DNA of 46,615 nucleotides from Oscillospiraceae bacterium (GTDB lineage Bacteria > Bacillota > Clostridia > Oscillospirales > SIG519): assembly GCA_015067255.1 (NCBI GenBank), contig SVMS01000014.1, positions 1-46,615 on the forward strand. The letters run 5' to 3'. A program made the position numbers and the translations under genes. The number at the start of each line of letters is the position of its first letter. Position 1 is the stretch's first letter. The notes beneath the pieces are model-generated. The model made no database searches and was not told where the DNA came from. It saw nothing but the letters and a program-made list of their open reading frames with translations. Of this stretch, positions 1-46,615 are shown piece after piece.

Positions 1-1
1 T

Positions 2-70
2 CGTAAAGCCAAAGCCGAGCAAGGCAAAACCCGAAAGCAAGTAGCTTTCAAAGGCAGGGACGGGGCGTAA
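2..70 (+). CDS. C-terminal end of an unidentified protein (partial)
   Basis: One frame is open from the window edge to a TAA at 68-70 and encodes 22 mostly basic and polar residues (RKAKAEQGK near the start, FKGRDGA at the end). A GC-rich inverted repeat (GGGGC/GCCCC) overlaps the stop codon. The fragment is too short to identify. Its composition matches the following genes of the mobile region, so it is plausibly the end of an upstream gene of the same element, but it could be chance. Confidence 0.3.
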   Translation, partial: RKAKAEQGKTRKQVAFKGRDGA

Positions 71-140
71 GCCCCTCCCGTAAGTCCTATTATAGCACAA
101 GGTTTATAAAAAATCAAGTAAGCAGAAAGGACTTTAAGTT

Positions 141-599
141 ATGATTAAGAAAATCCCTAAAGAAACAACAACATACCACTTTTACAATGCCAACCCGAAA
201 GGCAGGCGGACTACTGATTGCGTAGTACGAGCTATTTGTACAGCTTTGGAGCAAGATTACAATACTACGGTAATGGAATTAGCCGAAATGCAATGCAAAA
301 CGGGCTTTGACGACGGCGACAAGAAATTGTACGACAAGTACCTACAGAGCAAAGGTTGGGTAAAACACAATCAGCCCAAAAAACGGGACAACACAAAGTT
401 TACGGGTAAAGAGTTTTGCAAAGAATTAAATTGCAATATAGCAGCGGTTGGCGTTACGGTTATAGCAAACATTGGCGGACACCATATTGTATGCATCAAG
501 GAGCATTACGACGGCGACGCATACGGTTTACACAAGGTTTACGACATTTGGGACAGTACGGACGGTTGCATAGGTAACTATTGGACGAAAGCGAGATAA
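141..599 (+). CDS. Hypothetical protein with papain-like Cys/His/Asp arrangement
   Basis: The protein has 152 residues, no signal peptide and no membrane segment. The ATG is preceded by AAAGGA at good spacing. The visible pattern is a cysteine at the start of a predicted helix (C27 in TTDCVVRAI), a glycine-flanked double histidine (H114-H115 in IGGHHIVCI) and a late acidic/aromatic motif (D135, W137, D138 in YDIWDST). That order is the layout of papain-like or C39-like cysteine peptidases, and small proteins with a DCxxRA motif occur in phages and integrative elements. Catalytic activity is an inference. It lies with two smaller genes in foreign-looking DNA, so it is probably mobile-element cargo. 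The substrate is unknown. Confidence 0.6.
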   Translation: MIKKIPKETTTYHFYNANPKGRRTTDCVVRAICTALEQDYNTTVMELAEMQCKTGFDDGDKKLYDKYLQSKGWVKHNQPKKRDNTKFTGKEFCKELNCNIAAVGVTVIANIGGHHIVCIKEHYDGDAYGLHKVYDIWDSTDGCIGNYWTKAR

Positions 600-645
600 T
601 AATAAAAGCTGCGCTATCGGCTATACGGGCAGAAACGAGGTTGTT

Positions 646-813
646 ATGATTATAGAAAAGAACGGCAAAACCTACTCCGTAACCGAGTACGCCGACAAAT
701 GGAAAGTATCAGCGGAAAACGGCAAGCTCTCGGTTGCCTATGATGTTTCAAAAGAGCTATGCTCCACAGCCGCCGAGCTGCGCGAGTATGTAAAAAACAA
801 TAATTTATTTTGA
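646..813 (+). CDS. Small hypothetical protein (55 aa)
   Basis: A short open frame runs from an ATG at 646, preceded by an AACGAGG-like ribosome site, to TGA at 811-813. The product is soluble and reads MIIEKNGKTYSV at the start and ELREYVKNNNLF at the end. Codon use matches its neighbours, and it fits neatly between the 152-residue gene and the ribbon-helix-helix gene, with the latter's ribosome site overlapping its stop. I do not recognise a family. Small proteins of this kind are common in conjugative and integrative elements of Clostridia. Confidence 0.55.
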   Translation: MIIEKNGKTYSVTEYADKWKVSAENGKLSVAYDVSKELCSTAAELREYVKNNNLF

Positions 814-826
814 GGAGGGCTGACCT

Positions 827-1015
827 ATGGCGGACAAGCGCAAAACGAAAACCTCTACCGAGGTTAAAACAAGATACAATCAAAAAACTTATGATGTGAT
901 AGCGGTTAGAGTCCCGAAAGAAACAGCAGAGGCTTTCAAGGCGAAATGTGCCGCCGAGGGAGTACCGCAAGCCCAAATTATAAAGCAGGCTATCGAGGCA
1001 TTTTTGCAGCAGTAA
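827..1015 (+). CDS. Small ribbon-helix-helix-like protein
   Basis: This 62-residue protein has a basic N-terminus (about residues 1-20), one beta-strand-like segment (VIAVRVPKE, about 24-32) and two helices (about 32-43 and 47-61), which is the Arc/CopG ribbon-helix-helix order. Such proteins bind DNA as dimers and often regulate mobile elements or act as antitoxins. No toxin gene is adjacent, so an antitoxin role is not supported. GGAGGG at 814-819 is the ribosome site, about seven bases before the ATG. A rho-independent terminator follows directly at 1019-1043, so this closes a small transcription unit. Confidence 0.65.
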   Translation: MADKRKTKTSTEVKTRYNQKTYDVIAVRVPKETAEAFKAKCAAEGVPQAQIIKQAIEAFLQQ

Positions 1016-1018
1016 CCG

Positions 1019-1043
1019 AGAGGGAGCTATAACGGCTCCCTCT
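1019..1043 (+). terminator. Rho-independent terminator after the ribbon-helix-helix gene
   Basis: A perfect 9-bp stem (AGAGGGAGC at 1019-1027 pairing with GCTCCCTCT at 1035-1043) with a seven-base loop starts three bases after the stop codon and is followed by a T-rich tract (ATTTCTTTTTAT). It separates the small cargo genes from the transposase. Confidence 0.75.
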
Positions 1044-1079
1044 ATTTCTTTTTATATGATAAAACGGAGTGATTTTATT

Positions 1080-2117
1080 ATGGCATACAAACATTTAACC
1101 TTTAACGACAGATTAAAAATTGAGGCTTGGCAAAAGGTAGGCGTTAAGCCTGCGCTTATGGCAGAAAAGCTCGGCGTACATATCAGCACAATTTATAGAG
1201 AGCTCAAGCGCGGACAGTACGAGCACCTCAACTCGGACTATACCACCGAGCAGAGATACAGCCCCGATATTGCCGAGGAGAAAAACCAGGCTAACCTCCG
1301 TGCTAAAGGTGCGCCGCTTAAAATCGGCTCCGACCACGCCTACGCAAATTATATCGAGTACAAAATAAGAGTAGAGAAATACTCGCCTCGCGCCGTCCTG
1401 GGCGAAATTAAACGCCAGGGCGTAGAGTTTAGCGTAACTATATCGGCTCCGACTCTGTACCGCTATATCGAGCAGGGCGTTTTCCTTACCATTACAAACG
1501 ATAACTTACCCGTAAAGAGAAATAAGACCGAGCGGAAATATAAAAAAGTGAGAGCGGCTCGCGCCTCTAAAGGCGACAGTATAGAGAAACGCCCCGCAGA
1601 GATTGCGGAGCGTACCACTTTCGGACATTGGGAAATGGATTGCGTAGAGGGCAAGAAAGGTACCAAAAAAACTATGCTCGTATTGACCGAGCGTTATACC
1701 CGCTATGAGATTATCCGTATTATGAAAGACCACACCGCCGCAAGCGTTGTAAAAGCCCTTAACGGAATTGAGCGGGCATACGGTGCGAATTTCTCAAAAG
1801 TATTTCAAACAATCACAATAGACAACGGCTCCGAGTTTACCGACTACGAGGGACTCGAAAAGAGCTGCCGCCGCAGCGGTACCCGTACAAAGGTTTATTA
1901 CTGCCACCCGTACAGCTCCTACGAGCGCGGCTCAAATGAAAATCAAAATAAAATGATACGCCGCCACTACCCGAAAGGCGTTAGCTTTGAGGGCGTAACC
2001 TCTGCTGATATGCGTAAACTTGAAAAATGGATTAACAATTATCCGAGAGGGATATTTGACTATTATACTTCCGCCGACCTATACGAGGCGTGTATAAATA
2101 GCCTTATTTCGGCGTAA
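1080..2117 (+). CDS. IS30-family transposase
   Basis: This DDE transposase has about 345 residues. The N-terminus (HLTFNDRLKIEAW then STIYREL) is the IS30 helix-turn-helix that recognises element ends. The catalytic core holds the expected acidic residues: D187 in HWEMDCVEG, D248 in TIDNGSEF and E287 in GSNENQNKMIRR. The last motif is characteristic of the IS30 family. The ATG at 1080 has GGAG ten bases upstream; an in-frame ATG at 1056 has no ribosome site. The gene looks intact and of normal length. Matching terminal inverted repeats were not found by eye. An A/T-rich tail with a possible end sequence (TTTTTTGCACTTTTT near 2137-2152) follows the stop. Confidence 0.92.
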   Translation: MAYKHLTFNDRLKIEAWQKVGVKPALMAEKLGVHISTIYRELKRGQYEHLNSDYTTEQRYSPDIAEEKNQANLRAKGAPLKIGSDHAYANYIEYKIRVEKYSPRAVLGEIKRQGVEFSVTISAPTLYRYIEQGVFLTITNDNLPVKRNKTERKYKKVRAARASKGDSIEKRPAEIAERTTFGHWEMDCVEGKKGTKKTMLVLTERYTRYEIIRIMKDHTAASVVKALNGIERAYGANFSKVFQTITIDNGSEFTDYEGLEKSCRRSGTRTKVYYCHPYSSYERGSNENQNKMIRRHYPKGVSFEGVTSADMRKLEKWINNYPRGIFDYYTSADLYEACINSLISA

Positions 2118-2230
2118 TTTTTGCTAAATTAAAAATTTTTTGCACTTTTTCGCATTTACCTCTTGACTTTTCATTATTCGCATATTTTTTGTTTAATATT
2201 GAAATAATTATATATTTATATATTATATAT

Positions 2231-2258
2231 TTGACTTTTCGGCAAAATAGTATATAAT
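2231..2258 (+). promoter_or_regulatory. Sigma-A-type promoter of the mscS-carB run
   Basis: TTGACT at 2231-2236 and a perfect TATAAT at 2253-2258 are separated by 16 bases. The expected transcription start near 2265 lies downstream of the ATG at 2262, so that ATG cannot be the start codon from this promoter. This supports the MscS start at 2295. Confidence 0.75.
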
Positions 2259-2294
2259 ATTATGAAAGGCTTTTTTAAAGGAGAATGTATACAT

Positions 2295-3161
2295 ATGTCT
2301 GATATTATTTTTAGTTTATTTCCTGCTTTAGAAGAATTCCTGTTAAAAATGTTAGGATTTCTCGCAACTCCTATTCTTTTTGTTTTTGATTTAATTGTTC
2401 TTATTGTTGCTTTAAAAATCGTTATCTCCATTGGTAACAAAGTTATAGATTTTAACAAAAAGCGTCTTATTGAAAAAGGTAAGGATGAAAAATTTATAAA
2501 CACCATCTCAACTGTTTTAAAAAGTGTATGGAGATATGTTTTATATTTTATTGCCATCTTAGTTGTTTTGAGTATGCTTAATTTGGGAAGTACAGTAACA
2601 AGCCTGCTTGCAACTGCAGGAATAGGCGGTCTTGCTATTGCTTTCGGTGCTCAGAGCCTTATTAAAGATATTATCACCGGTGTTTTTCTTTTATTTGAAA
2701 ATCAGCTTGCTGTTGGCGATTTTGTTACTGTTTCCGGAAAAACAGGTACTATTGAAGAGGTACAGCTCAGAGTTACAAAGGTTCGTTCTGCAACAGGCGA
2801 AGTACATATTATTCCCAACGGACAAATTGATATTGTAACAAACTTTTCAAAAGGAACAACAAAGGCTATTATTGATATTCCCATTCCCTATGAGCAAGAT
2901 GTTTCACAGGCTTCTTCGGTTATCAGTGAAGCTTTAAATAAGCTTTATGACAATACAAATGATTTATTTGCTGATAAGCCGTTAGTTATCGGAACTGTTG
3001 ATTTCGGCGACTCTGCTATTATGATAAGAGCTGTTGCAGACTGTCATTCTATGAAACATCTTGAGGCTGAAAGAAAAATGAGAGATGCTGTTATAGATGC
3101 CTTTGAACAAAACAACATTTCATTCCCCTACAACAAAATTGTTGTTTTAAACCACGATTAA
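2295..3161 (+). CDS. MscS-family small-conductance mechanosensitive channel
   Basis: This inner-membrane channel of about 288 residues releases solutes on osmotic down-shock. Hydrophobic segments span roughly residues 20-50 and 75-100, followed by the pore helix rich in Gly/Ala (TAGIGGLAIAFGAQSLIKD) and the MscS beta domain (VGDFVTVSGKTGTIEEV, then HIIPNGQI). The C-terminal alpha/beta domain completes the family layout at normal length for the short Bacillus YkuT-like type. The start at 2295 is chosen because AAAGGAG lies 11 bases upstream and because the promoter would begin transcription after the alternative ATG at 2262. It is the first gene of a rightward run with carB 36 bases downstream. 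Confidence 0.93.
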   Translation: MSDIIFSLFPALEEFLLKMLGFLATPILFVFDLIVLIVALKIVISIGNKVIDFNKKRLIEKGKDEKFINTISTVLKSVWRYVLYFIAILVVLSMLNLGSTVTSLLATAGIGGLAIAFGAQSLIKDIITGVFLLFENQLAVGDFVTVSGKTGTIEEVQLRVTKVRSATGEVHIIPNGQIDIVTNFSKGTTKAIIDIPIPYEQDVSQASSVISEALNKLYDNTNDLFADKPLVIGTVDFGDSAIMIRAVADCHSMKHLEAERKMRDAVIDAFEQNNISFPYNKIVVLNHD

Positions 3162-3197
3162 TAAAAAACGGAAAATAAATTTAAGGAGTTATAGAAT

Positions 3198-6100
3198 ATG
3201 CCAAAGAGAACAGACATCAATAAAATACTTATTATCGGTTCGGGTCCTATCGTAATCGGTCAGGCTTGTGAATTTGACTATTCGGGTACACAGGCTTGTA
3301 AAGCGCTTAAAAATCTCGGATATAATATTGTGCTTGTAAATTCAAACCCCGCTACTATTATGACTGACCCTGAAACTGCTGATGCTACATATATTGAGCC
3401 TCTCAACGTAGAGCGTATATCCAAAATAATTGAAAAGGAGCGTCCTGACGCATTACTTCCCAATTTGGGCGGTCAATCAGGTCTTAACCTTTGTCTTGAG
3501 CTTGAAAAGGCAGGCGTTCTTAAAAAGTTCGACGTTAAGGTTATCGGTGTTCAGGTAGATGCTATTGAACGCGGTGAGGATAGAATCGAGTTCAAAAAAT
3601 CAATGAACAAGCTTGGCGTTGAGGTTGCCCGTTCTGAGCCTGCATATTCTTATGAAGAGGCTGAAAAGATTGCAAACGAATTAGGCTTCCCCGTTGTTGT
3701 CCGTCCCGCTTATACTATGGGCGGCGCCGGCGGCGGTCTTGTATATAATTCCGAAGAATTAAAAGTAGTTGTAAACAGAGGTATTGCTGCCAGCCTTATA
3801 GGACAGGTTCTTATCGAAGAATCCATTTTAGGTTGGGAAGAGCTTGAGCTTGAAATGGTTCGTGACTCTAAGGGCAACATTATTACTGTTTGCTTTATTG
3901 AAAATATCGATCCCTTAGGTGTTCATACAGGCGACTCCTTCTGTGCGGCACCTATGATTACTGTTCCTAAATCTGTTCAGGATAGGCTCGAAGATGCTGC
4001 AAGAAAAATTGTTGAGGAAATCCAGGTTATCGGCGGTACTAATGTTCAGTTCGCTCACGACCCTGTTTCCGACAGAATTATAGTAATTGAAATCAATCCC
4101 AGAACTTCACGTTCTTCTGCTCTTGCGTCTAAGGCTACAGGCTTCCCTATTGCTTTGATTTCTGCTATGCTTGCAACAGGAATGACTCTTGATGAAATTC
4201 CCTGCGGCAAATTCGGTACTCTTGATAAATATGTTCCCGGCGGCGACTATATCGTTATAAAATTTGCTCGTTGGGCTTTTGAAAAATTTAAAGGCGCTGA
4301 AGATAAATTAGGTACTCAGATGCGTGCTGTCGGCGAAGTTATGAGTATTGGTAAAACCTATAAGGAAGCTTTCCAGAAAGCTATCAGAAGCCTTGAAACA
4401 GGTCGTTACGGCTTAGGTTTTGTTAAAAATTATAATTCCTTAAGCGTAGAAAAGCTTTTAGGTATGCTTCATACTCCTACAAGTGAACGTCAGTTTATTA
4501 TGTACGAGGCTATCAAAAAAGGTGCGAGCCTTGACGTTATAGAATACCTTACAAAAATCAACAGATACTACCTTGAGCAAATGAAAGAAATTGCAATGGA
4601 AGAGCTTGAAATCTCCGCTGCAGGTGCTAATCTTTCAGATAAAGCTTTAGAAAATGCTAAGAAAAACGGTTTTTCCGATAAATATTTATCTAAGCTTACC
4701 ACTCTTTCAGAAGATGAAATAAGAAGCAGAAGAGAAAAAATGGGCGTAGTTGAAACCTGGCACGGTGTTCACGTAAGCGGTACAGAGGATAGCGCTTACT
4801 ACTACTCAACCTACAATGCCCCCGATGCAAGCAGAATTTCTGACAATAAAAATAAAATAATGATTTTGGGCGGCGGTCCTAACAGAATAGGTCAAGGTAT
4901 TGAATTTGACTATTGCTGTGTTCACGCTGCAAAAGCTTTAAGAGAATTAGGATTTGAAACTATTATTGTAAACTGTAATCCCGAAACTGTTTCCACCGAC
5001 TATGACACCTCTGACAAGCTCTACTTTGAGCCTTTGACTCTTGAAGATGTTTTAAGCATTTACTATAAAGAAAAGCCCATAGGTGTAATTGCGCAGTTTG
5101 GAGGACAGACTCCTTTAAATCTTGCTTTTGAATTGGAAAAAGCAGGGGTTAAGATTTTGGGTACATCTCCCGACTCTATTGACCTTGCGGAAGACAGAAG
5201 CAGATTTAACGCTATTATGGAAGAGCTTTCTATTCCTATGCCCGAATCGGGAATGGCTTCCACACTTGATGAAGCTATGGATTTGGCTCAGAAAATCGGA
5301 TATCCTCTTATGGTTCGTCCCTCATACGTACTTGGCGGACGCGGAATGGAAGTTGTTTACGACGACGAAAGCCTTAAAACCTATATGAATGCTGCCGTAG
5401 ACGTAACTCCAGAAAGACCGATTTTGATTGACCGTTTCCTTTCCAACGCTATAGAATTTGAAACCGATGCTATTTGCGACGGAGAAAACGTATTTATTCC
5501 TGCTGTTATGGAGCATATTGAGCTTGCAGGTATTCACTCCGGCGACTCTGCCTGTGTTCTCCCCTCCTTCAGCATTTCTCAAAAGCATTTAGACACTGTT
5601 GCACAATATACCAAAAACCTTGCTCTTTCTCTTAATGTAAGAGGTCTTATCAATATGCAATACGCTATTGCAGACGATAAGGTGTATGTGCTTGAAGCAA
5701 ACCCCAGAGCATCAAGAACAGTTCCCCTTGTTTCAAAGGTTTCCAATATAAATATGGTTAAGCTTGCAACTCAGATTATTGCTATGCCTTTGCTTAACAC
5801 AAAATCTCCTCTTATTGGCCTTGAAAACAAGAAAATTCCTCACTGCGGAGTAAAAGAAGCTGTATTCCCCTTCAATATGCTTCCCGAAACAGACCCCATT
5901 CTCGGACCTGAAATGCGTTCTACCGGTGAAGTTTTAGGCCTTGCTGACAACTTAGGTGAAGCCTTCTACAAGGCTCAGGAAGCAACAGGTGTTGAGGTTC
6001 CCTCTTCCGGTACTGCTTTCATCAGCGTAAATGACAGAGATAAGGCTCAGGTTATTGAGGTTGCAAGAAGCTTTGAAAAGGCAGGCTTTAAGATTATAGC

Positions 6101-6404
6101 TACCGGAAATACACATAAAACACTATGCGAAAACGGTATCAACTCTAAGCATATAAACAAATTGCAGGAAGGCCGTCCCAATATATTTGATGCCATTGTA
6201 AATAAACAGGTTGATATTATTATCAACACTCCCACTCCCGCTAAGGAGAGCATTGATGATGACAGCTATATCAGAAAGGCTGCTATCAAATACAAGGTTA
6301 ATTACTTTACTACTGTTGCCGCTGCAAGAGTTGCTGCTCTTGCTGTAAACGGAAAAACAGACAATGTAAAGTCAATTCAGGATTATCACAAGGATATTAA
6401 ATAA
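3198..6404 (+). CDS. carB: Carbamoyl-phosphate synthase large subunit
   Basis: CarB makes carbamoyl phosphate from bicarbonate, ammonia (from CarA-bound glutamine) and two ATP, feeding pyrimidine and arginine synthesis in the cytoplasm. Its 1068 residues are the normal full length. Two homologous halves are visible: residues 1 to about 400 begin KRTDINKILIIGSGP, and the second half begins near 550 with KIMILGGGPNRIGQG. Each half has an ATP-grasp domain (VVRPAYTMGGAGGG and MVRPSYVLGGRG). The C-terminal MGS-like regulatory domain starts near residue 935. TAAGGAG precedes the ATG. The partner carA is not in this window, which is unusual for an otherwise operon-like setting. Confidence 0.98.
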   Translation: MPKRTDINKILIIGSGPIVIGQACEFDYSGTQACKALKNLGYNIVLVNSNPATIMTDPETADATYIEPLNVERISKIIEKERPDALLPNLGGQSGLNLCLELEKAGVLKKFDVKVIGVQVDAIERGEDRIEFKKSMNKLGVEVARSEPAYSYEEAEKIANELGFPVVVRPAYTMGGAGGGLVYNSEELKVVVNRGIAASLIGQVLIEESILGWEELELEMVRDSKGNIITVCFIENIDPLGVHTGDSFCAAPMITVPKSVQDRLEDAARKIVEEIQVIGGTNVQFAHDPVSDRIIVIEINPRTSRSSALASKATGFPIALISAMLATGMTLDEIPCGKFGTLDKYVPGGDYIVIKFARWAFEKFKGAEDKLGTQMRAVGEVMSIGKTYKEAFQKAIRSLETGRYGLGFVKNYNSLSVEKLLGMLHTPTSERQFIMYEAIKKGASLDVIEYLTKINRYYLEQMKEIAMEELEISAAGANLSDKALENAKKNGFSDKYLSKLTTLSEDEIRSRREKMGVVETWHGVHVSGTEDSAYYYSTYNAPDASRISDNKNKIMILGGGPNRIGQGIEFDYCCVHAAKALRELGFETIIVNCNPETVSTDYDTSDKLYFEPLTLEDVLSIYYKEKPIGVIAQFGGQTPLNLAFELEKAGVKILGTSPDSIDLAEDRSRFNAIMEELSIPMPESGMASTLDEAMDLAQKIGYPLMVRPSYVLGGRGMEVVYDDESLKTYMNAAVDVTPERPILIDRFLSNAIEFETDAICDGENVFIPAVMEHIELAGIHSGDSACVLPSFSISQKHLDTVAQYTKNLALSLNVRGLINMQYAIADDKVYVLEANPRASRTVPLVSKVSNINMVKLATQIIAMPLLNTKSPLIGLENKKIPHCGVKEAVFPFNMLPETDPILGPEMRSTGEVLGLADNLGEAFYKAQEATGVEVPSSGTAFISVNDRDKAQVIEVARSFEKAGFKIIATGNTHKTLCENGINSKHINKLQEGRPNIFDAIVNKQVDIIINTPTPAKESIDDDSYIRKAAIKYKVNYFTTVAAARVAALAVNGKTDNVKSIQDYHKDIK

Positions 6405-6416
6405 GAGGTGTTTCCT

Positions 6417-7049
6417 TTGTCGGTTACGGTTACCTGGTTAGGTCATTCCTGCTTTAAGCTTTGTTATGACGGATTTTCTGTTGTCATAGACCCTTATGAC
6501 AATACATGTAATTATCCGCCTTTAAATACAAAGGCAAATGCTGTCTATTGCAGTCATTTTCATCACGACCACTGCTATACACAGGCTGTAACCATAGCAG
6601 AAAATAAGAATAACCCTTTTAATGTAACAAAAGTTTTATGCGCTCATGACCAAAACGGCGGTCGTGAGCGTGGTGAAAACATCATTCATATTTTTGAAGC
6701 TGACGGAATAAGAATTGCTCATTTCGGCGACTTGGGGCATATGTTATCTGAAGAACAAATTACTTTATTGGGTCACTGTGACTGTGTTCTTATTCCAATA
6801 GGCTCTGTATATACGATTGATGCTCTATTCGCTTTTGAGCTTTTTAAAAAGCTTGATGCTGACATTTTTATTCCTATGCATTATAAAACCGATAAATTCG
6901 GCTTTGATGTAATCGACGGGATTGATTCTCTTTTATCTGTTTGGAATATATCACCTGTTAATAAAATAGAATTTAACAGCATACAAATTAACAAAAACAA
7001 TAAAAAACAGCTTGCTATATTACAATTTGAGCCGGAAAGGAAGCGTTGA
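6417..7049 (+). CDS. Metallo-beta-lactamase-fold hydrolase (UlaG/YtkL-like)
   Basis: This soluble protein of 210 residues belongs to the metallo-beta-lactamase superfamily. The metal-binding motif SHFHHDH lies near residue 50, with further ligands in IAHFGDLGH near residue 105 and IPMHYKTD near residue 160. The reaction is unknown; relatives include UlaG-like lactonases and many uncharacterised hydrolases. The TTG at 6417 is the preferred start because GAGGTG (6405-6410) lies six bases upstream. An in-frame GTG at 6408 overlaps that site and is only three bases after carB. It sits between carB and ddl, with ddl's ribosome site inside its end, so it is probably cotranscribed. Confidence 0.85.
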   Translation: MSVTVTWLGHSCFKLCYDGFSVVIDPYDNTCNYPPLNTKANAVYCSHFHHDHCYTQAVTIAENKNNPFNVTKVLCAHDQNGGRERGENIIHIFEADGIRIAHFGDLGHMLSEEQITLLGHCDCVLIPIGSVYTIDALFAFELFKKLDADIFIPMHYKTDKFGFDVIDGIDSLLSVWNISPVNKIEFNSIQINKNNKKQLAILQFEPERKR

Positions 7050-7050
7050 C

Positions 7051-8115
7051 TTGTCTAATAAGCTTCAATTATTGCTTGTATTCGGAGCTATGTCCTCTGA
7101 ATATTCAGTTTCATGCGTATCAGCTGCAAGTGTCCTTGAAAACTTAAATAAAGAAAAATATGACGTAAAGGTTTTAGGCATTACCCAAGAAGGAAACTGG
7201 TTTCTTACCGATGCGACTCCTGAGCAAATCCGTGACGGTTCCTGGGAAAAGCTAAACAACACAAGAGCCATTCTCTCTCCCAGCCGTGACGCAAGCGGAC
7301 TTGTTGTTTTAAAAGACTTTGAAATTTTCTTCGTTAAAATTGACGTTATTTTCCCTGTAATGCACGGTGCTTTCGGAGAGGACGGTAAAATCCAAGGTCT
7401 TTTCGAGCTTTCGGGTATTCCTTATGTGGGCTGTGGTGTATCTGCCAGTGCTGTATGTATGGATAAGGCAATAACAAAAACCGTTATGAACGAAGCCGAT
7501 ATCAAGCAGGCTCGCTACATAACCTTTTTTGAAAAAGATTTTAATGAAAACAAAGAAAGTCTTTTACAACGCTTTGAAAACGAGCTTAAATATCCTTATT
7601 TCATAAAGCCTGCAAACACAGGCTCTTCAATAGGTATTTCAAAGGTAAACAATATAAATGAAGCTATCAACGCTATAGAGCTTGCTCTCAATTACGATTA
7701 TAAAATTATTGCTGAAGAAAATATTATTGGATCTGAAATTGAAGTCGCTGTATTGGGCAACAGTAATCCCATAGCTTCAATTTGCGGAGAGATTGCCCCT
7801 GAAAGAGATTTTTACGATTTCGAGGCAAAATATAACGATGTAAATTCAAAGCTTTATATCCCCGCAAGACTTGACGAGCAAACAAGCCAAAAGGTCAGAG
7901 ATACTGCAATCAAGTGTTATACAGCCGCAGGCTGCACAGGTCTTTCAAGAGTTGATTTCTTTGTTAATAAAGACAGTGGTGATATAATTTTTAATGAGAT
8001 AAACTCTCTGCCCGGATTTACCTCTATAAGTATGTATCCCAAGCTTTTTGAAGCTTCGGGTATTCCCTATTCAAAGCTTTTGGATGCTATTATCGACTTA
8101 GCTCTTGAGCAGTAA
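7051..8115 (+). CDS. ddl: D-alanine--D-alanine ligase
   Basis: Ddl joins two D-alanines with ATP to make the dipeptide used in peptidoglycan precursors. The protein has 354 residues, normal for the family. It shows the N-terminal LLLVFGAMSSEYSVSC segment, VMHGAFGEDGKIQG, the ATP-grasp core (MDKAITKT, FIKPANTGSSIGIS) and the C-terminal metal/substrate motif FNEINSLPGFTS. The TTG at 7051 is chosen because AAAGGAAG (7036-7043) lies seven bases before it and homology begins there; the reading frame continues upstream into the preceding gene. It begins one base after the upstream stop codon, so translation is probably coupled. Confidence 0.95.
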   Translation: MSNKLQLLLVFGAMSSEYSVSCVSAASVLENLNKEKYDVKVLGITQEGNWFLTDATPEQIRDGSWEKLNNTRAILSPSRDASGLVVLKDFEIFFVKIDVIFPVMHGAFGEDGKIQGLFELSGIPYVGCGVSASAVCMDKAITKTVMNEADIKQARYITFFEKDFNENKESLLQRFENELKYPYFIKPANTGSSIGISKVNNINEAINAIELALNYDYKIIAEENIIGSEIEVAVLGNSNPIASICGEIAPERDFYDFEAKYNDVNSKLYIPARLDEQTSQKVRDTAIKCYTAAGCTGLSRVDFFVNKDSGDIIFNEINSLPGFTSISMYPKLFEASGIPYSKLLDAIIDLALEQ

Positions 8116-8138
8116 GAAAGGAAAAATTTTTTCATAAA

Positions 8139-8597
8139 ATGAGTAAAGCTATTATTTCAATTAAGGGCACTCAGATAATTGATGAAGAGCCCAATGTAAT
8201 TGAATTTATTACAGACGGAATTTACACCTGTAACGAAGCAGGAAAAAGAATTACCTATTTTGAAACCGAGCTGACAGGCGAAAAAGGTGTAAAAAACGTT
8301 ATAAATGTACAAGATGATACTATAATAATTACAAAAAACGGACCGTATAAAACCCAACTTATTCTTGAAAACGGCAAACGTCATCACTGTCCTTACAACA
8401 CACCCTTCGGAATGATGACTATGGGAATAAACACTCAGGAAATCAATGACGGGTTGACAAAACAAGGCGGGAATCTTTTTGTAAGCTATGAGCTTGAAAT
8501 AAATCATAATACCGCAAGTGTAAATAAGCTTGAAATAACAGTCAAGGAGTCAAAAAAAGATGCTCAAAAAAACAATAAATCCGATAGAAGTTGTTAA
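8139..8597 (+). CDS. DUF1934 (YwiB-like) protein upstream of argS
   Basis: This 152-residue soluble protein is predicted to be a calycin-like beta barrel. It matches the DUF1934 family (B. subtilis YwiB) in its start (ISIKGTQ, then IEFITDG) and in its central turn (NTPFGMMTMGI near residue 90), a family hallmark. Its function is not known. The position agrees with the family: in B. subtilis ywiB also lies directly upstream of argS. Its last 38 bases overlap the argS start, and the argS ribosome site lies inside it, which implies tight translational coupling. The lysine-rich C-terminal tail (about residues 137-152) is dictated by that overlap and is probably not functional. Confidence 0.85.
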   Translation: MSKAIISIKGTQIIDEEPNVIEFITDGIYTCNEAGKRITYFETELTGEKGVKNVINVQDDTIIITKNGPYKTQLILENGKRHHCPYNTPFGMMTMGINTQEINDGLTKQGGNLFVSYELEINHNTASVNKLEITVKESKKDAQKNNKSDRSC

Positions 8598-10269
8598 AAA
8601 ACAAATTTCACAGGCAATTTTAAATGCTTATTCAAAAGCAGTTGAGAACAACGAGCTTGTTCAATGCGACTGTCTTTGTGAGGTTGAGCTTGAAATTCCC
8701 AAGGAAAGCGGATTTGGTGATTTTGCTACCAATTTTTCAATGAAAAATGCTAAAAATTTGCGTAGCGCTCCCATAAAGATTGCCAATGCAATAGTAAAAT
8801 ATATTGATTTTTCGGACACATATATAGAGCGTGCAGAAGCTGTAAATCCCGGATTTATTAATTTCTTTGTTAAAAATAATTATTACGGCTTTGTGCTTAA
8901 TACTATATTCTCTCATTCTGACAGCTACGGTAAAACACAAACTGAAAATCCTCAAAATATTATGGTTGAATTTGTTTCTGCAAACCCCACAGGTCCTATG
9001 CATATGGGAAATGCAAGAGGCGGCGCTTTAGGTGACTGTCTTGCTGAAATTCTCTTATGGTGCGGAAATGACGTAACCCGTGAATTTTATGCAAACGATG
9101 CTGGCAATCAGATAATGAAATATTTTCACTCTCTTAAGGCACGTTATTATGCCCTTGCTCTTAATGATGAAAACTACCCCTTCCCCGAGGACGGATATCA
9201 GGGTGATGATGTTAAAGAACACGCAAAGGCTTATTTTGAAAAGTACGGCGATAAATATCTCAACGTAGATGACGACACCTTTTTCAATGAGCTTTTAATG
9301 CCCGCTATAAGAGCAAATATGGCTCGCATTAAAACAGACCTTGAAACCTACCGCATAAATTATGACGTTTGGTTTAATGAAAGCACTCTTCACGAAAGCA
9401 ATCAGGTTAAAGAGGTTGTTGCTCTTTTAGAAAAAAGCGGATACACTTATGAGTCTGACGGAGCTCTTTGGCTTAAATCTACTGAATTCGGTCTTGAAAA
9501 AGACGATGTTCTTATGCGTGCAAACGGCATATTTACCTATTTTGCGGCTGATATAGCATATCATTATAACAAGTTTATAACCCGTGGTTTTGACAGGGTA
9601 ATTGACGTTTGGGGCGCTGACCATCACGGTCACGTGGCTCGTTTAAAGGGTGCTATGAGCGCTTTAGGTATTGACAGTGAGCGTTTGGATATTATTCTTA
9701 TGCAGCTTGTTCGCCTTGTTTCTGAAGGTAAGCCTGTTAAAATGTCCAAGCGTACAGGTAAAGCCATTACCCTTGCAGATTTATTGGCAGAAACCTCTGT
9801 TGATGCTGCCCGCTTCTTCTTTAATATGAGAGCTCCCGACAGTCATTTTGACTTTGACCTTGACCTTGCTGTTGCTGAATCAAGTCAAAACCCCGTATAC
9901 TACGTTCAGTATGCTCACGCACGTATTTGCAGTATTATCCGTTTACTTAATTCTGAAGATAAAAAGCTTGAAAGCATTGAAAACATTGATACTTCTTTGC
10001 TCTGCGCTCAAGAAGAAAAAGAGCTTATTACAATTCTTTCACAGCTTCCTCAAATTATTTGTAACGCTGCAAGAGATTATAATCCTGCATTACTTACAGG
10101 ATATGCTGCTGATATCGCAAGCGCTTTCCATAAATTCTATAATGCTTGCAGAGTTAACTGTGATGACCAAAAGCTTTTACAGGCAAGACTTCTTCTTTGC
10201 GTATGTACTGCTCAGGTATTAAGGAACACTCTCACCATTTTAAAAATATCAGCACCTGAGAAAATGTAA
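8560..10269 (+). CDS. argS: Arginyl-tRNA synthetase
   Basis: A cytoplasmic class I synthetase of 569 residues that charges tRNA-Arg. The N-terminal additional domain spans about residues 1-110. The HIGH-type motif is HMGN (148-151) within ANPTGPMHMGNARGG, and the KMSKRTGK motif lies near residue 398. The DALR anticodon-binding domain at the C-terminus contains QYAHARICSI. The ATG at 8560 lies 38 bases inside DUF1934 and has AAGGAG (8546-8551) upstream. No T-box leader precedes this gene; regulation appears to come with the operon. Confidence 0.97.
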   Translation: MLKKTINPIEVVKKQISQAILNAYSKAVENNELVQCDCLCEVELEIPKESGFGDFATNFSMKNAKNLRSAPIKIANAIVKYIDFSDTYIERAEAVNPGFINFFVKNNYYGFVLNTIFSHSDSYGKTQTENPQNIMVEFVSANPTGPMHMGNARGGALGDCLAEILLWCGNDVTREFYANDAGNQIMKYFHSLKARYYALALNDENYPFPEDGYQGDDVKEHAKAYFEKYGDKYLNVDDDTFFNELLMPAIRANMARIKTDLETYRINYDVWFNESTLHESNQVKEVVALLEKSGYTYESDGALWLKSTEFGLEKDDVLMRANGIFTYFAADIAYHYNKFITRGFDRVIDVWGADHHGHVARLKGAMSALGIDSERLDIILMQLVRLVSEGKPVKMSKRTGKAITLADLLAETSVDAARFFFNMRAPDSHFDFDLDLAVAESSQNPVYYVQYAHARICSIIRLLNSEDKKLESIENIDTSLLCAQEEKELITILSQLPQIICNAARDYNPALLTGYAADIASAFHKFYNACRVNCDDQKLLQARLLLCVCTAQVLRNTLTILKISAPEKM

Positions 10270-10300
10270 TTTATTTTTCAACGAAAGGAGCTTCGCTATT

Positions 10301-11530
10301 ATGAATATTTTTTCTTTTGGAAATCTCCCTGTTATTCTCGACGGAGCTACCGGAACAGAGCTTATTAAAAGAGGCTTACATCAGGGCGTTTGTGTTGAGA
10401 AATGGATTATTGATAACGAAAGCACTATTACTGATGTTCAAAAAAATTATTTTTCTTCCGGTTCTGATTGTGTATATGCCGCTACATTTGGAGCAAATAG
10501 AGCTGCTTTAAAAAAATATTCTCTCGAAAACAGCGTTGAAGACATCAATTTAAAGCTTGTTAGTCTTTCAAAAAGCGTTTCAGATAAACTGCTTATAGGC
10601 GGAGATCTTTCCCCTACCGGTAAAATGCTTTTACCTTACGGGGATACTGAGCTTGAAGAAATGATAGATATTTATCGTCAGCAAGCTAAGGCTCTTGAAA
10701 AAGCAAATGTAGATTTTTTTGCTATTGAAACAATGATGAGTCTTGCCGAAGCGCGTGCCGCTGTTATTGCTGTTAAAGAGGTTTCAGATAAGCCTATTAT
10801 TGTTACAATGACGGTAGAGGCAAGCGGAAAAACTATGAACGGCAACAGCGTTTTAGCCTGTCTTTGTACTTTACAGGAAATGGGCATTTCTGCTTTTGGG
10901 CTTAACTGTTCTGTTTCTCCACAGCAAATACTTGATTTGCTTATTGAAGCTTCTCCCTATGCAAAAATTCCTCTTATTGCAAAACCCAATGCAGGAGTTC
11001 CTACTGCTGACGGACAAACTAAACAGCTTTCTCCCGACGATTTTGCTGATTTTGCAAAAAAAGCTATCCAAAACGGAATAGGTATTTTGGGTGGTTGTTG
11101 CGGTACTTCTCCCGACCATATAAAAGCTATTAAGAATACTGTTTCTTCTCTTGAATATAAAAGACCTATCTTAGATAGCACTGCACAAATTATTTTAACA
11201 ACGCAAAAAAGCGCCTTTTTCCTTTCTGAAGATTTTAACAAAAGTGAAATCTTCAAGTGTACTGACGACCTCCCCGAAAACATTCTTGATGCCGAGGACG
11301 ACGGCTGCGATGTTTTCTGTGTTGAAATCAATTCTCAGGAAGATATTGAAATTTTCGAGTCCTATTCCTATATGTTTAATTTGCCTGTTTATATAATTAC
11401 AGACAGTATTGAGCTTCTTGAAAAGGTTGCACAGGGCTTTTGCGGACGTATTATGGTTGAAAGCAACGACAGCCTTGATGCTGTAAAGCTTGAAGCCTTA
11501 ACTCAAAAATACGGAATAATTGTTTTCTAA
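10301..11530 (+). CDS. Homocysteine S-methyltransferase-family protein with an extra C-terminal domain
   Basis: The first 285 residues form the zinc-dependent methyltransferase barrel seen in MetH module 1, BHMT and MmuM. They include LDGATGTEL near residue 13, GLNCS with C203, and GGCCGTSP with C266 and C267, which complete the three-cysteine zinc site. Such enzymes transfer a methyl group to homocysteine. The C-terminal 120 residues are not a cobalamin domain and are not clearly a full pterin-binding domain; they read as an alpha/beta fragment (CVEINSQEDIEIF, LPVYIITDS) and may be a shortened pterin-binding barrel. Without a methyl carrier module here, the methyl donor cannot be named. Its stop codon overlaps that of the convergent spmB by four bases. 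Confidence 0.85.
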   Translation: MNIFSFGNLPVILDGATGTELIKRGLHQGVCVEKWIIDNESTITDVQKNYFSSGSDCVYAATFGANRAALKKYSLENSVEDINLKLVSLSKSVSDKLLIGGDLSPTGKMLLPYGDTELEEMIDIYRQQAKALEKANVDFFAIETMMSLAEARAAVIAVKEVSDKPIIVTMTVEASGKTMNGNSVLACLCTLQEMGISAFGLNCSVSPQQILDLLIEASPYAKIPLIAKPNAGVPTADGQTKQLSPDDFADFAKKAIQNGIGILGGCCGTSPDHIKAIKNTVSSLEYKRPILDSTAQIILTTQKSAFFLSEDFNKSEIFKCTDDLPENILDAEDDGCDVFCVEINSQEDIEIFESYSYMFNLPVYIITDSIELLEKVAQGFCGRIMVESNDSLDAVKLEALTQKYGIIVF

Positions 11531-12036
11531 AAAACAATATTAGTTGCTATTGAAGCAAAAATTACCGACATAATATCGCAGGTAAGAGCAATAATCATTG
11601 CCTTACCTGTTTTTTTTATTGCGGCGGCACTACCGTAAACTGACATTGTATAAAGAGTTGTTTCGTTTGAGCTTGTCATTACTGCGGCAAGTCTTCCTAT
11701 GTATGTATCGGGTTTATATTTCTCTATAAGCTGAGTAAACAAGACCAAAGAACCGCTGCCCGAAATAGGACGCATTAAAACCAAAGGAGAAACCTCTGAA
11801 GGTATATTTATAATTTTAGCTAAGGGCTTAAACAAATATACAAACAAGTCCATAGCTCCAGATGCTTTAAAAACACTTATTGATAAAAAAATACATATGA
11901 GTATAGGTAACAGTGAAACAGCAGTCTTTATTCCCTCTTTAGCTCCTACAGTAAACTCATTTACTATATCTATTTTTTTTAACAAAGCCACAATAAAAAC
12001 AAAACCTATTATACAAGGCACAATATATGAATACAT
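11527..12036 (-). CDS. spmB: Spore maturation protein B
   Basis: A membrane protein of 169 residues with several hydrophobic segments and the nucleoside-recognition (Gate) domain pattern, including RPISGSGSLVLF near residue 90 and TSSNETTLYTMSVYGSAAAIKKTG near 121-144. SpmB acts with SpmA in spore core dehydration and heat resistance in Bacillus, so its presence supports an endospore former. GGTGATG upstream serves as ribosome site and overlaps the spmA stop codon. The gene converges on the methyltransferase gene with no intervening space for a terminator. Confidence 0.94.
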   Translation of the reverse strand: MYSYIVPCIIGFVFIVALLKKIDIVNEFTVGAKEGIKTAVSLLPILICIFLSISVFKASGAMDLFVYLFKPLAKIINIPSEVSPLVLMRPISGSGSLVLFTQLIEKYKPDTYIGRLAAVMTSSNETTLYTMSVYGSAAAIKKTGKAMIIALTCDIMSVIFASIATNIVF

Positions 12037-12042
12037 AATACA

Positions 12043-12609
12043 TCACCGTCTTATTTTAAGTTTGCAAAGAAATATTCCCAAAAGCAAGCTTAACAATGAT
12101 GCTATCCACACGGCAGGAACTATATCAAAGGCGCTTTTACAGCCTGCTCCGCTTCTTATTGCCGCAACGGTTGTAGGAATAAGCTGAAGAGAAGCGCTGT
12201 TTATAACAAGGAGCATAGTTGTATTATCTGTCAAATTCTTTTTATCCTCTTTTACAAGCTCCTTTGCGGCACTTATTCCTGACGGAGTTGCGGCGTTGGA
12301 TAGTCCCAGTAAATTTGCAGTTATATTAAGTGCTAAATACTTTTCGGCATCTGAGCCCTTATCAAGCTTTTTAAAAACAAGTCTTATTACAGGACTTAGC
12401 AATTTTGCCAATGCATCTGTTAATTTACAGGCTTTTGCAACATTCATTACCCCCGACCACAAAGCTATCATACAGCCCATATTAACAGTAAGCTCCAAAG
12501 CACTTTTTGAGCTTGACATCATATCGTTTAAGACAGTATCTATACATCCGTTTATGCATCCAAACACAATTCCTAAAACAAGCAATATTCCTAATATAAC
12601 AGACAACAT
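12043..12609 (-). CDS. spmA: Spore maturation protein A
   Basis: A membrane protein of 188 residues, partner of SpmB and translated just ahead of it. Recognisable parts are the N-terminal hydrophobic segment, MIALWSGVMNVAKACKLTD near residue 48, and NLLGLSNAATPSGISAAKEL near residue 100, typical of SpmA. Both proteins share the Gate domain and probably form a complex in the forespore membranes. AAAGGCGG lies upstream of the ATG. The divergent spacer to the AbrB-like gene (12610-12720) must contain its promoter; no clear sigma-E or sigma-G consensus was recognised there. Confidence 0.94.
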   Translation of the reverse strand: MLSVILGILLVLGIVFGCINGCIDTVLNDMMSSSKSALELTVNMGCMIALWSGVMNVAKACKLTDALAKLLSPVIRLVFKKLDKGSDAEKYLALNITANLLGLSNAATPSGISAAKELVKEDKKNLTDNTTMLLVINSASLQLIPTTVAAIRSGAGCKSAFDIVPAVWIASLLSLLLGIFLCKLKIRR

Positions 12610-12672
12610 AAAAATATTCCGCCTTTATATTTCAAAAAATTAATAATTTATACATATTTTGACATTTTTTTG

Positions 12673-12681
12673 TGTTATAAT
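12673..12681 (+). promoter_or_regulatory. Extended -10 promoter of the AbrB-like gene
   Basis: TGTTATAAT gives a perfect -10 hexamer (12676-12681) with an upstream TG dinucleotide. A TTGACA at 12659-12664 is only 11 bases away, too near for a standard -35, so this is read as an extended -10 promoter. Transcription would start near 12688, 33 bases before the TTG start codon. Confidence 0.5.
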
Positions 12682-12720
12682 AATTACAATAATTAAGTAT
12701 ATAAATTGGGGGTATAAATA

Positions 12721-12960
12721 TTGAAAGCAACAGGAATAGTAAGAAATCTTGACGAATTGGGAAGGATTGTTCTTCCGATTGAATTACGTCGTACTCTGGA
12801 CATAGACAAATCTCCCATTGAAATTTTTTTGGACGATGACGGTTCCATTATTTTACGCAAATACAACCCCTGCTGTGTTTTTTGCGGTGAGTCTGCCAAC
12901 GTTTCCAATTTCAAAGGAAAAATGGTTTGCCGAAGCTGTAAAATGGAATTATCCAGATAA
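12721..12960 (+). CDS. AbrB/SpoVT-type DNA-binding protein with a CxxC-CxxC tail
   Basis: The protein has 79 residues. Residues 1-47 form an AbrB-type swapped-hairpin DNA-binding domain (GIVRNLDELGRIVLPIELRR, then SIILRKY), a class of transition-state or sporulation regulator. The C-terminal third has CVFC and CRSC pairs, separated by 15 residues, that probably bind zinc. It begins with TTG, preceded by GGGGGT at 12708-12713. It is transcribed alone, with its own promoter and a terminator at 12972. The neighbouring divergent spmAB genes make a sporulation-linked role tempting, but target genes cannot be read from the sequence. Confidence 0.88.
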   Translation: MKATGIVRNLDELGRIVLPIELRRTLDIDKSPIEIFLDDDGSIILRKYNPCCVFCGESANVSNFKGKMVCRSCKMELSR

Positions 12961-12971
12961 ATTTTACAAAG

Positions 12972-13006
12972 CTCTCATTTTGGTACTCCCAAATGAGAGT
13001 TTTTTC
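12972..13006 (+). terminator. Rho-independent terminator after the AbrB-like gene
   Basis: CTCTCATTT (12972-12980) pairs perfectly with AAATGAGAG (12991-12999), followed directly by a run of seven T. It lies 11 bases after the stop codon and isolates the gene from metG. Confidence 0.9.
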
Positions 13007-13016
13007 TTTAAAACTA

Positions 13017-13045
13017 TTGATTTCTTTTGCCTTTTAACATATAAT
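13017..13045 (+). promoter_or_regulatory. Sigma-A-type promoter of metG
   Basis: TTGATT at 13017-13022 and TATAAT at 13040-13045 are separated by 17 bases. Transcription should begin near 13052, leaving a leader of about 84 bases that contains a 6-bp inverted repeat (TACGGC/GCCGTA near 13099-13122) just before the AAAGG ribosome site. There is no room for, or sign of, a T-box. Confidence 0.7.
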
Positions 13046-13135
13046 AAAATATATGCTTTATTTACAAAATAATTCCTTTTTTCAATACTATGAAAGGATA
13101 CGGCTTTTAATTTCCCGCCGTAAAGGTAACTCAAA

Positions 13136-15061
13136 ATGAAGGAAAAATTTTATATTACTACCGCTATTGCCTACACCTCTCGTATTCCCCACATTGGAAA
13201 TACTTATGAGGCAATTCTTGCGGATTCAATAGCAAGATATAAAAGAATGACAGGCTACGATGTTTATTTTCTTACAGGTACAGACGAGCACGGTCAAAAA
13301 ATTCAGAAACAGGCACTTGAGGAAGGCATTACTCCTCAGGAGCACGTTGATAATATTGCGGGTGAAATCCGTAAAATATGGGATTTAATGAACGTAAGCT
13401 ATGACGGCTTTATCCGTACTACTGACCCTAAGCACGTAAAGGCTGTTCAAAAAATATTTAAGAAGCTTTATGACCAGGGCGACATTTATAAAAACAGCTA
13501 TGACGGACTGTATTGTACTCCTTGTGAGTCCTTCTTTACAGAAACTCAGGCTCCAGACGGTGTTTGTCCCGAATGCGGAGCAAAGCTTGAGCATACAAGC
13601 GAAGAGGCTTATTTCTTTAAGCTTTCAAATTATACTGACAGACTTAAAAAATATATTGAGGACAATCCCGATTTTATTCAGCCCCCTGCCCGTAAAAACG
13701 AGATGCTTAACAACTTTATAAATGCAGGTCTTTCCGATTTATGCGTTTCAAGAACTGCTTTCGACTGGGGCGTTCCCGTTACTTTTGACGATAAACACGT
13801 TATATACGTATGGATTGATGCTCTTTCCAACTACATCACAGCTCTTGATTTTGATATAGACGGTAACAACGGAGAGCTTTACAACAAATATTGGCCTGCA
13901 GACGTACATCTTATAGGAAAGGATATTCTTCGTTTCCACACTATTTACTGGCCTATTATGCTTATGGCTTTAGGTCTTCCCCTACCTAAGCAGGTTTTTG
14001 GTCATCCATGGCTTCTTTCTGGTAACGATAAGATGTCAAAATCAAAGGGAAACGTTATTTACGCTTCCGATTTAGTTGAATATTTCGGCGTTGATGCAGT
14101 ACGTTATTATGTACTTCACGAGATGCCTTTTGCACAGGACGGTACATTTACCTACGAGCTTATTATTGAAAGATACAATTCCGATTTGGCAAATATTCTT
14201 GGAAATCTTGTCAACAGAACACTTGCTATGGTTTCAAAATATTTTGACGGAATTATTCCTACTCCTAACACATACAATGAGCTTGACAATGATTTAAAGA
14301 ATACCGCTATAAATGCTGTTAGTGCCGTAGAAAGCAAGATGAACGAGCTCAAGGTTGCTGACAGTCTTGATGAAATTTGGGCATTACTCCGCCGTTCAAA
14401 CAAATATATTGACGAAACTGCTCCCTGGATTTTAGCTAAAAGCGATGAAGGTCGTGAAACCTTAAAAACTGTTCTCTATAATCTTATGGAATCTATAAGA
14501 TTTGCGGCAATTTTAATGGCTCCCTATCTTCCCGAAACCTCTCAGACAATTTTAAATCAATTAGCTACAGACAAAACAAGCTACGAAACACTTACCTTCG
14601 GTGCTCTTGAAAGCGGTAAGGCTATCGGCGAATTTTCACCTATATTCAACCGTTTAGACGAAAAACTGAAGCTTGAAGAAATTGCAAAGCATATTGAAGA
14701 CAAATATCCTCAAGCGCCAAAGGCCGCTCCTTTTGAGCCCGAAATTACTTTTGAAGATTTTATGAAAACAGATTTAAGAGCAGCAAAGATTTTAGAATGT
14801 GAAAAAATCAAAAAAAGTGAAAAGCTTTTGAAGCTTATCGTTGATGACGGTATCGGTAAACGTCAGATTGTTTCGGGAATAGCTAAATTCTACACTCCTG
14901 AACAGCTTATCGGTAAAACTGTTGCCATTGTTGCGAACTTAAAACCTGTCAAGCTTTGCGGTGTTGAAAGCTGCGGAATGATTATTGCCGCTGATAAAGG
15001 AGACGACGTTTGCGTTTTGTTCCTTGACGACAGTATTCCTGCAGGCTCTAAAATACGATAA
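13136..15061 (+). CDS. metG: Methionyl-tRNA synthetase
   Basis: This 641-residue class I synthetase charges initiator and elongator tRNA-Met. The HIGH motif is PHIGN (18-22), the zinc knuckle has C127, C130, C144 and C147, and KMSKSKGN lies near residue 300. Residues from about 535 to the end form an EMAP/Trbp111-type tRNA-binding domain (FMKTDLRAAKILECE, then QIVSGIAKFY), a common C-terminal fusion that also drives dimerisation. Its leader begins at the promoter near 13017. tatD follows 41 bases downstream and is likely cotranscribed, the same order as in other Firmicutes. Confidence 0.98.
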   Translation: MKEKFYITTAIAYTSRIPHIGNTYEAILADSIARYKRMTGYDVYFLTGTDEHGQKIQKQALEEGITPQEHVDNIAGEIRKIWDLMNVSYDGFIRTTDPKHVKAVQKIFKKLYDQGDIYKNSYDGLYCTPCESFFTETQAPDGVCPECGAKLEHTSEEAYFFKLSNYTDRLKKYIEDNPDFIQPPARKNEMLNNFINAGLSDLCVSRTAFDWGVPVTFDDKHVIYVWIDALSNYITALDFDIDGNNGELYNKYWPADVHLIGKDILRFHTIYWPIMLMALGLPLPKQVFGHPWLLSGNDKMSKSKGNVIYASDLVEYFGVDAVRYYVLHEMPFAQDGTFTYELIIERYNSDLANILGNLVNRTLAMVSKYFDGIIPTPNTYNELDNDLKNTAINAVSAVESKMNELKVADSLDEIWALLRRSNKYIDETAPWILAKSDEGRETLKTVLYNLMESIRFAAILMAPYLPETSQTILNQLATDKTSYETLTFGALESGKAIGEFSPIFNRLDEKLKLEEIAKHIEDKYPQAPKAAPFEPEITFEDFMKTDLRAAKILECEKIKKSEKLLKLIVDDGIGKRQIVSGIAKFYTPEQLIGKTVAIVANLKPVKLCGVESCGMIIAADKGDDVCVLFLDDSIPAGSKIR

Positions 15062-15062
15062 T

Positions 15063-15105
15063 AAGGTGGGACAACAGCATAAATTAAATTTATGCTTTAA
15101 AAATG
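15063..15105 (+). promoter_or_regulatory. Ribosome site separated from the tatD start by a hairpin
   Basis: AAGGTGGG at 15063-15070 lies 32 bases before the tatD ATG (15103), too far in linear sequence. Between them is a perfect palindrome (15076-15096): AGCATAAA pairs with TTTATGCT around a five-base loop. If folded, the effective distance becomes about 11 bases. No other start codon fits, because the metal-binding motif begins at residue 4 and a stop codon lies just upstream in frame. Confidence 0.5.
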
Positions 15106-15864
15106 TTTTTTGATACTCATGCGCATCTTGACGATGCCCGTTTTGACGAGGACCGTGAAGCACTTATACAGTCCTTTAAAGAAAATAAAATAGACCTTGT
15201 TTTAAACATAGGTTCAACTCTTGAAAACTCTTTTGAAGGTGTTGAGCTTTCCAAAAAATATGACAATATTTATTCTGCTGCAGGTATTCACCCCGAAGGA
15301 ATACTTGATTTACCCAAAAACTATTTAGATGATTTGGAAAAGCTTTTTGAAAACAAGAAAACAGTAGCTGTGGGAGAAATCGGTCTTGACTATCATTATG
15401 ACACTCCCAAGGATATTCAAAAGCGCTATTTTACAGAACAGCTCACTTTTGCCAATCGTTTAAAGAAGCCTGTTATTATTCATGACAGAGATGCGCACGC
15501 TGACTGTCTTGAAATAATCAAGGCAAATTTACCCGAAAAATTTGTATTTCACTGTTACTCGGGTAGTGTTGAATTTGCAAGAGAAATACTTAACTTAGGC
15601 GGTTACATTTCCTTTACGGGCGTTATTACCTTTAAAAATGCAAATAAGCTTCCTGAGGTTGCTAAGTTTGTACCTCTTGACAGAATATTTATTGAAACAG
15701 ATTGTCCCTATCTTTCTCCCGAACCCTTCAGAGGTAAAAGAAACTCTCCCTTAAATGTTCCTTTGGTTGCACAAAAAATTGCAGAGCTGAGAAATGAAAG
15801 TGTTGAAAAAATCGCAAGTGTTACAAAGGAAAATGCAATTAAGTTTTTTGGTATAGAGCTTTAA
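15103..15864 (+). CDS. tatD: TatD-family metal-dependent deoxyribonuclease
   Basis: A 253-residue TIM-barrel hydrolase of the TatD family, cytoplasmic, known members of which are 3'-5' exonucleases acting on DNA ends. Metal ligands are visible: H6 and H8 in DTHAHLD, the glutamate in VGEIGLDYH near residue 91, histidines in VIIHDRDAH and FHCYSG, and the aspartate in ETDCPYLSPEP. Length is typical. It follows metG, the usual neighbour in Firmicutes. The start codon is forced by the N-terminal motif even though the ribosome site lies behind a hairpin. Confidence 0.93.
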   Translation: MFFDTHAHLDDARFDEDREALIQSFKENKIDLVLNIGSTLENSFEGVELSKKYDNIYSAAGIHPEGILDLPKNYLDDLEKLFENKKTVAVGEIGLDYHYDTPKDIQKRYFTEQLTFANRLKKPVIIHDRDAHADCLEIIKANLPEKFVFHCYSGSVEFAREILNLGGYISFTGVITFKNANKLPEVAKFVPLDRIFIETDCPYLSPEPFRGKRNSPLNVPLVAQKIAELRNESVEKIASVTKENAIKFFGIEL

Positions 15865-15909
15865 AAAAAAGCTGTCATTTGCTCATTAAGAGTGAATGAC
15901 AGCTTTTTT
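15865..15909. terminator. Bidirectional terminator between tatD and rqcP
   Basis: A 15-bp perfect stem (AAAAAAGCTGTCATT at 15865-15879 with its complement at 15895-15909), extended inward by further pairs, is flanked by A and T runs, so it works for both convergent genes. It begins immediately after the tatD stop codon and ends next to the rqcP stop codon. Confidence 0.93.
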
Positions 15910-15911
15910 GA

Positions 15912-16154
15912 TTATTGAATAATTTCATAGAGATTTGAGGCTTCATTTTTCAAGGTATGCTCTGCTATTTCAAGAACTTTAGCTTTTGTTATTTTACCGG
16001 CAAAATTTATTTCGATTATATCACCGGCCTTTACATCGTAAGAGGCTTTTACAACATTTCCGTTTACGCTTATTCTGCCTGTATCACAGGCCTCATTGGC
16101 AACGGTACGCCTTTTTATAAGTCTTGAAACCTTTAAAAATTTATCTATTCTCAT
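15912..16154 (-). CDS. rqcP: S4-domain RNA-binding protein RqcP (YabO)
   Basis: An 80-residue protein that is almost entirely one S4 RNA-binding domain. The start (MRIDKFLKVSRLIKRR) and the loop GRISVNGNVVKASYDVKAGD closely follow B. subtilis YabO/RqcP, which binds stalled 50S subunits with RqcH during alanine-tail synthesis in ribosome quality control. GAAAGG lies eight bases before the ATG. Just upstream of that site is the hairpin at 16177-16206, so this gene lies immediately downstream of the glycan island on the same strand and could receive read-through if that hairpin were bypassed. Confidence 0.9.
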   Translation of the reverse strand: MRIDKFLKVSRLIKRRTVANEACDTGRISVNGNVVKASYDVKAGDIIEINFAGKITKAKVLEIAEHTLKNEASNLYEIIQ

Positions 16155-16176
16155 AAATTATACCTTTCATAATAGC

Positions 16177-16206
16177 AAAACACTCTGCGACTATGCAGAG
16201 TGTTTT
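16177..16206. terminator. Terminator hairpin at the left edge of the glycan island
   Basis: AAAACACTCTGC (16177-16188) pairs with GCAGAGTGTTTT (16195-16206) around a six-base loop. It would end leftward transcription from the island before rqcP, or attenuate rqcP if the rqcP promoter lies upstream. The same 12-bp stem occurs at 45825-45858. Confidence 0.8.
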
Positions 16207-16295
16207 GTTAATTGTGTTTTGTGTTGCTATAAGTTTAATAAATATGAGAGCGAAAGTTTTTGTTGTTTTCGTTCAGATAGATATTGTCTTATAAC

Positions 16296-16323
16296 ATATA
16301 ATAGCTCTGCAAAGCTATTATAT
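16296..16323. other. AT-rich hairpin between the island and rqcP
   Basis: ATATAATAGCT (16296-16306) is perfectly complementary to AGCTATTATAT (16313-16323) with a six-base loop CTGCAA. It lies in the 266-base gap between the last island gene and rqcP. It lacks a T tract, so it is not a typical terminator. It might be an RNA-processing structure, an operator or chance. Nothing else coding is seen in this gap. Confidence 0.5.
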
Positions 16324-16420
16324 CACGCAGCTTAAAATTTGTAAATATATTTTTAAGTCTGTTTTATGTTGCAGCTCATCGAATTTCAAAATGTCAACTT
16401 AGCTAAAAAGCTCTTTTTAT

Positions 16421-18478
16421 CTATTCGGAAACTATCATAACAGAGCTATACGGCTCTATTTCAATTTGTACTGTGGAATATCCGTTTTGTATATCTGAGT
16501 TCAGCTCTGTCTGTTCCATTGTGTGAAGGTCTAAAAGCTTTAAAGCTTTATCTGTTTTAAAGCTTATTTTTCCGCTATACCGACGTGAGCTTTCATTGAC
16601 AGTAAAATAGATATCTTTTTCGTCTTTTTTGCGGTGAAGAACCTTTATATCTCTGTCCTGTGTGGGTATAAAAATATCCTTTTGCATATCAGAATAGAGT
16701 ATTTTTGAAAGCTTTTCAAAATCAGGCACAAAGGTATATTGACAAAAAACATTATGTTCATCAAGAAAATATACATTTTCACTGTCTGTAAGCTTTTGCA
16801 AAAGCGCCTTGTATTCTTCTTTTTCGCACTCATTTAAAGAGTTTTCAGGAAGCTCTTTAAGAAAAATTACCTTTACATTATTTTGTGCGCATTCCAAAAG
16901 CTTTTTTACTGCTTCGATGTTCATATACAACGCCGAGGGAATTATTATAGCTGCATAGCCTTCGTTTCCTGTTTCAAGGCGTTTATTTACAATTTTGCTT
17001 TTTATAAGAGTCTTTGAGTCAATAAAATCAAAGTCCTGCTGATTTTCAAAAAGACAGAAAGCAACCTTGTCAATAAATTGCTGAAGCTCGTCAACCGGTG
17101 CAGAGCTTACAGGGTCAAAAAGCGCATTCGCTGTTTCTAAGGGGTAATATATTGCAACATCTGCTATATGAGTACCTCCTGACAACAGCTTGCTTAAATT
17201 GAGAACATAGTCTGAATAGCTTTCAAACTCATTCCAATATTTATTGCCCTCAAAATACGAGGGAGGACAGTCATTTTTTCTGTCATCTCTGAGGGAATAG
17301 AAAAATGCGTGCACAAGCGTTTTGTTTACGCCTCTTACATACTGAAAATCAGTCCAACGTTTTAAATCCTTGTGAGTAAATTCCCAGCCTGCGCAGGCAA
17401 AGCTTTCCGACATTACAATTTCCTTACCGTACATATGCGCCACAGAGCTTACGAGCTTTTCTGTCATCATATAGGGAGAATAGGTTATTCTGTCAACTCC
17501 TGTATAATCAAGAACGGATAAGGCTTCAAAAAGATTCCCCTGAGTTGTAATGTTATATCTGAGATAATCCTCCATATGAAGATGTCCTATAAACTCCACA
17601 TTGTGTGTATGACAAAAATCTTTTTGAGGCTCAAGAAAAGCTTCTTTATAAAGCTGACATACAGTATTATAATAATCGTTTCTTACCTTTGCGCTGTCAT
17701 TTCCTTTTTGCCAAAGACAATCTAAAAAAGGAATAATTGAATATTTATTTTTCTCTTCAAAATACTTGTCAAAGCCGTGAGTCCAGGCAACCGTATCATA
17801 ATCCGCCTCATTGTCAAACATACCCTTGAAGCATTTTAAATTCTGATACATTCCCGCTTCATCACTAAAAAAGCCCTTGATTACGTTGCCGAAATATTTG
17901 CCGAAGCGTTTGAAATATTCTTCGTGAGTATTGGCAATAAAGCTTTTTGCAGCATTTATATTGAGCACATCAATATAATAATGCTCATCAAAAGCAACCT
18001 TCCAATAGGTATAGCCTATTTTAAAGAGCACAGTGCCGTCTTTTTTATAGCTTTGCGCCTGCTCGTAATCTGTAACTGTGCATTTATTCTGAGTGTCATA
18101 TAAAGCTACAAAATTTTTTCTTTCATCATTTTTGAAAAAGTTTTCAATTTCATCGGCAGCTATAACTCTTTTAAGATTTTTTCCGCAATAATCGGGGTTT
18201 TCTGCAAGCACTTTTCCGTCAGCATATCCGCTGGGAAAATTTTTCTCGTCATATATCCAGATTGCCATATCAAGACGCTCTGCTGTCTCAACAGCTCTTT
18301 GAAAACAAGAAAACCATTTTTCAGAAAGATATTCGGTAATAAGGCCTATTCTTGCGTGAATAACCGCCTCATATACCCCTTTTTTGCTCATTTCTTCTAA
18401 CTGTCTTTGGACTTCACTCTCTTCCATTTCATCGTTCCAGAACCAAAAGACAGAAAGCCCGTTTTTGTCATATCCCAT
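16421..18478 (-). CDS. Glycoside hydrolase, GH106-like (alpha-L-rhamnosidase-type)
   Basis: The 685-residue product has no signal peptide, so it should act on imported oligosaccharides in the cytoplasm. The N-terminal barrel shows SVFWFWNDEM, then VIHARIGLITEYLSEKWF and IWIYDEKNFPSG (74-84), a pattern I associate with GH106-like enzymes. Candidate catalytic acids are E207 in FFSDEAG and E358 in VMSESFA. The C-terminal 120 residues look like a beta-sandwich. Activity on rhamnose is an inference from the family. It is the last gene of the leftward island run, five bases after the GH28-like gene, with GGAGAGTG as ribosome site. Confidence 0.72.
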   Translation of the reverse strand: MGYDKNGLSVFWFWNDEMEESEVQRQLEEMSKKGVYEAVIHARIGLITEYLSEKWFSCFQRAVETAERLDMAIWIYDEKNFPSGYADGKVLAENPDYCGKNLKRVIAADEIENFFKNDERKNFVALYDTQNKCTVTDYEQAQSYKKDGTVLFKIGYTYWKVAFDEHYYIDVLNINAAKSFIANTHEEYFKRFGKYFGNVIKGFFSDEAGMYQNLKCFKGMFDNEADYDTVAWTHGFDKYFEEKNKYSIIPFLDCLWQKGNDSAKVRNDYYNTVCQLYKEAFLEPQKDFCHTHNVEFIGHLHMEDYLRYNITTQGNLFEALSVLDYTGVDRITYSPYMMTEKLVSSVAHMYGKEIVMSESFACAGWEFTHKDLKRWTDFQYVRGVNKTLVHAFFYSLRDDRKNDCPPSYFEGNKYWNEFESYSDYVLNLSKLLSGGTHIADVAIYYPLETANALFDPVSSAPVDELQQFIDKVAFCLFENQQDFDFIDSKTLIKSKIVNKRLETGNEGYAAIIIPSALYMNIEAVKKLLECAQNNVKVIFLKELPENSLNECEKEEYKALLQKLTDSENVYFLDEHNVFCQYTFVPDFEKLSKILYSDMQKDIFIPTQDRDIKVLHRKKDEKDIYFTVNESSRRYSGKISFKTDKALKLLDLHTMEQTELNSDIQNGYSTVQIEIEPYSSVMIVSE

Positions 18479-18482
18479 TTTT

Positions 18483-21400
18483 TCACTCTCCGAAGCGGAT
18501 GTTTTTAACGTAATCTCTTATTGATACCATATCCGAAATATTATCTTCTGTCAACAGATTTGAGTTTTTTCTGAAATTGTTGAAAACAACAGTATCTATA
18601 CAGCTCTGCTCAGAGGTAGCGCTGAGAATTGATTTCAATTCTCCCGTACCGTTATAGCTTATATCTTCAAAAACAATATTTCTGATTGCTCCGCCCTCTG
18701 ACCAGAAAGGATTATCGGAGCTTTCGTTACGTATAAAGAAAAGAGAAGCTTTTTCAGGTGCTCTGAAGCTGTCTATTCTTATATCTCTAACGGTGATATT
18801 GCTTATTTTGTTGCCTGCTGTAGACCAGAACCAACAAACACCTGTAAATTTACTTAAATTCCAAACGCCCTGCTGATTTAAGATGTCATTGTTTTCAAAG
18901 GTGATGTTTGAAATATCGGCATATGTGTTTTCCCCAAGGCCCAACAAAAAGATTCTTGCACCGTCGCCCCAGAAAACACTGTTTTTTATAATGTTGTTGC
19001 TTGAATATCCGTAGTGATAAATAACGAACTGGTCATCACAGCTTCTTACAAAACAGTTATCCACTGTACTGTCAGAGCTTGCGCTGAGATGTATTCCGTC
19101 TGCATTGGTTACGCTTCCGAAGCAGTTGACATTATTTATCTGTATATTGTTGCTGTAATTGGCTACAATGCTCCACATAGGCGAGTCTATAACAGTTATA
19201 CCGTCTATAGCGGAATTTTGCGAGGAGGTAATCCATATAGCTCCTGTTCTGCCCTCCGCATACTGCATAGAATGTTCATTTTTACTGCAATCGAGTATTC
19301 CCCGTCCAAAAATCTTTACGCCGTTTATCTCGTCTGCAGAAATGGAGCCGTATACATACGATCCCGAAGCAAGATATACTTTTACATTATCCTTTGAAAT
19401 GAAGAAGGACTCAGCAGAATGCCAATTACCGTACATCTGCACTGAAGCATAGACTGTATTTTCATCGCCGTCAGTAAGTTTTGCAAAGGTTTTTAAAGCT
19501 CCTGCACATGCTTTTCCCAACGCTACGTTTTGACCTGTATATCTCTCAAAAAGCTTTAATTCCTTAACGTAATTTGCAAATATCAGATTCGTATAATTGC
19601 TCATCTGACCTTCGCCGTTATTTCCGCAAAGCTTTATTCTTACACGGGAGGTACTGACAGCAGAGAAGCTTGCTCTTATTGTACCTGTGGATGAATTTTC
19701 TTTACCGTCATATATAAGTCTATATTGCTGTGTTGCTTCATCCTTTGCATAAAGCTCAAATTTCTGAGGCCCTGTCATAAAATAGTTTTCTTGCAAAGCT
19801 CCCTGTACCAATTCGAAGCTGTTAATAGTCTTTGTCTGTCCGAAATCTATATCTGCCCACATTCCCTGAGGAAGATTATGAACTCCCGCTTTAAAATAAT
19901 AGGTATCCTTATTTTCAGGAAGCTCTAACGGAATTTCATCTCCCGCCTCTATTACATATACATTTTCGTCATTTTCCGACGGAGCGTCAGTCTCAGGATT
20001 TCCCGTCATAATATGCAGACAAAGGTCATACCAATTATCGTTAATTCTCAAAACAAGCTTTTGTGTGCCGTCACTTGTCTGTGTCAAAGGGAAAATAAGA
20101 GAATTATCATTTATCTGCATAGCATTTATGCCGTCAGAGTAAGGGCGGATATCATAGGAGTTGATTTTTCCGCCGTTGTATACTACCTTCATATCAACAG
20201 TACCGCTGAAATCAAAATTAACCATCGAGGCATTTACCCTCTCCGAAAGCGTACTGTTTTCATCGCCCTCCTGAGTTCCCACCGGAGTATTATAGACAAA
20301 CAGTTCTTGCCACTTGGGACTTCCCGGCTGTCTTACATATACCGAATAGGAAGTATTTTTTTCAATTTCATCGGGGGCATTTGATGCGTTTATATTTTGA
20401 TTTTCTTTAAGCAATAAATCTTTAAGGCTGAGTAAATTTGTTATATTTACTCTTCCGTCAGCGGAAATTGCCATTTTCTGCGCCTCTGAAAGCACAGAAT
20501 TATAAAGGAAATGCTTTCTTAAGGATATCGCATCGAGCACATTAACTTTTCCGTCTTCACTGACGTCACCGTATACCGATAAAGTATACTGAGTATTTAT
20601 ATTATCATATTTAATGGATAGCTTGCTTCCCGTTGCAACCTTGCCGTCATTTTGCAAGTCTGACACAATTTCGGCAAAAGCAGAACAGCTTATTCCCCTG
20701 ATAAACTCCTCTGATGTTATTCCGTTAGGAATATTATAAATAACATCATCTTTTAATTTAAGGGTGCTTATATCTGCAGGTAATGTACCCGAATAGGTTT
20801 TAGACCAGCCCTCTTCTGGTATATAAGAAAATCCGCAAGGAGAAAGATACGCTTCCCCAAAGCTGATAGGTCCACGGATTTCAAAGCTGTTGGCAACCTC
20901 AGGGTCAAATTTTGTTATGCCCTGTTTATCTACCCAAATCTGAAGTTTTCCTTCACCGCTTTCATTTTTTGGGAAAATATGTACCATAGCCGCATAATCA
21001 TGGCCTGCTAAGGCACAAAGACTTTCAATACTTTGTCCGTTTATGTATATACGCTGACGGATAGCATCTTTGTAATCTGAGCTTGCCTGAATATTATTGA
21101 GCTCTGTTTTGGTTACGTATTTGCTAAGCTCAAGGGTGATAAGATAATAGCTTCCGCTTTCGCTTATTTCGGGTGCCGAAAGCAAAGCTGCTACTGAATT
21201 ACCTGCTGTGCTGTTAATCCAATTTTCCTCATAACAGTCATAAATAAAAGCAGCTTTTGAAAAGTTTTTTTTGTTTAAAGTTATGTCATTTTTAATTTCA
21301 AAAACATTATAAGAAGATTTATCAAGCCCAGCTAAATTGACTTTATCCAGCCATATTTCCATAAGACCTTGTCTGTTTTCGTCTGCGGGATGCAGACTTA

Positions 21401-21695
21401 CCATAGCCGCATAATCATGACCTGCTTGTGTGCATAGCTCACCTATACTTTTCCCGTTAATATAAAGTGAGCTTTTAATTGTACTCGCAAAGTCAGCACT
21501 TGCCTGCAAGTTCATCATAAGGCTGTCTGTAACAGGCACATCTGTCTGAAACTGTAATATGTAATATCCGCCGTTTTCTACAATTGTGCTTTTGTCGGCA
21601 AGAAAATTAATATATGTCTCCTGTGCAGAAATGTGTGCCTGACAGGGTAAAAGCAAAAGTATTAAAACTAAAAATAAACAAATATATCTTTTCAT
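18483..21695 (-). CDS. Secreted modular GH28-like beta-helix enzyme with internal dockerin
   Basis: The protein has 1070 residues and a signal peptide (1 to about 24). Two copies of the island's repeated module lie at about 28-160 and 170-295. An internal type I dockerin occupies about 376-430: the first loop is good (DVSEDGKVNVLDAISL), but the second lacks its first acidic residue (ISADGRVNITN). Residues about 575-715 resemble a discoidin-like sandwich. The C-terminal part (about 760-1070) is a right-handed beta-helix with TNADGIHLS and RSCDDQF near 863-889, the layout of GH28 polygalacturonase-type sites. Linkage specificity is unknown. Its ATG overlaps the stop of the upstream gene by four bases. 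Confidence 0.75.
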   Translation of the reverse strand: MKRYICLFLVLILLLLPCQAHISAQETYINFLADKSTIVENGGYYILQFQTDVPVTDSLMMNLQASADFASTIKSSLYINGKSIGELCTQAGHDYAAMVSLHPADENRQGLMEIWLDKVNLAGLDKSSYNVFEIKNDITLNKKNFSKAAFIYDCYEENWINSTAGNSVAALLSAPEISESGSYYLITLELSKYVTKTELNNIQASSDYKDAIRQRIYINGQSIESLCALAGHDYAAMVHIFPKNESGEGKLQIWVDKQGITKFDPEVANSFEIRGPISFGEAYLSPCGFSYIPEEGWSKTYSGTLPADISTLKLKDDVIYNIPNGITSEEFIRGISCSAFAEIVSDLQNDGKVATGSKLSIKYDNINTQYTLSVYGDVSEDGKVNVLDAISLRKHFLYNSVLSEAQKMAISADGRVNITNLLSLKDLLLKENQNINASNAPDEIEKNTSYSVYVRQPGSPKWQELFVYNTPVGTQEGDENSTLSERVNASMVNFDFSGTVDMKVVYNGGKINSYDIRPYSDGINAMQINDNSLIFPLTQTSDGTQKLVLRINDNWYDLCLHIMTGNPETDAPSENDENVYVIEAGDEIPLELPENKDTYYFKAGVHNLPQGMWADIDFGQTKTINSFELVQGALQENYFMTGPQKFELYAKDEATQQYRLIYDGKENSSTGTIRASFSAVSTSRVRIKLCGNNGEGQMSNYTNLIFANYVKELKLFERYTGQNVALGKACAGALKTFAKLTDGDENTVYASVQMYGNWHSAESFFISKDNVKVYLASGSYVYGSISADEINGVKIFGRGILDCSKNEHSMQYAEGRTGAIWITSSQNSAIDGITVIDSPMWSIVANYSNNIQINNVNCFGSVTNADGIHLSASSDSTVDNCFVRSCDDQFVIYHYGYSSNNIIKNSVFWGDGARIFLLGLGENTYADISNITFENNDILNQQGVWNLSKFTGVCWFWSTAGNKISNITVRDIRIDSFRAPEKASLFFIRNESSDNPFWSEGGAIRNIVFEDISYNGTGELKSILSATSEQSCIDTVVFNNFRKNSNLLTEDNISDMVSIRDYVKNIRFGE

Positions 21696-23434
21696 ATCAG
21701 CATTTCACAATCTATAAAATAATAATATCCGCTTTTATCCTTTTTACTGTCATTAGCTACGGGAAGTACAGAAAGAGTTGCCTCTTCCTCTGCATAAATA
21801 TTTATACTTATATTGTGAATACCCTCATCTAAGCAAAGAGTTGCAAACTGATTTTCCGGGCATCTGTGAAAAGCGGGAATATACGCCTGTTTTTCATCAC
21901 AGCTTATTACTGTTTTACCGTCAAGACAAAGAGTATATTTTTCATTACAAGCACATATCAGCTTAACTGTACGTTTTTTAGGATTTTTAAATGCTGTGCT
22001 GACAGTATGCTTTCCGCTGTTCAGCTTAATTGTATTTGTCTGTGTATATACTTCCTCATTGTCAACTATCCATTTTACAGCTCTGAATAAAACAACGGAT
22101 ATAGGGTATTTGCACCAGATATTTCCCTCGTTGTATTCTTTGAGTAAAATTTTACATTCGTTAACTGCCAAAAGGCTGTCTGATGCAGTTATTTCAAATT
22201 CGGCTGTTGTAGGTGCTTTAGGCTCTAAAATAAGCTCTGCTTCACCGCAATTTGACTTGAACAGTCCTGCACCGTCAAAACAAGCTCCGAAGGTGCGTGT
22301 ATAATCAGAATTGTTAACAAGTGTAATGCTAAGCTTCTTTTTTTCATTAGCTTTAAAGCTCAGTCCGTCCTCAAGGCACAGATATACAGAGATATTATTT
22401 TCTCTGCTTCCAAAGGGAAGAGTGTATTTCTGTACGTCAAAATCCCATTCCTGTTCAATGTTAAAATTGTTCTCAAGCTCTAATTTTTGAGACAATTTTA
22501 TTGTTCTTTGAGTCAGCTCGTCAAGGGTTTTAGGAAAATTCAAGCCCCTTATAGGCGCACTTACCACTATATTTGTTCCTATGGCATCTACCCACTCTTT
22601 AGGAATATACTTTGTTCCGTACATTATTCCAAGCAAAGCTCCTAAGGTTGCGCCTGTGCAATCTGTGTCATAACCTAAATTTACCGCTTTAAGAAGACTG
22701 TCAACAAAGTCGTTGCCGTACAAAAAGCCAACCATAGTAAAGGCTATATTCTGAGGTGCGTGAGTAAAATTGCTGTCTTTGTAAGATGCAAGTATTTTAT
22801 CTCTGATTTCATCATAGCTTACGCCCTGTAAAAACCAATCCAATGTATCTTTTACAGCGCAGTATGTAAGAGAAGAGGAATCTATATAAGAAAGGGCTTT
22901 TTCAATAAGCTCTACCTTATTTTCCGAGTTAAATGCCATACTTTCCAATACAGCATAAAATATCTCTCCCCATACTCCTTCTCCGCCTGCGTGGTCAACC
23001 TGTGCATCCTGTAAAGCAAAATATGCCGCTACCTCAGGCTTTCCTGCAGCTATTGCTGCCCACAGCTCAGAGCGTATAGGCGCACCCATACAGTCTGTAA
23101 AGGGATTGTCATATTTCCCGCTTAACGGCGCACCTATTCCCATACGTATATTTTTTATGGCATATCCGTATTCATCAAATGGAAAATAGACATGCTCCGC
23201 CCACTCTTTAGAAAAATCGGAAGCGGTAAGCTTAAAGCCGTATTCCTCAAGAGCGTGAAGATTTACAAGCTGAAGGTCAAGGTCATCGTTAGGAAGCGGG
23301 TTTTCACCCGTGTCGGGAAGAGAGGTAAGATTAAGTATGTCTAAAGCTCCCTCAACGGGCTCGCCTAAAGTACCGCCGATATTTTTACCAAGCCAACAGG
23401 CATATATTTTGTCATATAAAATATCGTTATTCAT
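21692..23434 (-). CDS. ADP-ribosylglycohydrolase-fold protein with a C-terminal beta domain
   Basis: This 580-residue protein has no signal peptide. Residues 1 to about 335 follow the DraG/ARH fold: the N-terminal ACWLGKNIGGTLGEPVEG, the metal site motif NDDLDLQ (D50, D51, D53), DAQVDHAGGEGVWGE (143-157) and the second metal motif GYDTDCTGATLG (D256, D258). Canonical members remove ADP-ribose from proteins, but members inside sugar-utilisation loci have no established substrate and may act on a glycoside. The remaining 245 residues are beta-rich, probably one or two sandwich domains. It lies between a solute-binding lipoprotein gene and the GH28-like gene, apparently cotranscribed. Confidence 0.8.
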   Translation of the reverse strand: MNNDILYDKIYACWLGKNIGGTLGEPVEGALDILNLTSLPDTGENPLPNDDLDLQLVNLHALEEYGFKLTASDFSKEWAEHVYFPFDEYGYAIKNIRMGIGAPLSGKYDNPFTDCMGAPIRSELWAAIAAGKPEVAAYFALQDAQVDHAGGEGVWGEIFYAVLESMAFNSENKVELIEKALSYIDSSSLTYCAVKDTLDWFLQGVSYDEIRDKILASYKDSNFTHAPQNIAFTMVGFLYGNDFVDSLLKAVNLGYDTDCTGATLGALLGIMYGTKYIPKEWVDAIGTNIVVSAPIRGLNFPKTLDELTQRTIKLSQKLELENNFNIEQEWDFDVQKYTLPFGSRENNISVYLCLEDGLSFKANEKKKLSITLVNNSDYTRTFGACFDGAGLFKSNCGEAELILEPKAPTTAEFEITASDSLLAVNECKILLKEYNEGNIWCKYPISVVLFRAVKWIVDNEEVYTQTNTIKLNSGKHTVSTAFKNPKKRTVKLICACNEKYTLCLDGKTVISCDEKQAYIPAFHRCPENQFATLCLDEGIHNISINIYAEEEATLSVLPVANDSKKDKSGYYYFIDCEMLI

Positions 23435-23445
23435 AAGTCACCATT

Positions 23446-24702
23446 TTAACTGTCTTTAAGAGTATCGTTAATTGCGTTGCTCAGCATATTTTCATAGGTA
23501 TCCATAGCTGTTGAAACAGGGATTGCAGAAAGAGTAACTGCGTTCCAGAACTGATAGTAATAATCGTCTGCCCAAGAGGGAAAGTTTTTATCTGACATAG
23601 TAAAGGCAAGGTCAGAAACCTCACGGGTGATTTTAAGCTGTTCATCTGTTAAATTACGCTCAAGAGGAGTTCTTACGCCTGCATCAATATCCTTTTGTCC
23701 CTCATCTTTGAGTATCTTCAAAAACGCAACTGCACCCTCAACGTTTTTAGTGTTATAGCCTATTCCGTAGAAAAGTCCGTGTCCGTCAGCGCTCTGAGCA
23801 TCTCCCTTTTGCATAACGGGAAGCGGTACGCAGTCCACCTCGTCGGAAAGTCCCTCGCAATACTCTTCAATAAAGCCTATTGCATCAACACTCATAGCTA
23901 TTTTACCTTTTTTGAAATTAACCTTAGGATAACCATAGTCGCCGTTCCATACCTTGTGTGTATTTACAAGGTCATAGGTAAACTGTATCGCTTTTACGAT
24001 TTTATCATCTTTCCAGCTTATAGCTACATTTCCGTCATCACTTACATTTACAAAGCCCTTTGCAACGGTAGACACAAAAATATCGGGATACATACTTGAA
24101 AATCCCCAGGTTGAAGCAGTAGTTGTCTGTTTTGCGCAATCGAGGAAGGTTTCCCAGGTCCAGTTTCCCTCGTTATAATATTCCTTAGGTGTTTTAACGC
24201 CGAAATTTTCAAACATAGTTTTGTTATACCATATAACCTTACCCCAAACACCGTTGGTATAGCCTGTGTAATGCTTTCCGTTCCAAGAGGCTGACTTAAC
24301 CATTCCCTGATATGGTAATGAGTTGTAATCAATAAGGTCGTCAACAGGCTGAATAATCTTTTTAATTGCAAAGGAAGGCATCCAGGATGTTGTAACCTGA
24401 ACTATTTCAGGAGAAGCATCAGAAGCTATAAGGCCCATAAGCTTAGAACGATATACATCACTTGAATAAATAGACACTGTAAGCTTTCCGCCATAAGTCT
24501 TTTCAAAAAGCTCTTTTGCTCTTGATATAGGAAGTGTATCGTCGGTAAATCCGGGGTCAAAGTGAGAAACAAGTGTTATATTAGGGTTTTCAAGCTTTCC
24601 TGTGGGTGTTTGTGTGCCGCCATCAGTAGTCTTTCCACAGGAAACAAACAACGAAGCAATAATTGCCAAAGCGCACATAATAGTCAATATTCTTCTTTTC
24701 AT
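23446..24702 (-). CDS. Sugar ABC transporter substrate-binding lipoprotein
   Basis: This 418-residue extracellular solute-binding protein (family 1 type) has a lipoprotein signal ending in LFVSCGK, so it is anchored by a lipidated cysteine near residue 22. Conserved surface features include TGYTNGVWGKVIWYN and the closing-domain motif KGKIAMSVDAIGF near 265-277. It would present oligosaccharides to one of the two permease pairs; the MalF/MalG pair at 31948-33810 is on the same strand and otherwise lacks a dedicated partner. GGGAGGA lies inside the end of the upstream glycosidase gene, eight bases before the ATG, implying coupled translation. Confidence 0.9.
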   Translation of the reverse strand: MKRRILTIMCALAIIASLFVSCGKTTDGGTQTPTGKLENPNITLVSHFDPGFTDDTLPISRAKELFEKTYGGKLTVSIYSSDVYRSKLMGLIASDASPEIVQVTTSWMPSFAIKKIIQPVDDLIDYNSLPYQGMVKSASWNGKHYTGYTNGVWGKVIWYNKTMFENFGVKTPKEYYNEGNWTWETFLDCAKQTTTASTWGFSSMYPDIFVSTVAKGFVNVSDDGNVAISWKDDKIVKAIQFTYDLVNTHKVWNGDYGYPKVNFKKGKIAMSVDAIGFIEEYCEGLSDEVDCVPLPVMQKGDAQSADGHGLFYGIGYNTKNVEGAVAFLKILKDEGQKDIDAGVRTPLERNLTDEQLKITREVSDLAFTMSDKNFPSWADDYYYQFWNAVTLSAIPVSTAMDTYENMLSNAINDTLKDS

Positions 24703-24703
24703 C

Positions 24704-26806
24704 TTACATATCCTCCCAAAAAAACATTTTTGTTTTATATTGCTTTATATAGAAAGTGATTTCTTTACAGTTTTCTGCAATAACGTTGAAATCTTCATCA
24801 AAAATCCGAGCCTCATAGGGCAGACAAATCCTTTTTTCGCCCTCTGCTTTGGAATATAGGCCTATCATATGCCTGTTTGCGACAACAACATCGTCAGACT
24901 CACAGAAAATATTTATCGAGCATATTTTTGCCGCCATTCTCAAAGACTCTGCACAAAGACTCATTCCGCCGTAATAAAAGACTTTTCCGTTTTCTGTATC
25001 TTTATACGCAAAAGCACATTTGCCGCTGTCCTTAAAATATGCAAGCTCAGTTGCTGTACTGTCATCAATATAATAGACGGGGCTTACCTTTCTTTCGCAG
25101 ATAAACTTGTGGTCAAAGGGCAGGTCAACTGCGGTATTCTCATTATTTTCAAACTTTTTAACATCAAAGCCTGTAATTTCAGATAAATACTCACCCTTTG
25201 AAGTATCAGCTCCGAAAAGCCAAAAAACATTTCTTTTCTTTTTATTAAGCCAATTCTTAATACGGTTTTTCTTGTCCTCATCCATATAATAAGCGCCTGA
25301 GAATACATATAGCTTACAATCGTCTGCAGTGCCGTTCAAAATATCCTCAAGTAAATACTGTCCGAAGGATAAGCCGCTGTGATGAAAGGCTCCCATATTA
25401 TTTTCAAGAAATGATTTTGTAATGTCCCACGGCTCATAAACCGATTTTATACCGTCCTCGTCGCCTACAAGAGCAACGTCGGGACTTTCTCCCCACTTAT
25501 ATCGGGAGGCATATTGCAGATATGTTTTTATAAGCTTTTGATTGTTTTCCCACATTTCAGGGGAATTAAGCCAACCGTTTGCCCATAAATCCATCCACCA
25601 GATGCCCGTACCTCTGCTTATTATACCAAGCATATTTCTTCTGTGAATTTCCAACGTGTTTTCTAAATTGGAAACCTTATGATTGAACGGATCCCCTTCT
25701 CCCTTTCCGTCATCGGGAGAAAGATAGGTCTTTGTATCATCCTCAACAAACCAAAGCTTTCCCGCTGCTAAAATAGTATCTACCGGGGACATATAGGACA
25801 TATATCCGCCTTCCATACGGTCAAGATATCCTATGGGACTGCACAAAATATCAACATAAGGTGATTTTAACAGCTTGCCCAAGGAGTTATGTCCTGTTTT
25901 AGGGTCCCCAAGCTCAAAGAGATATCCGTAAAAATTCATAACAAGGCTTTTAAAGTTTGTTGCTCTTTTCACAGCCTCAGAAAGCTCGTCCATCATACGA
26001 ATATTGAAATCGGATATAAAGTCATAAAGGTCAGCTATATCGGGATTTGCTCTCAAATCCACGAAAATTTTATTTTTAGGATTTTTATCCTCTCTTATGT
26101 TTATATTGCAAGGTGGGATGGGGATTTTTATATTTCCTAACTCTACAGCCTTTCCCCACGCCCTGCTGATTGCTTCATCGGTTTTATATTTGTCGGTAAG
26201 ATATTCGTTAAATCTTCTTGTTGCCGCAGGACTTGTATCAACTCCGCTGACGTGTCCCATCATTGACATCCACTCACCTATTCCGGGCGGAAAAAGGTGA
26301 TAGCCGATAACACTTTTGTCATAACGCTCAATACTTTGAATATATCTGACAAGATGAACAAGGCCTGCTGTTCCCTGTTCTATCCATTTTTCATGGTAAA
26401 TGTTTATAATATCCTGTCTGTTATCCTCATACACGCCAAGTCCGTCTGCATCATTAGTTTTCCAAGCTTCAAGAGGCTGACGGGGTACATTTACTCTGAG
26501 GAAAATCTTTGCCTCAGGATCATTTTTCAAGACATATTCCATTGTTTCGTTAAAATGAGAAAAATCCTCTTCGTCTGCCAACGGAATATTCATTACCATA
26601 GAATGCATATGTACGCCGTGCTTTGCCGCCAGCTTAAACTCATCGGCAAGGGTGTTTCGCCAATCGTTTACCTCTGTATTGCCAAAAAACATAAAGGGCG
26701 GCATTTCTTCACCGTCAATAAAAATTCTCGGTGCACCGTTTTTTATTTTAAGCTCTGCCGTTACTCTCGGGTCTTTGCCTTGTATATGGCTGTAATCGTT
26801 TCTCAT
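24704..26806 (-). CDS. Cytoplasmic clan GH-A-like glycosidase (paralogue of the next upstream gene)
   Basis: This 700-residue protein lacks a signal peptide. It starts its barrel with PRIFIDGEEMPPFMFFGN and carries the expected two glutamates of clan GH-A: E178 in GIGEWM as candidate acid/base and E355 in LWFVEDDTKT as candidate nucleophile, with GIWWMDLWANGW further on. The closest broad resemblance is to GH42-type beta-galactosidases, but family assignment is tentative. It is clearly paralogous to the lipoprotein encoded upstream (26803-29067), sharing the same motifs and the MDLW block. Its ATG overlaps that gene's stop by four bases. Probable role: hydrolysis of imported fragments. Confidence 0.7.
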   Translation of the reverse strand: MRNDYSHIQGKDPRVTAELKIKNGAPRIFIDGEEMPPFMFFGNTEVNDWRNTLADEFKLAAKHGVHMHSMVMNIPLADEEDFSHFNETMEYVLKNDPEAKIFLRVNVPRQPLEAWKTNDADGLGVYEDNRQDIINIYHEKWIEQGTAGLVHLVRYIQSIERYDKSVIGYHLFPPGIGEWMSMMGHVSGVDTSPAATRRFNEYLTDKYKTDEAISRAWGKAVELGNIKIPIPPCNINIREDKNPKNKIFVDLRANPDIADLYDFISDFNIRMMDELSEAVKRATNFKSLVMNFYGYLFELGDPKTGHNSLGKLLKSPYVDILCSPIGYLDRMEGGYMSYMSPVDTILAAGKLWFVEDDTKTYLSPDDGKGEGDPFNHKVSNLENTLEIHRRNMLGIISRGTGIWWMDLWANGWLNSPEMWENNQKLIKTYLQYASRYKWGESPDVALVGDEDGIKSVYEPWDITKSFLENNMGAFHHSGLSFGQYLLEDILNGTADDCKLYVFSGAYYMDEDKKNRIKNWLNKKKRNVFWLFGADTSKGEYLSEITGFDVKKFENNENTAVDLPFDHKFICERKVSPVYYIDDSTATELAYFKDSGKCAFAYKDTENGKVFYYGGMSLCAESLRMAAKICSINIFCESDDVVVANRHMIGLYSKAEGEKRICLPYEARIFDEDFNVIAENCKEITFYIKQYKTKMFFWEDM

Positions 26807-29067
26807 TTTGCAATACCAACCTTTTTGATTTGAGCCTTATTGCCAAAGAAAAAGAATTTTGTCTGTCCTTTTTCCATAGAAACATTTATGCTCTCTACTC
26901 CCGAATACCATTTTTCCTCATAATAATCGTAAACGTCGGTTTTCATAGGAAGCTTTATGGTCTTTTCTCCGGCGGTAGCAGCGTGTACGCTTATAAAGTT
27001 GTGATTTCCCGTTAAAGTATCGTTTGTATCAATAAAGATGTTTGCGCCTGCGTATTTTGCCACAGCTCTTACAATAGACTCAGTAAGCAAGGTGCCGCCG
27101 TAGAAAACACTCTTATAGCCGTTTGTTTCTTTTGCCGCAAAGGAAACAAGTCCGTTAAGGTCATATTTTCCTAAGGTTACCGCTGTATCATCTTCAACAT
27201 AGAAATAGGGATTTGCGGTTTCGTCATTGAATATCTGTATTTTTCCGCTAAGCTCGTCAATTATCGGATGCTCAGAGGTTGCAAGCACTGTGCAAAGCGT
27301 TTCAGTTTCGTCCTTATGCTTTATATTCATTCCTGTAAGCTCTTTGATTTTTTCAGCGCTTTGACGTCCAAAGCCGTTTACCCAAAGAACCGTTTTACCC
27401 TTGTCTATAATATTCTTTTTGATATTTTCTGCTTCCTTGTCGCTTATATCCCAAGGATTAAGGAAGATATAAAGCTTTGCATCCACGTAATCGGATACAG
27501 CAACAGAGGTTTCATACAGGCCGAAAGTAACTCCGGCACTATAGAATATATTTTTCTGCTTATAGAACATATTCTCTACGAAGGTTGTAGTATTTGAAAT
27601 CATATTTACGCTTGATTCGTCAACAACAACTGCCACATCGGGCTTAAAGCCGTCAAAGGAAGCGGCATAATCGTTGTAAAGCTTTATCATTTTTTCGTAT
27701 TCATTCCAGTAAGCAGAGTTGTTTTGCCAGCCTGTGCCCCATAAATCCATCCAGTACATACCTATATTACGGGACAAAATAAGACCGAATTCTCTTTTCT
27801 GTATTTCGATAGCAGACTCTTCGCTCTCAGTTTTGAGATTGTATTCTGCGTCAGGCTCTTCGTATACAGAAACGTTACTATCAAGAGTTCTTAAATCGTT
27901 TTCCATTACCCAGAGCTTATTGTGCGCCGCAAGGGAGTCTGCCAATGACATAAGACCGCCTGTGCCACCTTCCATACGGTCGTTATAGGTAAGAGGACTG
28001 CTGATAATGTCAACATTTTCGTCCTCTAATATTTTTGTAAGTCCGTTGTGTGCGGATTTAGGACCGGGCACTTCCCACGCATATCCGTAGAAAGTCATAA
28101 ACAGACTTCTTCCGCCTGATGCCTCCTTAATGGTTTTTGCAAGCAGACAGATAATATCTGCCGCATTGTAGTTCAAGGCTTCGTAATAATCTACAAATCT
28201 TTGGTCCTCAGGAAGCTTCATTGTATTATAGTCCACCGCAGAGGTTAAACTGCTTCCGGGAGGTGCTTTTATTGTAATGTTATCAAAATCAACGCTGTCA
28301 TCTCCCCAAGCCTTGCGAAGCTCCTCAACAGTACCGTATTTTTCCTTTACGTACTCCTTGTAGCATTTAAGCATAGCTCTTGAAAAGTCAACGTCTTCCT
28401 GAGTGCTTTGGAACCATTCTCCGTAGCCGTAATGATATCCGATAACGGAATTTGAATATTTTTTATTGGAAAGAATATGTTCAACAAGCGCCTTTGCAGC
28501 ATTAACAGCATATGTAACTCTCTGTTCAGAGGCAAAGGACACGCTGTCTGCTCTTGTTCCGTCTTCGAAACGCTTTGCATCTCCCGGGAAAAGATCCTCC
28601 CAGAACATTGATTTTCCTGTGGAAGGTGATATTCTTATCATTATTTTAGCATCGGGATTTCTCTGAAGAATATAATTAAGCTTACTGTCGATAGGAGCAA
28701 AATCGTATACTTCGTCATCTACCATAGTGGCAAAATTTACTTCAGTCATTATTATACTGACACCGCTTCTTGTAGCCAAATCAATCTGACTTGACATAGT
28801 AGCCTGTGAGCCAAAAGTGAAAGAAGTGTTTCCCCAAAAGAAAAGAGGAGCTGTGTTCTTTCCGTCAATATAAAGTCTCGGAATGTTTCCTACGGTAACA
28901 ATTTTAGCCTCTGTAACGTCAGCATCTTTTCTTTGGAAATCAGACTGAGCGTCAAGGTTTACAGAGCCGTAAGCTCCGTAGCCGCCCGTTGTTGCCGTGT
29001 TTCCCGAACAACTGCAAATAAAACATAAAATAAGAACAATAGAAACAAACAAAGCTGTTTTTTTCAT
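26803..29067 (-). CDS. Surface lipoprotein clan GH-A-like glycosidase
   Basis: This 754-residue protein begins with a lipoprotein signal (VLILCFICSC, cysteine about 20) and a short spacer, so it should be anchored outside the cell. The barrel starts PRLYIDGKNTAPLFFWGN. Candidate acid/base is E217 in YGYGEWFQ and candidate nucleophile E389 in LWVMENDLRT, followed by GMYWMDLWGTGW. These motifs align one for one with the cytoplasmic paralogue downstream. The C-terminal part (about 480-754) resembles a Rossmann-like domain followed by a beta domain, as in GH42-type enzymes. AAAGGGTG precedes the ATG. Substrate is not known; a shared substrate at two cellular sites is the simplest idea. Confidence 0.7.
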   Translation of the reverse strand: MKKTALFVSIVLILCFICSCSGNTATTGGYGAYGSVNLDAQSDFQRKDADVTEAKIVTVGNIPRLYIDGKNTAPLFFWGNTSFTFGSQATMSSQIDLATRSGVSIIMTEVNFATMVDDEVYDFAPIDSKLNYILQRNPDAKIMIRISPSTGKSMFWEDLFPGDAKRFEDGTRADSVSFASEQRVTYAVNAAKALVEHILSNKKYSNSVIGYHYGYGEWFQSTQEDVDFSRAMLKCYKEYVKEKYGTVEELRKAWGDDSVDFDNITIKAPPGSSLTSAVDYNTMKLPEDQRFVDYYEALNYNAADIICLLAKTIKEASGGRSLFMTFYGYAWEVPGPKSAHNGLTKILEDENVDIISSPLTYNDRMEGGTGGLMSLADSLAAHNKLWVMENDLRTLDSNVSVYEEPDAEYNLKTESEESAIEIQKREFGLILSRNIGMYWMDLWGTGWQNNSAYWNEYEKMIKLYNDYAASFDGFKPDVAVVVDESSVNMISNTTTFVENMFYKQKNIFYSAGVTFGLYETSVAVSDYVDAKLYIFLNPWDISDKEAENIKKNIIDKGKTVLWVNGFGRQSAEKIKELTGMNIKHKDETETLCTVLATSEHPIIDELSGKIQIFNDETANPYFYVEDDTAVTLGKYDLNGLVSFAAKETNGYKSVFYGGTLLTESIVRAVAKYAGANIFIDTNDTLTGNHNFISVHAATAGEKTIKLPMKTDVYDYYEEKWYSGVESINVSMEKGQTKFFFFGNKAQIKKVGIAK

Positions 29068-29087
29068 TTTATCACCCTTTTAACGAG

Positions 29088-29933
29088 TTATTTTTTCTTT
29101 TGAATTGACTTCATAACAAAAAATGTTACTACAGAAGCTACCGCCGCAGCCGCAAGTGCAATTACTATAGTTGCCCATAGAGGCACGCAAACGCCATGGT
29201 CTTTATCTTCGTCAGCATCGTTATCTGTTACCTGAGATGAAGATGACTGATTTTCAGAGGGCTCCTGTGAAGATGTGGGCTGAGAAGGCTCTGAAGAAGG
29301 CTCTGAAGATGGCTCCGAAGAAGGTGTTGAAGACACCTGTGAAGAAGATGAAGGCTGTTCAGAGGATGCAGGAGAATCTGCTGTTTTATATTTTAAAACA
29401 TTTCCGCTGAAATCAATATTGTCAAAATTATCTACCCTAACCCATTTTTTTGTTTCAGGTGTATAGAGATATTTATTTGCCGCAATTGTATCTCCGTCGG
29501 AAGTAAGAAGTCCTTCTTTGAACTCAATGGTATGCATTTCATCTCTTTCAAACTGTAAATAGGGCTTTGAACGGTCAAACCAAAGAGAGAGTTTACTCTG
29601 AGTAGGAGTATCTCCTGCAAGGAAATGCACCATTACCTGATATTCGTCTCCGCCGCTTTTCTTAATCCAATCCATTACGCTTTTACCGTCAAGATAAAGA
29701 AATTTTCTAAAAGAAGAAGCACACTCATTGTCAAGGCCCTGAAGGTTACTTAAAAGCGTGGTTTTTTTGTTAATAAGTATAGTTACAAAATGACAGCTTG
29801 CATCCTGAGAAACCTCTATTCCGTTTCCGCCGTTCATTATTTCAAAGCTTGCTGTTACAGTTTCTGCGGATACTGCTGTTGCAAAAGAAATTCCAAGCAC
29901 TAAGCAAAGAATAAGAGATATTATTTTCTTCAT
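29088..29933 (-). CDS. Membrane-anchored protein with one copy of the island's repeated module
   Basis: The product has 281 residues. A signal peptide (1 to about 23, ending VSA) is followed by one diverged copy of the module (about 25-165: SNLQGLDNECASSFRKFLYLDG region, YQVMVHF, LSLWFD). A flexible linker very rich in Ser, Pro and Glu (about 184-235) and an acidic stretch lead to a C-terminal membrane helix (about 251-273) and a lysine tail. The layout suggests a binding domain held away from the membrane through the cell wall. The ATG at 29933 is chosen because AAAGGA lies nine bases upstream; an ATG at 29942 touches that site. I do not recognise a named family. Confidence 0.72.
   Translation of the reverse strand: MKKIISLILCLVLGISFATAVSAETVTASFEIMNGGNGIEVSQDASCHFVTILINKKTTLLSNLQGLDNECASSFRKFLYLDGKSVMDWIKKSGGDEYQVMVHFLAGDTPTQSKLSLWFDRSKPYLQFERDEMHTIEFKEGLLTSDGDTIAANKYLYTPETKKWVRVDNFDNIDFSGNVLKYKTADSPASSEQPSSSSQVSSTPSSEPSSEPSSEPSQPTSSQEPSENQSSSSQVTDNDADEDKDHGVCVPLWATIVIALAAAAVASVVTFFVMKSIQKKK
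29287..29334. repeat. 12-bp tandem repeat coding for the Ser/Pro/Glu linker
   Basis: Four consecutive 12-base units (two GGCTCTGAAGAA-type, then GGCTCCGAAGAA and a diverged unit) lie in frame in the membrane-anchored protein gene and encode repeated SSEP on the minus strand. Copy number could vary by slippage and so change linker length. Confidence 0.7.
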
Positions 29934-29934
29934 A

Positions 29935-31869
29935 TTAACCATTCCTTTTTTGTTTTATCATTATTGTTGTAAAAAGTATGAAAATTGCCGATGCAAGTAT
30001 GCTTAAATAAATAATATTATCAGAGGTTTCGGGATTTGAAACTACTCCCGCACCCCATTCCCGAGAAGAAGCTGAATAATTAAAGAGCTGTGCTTCAAAG
30101 GTATATCCGTTAACAGTAAGCTGAGGCTTTATTTCGATAGAGCAATTATTATCAGCTGTCCAAGAAAAATCGTTTGAAGCAGAAACCCAGATATCAAAGC
30201 TGTCGCCGTTGGCAGAAAAATGTATCATAGCTTTATAGTTGTCCCCTGAGTCTGTGCAAAGCTTGTCAATTGATTTTCCGTTAAGTATAATATTTTTTCT
30301 GATGCTGTTTTTAAGCTCCTCAAGCTCACTCTTTGTGCTTGCCTGAATATTTCCTTCAACTGTGCCTATAGATTTTGAAAGAGTAACAGTTATTTTCTTG
30401 AAGTTGGGATCATCTGTATCTGTAAATTTACTTACCGATGTAATCTTTACGCTCTTATCTTCAACATAATCATTGGAAGCGTCTTCGTTTTCTGCTGTAA
30501 GCTCTGCTGTCCAAAGCTTTGTTTCGGGGTCAAAGGTGCATTTGAAAGGCTTTATTTTTATTCCGTTTGCCGTTACGCCTGATACTACTCTGAAAACTGT
30601 CTTTTTATCAAGACCTGCGTTAAAAGGATTGCTTGCTCCCATCCATACTGACAGAGCAGAGCCGCCCTTTATAATGTGAAGCATAGCGACGTATTGGTCG
30701 CCTGTGTCCTCCATTGCTTCTCCTACGCTTTTTCCGTTTATAAACATCTTATCTTTATAATTTACATATTCGCTGTCAGTTGAATTTTGAAGCTGATAAA
30801 GCTCAACATTTGCGCTGTTATCAAAATCTATTTCAAAGTATATATGGCTTTCAGAAACCATAAACTCAGAAACTGAAACAGGGCTCATATCTGTTACTAC
30901 AGGAGGAGGAATTGTGCCGCCACCGTTGTTGTCATCGTAATCATCGTCGTCATCATCATTTTCGTCATAAGGCTCAACAGCCCATGTAGCACTCTGTGCG
31001 GTAAAGGTACATTTTACGGGATTTACCTTATATCCGTTTATAACAAGTCCCTCTTTAACTATAACAACTGCATCTGCAGTAGTTGAAAGGGAGACTTTAT
31101 TTGTCAGTCCTGTCCATATGGCAATATGTGCACCGTTATTTTCGGTGTGAATCATAACCTCATAATCTCCGCCCTCTGTCAGTGCCTGAGAAACACTTTT
31201 ACCGTTTATTATAATACAGCTTCCTACAAGAGCTTTAAGAGTTGCATCGGAGGATGCTTGCATATGAGCGTAATCTGCCTGTACGTTTTTGTCAAAATAC
31301 ATCTGGAAAAAGATATAATTGGGATCGGAAGCCACATCAATAGGCTTTAATCCCGTTATATTTACTGTGTCTGTGGGCACTTGAGAAGGCTGTCCTGCTT
31401 TTGCCCATAGAGTTGTTGAAGCTGTATAATTATATTTTACTGCTCCAATATTATATCCGCCAAGCTCAAGACCTTCTTTTATTTCTATATTGGCATCTGA
31501 AGAAATAGTTATATTAAATACATTCTGAAGGTCTATCCATATACAAATTCCGTTTTGGTTTATACTTACCATTGCGGCATAATCGTGTCCTGCAAGAGTA
31601 CAGCCCTCTCCGACTGCTTTTCCGTTGATATATATTTTTTCTCTTACAGCTGTTTTAATTGCCGCATCGGCAGATGCCTGCAAATTTACAACCTGATCAG
31701 TTGCAAGAGCCTTATCAGTATCAATATCAAGGATATAATAATTTCCCTGTACCCTGCTTCTGACACCTGTTACGTTTGCGGTTTCAGTAACAGCAAATAC
31801 CGATATAAAGGTTACTGCCTGAATAAGCACTGCAACAATAAGTACCAATGAAATAAATGTCTTTTTCAT
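29935..31869 (-). CDS. Membrane-anchored protein with four copies of the repeated module
   Basis: The 644-residue product has an N-terminal signal peptide (about 1-26) and four copies of the island module at about 30-155, 168-296, 330-454 and 472-604. Each copy contains the anchors NLQAS or similar, INGKS, a Gly-Asp-Tyr segment with AM(I/V/L)H or S, and a final tryptophan. An Asp-rich linker (about 303-318) splits the copies two and two. A C-terminal membrane helix (about 620-637) and basic tail end the protein. No catalytic motif is seen; a glycan-binding or scaffolding surface role is inferred. The ATG at 31869 has GGAGAAG upstream; an in-frame TTG at 31893 lacks one. The following gene starts two bases after its stop. 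Confidence 0.75.
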   Translation of the reverse strand: MKKTFISLVLIVAVLIQAVTFISVFAVTETANVTGVRSRVQGNYYILDIDTDKALATDQVVNLQASADAAIKTAVREKIYINGKAVGEGCTLAGHDYAAMVSINQNGICIWIDLQNVFNITISSDANIEIKEGLELGGYNIGAVKYNYTASTTLWAKAGQPSQVPTDTVNITGLKPIDVASDPNYIFFQMYFDKNVQADYAHMQASSDATLKALVGSCIIINGKSVSQALTEGGDYEVMIHTENNGAHIAIWTGLTNKVSLSTTADAVVIVKEGLVINGYKVNPVKCTFTAQSATWAVEPYDENDDDDDDYDDNNGGGTIPPPVVTDMSPVSVSEFMVSESHIYFEIDFDNSANVELYQLQNSTDSEYVNYKDKMFINGKSVGEAMEDTGDQYVAMLHIIKGGSALSVWMGASNPFNAGLDKKTVFRVVSGVTANGIKIKPFKCTFDPETKLWTAELTAENEDASNDYVEDKSVKITSVSKFTDTDDPNFKKITVTLSKSIGTVEGNIQASTKSELEELKNSIRKNIILNGKSIDKLCTDSGDNYKAMIHFSANGDSFDIWVSASNDFSWTADNNCSIEIKPQLTVNGYTFEAQLFNYSASSREWGAGVVSNPETSDNIIYLSILASAIFILFTTIMIKQKRNG

Positions 31870-31947
31870 AGTTCTTCTCCATTCTGCACTCAAGCTTTTT
31901 TGTAGAATTTACCGTATTTAAAGCGGCAACGGTAATGCCGTTTTTGA

Positions 31948-32901
31948 TTAGCCTACTATTCCCGTTTTTTCAATGCTTTCCGTAAAGAACTTTTGCAAGA
32001 AAGCATACATTATTACCAAGGGAATAACCGTTAAAAAGCAGCCTGCCTGAATAAGCGTTACGCTTTGGAAACGGTCTATCGCAGCTCCTAAGGGGCTGAG
32101 AAGCGAAAGGTTATCGGACAAATACTGGAGAGAAGAGGAAACGGTTTTAACGTTATCCAAAAATACCGTGGAATAAAAAGTATCGTTCCAATACCATACG
32201 GAAGAGAAAAGAAATGTAGTAAGTATGGCAGGTCGTGCAATAGGCACCATTATCTTCAAAAAGCATCTGAAAGCACCGCAGCCGTCAATATATGCGGCTT
32301 CCTCCAGCTCCTTGGCAACATTTCTGAAAAACTGCCTGAAAATGAAGATAAATAAGCCTGACCTTATTCCCATTCCAAACATCGAGGGAAGATACAGCAC
32401 CAAGGGAGTATCAAGAATATTAACTCCGCTGAAATCTCCCGTAAATATAAATTTAATTGTTGAAATAATATAGAATGCATCAAAATTACGGTACTGCAAA
32501 AACGAGGATATGACCGTTGTTGAGGGCGGTACTATTATAGTAAAAATAACTATTGCAAAAAGTATATTTTTAAAGCGTATGGGAAACCTTGCAAAGCCAT
32601 ACCCTACCATACAGCACACAGCTGTCTGTATAACAACGCTTATAGCATCAAGATAAAAAGTATTAAATAAAGCCTTTGGATAGTCTATAAAATTCCATAC
32701 CGAAATAACGTTTTCAAGGGTAAACTGAGTGGGTATCCATACTATATTGGGGTCCTCAACCTGAGCCGCCGGACGAAAAGCAATACTGATTATATAGAGT
32801 AAAGGATATAGCACTATATAAGATATTTCCAATAAAAGTATTGCTCTGACAATGGCATATGCTATATGCCGTGTTGTTTTTAAAGCGTGTATCTTTGTCA
32901 T
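31948..32901 (-). CDS. Carbohydrate ABC transporter permease, MalG type (importer 2)
   Basis: The membrane protein has 317 residues and six predicted helices. The cytoplasmic EAA loop that contacts the ATPase is clear (EEAAYIDGCGAFRCFLKI, then MVPIARPA, about 215-240). MalG-type subunits pair with MalF-type ones, here the gene directly upstream. GAGGTGAG lies at the end of that gene, just before this ATG. The likely binding protein is the lipoprotein at 23446-24702. No ATPase gene is nearby. Confidence 0.93.
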   Translation of the reverse strand: MTKIHALKTTRHIAYAIVRAILLLEISYIVLYPLLYIISIAFRPAAQVEDPNIVWIPTQFTLENVISVWNFIDYPKALFNTFYLDAISVVIQTAVCCMVGYGFARFPIRFKNILFAIVIFTIIVPPSTTVISSFLQYRNFDAFYIISTIKFIFTGDFSGVNILDTPLVLYLPSMFGMGIRSGLFIFIFRQFFRNVAKELEEAAYIDGCGAFRCFLKIMVPIARPAILTTFLFSSVWYWNDTFYSTVFLDNVKTVSSSLQYLSDNLSLLSPLGAAIDRFQSVTLIQAGCFLTVIPLVIMYAFLQKFFTESIEKTGIVG

Positions 32902-32910
32902 ATTCTCACC

Positions 32911-33810
32911 TCAATACTCGCTATGTTTCGTATTTCTTCCCACGAAGAAGAATACAAGTGCCAGCACAATCATTATAAGTACAAAATAGCCCCACGACAT
33001 AGCACTTGCATATGCATAGCGCATATTTTCCTTGTATGCAACATCTATAAGCTTGATAACAGGGTTATCATAGCCTGTAAAGGAGTCAATAATACTGTAT
33101 ACAGTAGCTACAAGTACAGTGGGCAACAGCATAGGAAATGTTATTTTCCAGAACGAAATCCAAGCGTTTGCACCCTCAATCTGCGCTGCCTCATAAAAGG
33201 ATTTGGGAATTGACTGTATTGCACTCAGAAAAAGCAATATCTGTATTCCGCTTTGCCATATGAGGTCAAAAATATTGTTTATTACTCCCGTAAGGGCTTC
33301 TGTAATTTTTGAAGGTACATTCATATTGTTGAGCATAGATGTAATTCCCGTAGCATTGAAAAGAGTTGAATTAACATCGCCCTTCATTATGTTCTGTGCA
33401 AATATATCATTTTTCAAAAGCGTTATTACTATTGAAGAGGCGATTATAACGGGTAAAAACAGTACAACTCTGGAAAAAGTTCTTCCTATAAATTTCTTGC
33501 TTAAAATAAGTCCTAAAAACAAGCTTATGGCAAGAATAAGAGGCACTTCCGAAACAATGTTTTTAAAAGCGTCTAACAAAGCAGGCAGGTATTCTGTATT
33601 TTCAAAGAAAATTTCATTATAGTTTTTAAAGCCTATCCATGCGCTTTCTATTCCGTCAGCTCCGAAGCTTATGCTCGAAAAGCTATAATACAGCGAATAA
33701 GCAATAGGCTTTATAAAAAACAAAACCAAGCCTATAAGCCACGGCAAAATAAACATTATTCCGTATCTTTCAAGCCTTTTTTCATAGGAGCTCCTGCTTT
33801 TAATTTTCAT
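32911..33810 (-). CDS. Sugar ABC transporter permease, MalF type (importer 2)
   Basis: A 299-residue membrane protein with six predicted helices and a recognisable EAA loop (FYEAAQIEGANAWISFWKI, then TFPMLLP, near 205-230). Together with the MalG-type protein it forms the translocation pore. The ATG at 33810 is preferred because AAAGGGGG lies eight bases upstream within the end of the DUF5696 gene; an in-frame TTG at 33816 sits two bases after that site. The 11-base overlap with the DUF5696 gene implies coupled translation. Confidence 0.93.
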   Translation of the reverse strand: MKIKSRSSYEKRLERYGIMFILPWLIGLVLFFIKPIAYSLYYSFSSISFGADGIESAWIGFKNYNEIFFENTEYLPALLDAFKNIVSEVPLILAISLFLGLILSKKFIGRTFSRVVLFLPVIIASSIVITLLKNDIFAQNIMKGDVNSTLFNATGITSMLNNMNVPSKITEALTGVINNIFDLIWQSGIQILLFLSAIQSIPKSFYEAAQIEGANAWISFWKITFPMLLPTVLVATVYSIIDSFTGYDNPVIKLIDVAYKENMRYAYASAMSWGYFVLIMIVLALVFFFVGRNTKHSEY

Positions 33811-35983
33811 AAGCAACGCCCCCTTTTAAAAAGCAATAGCTTTCAGCCTTTACGGTGTTTCCGTTTACTGAAATATCCTTATCTGAATAGTTTACTATAA
33901 CGCTGTAGCCGTTTTGGTAAACTGTTTCAAAAACGTCCTTTTCAAGCTCTCTGTGAGCTGTCATATACTGACCTGCGACAGCTTTATAAAAGCTTCTTGT
34001 ACTGTTATAAAGAGTATGTATTCTCTCTTCCCACACAGCACTGTTACAGGAATAATAGCCTTTTTCAGATGTTTTATGTATTATATCCGTATTTCGCACA
34101 ATAAGAGAAAAGTCGGGCGCTGCACCGTACTCAATACTCTTGAGAATTGCAAGCTCAGTATCTCCTTCAAGGTTTACCGAATTTGAAGCATAGTCGCATA
34201 TACCGTGAATAACCATCTGATAAAAAGGAATATCTTTTGTAAGCATATCATACTGACTTGATTTCATAGGAACAGAAGAAATCATATTGGCAGTGCTTAA
34301 AGAGTATATAAAGGCATCTTTAAAATAAATACCCTCTGAAGCATTTGATATTTTTTCAAAGGCTGTTTGTGTGATATCCAACATAGCCTGTCTGTCAAAA
34401 ATATTGTTTTTATCATAATCGGAATACAAATTGGCACCGCTGTTATAAATTCCGAAAGCACCGTTTATTTTATTAACCGATTTTGCTATTGTATCTGATA
34501 TTTTTTCTAAATTCAAAGCCGATATAAGATACCATTTTTTAAAGCTGTGATTTTTATCGAAGGTATTGAGATAATAGCTGAACTGCTCTGCTCTTGCTCC
34601 GCTGACGCTTCGGCTTACTCCCGTTATAGAGGAAATTCCGTTTCCGCCCTTATATACCTTTTGTATATCAGCAAGCAAATAAATGTTTTTATTTTTTTCA
34701 ATAAGAGTATTAATCTTTTTTACGTTTCCTATTTTTTTATTTATGGAAAGGTTTGTAGGTATTTTACCGTAAAGACCGCCCTTGAAAGCTCCAAGCATCG
34801 ACACAGAAACGCTGCCGTTACCGTTTTGTTCAAATTTTTCAAGAGCCTTTGAAACATCATCAAGGGTTGTCAGCGTAACCTGTCCCGTATAGGGAATACC
34901 TAAAAAGCTTTTTTTGATTTCGGCAGAAGCAAGATAAGAAAGATTTAAAGCTATACCCTGTGATTTTTTATCAGATAAATTATATTTGTCAATTAAATAA
35001 TTTCTGTAAAGCTCAGCCATTCCCGAATAATCGGCATTTTCTCCCTCAAGAAAATAATAGCCGACTCTGAATTTTTCTTTGCTGTAAGGCTTTTTGGGGA
35101 CAACGTATAAAACTCTGTCCTCGTTACTCATTTCCGCCAGATGAGTGGTATCAAGAGCGCGATAGTTAAAGGTTACTCCTGCGCTGTTATAACTTGTTTT
35201 TATTCCTGCAAGGTCTGCATTGATTGTGCAGACAGCCGCACCGTCTTCAACTATTGCAAACATTGCCGATTTTTCGCGTTTAATTGCGAATATCGGCATA
35301 TATACCTTTTCTTCAACTGTATCCTTAAACTTTTTATAAAGTATGGGATCCTCCCCGTAAACTTCTTTTGAATATCCGAATTTATATGAGGTCATAGAAT
35401 TAAATTCTGCAATTGCGCCGCTTCCGTCGGGAACTAATAAATATCCCTTTTCATCTGCGTATGTTGCTCCGAAATATGGCAAAAGGGAAATTGAAATTAT
35501 TTTATTCTCCCCTGTTTCTTTTATCTCGCTTGCGATAATATCTACGCAAAGTCTGTCCTCTTCAAGAGTAATTTCCACGGGTATTACAAAATTTTCTTCT
35601 TTGAAATTGTATTCAAAACGAACACCATTGCCATTTTTAGTGCCGGAAAGGGAGCTTTTATTTATAACTGCAACCTTTGAGTTTTTAACAAAGGTATTCT
35701 TTTTTGCATCTATGTATTCTACTGTTATCTGAGACATCATATTGGTTCTTTCCATACCCACGGCATTGTCATCGGGCTTTTCAAGAAACGGCTGTGAGCA
35801 ATAGATATCTCCGGAAGCTTTTTCGGTTACAAAGAAGTCTCCGTTTGAAAGGTTTGCATTGAGAATAAGCTTCGAATTTTGGGCAATAACCTGCGTTTCC
35901 TGTGGCTGAGCCTCAGCGCAGACACAAAAGCCGCAACAAAAAACAGTTATAGCGGTAATAAGCACAGCAACAATCCTTTTCAC
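33800..35983 (-). CDS. Secreted DUF5696-domain protein
   Basis: This 727-residue protein has a signal peptide (about 1-24) and starts with GTG, preceded by AAGGAGGGG six bases upstream. The N-terminal half is beta-rich with the block PYFGATYADEKGYLLVPDGSG near residues 195-215, which I associate with DUF5696. The C-terminal half is alpha/beta (LADIQKVYKGG, KWYLISALNL, GIYFKDAFIYS), suggestive of a barrel of glycosidase type, but I cannot point to catalytic residues. DUF5696 proteins tend to occur with sugar ABC transporters and Yip1-family proteins in Gram-positive genomes, and that arrangement is seen here. Role in uptake or in glycan cleavage is unresolved. Confidence 0.8.
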   Translation of the reverse strand: MKRIVAVLITAITVFCCGFCVCAEAQPQETQVIAQNSKLILNANLSNGDFFVTEKASGDIYCSQPFLEKPDDNAVGMERTNMMSQITVEYIDAKKNTFVKNSKVAVINKSSLSGTKNGNGVRFEYNFKEENFVIPVEITLEEDRLCVDIIASEIKETGENKIISISLLPYFGATYADEKGYLLVPDGSGAIAEFNSMTSYKFGYSKEVYGEDPILYKKFKDTVEEKVYMPIFAIKREKSAMFAIVEDGAAVCTINADLAGIKTSYNSAGVTFNYRALDTTHLAEMSNEDRVLYVVPKKPYSKEKFRVGYYFLEGENADYSGMAELYRNYLIDKYNLSDKKSQGIALNLSYLASAEIKKSFLGIPYTGQVTLTTLDDVSKALEKFEQNGNGSVSVSMLGAFKGGLYGKIPTNLSINKKIGNVKKINTLIEKNKNIYLLADIQKVYKGGNGISSITGVSRSVSGARAEQFSYYLNTFDKNHSFKKWYLISALNLEKISDTIAKSVNKINGAFGIYNSGANLYSDYDKNNIFDRQAMLDITQTAFEKISNASEGIYFKDAFIYSLSTANMISSVPMKSSQYDMLTKDIPFYQMVIHGICDYASNSVNLEGDTELAILKSIEYGAAPDFSLIVRNTDIIHKTSEKGYYSCNSAVWEERIHTLYNSTRSFYKAVAGQYMTAHRELEKDVFETVYQNGYSVIVNYSDKDISVNGNTVKAESYCFLKGGVAYEN

Positions 35984-35999
35984 GTTATTCCCCTCCTTC

Positions 36000-36637
36000 T
36001 TACATTCTGAAAACTATCTCGTTATATATGTTCATTATAAATATCAAAAACTGTTGTGTCATACTGAATACTATGACGCACAAAAAGGCTATCAATGCCA
36101 TAAATACAATACATACAACAAGAGAAAATACGGTTTTTTTCATAGTAAACCTATGAACCTCTTTCATTCCTATCATAAGCAAAAGCACCGACCATATAAT
36201 TCCTATTGTTGATATTATTTCTATAAAGGCTTGCTCTCTCAATACCAAAAGATTTGTCAGCACCGTATTTATAAAGGAAGCTATGATATACGGTGTCAGA
36301 GAAAAGCCTGTAACAGTGAAATTTCAATAAAAGTAGCTTCTCCCTCTGTCAAAGCACAAAAAGCCCAGTTGCTTACAATAAAGCAAGCGTACAGCGCAGT
36401 AATTATCGCCGCTTCAAGCAAAAGATTTACGTTTTCGATTTTTGCGGTGTTAAAGAGAAAGCCGTTAAGCACAAGAGTTAATATTCTTGCAATAAATACA
36501 AGGGCAAGCTGACAAAATATCTGCCATATCGCACCCGCCTTTTTATATTTTATCTGTTCTGAACAATCAAAGGGGGCCGTTATGTATTTAATGGGGTTTA
36601 AAAATTTTCTGTCAATCCATTGTTTCATCTTTTCCAC
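36000..36637 (-). pseudogene. Yip1-family membrane protein, frameshifted
   Basis: The gene begins with ATG at 36637 and reads MEKMKQWIDRKFLNPIKYITAPFD, with membrane helices, until ALTEGEATFIEIS. It then hits TGA about nine codons later. Shifting frame at 36315-36325 continues the protein without a gap as TVTGFSLTPYIIASFINTVL and on to the stop at 36000, giving about 212 residues and five predicted helices, as expected for Yip1-family proteins. One base is missing relative to an intact frame. Yip1-like membrane proteins occur beside DUF5696 and sugar transporters. The lesion may be a real mutation, a phase-variable or programmed shift, or an assembly error. The start overlaps the upstream gene by 26 bases. 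Confidence 0.82.
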
Positions 36638-38072
36638 CCCTCTTTTTTATATTATTAAGCTTAACTATTAGCAGTACAAACAAAACGACTGCGCCCAAAG
36701 CAAAAAAGATGAAATTCTTTCTCATAAATTCAATTCTGAAAGCGGAATATGCCATATCGTATTTTTCTCTGTCCTCAGACAAGGAAAAATATCTCATAGC
36801 AGTACGGTATTCTTCCTGCTTGTAATATCCCATACCTATACCCGATAAAGCCGCCTGATAATTGGCATTTTTCTCGTATATTTTCTGCCATATGGGCATA
36901 GCCTGCACATACTCTCCCTTGCTGTCGAGTATAAAAGCTTCTTTTATGCTGTTTGTATATTCGGTAGGAGAAAGCACAAATACGGCATTTTTTGTATTGT
37001 CAAGAACATACACCTTTTCACCGTATACAGATAAAGCACACGGATTTCTGAAGGTGCCCTTTTGTTCTCCTATACCTCCGAATACAGCCACAAGCACGCT
37101 GTCCTGAGAATATTGGAATATACGGCCTCTTGTAACATCAAGAGCATAAATAAAGCCGTCATTATCAACAGCTATATCCTGAAAAGAGCTGTCAAGAGTA
37201 GTTCCCGCATCTGATATAATACGAAGGTCGCCGTAATCTCCGTTTCCAATTTTACGTTCGGGAAAATCGGAATTATATTTCAAAATATTATTGCCGTAGG
37301 GATTGAATTTTTTTATTTCCTGCATAGAATTTTCAGTGCTTGCGGTAACGGTATATATAAAATCGTTATTGTCCACACAAACTCCTGTAAATTCAACGGG
37401 AATAGTCTGTTTCATATTGGCTTGCTGAGTTTCTGTGAAAATGTTTTTCCAGAACTGTGAAGCTATAACGGAAAGAGAAGCCTGAATTTTATTTGAGCCG
37501 AAATAGCCTATCATTTTTCCAAATTGGTCAACAGTGATAAGTCCGTTGTAGTCGCCCTTACACACAATCTGTATTATACCCGTAGAGTCTACACTCAGGC
37601 GCTGAGGCTTGAATTTAAAATCGTCCCCTACTATCTGAGAAGGCACAAAATCAAGCTTTTCAAAAATACAGGTATTTTTCTCAGCGACATATATTTCCCC
37701 TTTGTCGCTTGCACAAAGGAATATTTTTTCATCAGTTACAAAAATACCGGTACAATCAGCAAAAGACATATTCTGTGTAGGCAGTATTTCCTTGACAAAA
37801 TTATCACTGCTGTCAAATACAGCCAATCTGTTGTTCTCGCAGTCTATAACATAAAGGTTTCCGTCTTTATCGTGAGCCATATCTGAGGGAGCAGAAAGCT
37901 CTTTTCCCGTTTTTTCTTTGACATCAAGCTTTTTTTCATAGATATAGGTTTGGGGAGAAGGTACTGCTTCTCCTGTTACAGAATAGGTATAATCGTTATA
38001 GTTGGAGACTGCATATGCGCTCATTGGCATTACAAAAAGCAGTATTGCAACTATTATAAATATTCTTTTCAT
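36612..38072 (-). CDS. Secreted membrane-anchored NHL beta-propeller protein with TPR segment
   Basis: The product has 486 residues. A signal peptide (about 1-22) is followed by NHL-type beta-propeller repeats to about residue 370 (MAHDKDGNLYVIDCENNRLAVFD, IAVDNDGFIYALDVTRGRIFQY, SVYGEKVYVLDNTKNAVFV). Next come one or two TPR-like helical hairpins (GEYVQAMPIWQKIYEKN, MGYYKQEEYRTAMRYF). It ends with a membrane helix near 460-477 and a charged tail. The propeller should lie outside the cell. Such proteins typically mediate binding; the partner is probably one of the adjacent importer proteins. The ATG at 38072 has AAAGGGG upstream. An in-frame alternative at 38156 would prepend 28 residues ahead of the signal peptide and is rejected. 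Confidence 0.8.
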   Translation of the reverse strand: MKRIFIIVAILLFVMPMSAYAVSNYNDYTYSVTGEAVPSPQTYIYEKKLDVKEKTGKELSAPSDMAHDKDGNLYVIDCENNRLAVFDSSDNFVKEILPTQNMSFADCTGIFVTDEKIFLCASDKGEIYVAEKNTCIFEKLDFVPSQIVGDDFKFKPQRLSVDSTGIIQIVCKGDYNGLITVDQFGKMIGYFGSNKIQASLSVIASQFWKNIFTETQQANMKQTIPVEFTGVCVDNNDFIYTVTASTENSMQEIKKFNPYGNNILKYNSDFPERKIGNGDYGDLRIISDAGTTLDSSFQDIAVDNDGFIYALDVTRGRIFQYSQDSVLVAVFGGIGEQKGTFRNPCALSVYGEKVYVLDNTKNAVFVLSPTEYTNSIKEAFILDSKGEYVQAMPIWQKIYEKNANYQAALSGIGMGYYKQEEYRTAMRYFSLSEDREKYDMAYSAFRIEFMRKNFIFFALGAVVLFVLLIVKLNNIKKRGGKDETMD

Positions 38073-38091
38073 ATCGCAGTCCCCTTTCTTT

Positions 38092-38952
38092 TTATTCTTT
38101 AATTCCTGAATTTGCCATAGTTTCAATAATTTTTCGCTGAAACAGTACAAAGACAAGCACAGGCGGAATTATCATAAGCAACGTTCCCGCTGCACCTGCA
38201 CCTGCACGGGACATTCCCGAGGATATTATCTGTGTCAGCATAGCAGGCAAAAGCTTTTTTGACTCTGTAAAAATCATTCCGTTACCATTGCTGTTCCAAA
38301 GTGACTGAAAAGTAAAAATAACAACCGTTATCCACGCAGGCTTTACGGCAGGTGTAACTATGCCAAAGCATATTCGCATCTCTCCCGCCCCGTCTATCCT
38401 TGCCGATTCAATAACGGCGTTAGGCACTGTGGACATAAACTGTCTTAAAAGAAATATACCCAAGGTTGAAGAAAAGACAGGAGCAAGAATTGCCATAGGA
38501 GTATCAAGCCAGCCTAATTTTGCAGTTATAAGATATCTGGGAACGGCAAGCACATTTCCTGTATATAAAAGCGAAAGAACTATTATTTTGTTATATAAAT
38601 TTTTGCCGAGAAAATCGTGCTTTGAAAGCACATAAGCGCCCATAATACTGATAAAAACAACCGTTGTAGTTCCTGCAAAGGCTACAAAAACCGTATTATA
38701 CACATATTTTGGAAAAGGTACTCTGAGATTTGCCGCTATGTCAAATAAATCAAGAAAATTATCGGCTGTGGGATTGATAGCATAAAACTTAGGCGGGAAA
38801 ATGAAAAATTCCTCAACCGGCTTAATTGAGCTTGCAACGGTGTAAACAAGGGGAATTATCATAAATACTCCCAAAACAAACAAAAACATTATCGTTATAA
38901 TATTTCCGCCCAAGGAGCGATTAAGCTTCTTTTTCTTCGAAATTCTGTTCAT
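38092..38952 (-). CDS. Carbohydrate ABC transporter permease, MalG type (importer 1)
   Basis: A membrane protein of about 286 residues with six predicted helices. The EAA loop is present but diverged (IESARIDGAGEMRICFGIVTPAVKPA near 185-210). It pairs with the MalF-type protein upstream and the giant binding protein. AGGAAGG at the end of the upstream gene can serve the ATG at 38952 (11 bases away) or GTG at 38958 (five bases away); a GTG at 38964 overlaps the site. Start is therefore uncertain by a few codons. No ATPase is encoded nearby. Confidence 0.92.
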   Translation of the reverse strand: MNRISKKKKLNRSLGGNIITIMFLFVLGVFMIIPLVYTVASSIKPVEEFFIFPPKFYAINPTADNFLDLFDIAANLRVPFPKYVYNTVFVAFAGTTTVVFISIMGAYVLSKHDFLGKNLYNKIIVLSLLYTGNVLAVPRYLITAKLGWLDTPMAILAPVFSSTLGIFLLRQFMSTVPNAVIESARIDGAGEMRICFGIVTPAVKPAWITVVIFTFQSLWNSNGNGMIFTESKKLLPAMLTQIISSGMSRAGAGAAGTLLMIIPPVLVFVLFQRKIIETMANSGIKE

Positions 38953-38960
38953 CTTCACCG

Positions 38961-39866
38961 TCACCTTCCTATACGGTTTATTCCTGTGTCTATAATCTTG
39001 TGTATCAGATACATAAACACAAACAATAAAAGAGTTATCGCACAGGCATATCCCATTTCATACCTTATGTTAGCATAGTCATAGGCGTGCAGGGTAACGG
39101 TAAGACCTGCGTTGTTTATACTGGGATATCCGCAAAGCTGAAGGCTTATATCTCCTGCGGAAAAAGAGGTAGTTATCTGAGTTATTGCACCGAAAAGAAG
39201 CATAGGCTTCATCTGAGGCAAAGTCACATACCAAAGCTCTTGCCAACGGTTATGAATACCGTCTATTGCGCCGGCTTCGTAAAGGTCGGGGTTTATCATC
39301 TGAAAGCCTGCTACAAAAGCAAGAAAGCCTGTACCTAAGCTGAGCCACAGCTGAACTAAAATTAAAATACCCAATATCATTTCAGGGTCTTTAAGGAAAA
39401 GCATAGGCTCATTTATTATTCCGTATTTCATAAGCAAGCCGTTTACAATTCCGTATTGGTCCGAGCTGAGTATAATCTGCCATACAACGTACAGCTGACC
39501 TGAAATTGAAGGCGCATAAAAAACGAAGGTGATAAAAGACCTGAGTCCTTTGCTCAAATCGTTTATAAGCCACGCTATAAAAAAGCACAGCACGTAGCTT
39601 AAAGGTCCTGTAATAACGGCAAAAAGCAAAGTGTTCTGTATAGCCGTAATAAACTCATTGTCAGACAAAAGCAAGGATGCAAAATTATCAAGACCAACAA
39701 AAACAGGAGTATTAAAATAATCGTAGGATGTAAAAGAAAGTATAACCGATATTATAATCGGAAAAAGCATAAACAGAAAAAAGAATAAGGAAAATGGCAA
39801 AAGCATAAGATAACTTACTTTTGACTTAGCTATTCTTTTTCTTAAAGAAATCTCCTGTCCTTTCAT
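38961..39866 (-). CDS. Sugar ABC transporter permease, MalF type (importer 1)
   Basis: A 301-residue membrane protein with six predicted helices and an EAA loop (YEAGAIDGIHNRWQELWYVTLPQMKP near 205-232). It forms the pore with the MalG-type subunit encoded next and receives substrate from the fused binding protein encoded just upstream, whose stop codon is six bases before this ATG. AGGAAGGTAATTATT precedes the ATG; the first part is the ribosome site. Confidence 0.93.
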   Translation of the reverse strand: MKGQEISLRKRIAKSKVSYLMLLPFSLFFFLFMLFPIIISVILSFTSYDYFNTPVFVGLDNFASLLLSDNEFITAIQNTLLFAVITGPLSYVLCFFIAWLINDLSKGLRSFITFVFYAPSISGQLYVVWQIILSSDQYGIVNGLLMKYGIINEPMLFLKDPEMILGILILVQLWLSLGTGFLAFVAGFQMINPDLYEAGAIDGIHNRWQELWYVTLPQMKPMLLFGAITQITTSFSAGDISLQLCGYPSINNAGLTVTLHAYDYANIRYEMGYACAITLLLFVFMYLIHKIIDTGINRIGR

Positions 39867-39871
39867 AATAA

Positions 39872-42712
39872 TTACCTTCCTATAATCTCAAGCTGAGCGC
39901 TTTTTCTCTTAAGCTCAGTGTCTATTATTTCTCCGTACTTTTCAAGCACGGTTCTCGCCGTATCATTTGACAGTATAACATCGGATATAGCGTTTGTCAG
40001 ATATCTGCTTACAAAATAATTTCCCGGCACCTGTTCAAAGGTGCTGACGTTTTCCCACTGTTCCTTTATAACCTTTACTGCACTTGAAGGCCACGGGATT
40101 TTTTCAAATGCGTTTTTATTTGCAGTTAAGTATCTTCCCGAAGGACCGAGAATTGTTTCAACCTCCATACCGTAACGGTATTGAGCGTCCTCACTTGTCC
40201 ACCATTTCATAAACTCCCAAGCCAGCTCGTAGTTTTTACAGGACTTGAACATTATTGAAGATACTCCCGTAAACTCACTTGTACGGTTAAGACCGTTTTC
40301 ATCGGGAGTGCCGGGAATTAACGAAATTGACCATTTGCCCGAAATTTCCGGTGCTGCAAAGGAAAGATAGTTATAGGTTGAAAGAGGCGCTATACCTATG
40401 GGCATTTCTCCTGTTCTGAAACGGTTGGGAAAATCGTAATACACAGGCAATCCAAACTCGGTATATAAATCGGTAAGCTGTTTAAAAGCATCTATTGCTT
40501 CGGTGCTATTAAGATTGTTGCCTGTAAGATTGCTGTTATAAAGCTCCACTTTGTTTTGCATCAGGAAAGTATACAGCATTTTTGGCGGCTCTGTATTTAT
40601 CGTACCTGCAACGGTCTGAGTAATGCTTGGAATACCCACGTCCATATTGTTTCTTGCAAGAATCGGTACTATATCCTTAAGCTCTTTCCATGTTTCAGGA
40701 ACTTTAAGCGAAAGCTCCGAAAAAATATCGGTACGGTAAAACATTACGTTAAATTCCTGAACCTCAGGCAGAGCGTAATATTTTTCCTTATAGCCATAAG
40801 GCTTAAGGGCGCTATCATAAAAGTTCTTCTTTGTAAATGAATCAAAGTCCTCAAAATCGCTCAAGGGGACAAGAATTCCTCTTGCCGCATAGTCAACAGG
40901 GGCGCTCATTCCGATATTCAAAGCAATGTCGGGCCCGTTTCCTGCCACAACTGCTTCCACAAGATTTCCCTGTACTAATTTCAAATTTACACTTGCGTTA
41001 TTGTCGGTTTTAAAATATTTTACAATAAGATTGCTTAGGCTTTGAGCCTGGTCACGTCCCGCAGAAAGCCAGACATCTATTTTTTCTGTACCTTCAGCGC
41101 CGCCGATACTGTCGTAATCGACAAAAAACGAGTAAATAAAGCTCTTAAAAAGGCTCACTGCAGACTCAAAAAATCCTGCGTTTGCCTTAAGATTTTTTTG
41201 AAGATTATTTCCTAAAGCAATATAATCCACATATATCGGATAATTGCTTGCCGAAAGAAGCCAAGCAGAAAATGCGCTTATATTGGATTTAAGATTTGAA
41301 ACTCTCGAAGCAATACTTCTCGGCTTTTCAATAAAGCTTTTTATCTGCTCTGAAAGAGTCATTACAGAAGAAGCCTGAGCCGCGGTTGAGTGGGACATCT
41401 CCTCCATGTTGTCAAGTCCCTTTTCCAAGCCTTGCATTATATTTGTAAGGCGCTCAATAAGATTAGGGACGGATTTTTCTAAGTTGTAATCACGGTAAAG
41501 GTCGGGAGATGTGCCAGTTATCATAATGATATCAGTATAAATGTCTGTTACATCAGTCAATAGCTTTTCAAAGTCAGCTATTATATCCTTCATTTCACCT
41601 GTTGTAACTTCCATTCTCAAGGCATGCTTTCCCTTTTCCAGATAGAAAAGATAAGGAGTGCCGTTTTCATCGGAAAGTGTTTCGATTTTCCAGGAACGGT
41701 CATACCCGAAGCCATAGCCTTCCATTTCCTTGAACGGTATTTCCCCGTCAATATAAATTGTACGGTAGCAGTTCATTCCGTTAAGCTCGTTCTGACGAAG
41801 CCTTAAAGCTATTTCATAAAGTCCGCTTGTTTCTACGTCGATATTCCATTCTATCCATTGAGAAGGAGAAGACCAGTTTGTTCCGCCTATCATATTAAGT
41901 CTTACTCTTTTTTCGTCAAAGGGATAAGTTGCACAGCTTGACTTATCAGCCAACGGATAAAGTAAAGCGTCTGACTTAAGAGCTTCCTTTTCTCCCTGTA
42001 TTATAAGAGGCTCGCCTTCATAACGTTCATTTTGATAAGAGGAAATATATTGACTGTAACCAACAACCTTACCGTCAGTTGCCACTTCTATTTGTTCTAT
42101 ACAAACTCCGCCGTTTACAGCGACAATATCCAACGAATGTATGCCTTGTGTAAAAAAGAACCGATAATGGTCGCTCATTCCGTTCGATTGGTTATAAAGA
42201 GCAACTGTGCTGTACTTAGCTATTTGCTCCTGCTCAGGACGAAGCTCGTTTTGATTGCGGTCTGTTTCAAAAACATCATTTTTACTTGTATATGTACGCT
42301 TTAAAGAAATATCGTTTGCTTCAAAAAAAGGAACCTGCCCATCTATTTTAACGCAAAGCTCTATTTCACGCTCTGTTTCAACTACTGCGCAATAGGAAAG
42401 ATAAATACAGTAATAGCCCTCCTGCTCTATATCAACCTTTACCGAGACACTATCACCTGCATTTTTGAGAATTACAACCTTTTCTCTGTCTGCATAGCTT
42501 TCAAAGATTGTATCTTCGCTTATGTCAACCTGAGCCTTTGCTTCAAACTCTTTAATCTCTCCGTTATCCTCAAGATATTTTCCGTATGTATAATTATAGC
42601 CCGAGATATCGGTATTCTGTTGAACACTGTTATTTTCAGCCTGAACTGCAAAAACAAAATTAAACAAAAGGACAAAGAACAGTAAAATTGCCGATATTTT
42701 ACTTTTCAACAT
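39872..42712 (-). CDS. Giant secreted solute-binding protein fused to carbohydrate-binding-like modules
   Basis: The product has 946 residues. It has an N-terminal signal sequence ending in AVQAE with no lipobox cysteine. Two beta-sandwich-like regions follow (about 30-215 and 230-385; the second has WIEWNIDVETSGLYEIALRLR and YLEKGKHALRMEV, typical of carbohydrate-binding folds). A helical segment (about 390-530) leads to a family 1 extracellular solute-binding domain (about 540-940: ALNIGMSAPVDYAARG, YALPEVQEFNVMFYRTD, SSIMFKSCKNYELAWEFMKWW). Ordinary sugar-binding proteins are about 430 residues. The ATG at 42712 has AGGAGG eight bases upstream; a GTG at 42721 overlaps that site. It is the first gene of the island's leftward run. 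Confidence 0.85.
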   Translation of the reverse strand: MLKSKISAILLFFVLLFNFVFAVQAENNSVQQNTDISGYNYTYGKYLEDNGEIKEFEAKAQVDISEDTIFESYADREKVVILKNAGDSVSVKVDIEQEGYYCIYLSYCAVVETEREIELCVKIDGQVPFFEANDISLKRTYTSKNDVFETDRNQNELRPEQEQIAKYSTVALYNQSNGMSDHYRFFFTQGIHSLDIVAVNGGVCIEQIEVATDGKVVGYSQYISSYQNERYEGEPLIIQGEKEALKSDALLYPLADKSSCATYPFDEKRVRLNMIGGTNWSSPSQWIEWNIDVETSGLYEIALRLRQNELNGMNCYRTIYIDGEIPFKEMEGYGFGYDRSWKIETLSDENGTPYLFYLEKGKHALRMEVTTGEMKDIIADFEKLLTDVTDIYTDIIMITGTSPDLYRDYNLEKSVPNLIERLTNIMQGLEKGLDNMEEMSHSTAAQASSVMTLSEQIKSFIEKPRSIASRVSNLKSNISAFSAWLLSASNYPIYVDYIALGNNLQKNLKANAGFFESAVSLFKSFIYSFFVDYDSIGGAEGTEKIDVWLSAGRDQAQSLSNLIVKYFKTDNNASVNLKLVQGNLVEAVVAGNGPDIALNIGMSAPVDYAARGILVPLSDFEDFDSFTKKNFYDSALKPYGYKEKYYALPEVQEFNVMFYRTDIFSELSLKVPETWKELKDIVPILARNNMDVGIPSITQTVAGTINTEPPKMLYTFLMQNKVELYNSNLTGNNLNSTEAIDAFKQLTDLYTEFGLPVYYDFPNRFRTGEMPIGIAPLSTYNYLSFAAPEISGKWSISLIPGTPDENGLNRTSEFTGVSSIMFKSCKNYELAWEFMKWWTSEDAQYRYGMEVETILGPSGRYLTANKNAFEKIPWPSSAVKVIKEQWENVSTFEQVPGNYFVSRYLTNAISDVILSNDTARTVLEKYGEIIDTELKRKSAQLEIIGR

Positions 42713-42840
42713 TTCCGACACCTCCTATAAGACAAAAAATACTACGATTTTTAAAATTTTAGAAATTACACTGATGGTATTCCCCTATACTACAAAAATA
42801 ATATTATAAAAACAAGCTTTTTTCAATGGTAATACAAGTT

Positions 42841-42878
42841 AAAACAGTAGGGTATTTTGTCGTAAAATTTACTGTTTT
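42841..42878 (-). terminator. Possible terminator overlapping the araC-type stop codon
   Basis: AAAACAGTA (42841-42849) is complementary to TACTGTTTT (42870-42878), with an inner ATTTT/AAAAT repeat. The stem includes the regulator's stop codon and, read leftward, ends in four T. If real, it separates the regulator from the transport operon. The T tract is short, so this is tentative; it might instead be an operator. Confidence 0.4.
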
Positions 42879-43684
42879 TCTTTTTTTCTCAGGCTGCCCG
42901 GTGTACTTCCTGTATATCTTTTAAAAATGTTATAAAAATGCTTCTTATCGTTAAAGCCAAGCTCAGTGCATATTTCCTCTATCGAAATATCAGTTCCCAA
43001 TATCAGCTCAATGGCTTTATTAAGCCGTTTTTTGTTGACGTATTCTACAATGCTTATACCCATTTTTTTCTTAAAGAATTTAGAAAAATACGAGGTGGAA
43101 TAACCGAAGCGATCGGCTATATTTTCAAGGCGCAGATTGATATAATTGGAGTCGATGTAGTCAAGAATTGCAGGCATAGTTATATCAGTTTTCTGAGCCT
43201 GCTGTCCTGTTGCCATTCTGCCCATATGTATAAGTAACATAGTGAGGTAGGATTTCATCATTGCATAGTAGCCTTGCTTTTCTTCAATAAATTCCTTTTC
43301 CGCCTTTAATACTATGTCTTCAACGTATGCAATATCCTTGCTTTGAAGATGCATAACCTTAGGAAATTCAATGTCTTGCTCGCTAAAATACGTTCTGAGT
43401 AAATCCCACATATCGTCAAAAACAGAGTAGTAAAATATTACGTTTATTAAAAGGAGCTTATCTATTGAATAGTAGGAGTGGCAGTCACCTTTTTTGAGAA
43501 AAATAATGTCCCCTCTTTTAACGGTATATTCTTTTCCGTTTATAGTCTGAACGCCTACTCCCGACAAAATTATCTCTATTTCTACAAACTCGTGAACGTG
43601 TAATTCATTGACAAGAAACTGGTCGTCACGTATTATATTTATCATTTGCTTAAGTATGTTTTCCTGAGTGGTATATATTTTCAT
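42869..43684 (-). CDS. AraC-family transcriptional regulator
   Basis: A cytoplasmic DNA-binding protein of 271 residues. The N-terminal half is a cupin-type sensing domain (ELHVHEFVEIEIILSG near 27-42, then KRGDIIFLKKGDCHSYY near 55-72). The C-terminal half has the two AraC helix-turn-helix motifs (LENIADRFGYSTSYFSKFFKK near 180-200 and IEEICTELGFNDKKHFYNIFKRY near 229-251). It is divergent from the dockerin gene and upstream of the transport operon on its own strand, the typical position for a local activator responding to a sugar. The likely targets are those two transcription units and itself. AAGGAG lies about 12 bases before the ATG. Confidence 0.93.
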   Translation of the reverse strand: MKIYTTQENILKQMINIIRDDQFLVNELHVHEFVEIEIILSGVGVQTINGKEYTVKRGDIIFLKKGDCHSYYSIDKLLLINVIFYYSVFDDMWDLLRTYFSEQDIEFPKVMHLQSKDIAYVEDIVLKAEKEFIEEKQGYYAMMKSYLTMLLIHMGRMATGQQAQKTDITMPAILDYIDSNYINLRLENIADRFGYSTSYFSKFFKKKMGISIVEYVNKKRLNKAIELILGTDISIEEICTELGFNDKKHFYNIFKRYTGSTPGSLRKKEKQ

Positions 43685-43717
43685 TTTTGCTTTTTCTCCT
43701 TTTGCTTTTATAAAAAC

Positions 43718-43746
43718 ATAATAGCATAATAAACAAATAATTTCAA
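43718..43746 (-). promoter_or_regulatory. Promoter of the araC-type regulator
   Basis: On the minus strand TTGAAA (43746-43741), a 17-base spacer and TATTAT (43723-43718) preceded by TGC give a good sigma-A promoter with extended -10. The start would be near 43711, a leader of about 27 bases. Confidence 0.65.
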
Positions 43747-43832
43747 TATTTATAATTGTTTATATACCAAAACTCCTTTTGATTTTTTTGAATTTATGAC
43801 AAAAAAACCCACTAATTTATCTCATAAGGCTA

Positions 43833-43861
43833 TTGTAATTGCTTTTATTTTATACTATATT
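43833..43861 (+). promoter_or_regulatory. Weak candidate promoter of the dockerin protein gene
   Basis: TTGTAA (43833-43838) and TATATT (43856-43861) are 17 bases apart. The predicted start near 43868 leaves the AAGGAGG ribosome site almost at the 5' end, which is awkward. The poor -35 would fit a promoter needing an activator such as the adjacent AraC-type protein. Confidence 0.3.
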
Positions 43862-43883
43862 AATAAAAAAGGAGGTTTTTTAT

Positions 43884-45788
43884 ATGAAATCCAAAAAAAT
43901 ACGTTTTCTTTCAGCTTTAGTCAGCGGCGTGCTTTTATTGTCATGTGTATTTGCCTTGGCAGCTTCTCCCGTTTCTGCAGAAGCTTCCGTTGCTAAAGTA
44001 ATAAGCCGTGTAACAGGCGAGTGGAGTATTGACTTTGTTCTTGATAAAAATATTGAATTTACAGGAGCAAATATCCATACTGATTACGCTGAGCTTAACG
44101 CAACTCCCGATTACGCCCTTATCGAAGAGGTAGGAGGCAAAATCCTTATAAACGGAATTCCTCTTAAGTATGCTAACTCTCCATATCTTCCCAGAGTTTC
44201 GGTGCAGTACATCGAAGGAAGCAATCAGAGCAATATTCATTTTGACCTTTATAAGCAGGACGGTGTTGCTCAATCCTATGACGGAAAAAATTATACAATC
44301 GAATTTCTCCCCGGTTTAGTTTTAGGTAACAGTGAAATTGAAGCCGGTATCCACACTCTTACGGACGGAAACTGGACTTTTACAAAAACTGCAACTGTAA
44401 GCCATGTTGAAACTGTTTCCATAACAGAAAACGAAATAACCTTTAAGGCATATTTTAGTGAAAATATTGGAGTTAATCAAATAAATGCGCAGGCAAGCGA
44501 TACTGCTTATCCTGAGCTCAGAACAGACATTCTTTCAAAATTCTATTTTCAAAATGAGAGCGTTCAGGCTCTTCAGACTGCCGCAGGTCACGAGTATCAG
44601 CCTGTTATCAGCTTTGTAAGCTTTGAGGGCGAAGCTACCTATATGCAAATAATACTTGCAACCTCAGGTCCCGCTGCTTTCTCCGCTGACAGCAATTATA
44701 TGTTCGCAATAGAAGAAGGCTTTACTGTAAACGGCTATAATATTCTTCCCGCAAGATTTGAATTTTCCAAAAACACTCAGGAATGGTCTGTTCCTGTATT
44801 GAAAACAGGCGATATTTCCAGCACCGAATATGAAATTCATATTATGCTTAATAAAAATGTAGGTCTTGACCTTGTCGGTGTTCATACTCCCTATACAGAT
44901 GTAAACACCAATGCAGACCCCTCATACGAGCTTGTAAATATGCTTCAGAAATATGTATATGTAAACGGCACTCCCATAGGAACCGCATCTCATCGCTGGT
45001 TACCCCGTATAAGCATTGTTTCTGCAGGAAGCACAAACAGCAGACTTACATTCTCCGTTTATTCAGAGGGTGGAAACAGTATGTCCTTTGACCCTGCAGG
45101 CAATTATTCAATTGAATTTAAAGAGGGAATAATTTTAAACGGTTATCATCTTGCTCCTGCTGAGTACACAATGACCGCAGGTGTATGGACCTCCAACGTT
45201 GAAGAGGAGCCCGTTGAGCTTATCCCCGTTAGCCTCACAGGCGCATCTAACGCTATGTCAGACGATACAAATTATTTCATTCTCCACATCGGTCTTTCTC
45301 AGGCTATTGTAGATTCAACTCAAGTGAATTTACAGGCAAGCCCCGATATTTCCGTAAAAAATCAAGTACGTGAAGCATTTGTCTTCAACGGTATGAATCT
45401 GGGAGACAAAATTGCTGAAACAGGAAACGAATACTGTGCTATGATAAGCGTCAGCGAAAACGGCTTTGCAGTTTGGATTGATGCCGTAAACGCATTTAAT
45501 ATGTCTGCATCAAACGATATGTCCTTTGAAATCACCAAAAACATAGCTATCAACGGCTATGAAATCCCTGCAGGAAAATATGTATATTCAGTTGCTGCAG
45601 GCGGTTGGACTATGTTCTGCGATGCTAACTTAGACAATACAGTAAACGTACTTGACCTTATCAGCGCAAGAAACGTGCTTATAGGCAAAGAAGCTTCCGC
45701 TTTATCGGCTCAGGCTATGGACTATGACCGTAACGGCACAAGTGATTTGCTTGACCTTCTTAACATTAAAGCTTTACTTCTTGCATAA
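43884..45788 (+). CDS. Secreted dockerin protein with four copies of the repeated module
   Basis: The product has 634 residues. A signal peptide (1 to about 32, ending SPVSA) is followed by four copies of the island module at about 35-165, 175-302, 310-435 and 446-575. Copies 1 and 3 form one subtype (PRVSVQYI / PRISIVSA in place of the AM motif) and copies 2 and 4 another. Copy 4 has the full NLQASPD, FVFNG and YCAMISV anchors. The protein ends in a type I dockerin (577-634) with two calcium loops, DANLDNTVNVLDLISARNVL and DYDRNGTSDLLDLLNIKALL. There is no catalytic motif. AAAGGAGG precedes the ATG at 43884. It is divergent from the regulator. Confidence 0.8.
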   Translation: MKSKKIRFLSALVSGVLLLSCVFALAASPVSAEASVAKVISRVTGEWSIDFVLDKNIEFTGANIHTDYAELNATPDYALIEEVGGKILINGIPLKYANSPYLPRVSVQYIEGSNQSNIHFDLYKQDGVAQSYDGKNYTIEFLPGLVLGNSEIEAGIHTLTDGNWTFTKTATVSHVETVSITENEITFKAYFSENIGVNQINAQASDTAYPELRTDILSKFYFQNESVQALQTAAGHEYQPVISFVSFEGEATYMQIILATSGPAAFSADSNYMFAIEEGFTVNGYNILPARFEFSKNTQEWSVPVLKTGDISSTEYEIHIMLNKNVGLDLVGVHTPYTDVNTNADPSYELVNMLQKYVYVNGTPIGTASHRWLPRISIVSAGSTNSRLTFSVYSEGGNSMSFDPAGNYSIEFKEGIILNGYHLAPAEYTMTAGVWTSNVEEEPVELIPVSLTGASNAMSDDTNYFILHIGLSQAIVDSTQVNLQASPDISVKNQVREAFVFNGMNLGDKIAETGNEYCAMISVSENGFAVWIDAVNAFNMSASNDMSFEITKNIAINGYEIPAGKYVYSVAAGGWTMFCDANLDNTVNVLDLISARNVLIGKEASALSAQAMDYDRNGTSDLLDLLNIKALLLA

Positions 45789-45824
45789 AGCTTAACACGT
45801 TTTTGCTCTTGTATACGAAAAACA

Positions 45825-45858
45825 AAAAAACACTCTGCAGTGATGCAGAGTGTTTTTT
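45825..45858. terminator. Bidirectional terminator at the right edge of the glycan island
   Basis: A 14-bp perfect stem (AAAAAACACTCTGC at 45825-45838 with its complement at 45845-45858) and a six-base loop, flanked by A and T runs, lies between the convergent dockerin gene and rpsR. Its core stem is identical to that at 16177-16206. Confidence 0.92.
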
Positions 45859-45875
45859 ATTGTTATTGTAAAATA

Positions 45876-46127
45876 TTAGTCAGAAACGTAAGCAATAAGT
45901 GCAAGATGTCTTGCTCTTTTGATAGCAACTGTAAGCTCTCTCTGATGCTTTGCACAGGTTCCTGTAACTCTGCGGGGCAGAATCTTAGAACGCTCTGATA
46001 CAAACTTTCTGAGCTTAGCGGGTTCTTTATAATCTATTGCTTTAGCTTTCTCTACGCAGAATACGCAAACCTTTTTCTTTTGCTTTTTAGCTGCGCGGAA
46101 GCTCTTTTCTTTAACCTGGTTTTCCAT
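45876..46127 (-). CDS. rpsR: 30S ribosomal protein S18
   Basis: An 83-residue ribosomal protein of the small-subunit platform. The core [25 protein letters not shown] is unmistakable. CVFC near residues 21-24 and CAKH in the core make a CxxC/CxxH set, so this is the zinc-binding form of S18. AAGGAGGG precedes the ATG. It follows ssb, the conserved rpsF-ssb-rpsR order; rpsF would lie beyond the right edge. Confidence 0.97.
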
Positions 46128-46148
46128 TTTATTTCCCTCCTTAATTAA

Positions 46149-46574
46149 TTAAAAAGGCAAATCATCATCGTCTGCTATCTGCTGAAAATCGTCAGCAGGC
46201 GCAGTACCCGAAAAAGTCATTTCGGTACCGGAAGATGATGCTCCGTCTCTTTTAGGCTCGGCAAACTGAATTTCATCTGCCACAACTTCAAACGCAGTGC
46301 GCTTCTTACCTTCCTTATCCTCATAGGAACGGGATTGAAGCGAACCGATTACAAGTATGGACTGACCTTTTCTGAAGTATTTAGAAACAAATTCTGCGTT
46401 ATTACGCCATGCAACTATATTTATAAAATCAGCTGCTCTTTGCTCGCTGTCCCTTTGAAAACGCCTGTTAATAGCAATTGAAAAGGATGTAACGGGCAAA
46501 TTTGACGCAGTGTGACGAAGCTCCGGATCTGCCGTAAGCCTGCCTATTAAAATTACTTTGTTTAAATCAGCCAT
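46149..46574 (-). CDS. ssb: Single-stranded DNA-binding protein
   Basis: This 141-residue protein has an N-terminal OB fold (MADLNKVILIGRLTADPELR, FINIVAWRNNAEF, YFRKGQSILVIGSLQSR) and the acidic C-terminal tip DDDDLPF that recruits replication and repair partners. It coats single-stranded DNA during replication. GGTGTG lies before the ATG. Its position next to rpsR is conserved in Firmicutes and marks the return to core genome. Confidence 0.96.
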   Translation of the reverse strand: MADLNKVILIGRLTADPELRHTASNLPVTSFSIAINRRFQRDSEQRAADFINIVAWRNNAEFVSKYFRKGQSILVIGSLQSRSYEDKEGKKRTAFEVVADEIQFAEPKRDGASSSGTEMTFSGTAPADDFQQIADDDDLPF

Positions 46575-46615
46575 TTTTCACACCAACTTCTACGCTTTTT
46601 TTACTACAAGAGAGC

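What the first reader, a model, noticed from the sequence alone, without database searches (positions are those of the whole stretch)
18483..45788. An unrecognised extracellular module repeated 11 times in four proteins of one island
The sequence shows a unit of about 120-130 residues with ordered anchors: a beta strand ending in (N)(L/I/M)QAS-x-D, a stretch with K/R, then I-(I/Y)-(I/L)-N-G-K-(S/A), then a Cys or Leu and G-x-(D/E)-Y-x-x-M-(I/V)-(H/S), a short I-x-I-W strand, an E-I/E-F-K-E-G-L strand, N-G-Y, and a terminal W. I count two copies in the GH28-like enzyme (18483-21695), one in 29088-29933, four in 29935-31869 and four in 43884-45788. I do not recognise it as a named CBM or Ig-like family. 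All hosts are secreted, and copies combine with an enzyme, dockerins or membrane anchors, so a glycan-binding or assembly role is the simplest inference.
Basis: partly seen in the sequence, partly recalled or inferred. Interest (0 to 1): 0.88.

Follow-up and report, generated by a model that had tools for sequence, protein, structure and literature searches.

The report
New locus-private surface binding module
A gut-type bacterium carries an undescribed protein module 11 times in one sugar-digestion gene cluster, on its cell surface and on its dockerin-tagged (cellulosome-type) proteins, probably to hold the same plant sugar chain at both places.

Summary
Eleven homologous copies of a ~130-residue module lie in four secreted proteins. 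They are the only copies in the 1.84-Mb genome, and I found no relative in about 1,200 genomes searched from the same order, class or phylum. No Pfam, NCBIfam or PHROGs model, and no solved chain, matches by sequence. AlphaFold2 predicts an Ig/FnIII-like beta-sandwich with a helical insert (pLDDT 96.8). Two P0001 copies form a diverged subfamily.

The genome has about 21 dockerins, 5 cohesins and 4 sortases, so it is a cellulosome-type organism. The locus resembles a rhamnogalacturonan/pectin utilisation cluster. The wall- or membrane-anchored P0004 and P0003 share the module with dockerin-bearing P0001 and GH28 enzyme P0002.

Three other loci in this genome have the same layout, each with a different, unrelated module. 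One is LamG-lectin-like, one CBM4/9-like, one unknown. The first two are confined to their own locus, apart from an apparent contig break.

By analogy with Ruminococcus bromii Sas20/Sca5, I infer a new carbohydrate-binding-module-like family that binds one locus-specific glycan both at the cell surface and in the enzyme complex. Glycan binding is untested. Module homology and architecture are shown; ligand and mechanism are inferred.

The parts
18483..21695 (-). P0002: signal peptide + 2 modules + type I dockerin + F5/8C-like + GH28 catalytic domain
21216..21629 (-). module GH28_m1 (P0002 residues 23-160)
20793..21200 (-). module GH28_m2 (P0002 residues 166-301)
20409..20573 (-). dockerin type I of P0002
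   Evidence: 33 bits, over cut-off
29088..29942 (-). P0003: signal peptide + 1 module + Ser/Pro linker + C-terminal transmembrane anchor
29427..29864 (-). module TM1_m1 (P0003 residues 27-172)
29935..31893 (-). P0004: signal peptide + 4 modules + C-terminal NPETSD-hydrophobic-KQKRNG tail (sortase-like or membrane anchor); likely ATG start at 31869
31399..31788 (-). module TM4_m1 (P0004 residues 36-165)
30976..31374 (-). module TM4_m2 (P0004 residues 174-306)
30493..30897 (-). module TM4_m3 (P0004 residues 333-467)
30037..30465 (-). module TM4_m4 (P0004 residues 477-619)
43884..45788 (+). P0001: signal peptide + 4 modules + C-terminal dockerin; no catalytic domain found
43977..44393 (+). module DOC4_m1 (P0001 residues 32-170), diverged subfamily
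44394..44792 (+). module DOC4_m2 (P0001 residues 171-303)
44793..45200 (+). module DOC4_m3 (P0001 residues 304-439), diverged subfamily
45207..45617 (+). module DOC4_m4 (P0001 residues 442-578)
45621..45782 (+). dockerin of P0001 (22.1 bits, just under the Pfam cut-off of 22.9; two D-x-N-x-D-type loops)
39872..42721 (-). solute-binding protein with CBM35-like N-terminus; context gene, start of the transport cassette
16421..18478 (-). GH106-type alpha-L-rhamnosidase; context gene at the end of the operon

Best explanation
The unit is a new family of extracellular Ig/FnIII-like modules that most likely acts as a carbohydrate-binding module for the glycan handled by this locus, probably a rhamnogalacturonan/pectin-type chain. 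Shown: 11 homologous copies confined to one locus; two in a dockerin-bearing GH28 enzyme, four in a dockerin-bearing protein without an enzyme, one in a membrane-anchored protein and four in a wall- or membrane-anchored protein; cohesins, dockerins and sortases in the same genome; three other loci with the same layout but a different module. Inferred: the anchored copies hold the polysaccharide on the cell next to the ABC transporter, while the dockerin-borne copies hold the same polysaccharide on the cohesin-bound enzyme complex, so that cell, substrate and enzyme are bridged and released sugars are captured.
For: Eleven homologous copies, only in this locus. Confident beta-sandwich. Fused to a GH28 enzyme with a dockerin. 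The locus also holds a GH106-like rhamnosidase, ABC transporters, solute-binding proteins and an AraC regulator. Cohesins, dockerins and sortases in the genome. In locus C6 the anchored protein and a dockerin protein share a CBM4/9-like module (3 and 5 copies, E about 1e-80); in C30 the anchored protein, a dockerin protein and a dockerin-beta-helix enzyme share a LamG-like module (E about 1e-36); in C1 an unknown module is shared (E about 1e-11). The C6 family occurs only in its own locus; the C30 family occurs in C30 and at one place on C33 that looks like the other half of the same contig-split gene. P0004 copy 1 is 33-39% identical to the GH28 and P0001-m4 copies, against 27-38% to its own neighbours, as expected if anchored and dockerin-borne copies share a ligand. 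Published precedent: R. bromii Sas20 (dockerin) and Sca5 (sortase-anchored scaffoldin) share 81%-identical beta-sandwich X25 modules shown to bind starch (PMC9112005).
Against: No binding data. No match to any named CBM family. The CBM_4_9 and LamG assignments in the sister loci are weak or below Pfam cut-off. The most conserved positions (W128, Y121, G56, G67) may be structural; conservation of the helical insert over the rest is slight (circular-shift test 33 of 130), so no binding site can be claimed.
Confidence: 0.6

Rival explanations
1. The module is a protein-protein assembly module, a functional stand-in for cohesin or a homotypic clasp, that joins the anchored proteins to the dockerin-bearing ones.
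For: P0003 has the same plan as this genome's single-cohesin anchored proteins: one beta-sandwich, linker, transmembrane tail. The same module is on both potential partners. A private module per locus could also give private assembly.
Against: No Pfam cohesin match for any copy and no profile-profile match to the genome's own cohesins. The genome already has cohesins and dockerins for assembly, and both P0001 and P0002 carry dockerins. Sister loci use lectin/CBM-like modules in the same slot. The 14-39% identity among copies fits poorly with one conserved homotypic interface.
Confidence: 0.2
2. The module is a passive Ig-like spacer or stalk that projects anchors, dockerins and the enzyme.
For: Ig/FnIII-like sandwich fold; tandem arrays; strong divergence between copies.
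Against: Conserved polar loops (NLQAS, NGK, GHDYxAM) beyond a bare sandwich; P0001 is nothing but modules plus a dockerin, so as a spacer it would carry no cargo; the sister loci reuse a shared binding-type module in the same layout.
Confidence: 0.15
3. The copies are diverged members of a known Ig-like, FnIII or CBM family that sequence search cannot reach. This concerns ancestry and is compatible with the binding role.
For: Foldseek best hit is the FnIII-like domain of Clostridium perfringens SleM (5jip, E 1e-3, probability 1.0); VIA Z up to 6.2 to several Ig-like domains.
Against: No HMM match in Pfam or NCBIfam for any copy; TM-scores are only about 0.3-0.4; Z under 8 is in the range of common arrangements; the helical insert is not shared by the listed matches as far as the summaries show.
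Confidence: 0.25

Closest known systems
Ruminococcus bromii Sas20 / Sca5 X25 starch-binding modules (PMC9112005)
   Same: About 120-aa beta-sandwich module shared between a dockerin-bearing non-catalytic protein and a sortase-anchored protein; Sas20d1 likewise had no detectable relatives before it was shown to bind starch.
   Different: The sequence is unrelated as far as Pfam shows; here the anchored proteins carry no cohesin, the target is pectin-like by context, and several loci of one genome each have their own module.
Cohesin (PF00963)
   Same: Similar size, beta-sandwich, repeated, in an anchored protein of a dockerin-bearing organism.
   Different: No sequence or profile match; the predicted fold has a helical insert after strand 2; it also sits inside dockerin-bearing proteins.
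FnIII-like domain of SleM (PDB 5jip), FlaF and other Ig-like domains
   Same: General Ig/FnIII-like sandwich.
   Different: Low similarity (TM 0.38; Z 4-6); the two inserted helices and the QAS/NGK/GHDY loops belong to this module.
Laminin_G_3 and CBM_4_9-type modules of the sister loci C30 and C6
   Same: They occupy the same architectural slot in the same genome (anchored protein plus dockerin protein or enzyme).
   Different: Unrelated sequences; no profile hits between loci except in the dockerin region.

Membership tests
Carbohydrate-binding module (CBM), as a functional class | Discrete non-catalytic domain contiguous with a carbohydrate-active enzyme | tested here: met
   Two copies in the dockerin-bearing GH28 protein P0002; single copy folds as a domain at pLDDT 96.8
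Carbohydrate-binding module (CBM), as a functional class | Demonstrated carbohydrate-binding activity | not testable with these tools
   Needs a glycan array, affinity gel or ITC
Named CBM families held in Pfam | Profile match of single copies | tested here: not met
   All 11 copies scanned; no CBM family at E<=1. Families without a Pfam model, and CAZy/dbCAN, were not tested
Cohesin (PF00963) | Profile match to cohesin | tested here: not met
   No cohesin among Pfam hits of any copy; hhalign of the 11-copy profile against the genome's five cohesins finds nothing
Cohesin (PF00963) | Nine-stranded jelly-roll fold without a large insert | tested here: inconclusive
   Cohesins are not among the 50 listed PDB matches, which does not exclude them
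Cohesin (PF00963) | Binds dockerin | not testable with these tools
   Complex prediction and binding assay not available
Ig/FnIII-like superfamily fold | Greek-key beta-sandwich | tested here: inconclusive
   Matches are mostly Ig/FnIII-like domains, but weak (Foldseek E 1e-3 at best, VIA Z<=6.2)
R. bromii-type matched module pair (Sas20/Sca5 arrangement) | The same module on a dockerin-bearing protein and on a cell-anchored protein | tested here: met
   P0001/P0002 versus P0003/P0004
R. bromii-type matched module pair (Sas20/Sca5 arrangement) | Module is X25 | tested here: inconclusive
   No Pfam match; no X25 model was searched directly

The most novel reading that the evidence does not exclude
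This genome follows a general rule: each dockerin-carrying glycan locus has its own private binding-module family, displayed both on an anchored surface protein and on dockerin-borne proteins, so that each substrate is gripped at both ends by matched modules. The window's module is a previously unknown binding-module family that arose or was recruited for one such locus.
Probability: 0.55. Interest if true: 0.75.

Novelty: new variant of a known kind. Interest (0 to 1): 0.62.

Why it matters
If right, it adds an undescribed binding-module family, possibly for pectin/rhamnogalacturonan, and shows a design principle for Gram-positive glycan degradation: one private module family per substrate, displayed on both the cell surface and the enzyme complex. 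That gives a rule for finding further unknown binding modules without sequence similarity: look for modules shared only between the anchored and the dockerin-bearing proteins of one locus. The copies are small, predicted to fold well, and ready for glycan-array tests.

Tried and rejected
Weak profile hits in other genomes were read and rejected: L018 (antisense to a type I restriction gene; two stops), L019 (inside a glycosidase-like ORF, 17.6 bits), L071 (unrelated 616-aa protein, partial match). A conserved binding site inside the helical insert was tested and is not supported statistically. Cohesin and FnIII identities were considered; cohesins and CBMs do not appear among the listed PDB fold matches, which does not exclude them. 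PF22820, PF16283, PF16397 and similar weak Pfam hits are single-copy, below cut-off, and were dismissed. A tree inside the main group is unresolved because branches are long. A paper search for DUF5696 gave nothing.

Full report
OBSERVATION. Three are on the minus strand (18483-21695 = P0002; 29088-29942 = P0003; 29935-31893 = P0004, likely ATG start at 31869) and one on the plus strand (43884-45788 = P0001). I cut 11 units of 130-146 residues and compared them: GH28_m1-2 in P0002, TM1_m1 in P0003, TM4_m1-4 in P0004, DOC4_m1-4 in P0001. Pairwise identity is 14-39% and phmmer links them all. As a control against circularity I trained profiles on three proteins and scored the fourth: 10 of 11 copies are found at i-E 1e-5 to 1e-32, while the best of 1,000 shuffled sequences reaches only about 0.01-0.2. 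The exception, DOC4_m1, is tied in by DOC4_m3 (E 3e-22). DOC4_m1 and m3 form a separate subfamily (support 100/99) that lacks the second helix. The 11-copy profile finds exactly 11 places in the 1.84-Mb genome, all in this contig, even at E<=10.

FAMILY STATUS. No copy matches Pfam, NCBIfam or PHROGs convincingly, and the profile matches no solved chain (best E 0.42). Searches of 59 related genomes and samples of 391, 394 and 398 genomes from the same class, order and phylum give no believable match outside this genome; the samples overlap partly, so I put the number of distinct genomes at about 1,200. Three weak hits were read and are chance. Pattern scans of GTDB contigs and viral contigs and tblastn on plasmids and phages were negative. 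No other member of its taxonomic family appeared among the relatives offered, so close relatives that may carry the module are not represented.

FOLD. AlphaFold2 with the 11 copies gives TM4_m1 at mean pLDDT 96.8 and pTM 0.90: strands 6-14 and 17-24, helix 42-51, strand 52-54, helix 59-66, then strands 72-77, 80-85, 99-103, 112-114, 117-122 and 127-129. I read this as an Ig/FnIII-like sandwich with a helical insert holding the conserved NLQAS, YINGK and GHDYxAM stretches. The diverged DOC4_m3 gives pLDDT 74 with the same element order minus helix 2. Fold matches are weak and generic: SleM FnIII-like domain (Foldseek E 1e-3), VIA Z at most 6.2 to Ig-like domains. I claim neither a new fold nor a known family from this.

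HOST PROTEINS. P0002: signal peptide, two modules, type I dockerin, F5/8C-like domain, GH28. P0001: signal peptide, four modules, dockerin (22.1 bits, slightly under cut-off). P0003: signal peptide, one module, Ser/Pro linker, transmembrane tail. P0004: signal peptide, four modules, then NPETSD-hydrophobic-KQKRNG, which looks like a sortase-type signal (inference). Signal peptides and transmembrane tails were read by eye, not by a predictor. The genome holds about 21 dockerins, five cohesins (some in single-cohesin membrane-anchored proteins) and four sortases.

LOCUS. The minus-strand genes from about 39866 down to 16421 are mostly tightly packed, several overlapping. They encode two ABC permease pairs, a DUF5696 protein, P0004 and P0003 (overlapping), two GH42/GH14-like proteins, a solute-binding lipoprotein, an ADP-ribosylglycohydrolase-like protein, P0002 and a GH106-type rhamnosidase; an SBP with a CBM35-like start and an AraC regulator lie upstream. 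P0001 is divergent from the regulator and is followed by a strong terminator-like hairpin at 45825-45858. This fits a Gram-positive polysaccharide-utilisation locus as described for Roseburia (PMC5320581). The rhamnosidase and GH28 suggest rhamnogalacturonan/pectin (inference).

THE SLOT COMPARISON. The SBP of this locus has two paralogues in the genome (C1, C6), and I read those loci and the C30 dockerin locus. In C6 an anchored protein (tail VPDTSD-hydrophobic-RTAKGKK) carries three copies, and a dockerin protein five, of one ~190-aa module with weak CBM_4_9 similarity (E about 1e-80 between them). In C30 an anchored protein (tail NANTGD), a two-module dockerin protein and a module-dockerin-beta-helix enzyme share a LamG-like module. 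In C1 a membrane-anchored protein and two dockerin proteins share a third, unknown module (E about 1e-11). Cross-locus similarity is confined to the dockerin region, apart from a marginal N-terminal match. The C6 module occurs eight times, all in C6; the C30 module occurs in C30 and at one place on C33, apparently the other half of the same split gene; neither is found in 234 other genomes of the order. So the window's module is one instance of a repeated layout: one private module family per glycan locus, shared by the anchored and the dockerin-borne proteins. Where the module type can be recognised, it is a lectin- or CBM-like fold, although those assignments are weak.

MECHANISM. The best explanation is glycan binding at both places: anchored copies hold the substrate at the cell, dockerin-borne copies hold it in the complex. 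R. bromii offers a measured precedent: Sas20 (dockerin) and Sca5 (sortase-anchored scaffoldin) share X25 beta-sandwich modules that bind starch, and Sas20d1 was an orphan sequence until tested (PMC9112005). Anchored TM4_m1 is about as close to the GH28 copies and P0001 m4 (33-39%) as to its own neighbours (27-38%), which fits a shared ligand but does not prove it. Assembly (cohesin-like) and spacer roles remain possible; no cohesin relation was detected. I found no statistically clear binding site.

VERDICT. Observation confirmed. A new module family, most likely CBM-like, within a new variant of a known arrangement. Binding is untested.

Noticed in passing
G000:C6 (L086 11052-14492 and 16006-19671), G000:C30/C33 (L087 1-2409, 6223-9090, 9123-10694), G000:C1 (L069 807-4646, 4876-8934, 14718-18503): Three more loci of the same genome pair an anchored protein with dockerin proteins through a module not seen in the other loci (CBM4/9-like, LamG-like, unknown).
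   Followed up: yes
window 33800-42721; L085 66-9163; L086 1-7468: A cassette of SBP with CBM35-like start, two permeases, NHL/TPR membrane protein and DUF5696 protein occurs three times in the genome; a relative of the SBP is found in 123 of 245 sampled genomes of the order.
   Followed up: partly
G000:C33:17059-17937 and G000:C30:1-186: A LamG-like module appears split between C33 and the start of C30, suggesting the contigs are adjacent.
   Followed up: no
L051 1836-2879, L052 2779-4888, L053 2237-3328, L054 2064-3128: Cohesins in this genome sit singly, mostly in membrane-anchored proteins, some with a cadherin-like domain; no multi-cohesin scaffoldin was seen.
   Followed up: partly
L055, L057, L058, L059, L067: Several large BspA-type leucine-rich-repeat proteins end in dockerins, so dockerins here are not limited to enzymes.
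   Followed up: no
P0004 tail (window about 29938-30030), L086 about 11052-11150, L087 about 8990-9087: Possible unusual sortase-type motifs NPETSD, VPDTSD and NANTGD before a hydrophobic stretch and basic tail.
   Followed up: no
window 1056-2117: IS30-like transposase near the left contig end (by eye, not searched).
   Followed up: no
window 45825-45858: 15-pair terminator-like hairpin after P0001, symmetric so it could serve both strands.
   Followed up: no

Follow-up and report, generated by a model that had tools for sequence, protein, structure and literature searches.

The analysed window, i.e., the whole 46,615-nucleotide stretch of contig SVMS01000014.1 of an Oscillospiraceae bacterium (assembly GCA_015067255.1), carries a cassette of eight minus-strand genes encoding a giant solute-binding protein (SBP), MalF- and MalG-type permeases, an NHL beta-propeller protein, a Yip1-family membrane protein, a DUF5696 protein and a second MalF/MalG pair, in this order (Table 1). 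The ORF and Pfam analyses confirmed that the genes named in the original prediction are all present, in the claimed order and place and on one strand, and the short gaps or overlaps between them were borne out as well. The number of proteins without a known transport role, previously given as four, should be reduced to three (NHL, Yip1 and DUF5696), since the giant protein is an SBP. The NCBIfam search of the cassette gave no model above its cut-off.

Table 1. Features of the window considered in this study
Feature	Position	Strand	Basis
Giant solute-binding protein, 949 aa	39872..42721	-	Pfam, PDB profile, AlphaFold, Foldseek/VIA
MalF-type permease 1	38961..39866	-	BPD_transp_1 (Pfam); EAA-loop consensus in 128 orthologues
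MalG-type permease 1	38092..38964	-	BPD_transp_1; EAA-loop consensus
NHL beta-propeller protein, C-terminal membrane helix	36612..38156	-	NHL 49 bits; orthologues
Yip1-family membrane protein gene, broken	36000..36628	-	two frames; intact homologues match PF04893
DUF5696 protein, predicted GH129/GH101-fold surface protein	33800..35983	-	PF18952 551 bits (Pfam); model; GH129 structures
MalF-type permease 2, immediately after DUF5696	32911..33816	-	BPD_transp_1
MalG-type permease 2	31948..32901	-	BPD_transp_1; EAA-loop consensus
AraC-family regulator, upstream of the cassette	42869..43684	-	HTH_18, AraC_binding
Ordinary-size SBP, 418 aa, downstream	23446..24702	-	SBP_bac_8/1
GH106-like alpha-L-rhamnosidase, neighbouring hydrolase	16421..18478	-	PF17132 119 bits
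GH28-like pectinase with dockerin, neighbouring hydrolase	18483..21695	-	PF00295, PF00404

The giant SBP starts at GTG 42721 or at ATG 42712, the latter behind an AGGAGG-like site, and comprises a signal region, two CBM35/CBM6-like beta-sandwiches (residues ~62-373), a helical bundle (~375-491) and an oligosaccharide SBP domain (~544-949). Its C-terminal part matches SBP_bac_8/SBP_bac_1 in Pfam, and its AlphaFold model (pLDDT 83) aligns with MalE-type SBPs at Z up to 38.7 over 377 residues (Foldseek/VIA), as expected of a MalE fold. The CBM35 matches of the window protein are under the curated cut-off; the CBM35/6-like modules in the giant SBP are reported here as new. In the case of the permeases, the EAA-loop consensus characteristic of CUT1 importers was found for all four across 128 cassettes; a simple EAA pattern is present in 74 of the 128 MalF2 proteins, and the consensus shows the MalF2 loop with Glu-Gly for Asp-Gly. 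There is no ATPase gene within the cassette, and no UgpC-like match above 121 bits was found in 161 neighbourhoods. The genome encodes one UgpC/MsmX-type ATPase above the cut-off (496 bits), and its contig carries no DUF5696 gene. In the cassette of a Paenibacillus cellulosilyticus plasmid, ugpC is the first gene.

The NHL protein, whose likely true start is ATG 38072, had been predicted to contain TPR repeats too; its NHL part was recovered, but no TPR match was obtained for the window protein at E ≤ 0.001 (Pfam), and a homologue has TPR_2 at 5.8e-5, under the curated cut-off. Similarly, the Yip1-like gene lies where it had been placed, but it is not intact, which was overlooked in the original prediction. 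Its halves are in different frames (open pieces 36296-36637 and 36000-36263), the gene scores 45.4 bits to the Yip1 family with one in-frame stop inside, and Pfam gave no match for the frameshifted piece; the function of this copy may thus be compromised, or the frameshift may stem from an error in the contig. For intact homologues the PF04893 score is 42-59 bits, above the cut-off, and no internal stop occurs in those Yip1 genes that were found in the sister cassettes of this genome. In 55 of 161 neighbourhoods, NHL and Yip1 form a single polypeptide.

The claim that DUF5696 and Yip1 genes recur beside sugar ABC transporter genes could have failed in the neighbourhood analysis, which revealed instead that these genes are associated elsewhere. 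The first set consisted of the window and its five sister copies, another 35 from within the taxonomic order and 80 named Bacillota loci (the best 80 of 268 named relatives). Within it, the complete eight-gene order was found in 100 of the 105 neighbourhoods with enough DNA, the other 16 of the 121 having too little to be counted. As the order recurs in so many of the neighbourhoods with room for it, the arrangement is far beyond chance, and two unrelated adjacent transporters were rejected as the main reading. In the phylum sample, for which 40 neighbourhoods were fetched of 58 new strong DUF5696 matches, the complete order occurs in 23 of 33 (seven had too little DNA), and the exceptions mostly have a permuted order or no giant-SBP module. 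The core NHL-Yip1-DUF5696-MalF-MalG is kept in 141 of 147 neighbourhoods. The full order was found in Paenibacillus, Bacillaceae, Lachnospiraceae, Christensenella and others, and the named hosts of the cassette are Bacillota.

Furthermore, in 59 genomes of the same taxonomic order together with the window's own, 37 of 40 Yip1 genes above the Pfam cut-off lie no more than 3 kb from a same-strand DUF5696 gene. Both families are encoded in 31 genomes, DUF5696 only in one, Yip1 only in two and neither in 25 (Fisher p 2.8e-13). The gap between DUF5696 and the following permease gene has a median of -4 bp (159 loci). The eight genes also co-vary (r 0.87-0.96 in 128 cassettes; at most 0.134 in shuffles of one pair), which is weak by itself, because vertical inheritance alone also yields correlated distances. 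Sister cassettes in three genomes match counterparts in other genomes and not one another. DUF5696 above the Pfam cut-off was detected in 43 of 398 genomes of the phylum sample and in 75 of 293 genomes of the class sample (stand-alone relatives included); it is often present in several copies per genome, the copy numbers in both samples being lower bounds.

These data bear on the possibility that the cassette holds two ordinary CUT1 importers that are merely co-transcribed, one made of an SBP with MalFG1 and the other of a second SBP with MalFG2, while the NHL, Yip1 and DUF5696 proteins would be individual surface proteins under shared regulation that form no common complex. We regard this as unlikely, even if each pore pair is complete, with its EAA-loop consensus, 101 of 161 cassettes have ordinary SBPs in their flanks, and the SBP-F1-G1 module is permuted or non-adjacent in some genomes. 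At least four of the sampled loci do not have the giant-SBP module next to the core, so that a single pore can be enough. However, the three accessory proteins accompany the second permease pair in 141 of 147 neighbourhoods, and the two pores are seldom apart (100/105 complete in the first set), whereas importers working independently should have become separated more frequently.

The neighbours of the cassette include plant-polysaccharide hydrolases (GH26, GH10, GH43, GH106 and GH28), further SBPs and regulators. Among the first downstream genes (103 of 132 were scanned; five exceeded 1300 aa and were passed over, and a residue limit excluded the others), there were 18 GH26, 9 GH10, 4 GH16, 3 GH113 and 2 GH5 genes, as well as 23 SBP genes; beside the sister cassettes rhamnosidase, GH127-like, GH2, GH31 and GH106 genes were found. 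The flanks often contain regulators of the AraC, LacI and two-component types, and the window cassette has an AraC gene upstream, which would suit a polysaccharide sensor built of NHL-Yip1 and DUF5696 and signalling to these regulators, with the importers as effectors. Such a role seems highly improbable, however, as no signalling domain was found by Pfam in the NHL, Yip1 and DUF5696 proteins, and the regulator types vary whereas the accessory genes are constant.

The predicted structure of the window DUF5696 protein (pLDDT 84) matches 5opq (Foldseek E 3.1e-32) and aligns with NagBb at Z 28.7 across 564 residues, that is, with a GH129 fold over the whole protein. According to this model, DUF5696 has the GH129/GH101 glycosidase fold, which is reported here as new. 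Sequence homology between DUF5696 and GH129 glycosidases is detectable, and the alignment of the DUF5696 profile with one GH129-like protein covers the C-terminal part only. In Pfam at E ≤ 1, DUF5696 alone matches the window protein and Glyco_hydro_129 (PF11308) does not; PF11308 has zero matches in the window's genome, and a GH129 search of 199 phylum genomes gave no match, which says nothing on absence.

At the catalytic centre, the window protein has Tyr405, Asn514 and Lys555 in place of the carboxylates expected of a GH129 glycosidase. Of 16 stand-alone relatives, 15 retain all three acids, against one of 64 diverse importer-linked copies (64 alignment rows; one of 65 chosen copies, L225, was left out); seven of the 64 retain two of these acids. 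One of the three columns aligns with NagBb Asp435, and the other catalytic residue of NagBb we take to be Glu478. Asp435 is named as catalytic in the available passage of PMC5698469; no catalytic role is assigned here to Asp330, that passage naming Asp435 only. In the conservation set of 160 sequences (two of 162 proteins, not exceeding 650 aa, were removed), seven keep all three acids, Asp522 is Asp in 130, and no barrel carboxylate is invariant.

Judging from the sequences, this loss speaks against activity for most cassette copies of DUF5696, and some may be active, as they keep acids at two or three positions. That DUF5696 is an active surface glycosidase, trimming the chain at the importer mouth with a rearranged carboxylate set, appears quite improbable: the full-length GH129 fold, the prevalence of Asp522 and the few copies with two or three catalytic positions would agree with it, but a carboxylate common to all copies is lacking, and the three positions are acidic together almost nowhere within the cassettes, the window included. 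Most cassette DUF5696 proteins have an N-terminal membrane or lipid anchor, as indicated by simple sequence features.

Taken together, the cassette probably encodes one two-pore ABC importer of oligosaccharides, with DUF5696 as a pseudoglycosidase receptor and NHL-Yip1 as an assembly scaffold. Such an importer would be ATP-driven and would take up oligosaccharides freed from plant cell-wall polysaccharides, in the window probably from rhamnose/galacturonate-containing pectin. The giant SBP may grip the polymer via its CBM35/6-like modules and pass oligosaccharides to the first pore pair. The surface-anchored DUF5696 protein, encoded at the position expected for a second SBP, would serve the second pair, its GH129-type barrel presumably binding the sugar chain, with cutting lost in most copies. 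The propeller would lie outside and the Yip1 helices in the membrane, and this scaffold, by analogy with YknW, would link DUF5696, the SBPs and both MalFG pores to one another. Both pores may be powered by a UgpC/MsmX-type ATPase encoded elsewhere.

The system had been called undescribed, and indeed no description of the cassette and no mention of DUF5696 were found in the literature searched, the scope of which left out most subscription journals and bioRxiv preprints. In the same literature, nothing was found on Yip1 together with NHL repeats, ABC transporters and extracellular SBPs, on the Yip1 domain with xylan and ABC transporters, or on NHL repeats with SBPs and polysaccharide utilization. 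Judged by titles, papers on the "YIP1 family protein" do not concern sugar import by bacteria, and those on Yip1 and Paenibacillus deal with bacteriocins only. Should the cassette prove to be a single importer, a large share of the plant-fibre uptake by Bacillota of soil and gut would depend on an uncharacterised apparatus, DUF5696 would gain a function as a pseudoglycosidase receptor, and bacterial Yip1 proteins would gain a second transporter context. Moreover, the cassette is a simple genomic marker of polysaccharide loci in Gram-positive bacteria, the DUF5696 copies lying beside mannan, xylan and pectin hydrolases.

More tentatively, the cassette might be a glycan-import machine of Bacillota, SusCD-like in role, in which two ATP-driven pores on an NHL-Yip1 scaffold are supplied by a giant SBP equipped with CBMs and by an ex-GH129 receptor that holds the chain, and whose eight-gene chassis is retargeted to mannan, xylan or pectin via swapped hydrolases and diverged receptors. 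With the CUT1 importers (MalFGK/AraNPQ-MsmX) it shares MalF/MalG-type permeases with EAA loops and a MalE-fold SBP, and its ATPase may be a shared one acting in trans, MsmX being described as common to several importers (PMC5730181); it differs from them in having two pore pairs in one cassette, a giant SBP with CBM modules and accessory proteins of three conserved families. Gram-positive polysaccharide utilization loci (gpPULs) join a regulator, a polysaccharide-degrading enzyme and an ABC transporter in one locus, according to the available part of PMC10318527. Cassette loci do the same, and in the window AraC, GH106/GH28 and the permeases with SBP lie together, although the locus described in that part contains a single SBP and a single transporter, and "DUF" is absent from the main text of that paper. 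In YknWXYZ a Yip1-family membrane protein is likewise encoded alongside an ABC transporter, and YknW modulates the assembly of the YknXYZ exporter (PMC4887032); that system, however, is a MacB-type exporter, and neither an NHL propeller nor a GH-fold partner is mentioned in the available part of its description. Finally, the GH129 glycosidases (NagBb and the GH129-like ZGAL_3152/DagB) share with DUF5696 the full-length fold and detectable homology, whereas the cassette DUF5696 proteins mostly lack the catalytic-centre carboxylates, are mostly anchored and are encoded inside an importer cassette.

The genome from which the window derives (1.84 Mb in 54 contigs, 97.6% complete; the window being contig C14) encodes six DUF5696 copies. 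The genes named in the original prediction were found in the window in the predicted order and on one strand, except that the Yip1-like gene is not intact: it is broken into two halves in different frames (read with one internal stop in the Pfam search of the genome), and the remaining operon genes are open. The frameshift may be genuine or may stem from the assembly; Yip1 genes are intact in other copies of the cassette.

Genes of the cassette, in transcription order, and other proteins of the window discussed in the text
Product	Position	Strand	Order
Solute-binding protein (giant SBP), 949 aa	39872-42721	-	first
MalF (pore 1)	38961-39866	-	second
MalG (pore 1)	38092-38964	-	third
NHL protein	36612-38156	-	fourth
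Yip1-like gene, frameshifted	about 36000-36628	-	fifth
DUF5696	33800-35983	-	sixth
MalF (pore 2)	32911-33816	-	seventh
MalG (pore 2)	31948-32901	-	eighth, last
Repeated-domain proteins	29088-31893	-	
Repeated-domain proteins	43839-45788	+	
Protein of the 700-754 aa pair	26803-29067	-	
Protein of the 700-754 aa pair	24704-26806	-	
ADP-ribosylglycohydrolase-like protein	21692-23434	-	

Among 59 other genomes from the window's order, 33 contain DUF5696 (E ≤ 0.001; one of them, G014, with weak hits only). Two sets of neighbourhoods, with genes assigned by profiles made from the window's proteins, were compared: a first set of 121 (41 strong copies, i.e., the window and 40 others, plus 80 named loci, taken as the best of 268 in a scan of GTDB species genomes) and a phylum sample of 40 loci. 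The predicted recurrence of the gene set was borne out, as the full eight-gene order on one strand was present in 100 of the 105 neighbourhoods of the first set (best 80 of 268 named loci included) with enough DNA, and in 23 of 33 phylum-sample loci with room. The core (NHL-Yip1-DUF5696-MalF-MalG) was preserved in 104/109 and 37/38 neighbourhoods, respectively. The five incomplete cases of the first set comprised the window itself, two loci with split reading frames, one with pore pair 2 upstream and one in which the last MalG was not found. Among the ten of the phylum sample, modules were permuted in L207, L216, L222, and L223, L209 was rearranged, L211 had a split MalG, and the giant-SBP module (giant SBP-MalF-MalG) was not adjacent in L195, L198, L199, and L204; in several of these loci the protein adjoining the core resembles, as judged by eye, an ordinary SBP. 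The core precedes the giant-SBP module in L207, L216, and L222-L224, and this swapped order suggests two joinable units. NHL and Yip1 form a single protein in 55 of the 161 neighbourhoods, and junctions are tight (DUF5696-to-MalF median of -4 bp, 159 loci).

Across the window's genome and the 59 others of its order, 40 Yip1 genes pass the Pfam cut-off, and 37 of these have a same-strand DUF5696 gene no more than 3 kb away. Both families occur in 31 genomes, DUF5696 only in one (at a contig end), Yip1 only in two and neither in 25 (Fisher p 2.8e-13); the two of 41 DUF5696 copies without a nearby Yip1 are likewise at contig ends. Distance matrices of the eight genes in 128 complete cassettes correlate at 0.87-0.96 (at most 0.134 when one pair was shuffled 500 times), a correlation to which the species history common to all genes contributes. 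The stronger point for one inherited unit is the comparison of seven sister cassettes, two or three in each of the genomes G361, G120, and G396. For six of them, the nearest relative of each gene lay in a cassette from another of these genomes, and for the seventh (L190) the nearest relatives lay in named loci; sister cassettes sharing a genome were never each other's nearest relatives.

The model of the window's DUF5696 (pLDDT 84, pTM 0.88) gave its best, full-length matches with the GH129 structures of ZGAL_3152/DagB (E 3.1e-32) and NagBb (Z 28.7, 564 residues), followed by GH101, GH36, and GH31 structures, and the DUF5696 sequence profile also recovered ZGAL_3152/DagB (E 8.2e-15) and NagBb (1.7e-7). 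Sixteen stand-alone relatives (463-619 aa), with no permease neighbours within the stretches read, are much nearer to GH129 than the cassette copies (15-protein profile versus NagBb, 4.1e-95). They carry Asp at two positions (16/16) and Glu at a third (15/16), one of which aligns with NagBb Asp435, named as catalytic in PMC5698469. Judging by the profile match to NagBb (E 4e-95) and the kept carboxylates, the stand-alone L235-L249, DUF5696 by Pfam, are probable GH129-like glycosidases. Among 64 diverse cassette copies, acidic residues occupy these positions in 14%, 34%, and 30%, and all three in one copy; in the larger set of 160, all three are acidic in seven and none in 44, and none of the barrel carboxylates is conserved throughout (Asp522, the best conserved, is Asp in 130). 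The window's protein has Tyr405, Asn514, and Lys555. Given this loss, the majority of DUF5696 proteins from cassettes resemble pseudoglycosidases, and a minority may be active. Of the 160 copies, 150 have an N-terminal hydrophobic stretch and 65 show a lipobox-like motif.

The giant SBP model (pLDDT 83) consists of an N-terminal half with two beta-sandwiches and a C-terminal MalE-fold domain (residues 544-949). Of 30 giant-SBP sequences scanned, 14 matched CBM_35 and four CBM_6 (E ≤ 0.01; the window's match is below the curated cut-off), and the profile matched PDB entries, both enzymes and modules, of the CBM35/CBM6 kind. Since the C-terminus of NHL orthologues consists of a hydrophobic stretch and then a basic tail, the propeller probably faces outwards, with the Yip1 part embedded in the membrane. 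The EAA-loop consensus is present in all four permeases. From gene order, folds and neighbours we infer physical association, binding and transport: the giant SBP would bind the polymer and feed pore 1, DUF5696, encoded in the expected place of a second SBP, would feed pore 2 as a non-cutting receptor, and NHL-Yip1 would keep the importer parts together. A Yip1-family precedent is YknW, a membrane protein that modulates how the ABC exporter YknXYZ is assembled (PMC4887032).

Flanking genes, assigned to families by one representative per cluster, include 113 ordinary SBPs (101/161 loci), GH26 (30 in 24 loci), GH43 with CBMs (24 in 17) and GH10 (21 in 16), as well as regulators, GH2, GH106, GH113, GH3, GH31, and GH42. 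The first downstream genes (n = 103) comprise 23 SBPs, 18 GH26, nine GH10, four GH16, three GH113, and two GH5. The window cassette adjoins GH106 and GH28, and its sister cassettes adjoin a GH78-type rhamnosidase, a GH127-like protein, GH2 and a beta-helix protein, and GH31 with GH106; no hydrolase was found in the one flank gene scanned at L039, another cassette of this genome. Such varied neighbours suggest that the copies serve different plant polysaccharides: many of the named loci would act on mannan and xylan, and the cassettes of the source genome on pectin-type glycans.

Three proteins flanking the window cassette share an unannotated repeated domain (25-32% identity by BLAST) with no Pfam match at E ≤ 0.001; by eye, two have a terminal membrane anchor and the third a dockerin-like end. 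Two adjacent proteins of 700-754 aa (31% mutual identity, weak GH14 match in one only) are possibly an unnamed glycosidase pair, and an ADP-ribosylglycohydrolase-like protein (PF03747, 142 bits) is encoded between a pectinase-like gene and a small SBP.

In databases the cassette genes are annotated singly, as exemplified by a Butyrivibrio fibrisolvens plasmid whose record names an SBP, two permeases, NHL repeat-containing, YIP1 family and DUF5696 proteins, two permeases and then two SBPs, in that order, and which has GH43 and a two-component system upstream of the set; no paper on the eight-gene set was found in the literature searched. The cassettes contain no ATPase gene, and the best match to the source genome's UgpC-type ATPase within the 161 neighbourhoods reaches 121 bits. 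That ATPase (496 bits against the UgpC model) is encoded on contig C7, which yielded no DUF5696 hit, and on a Paenibacillus cellulosilyticus plasmid ugpC is located directly upstream of the cassette. The lack of a cassette ATPase, together with a UgpC-type gene elsewhere, fits supply of the ATPase in trans, similarly to Bacillus subtilis, in which the ATPase MsmX drives several importers (PMC5730181).
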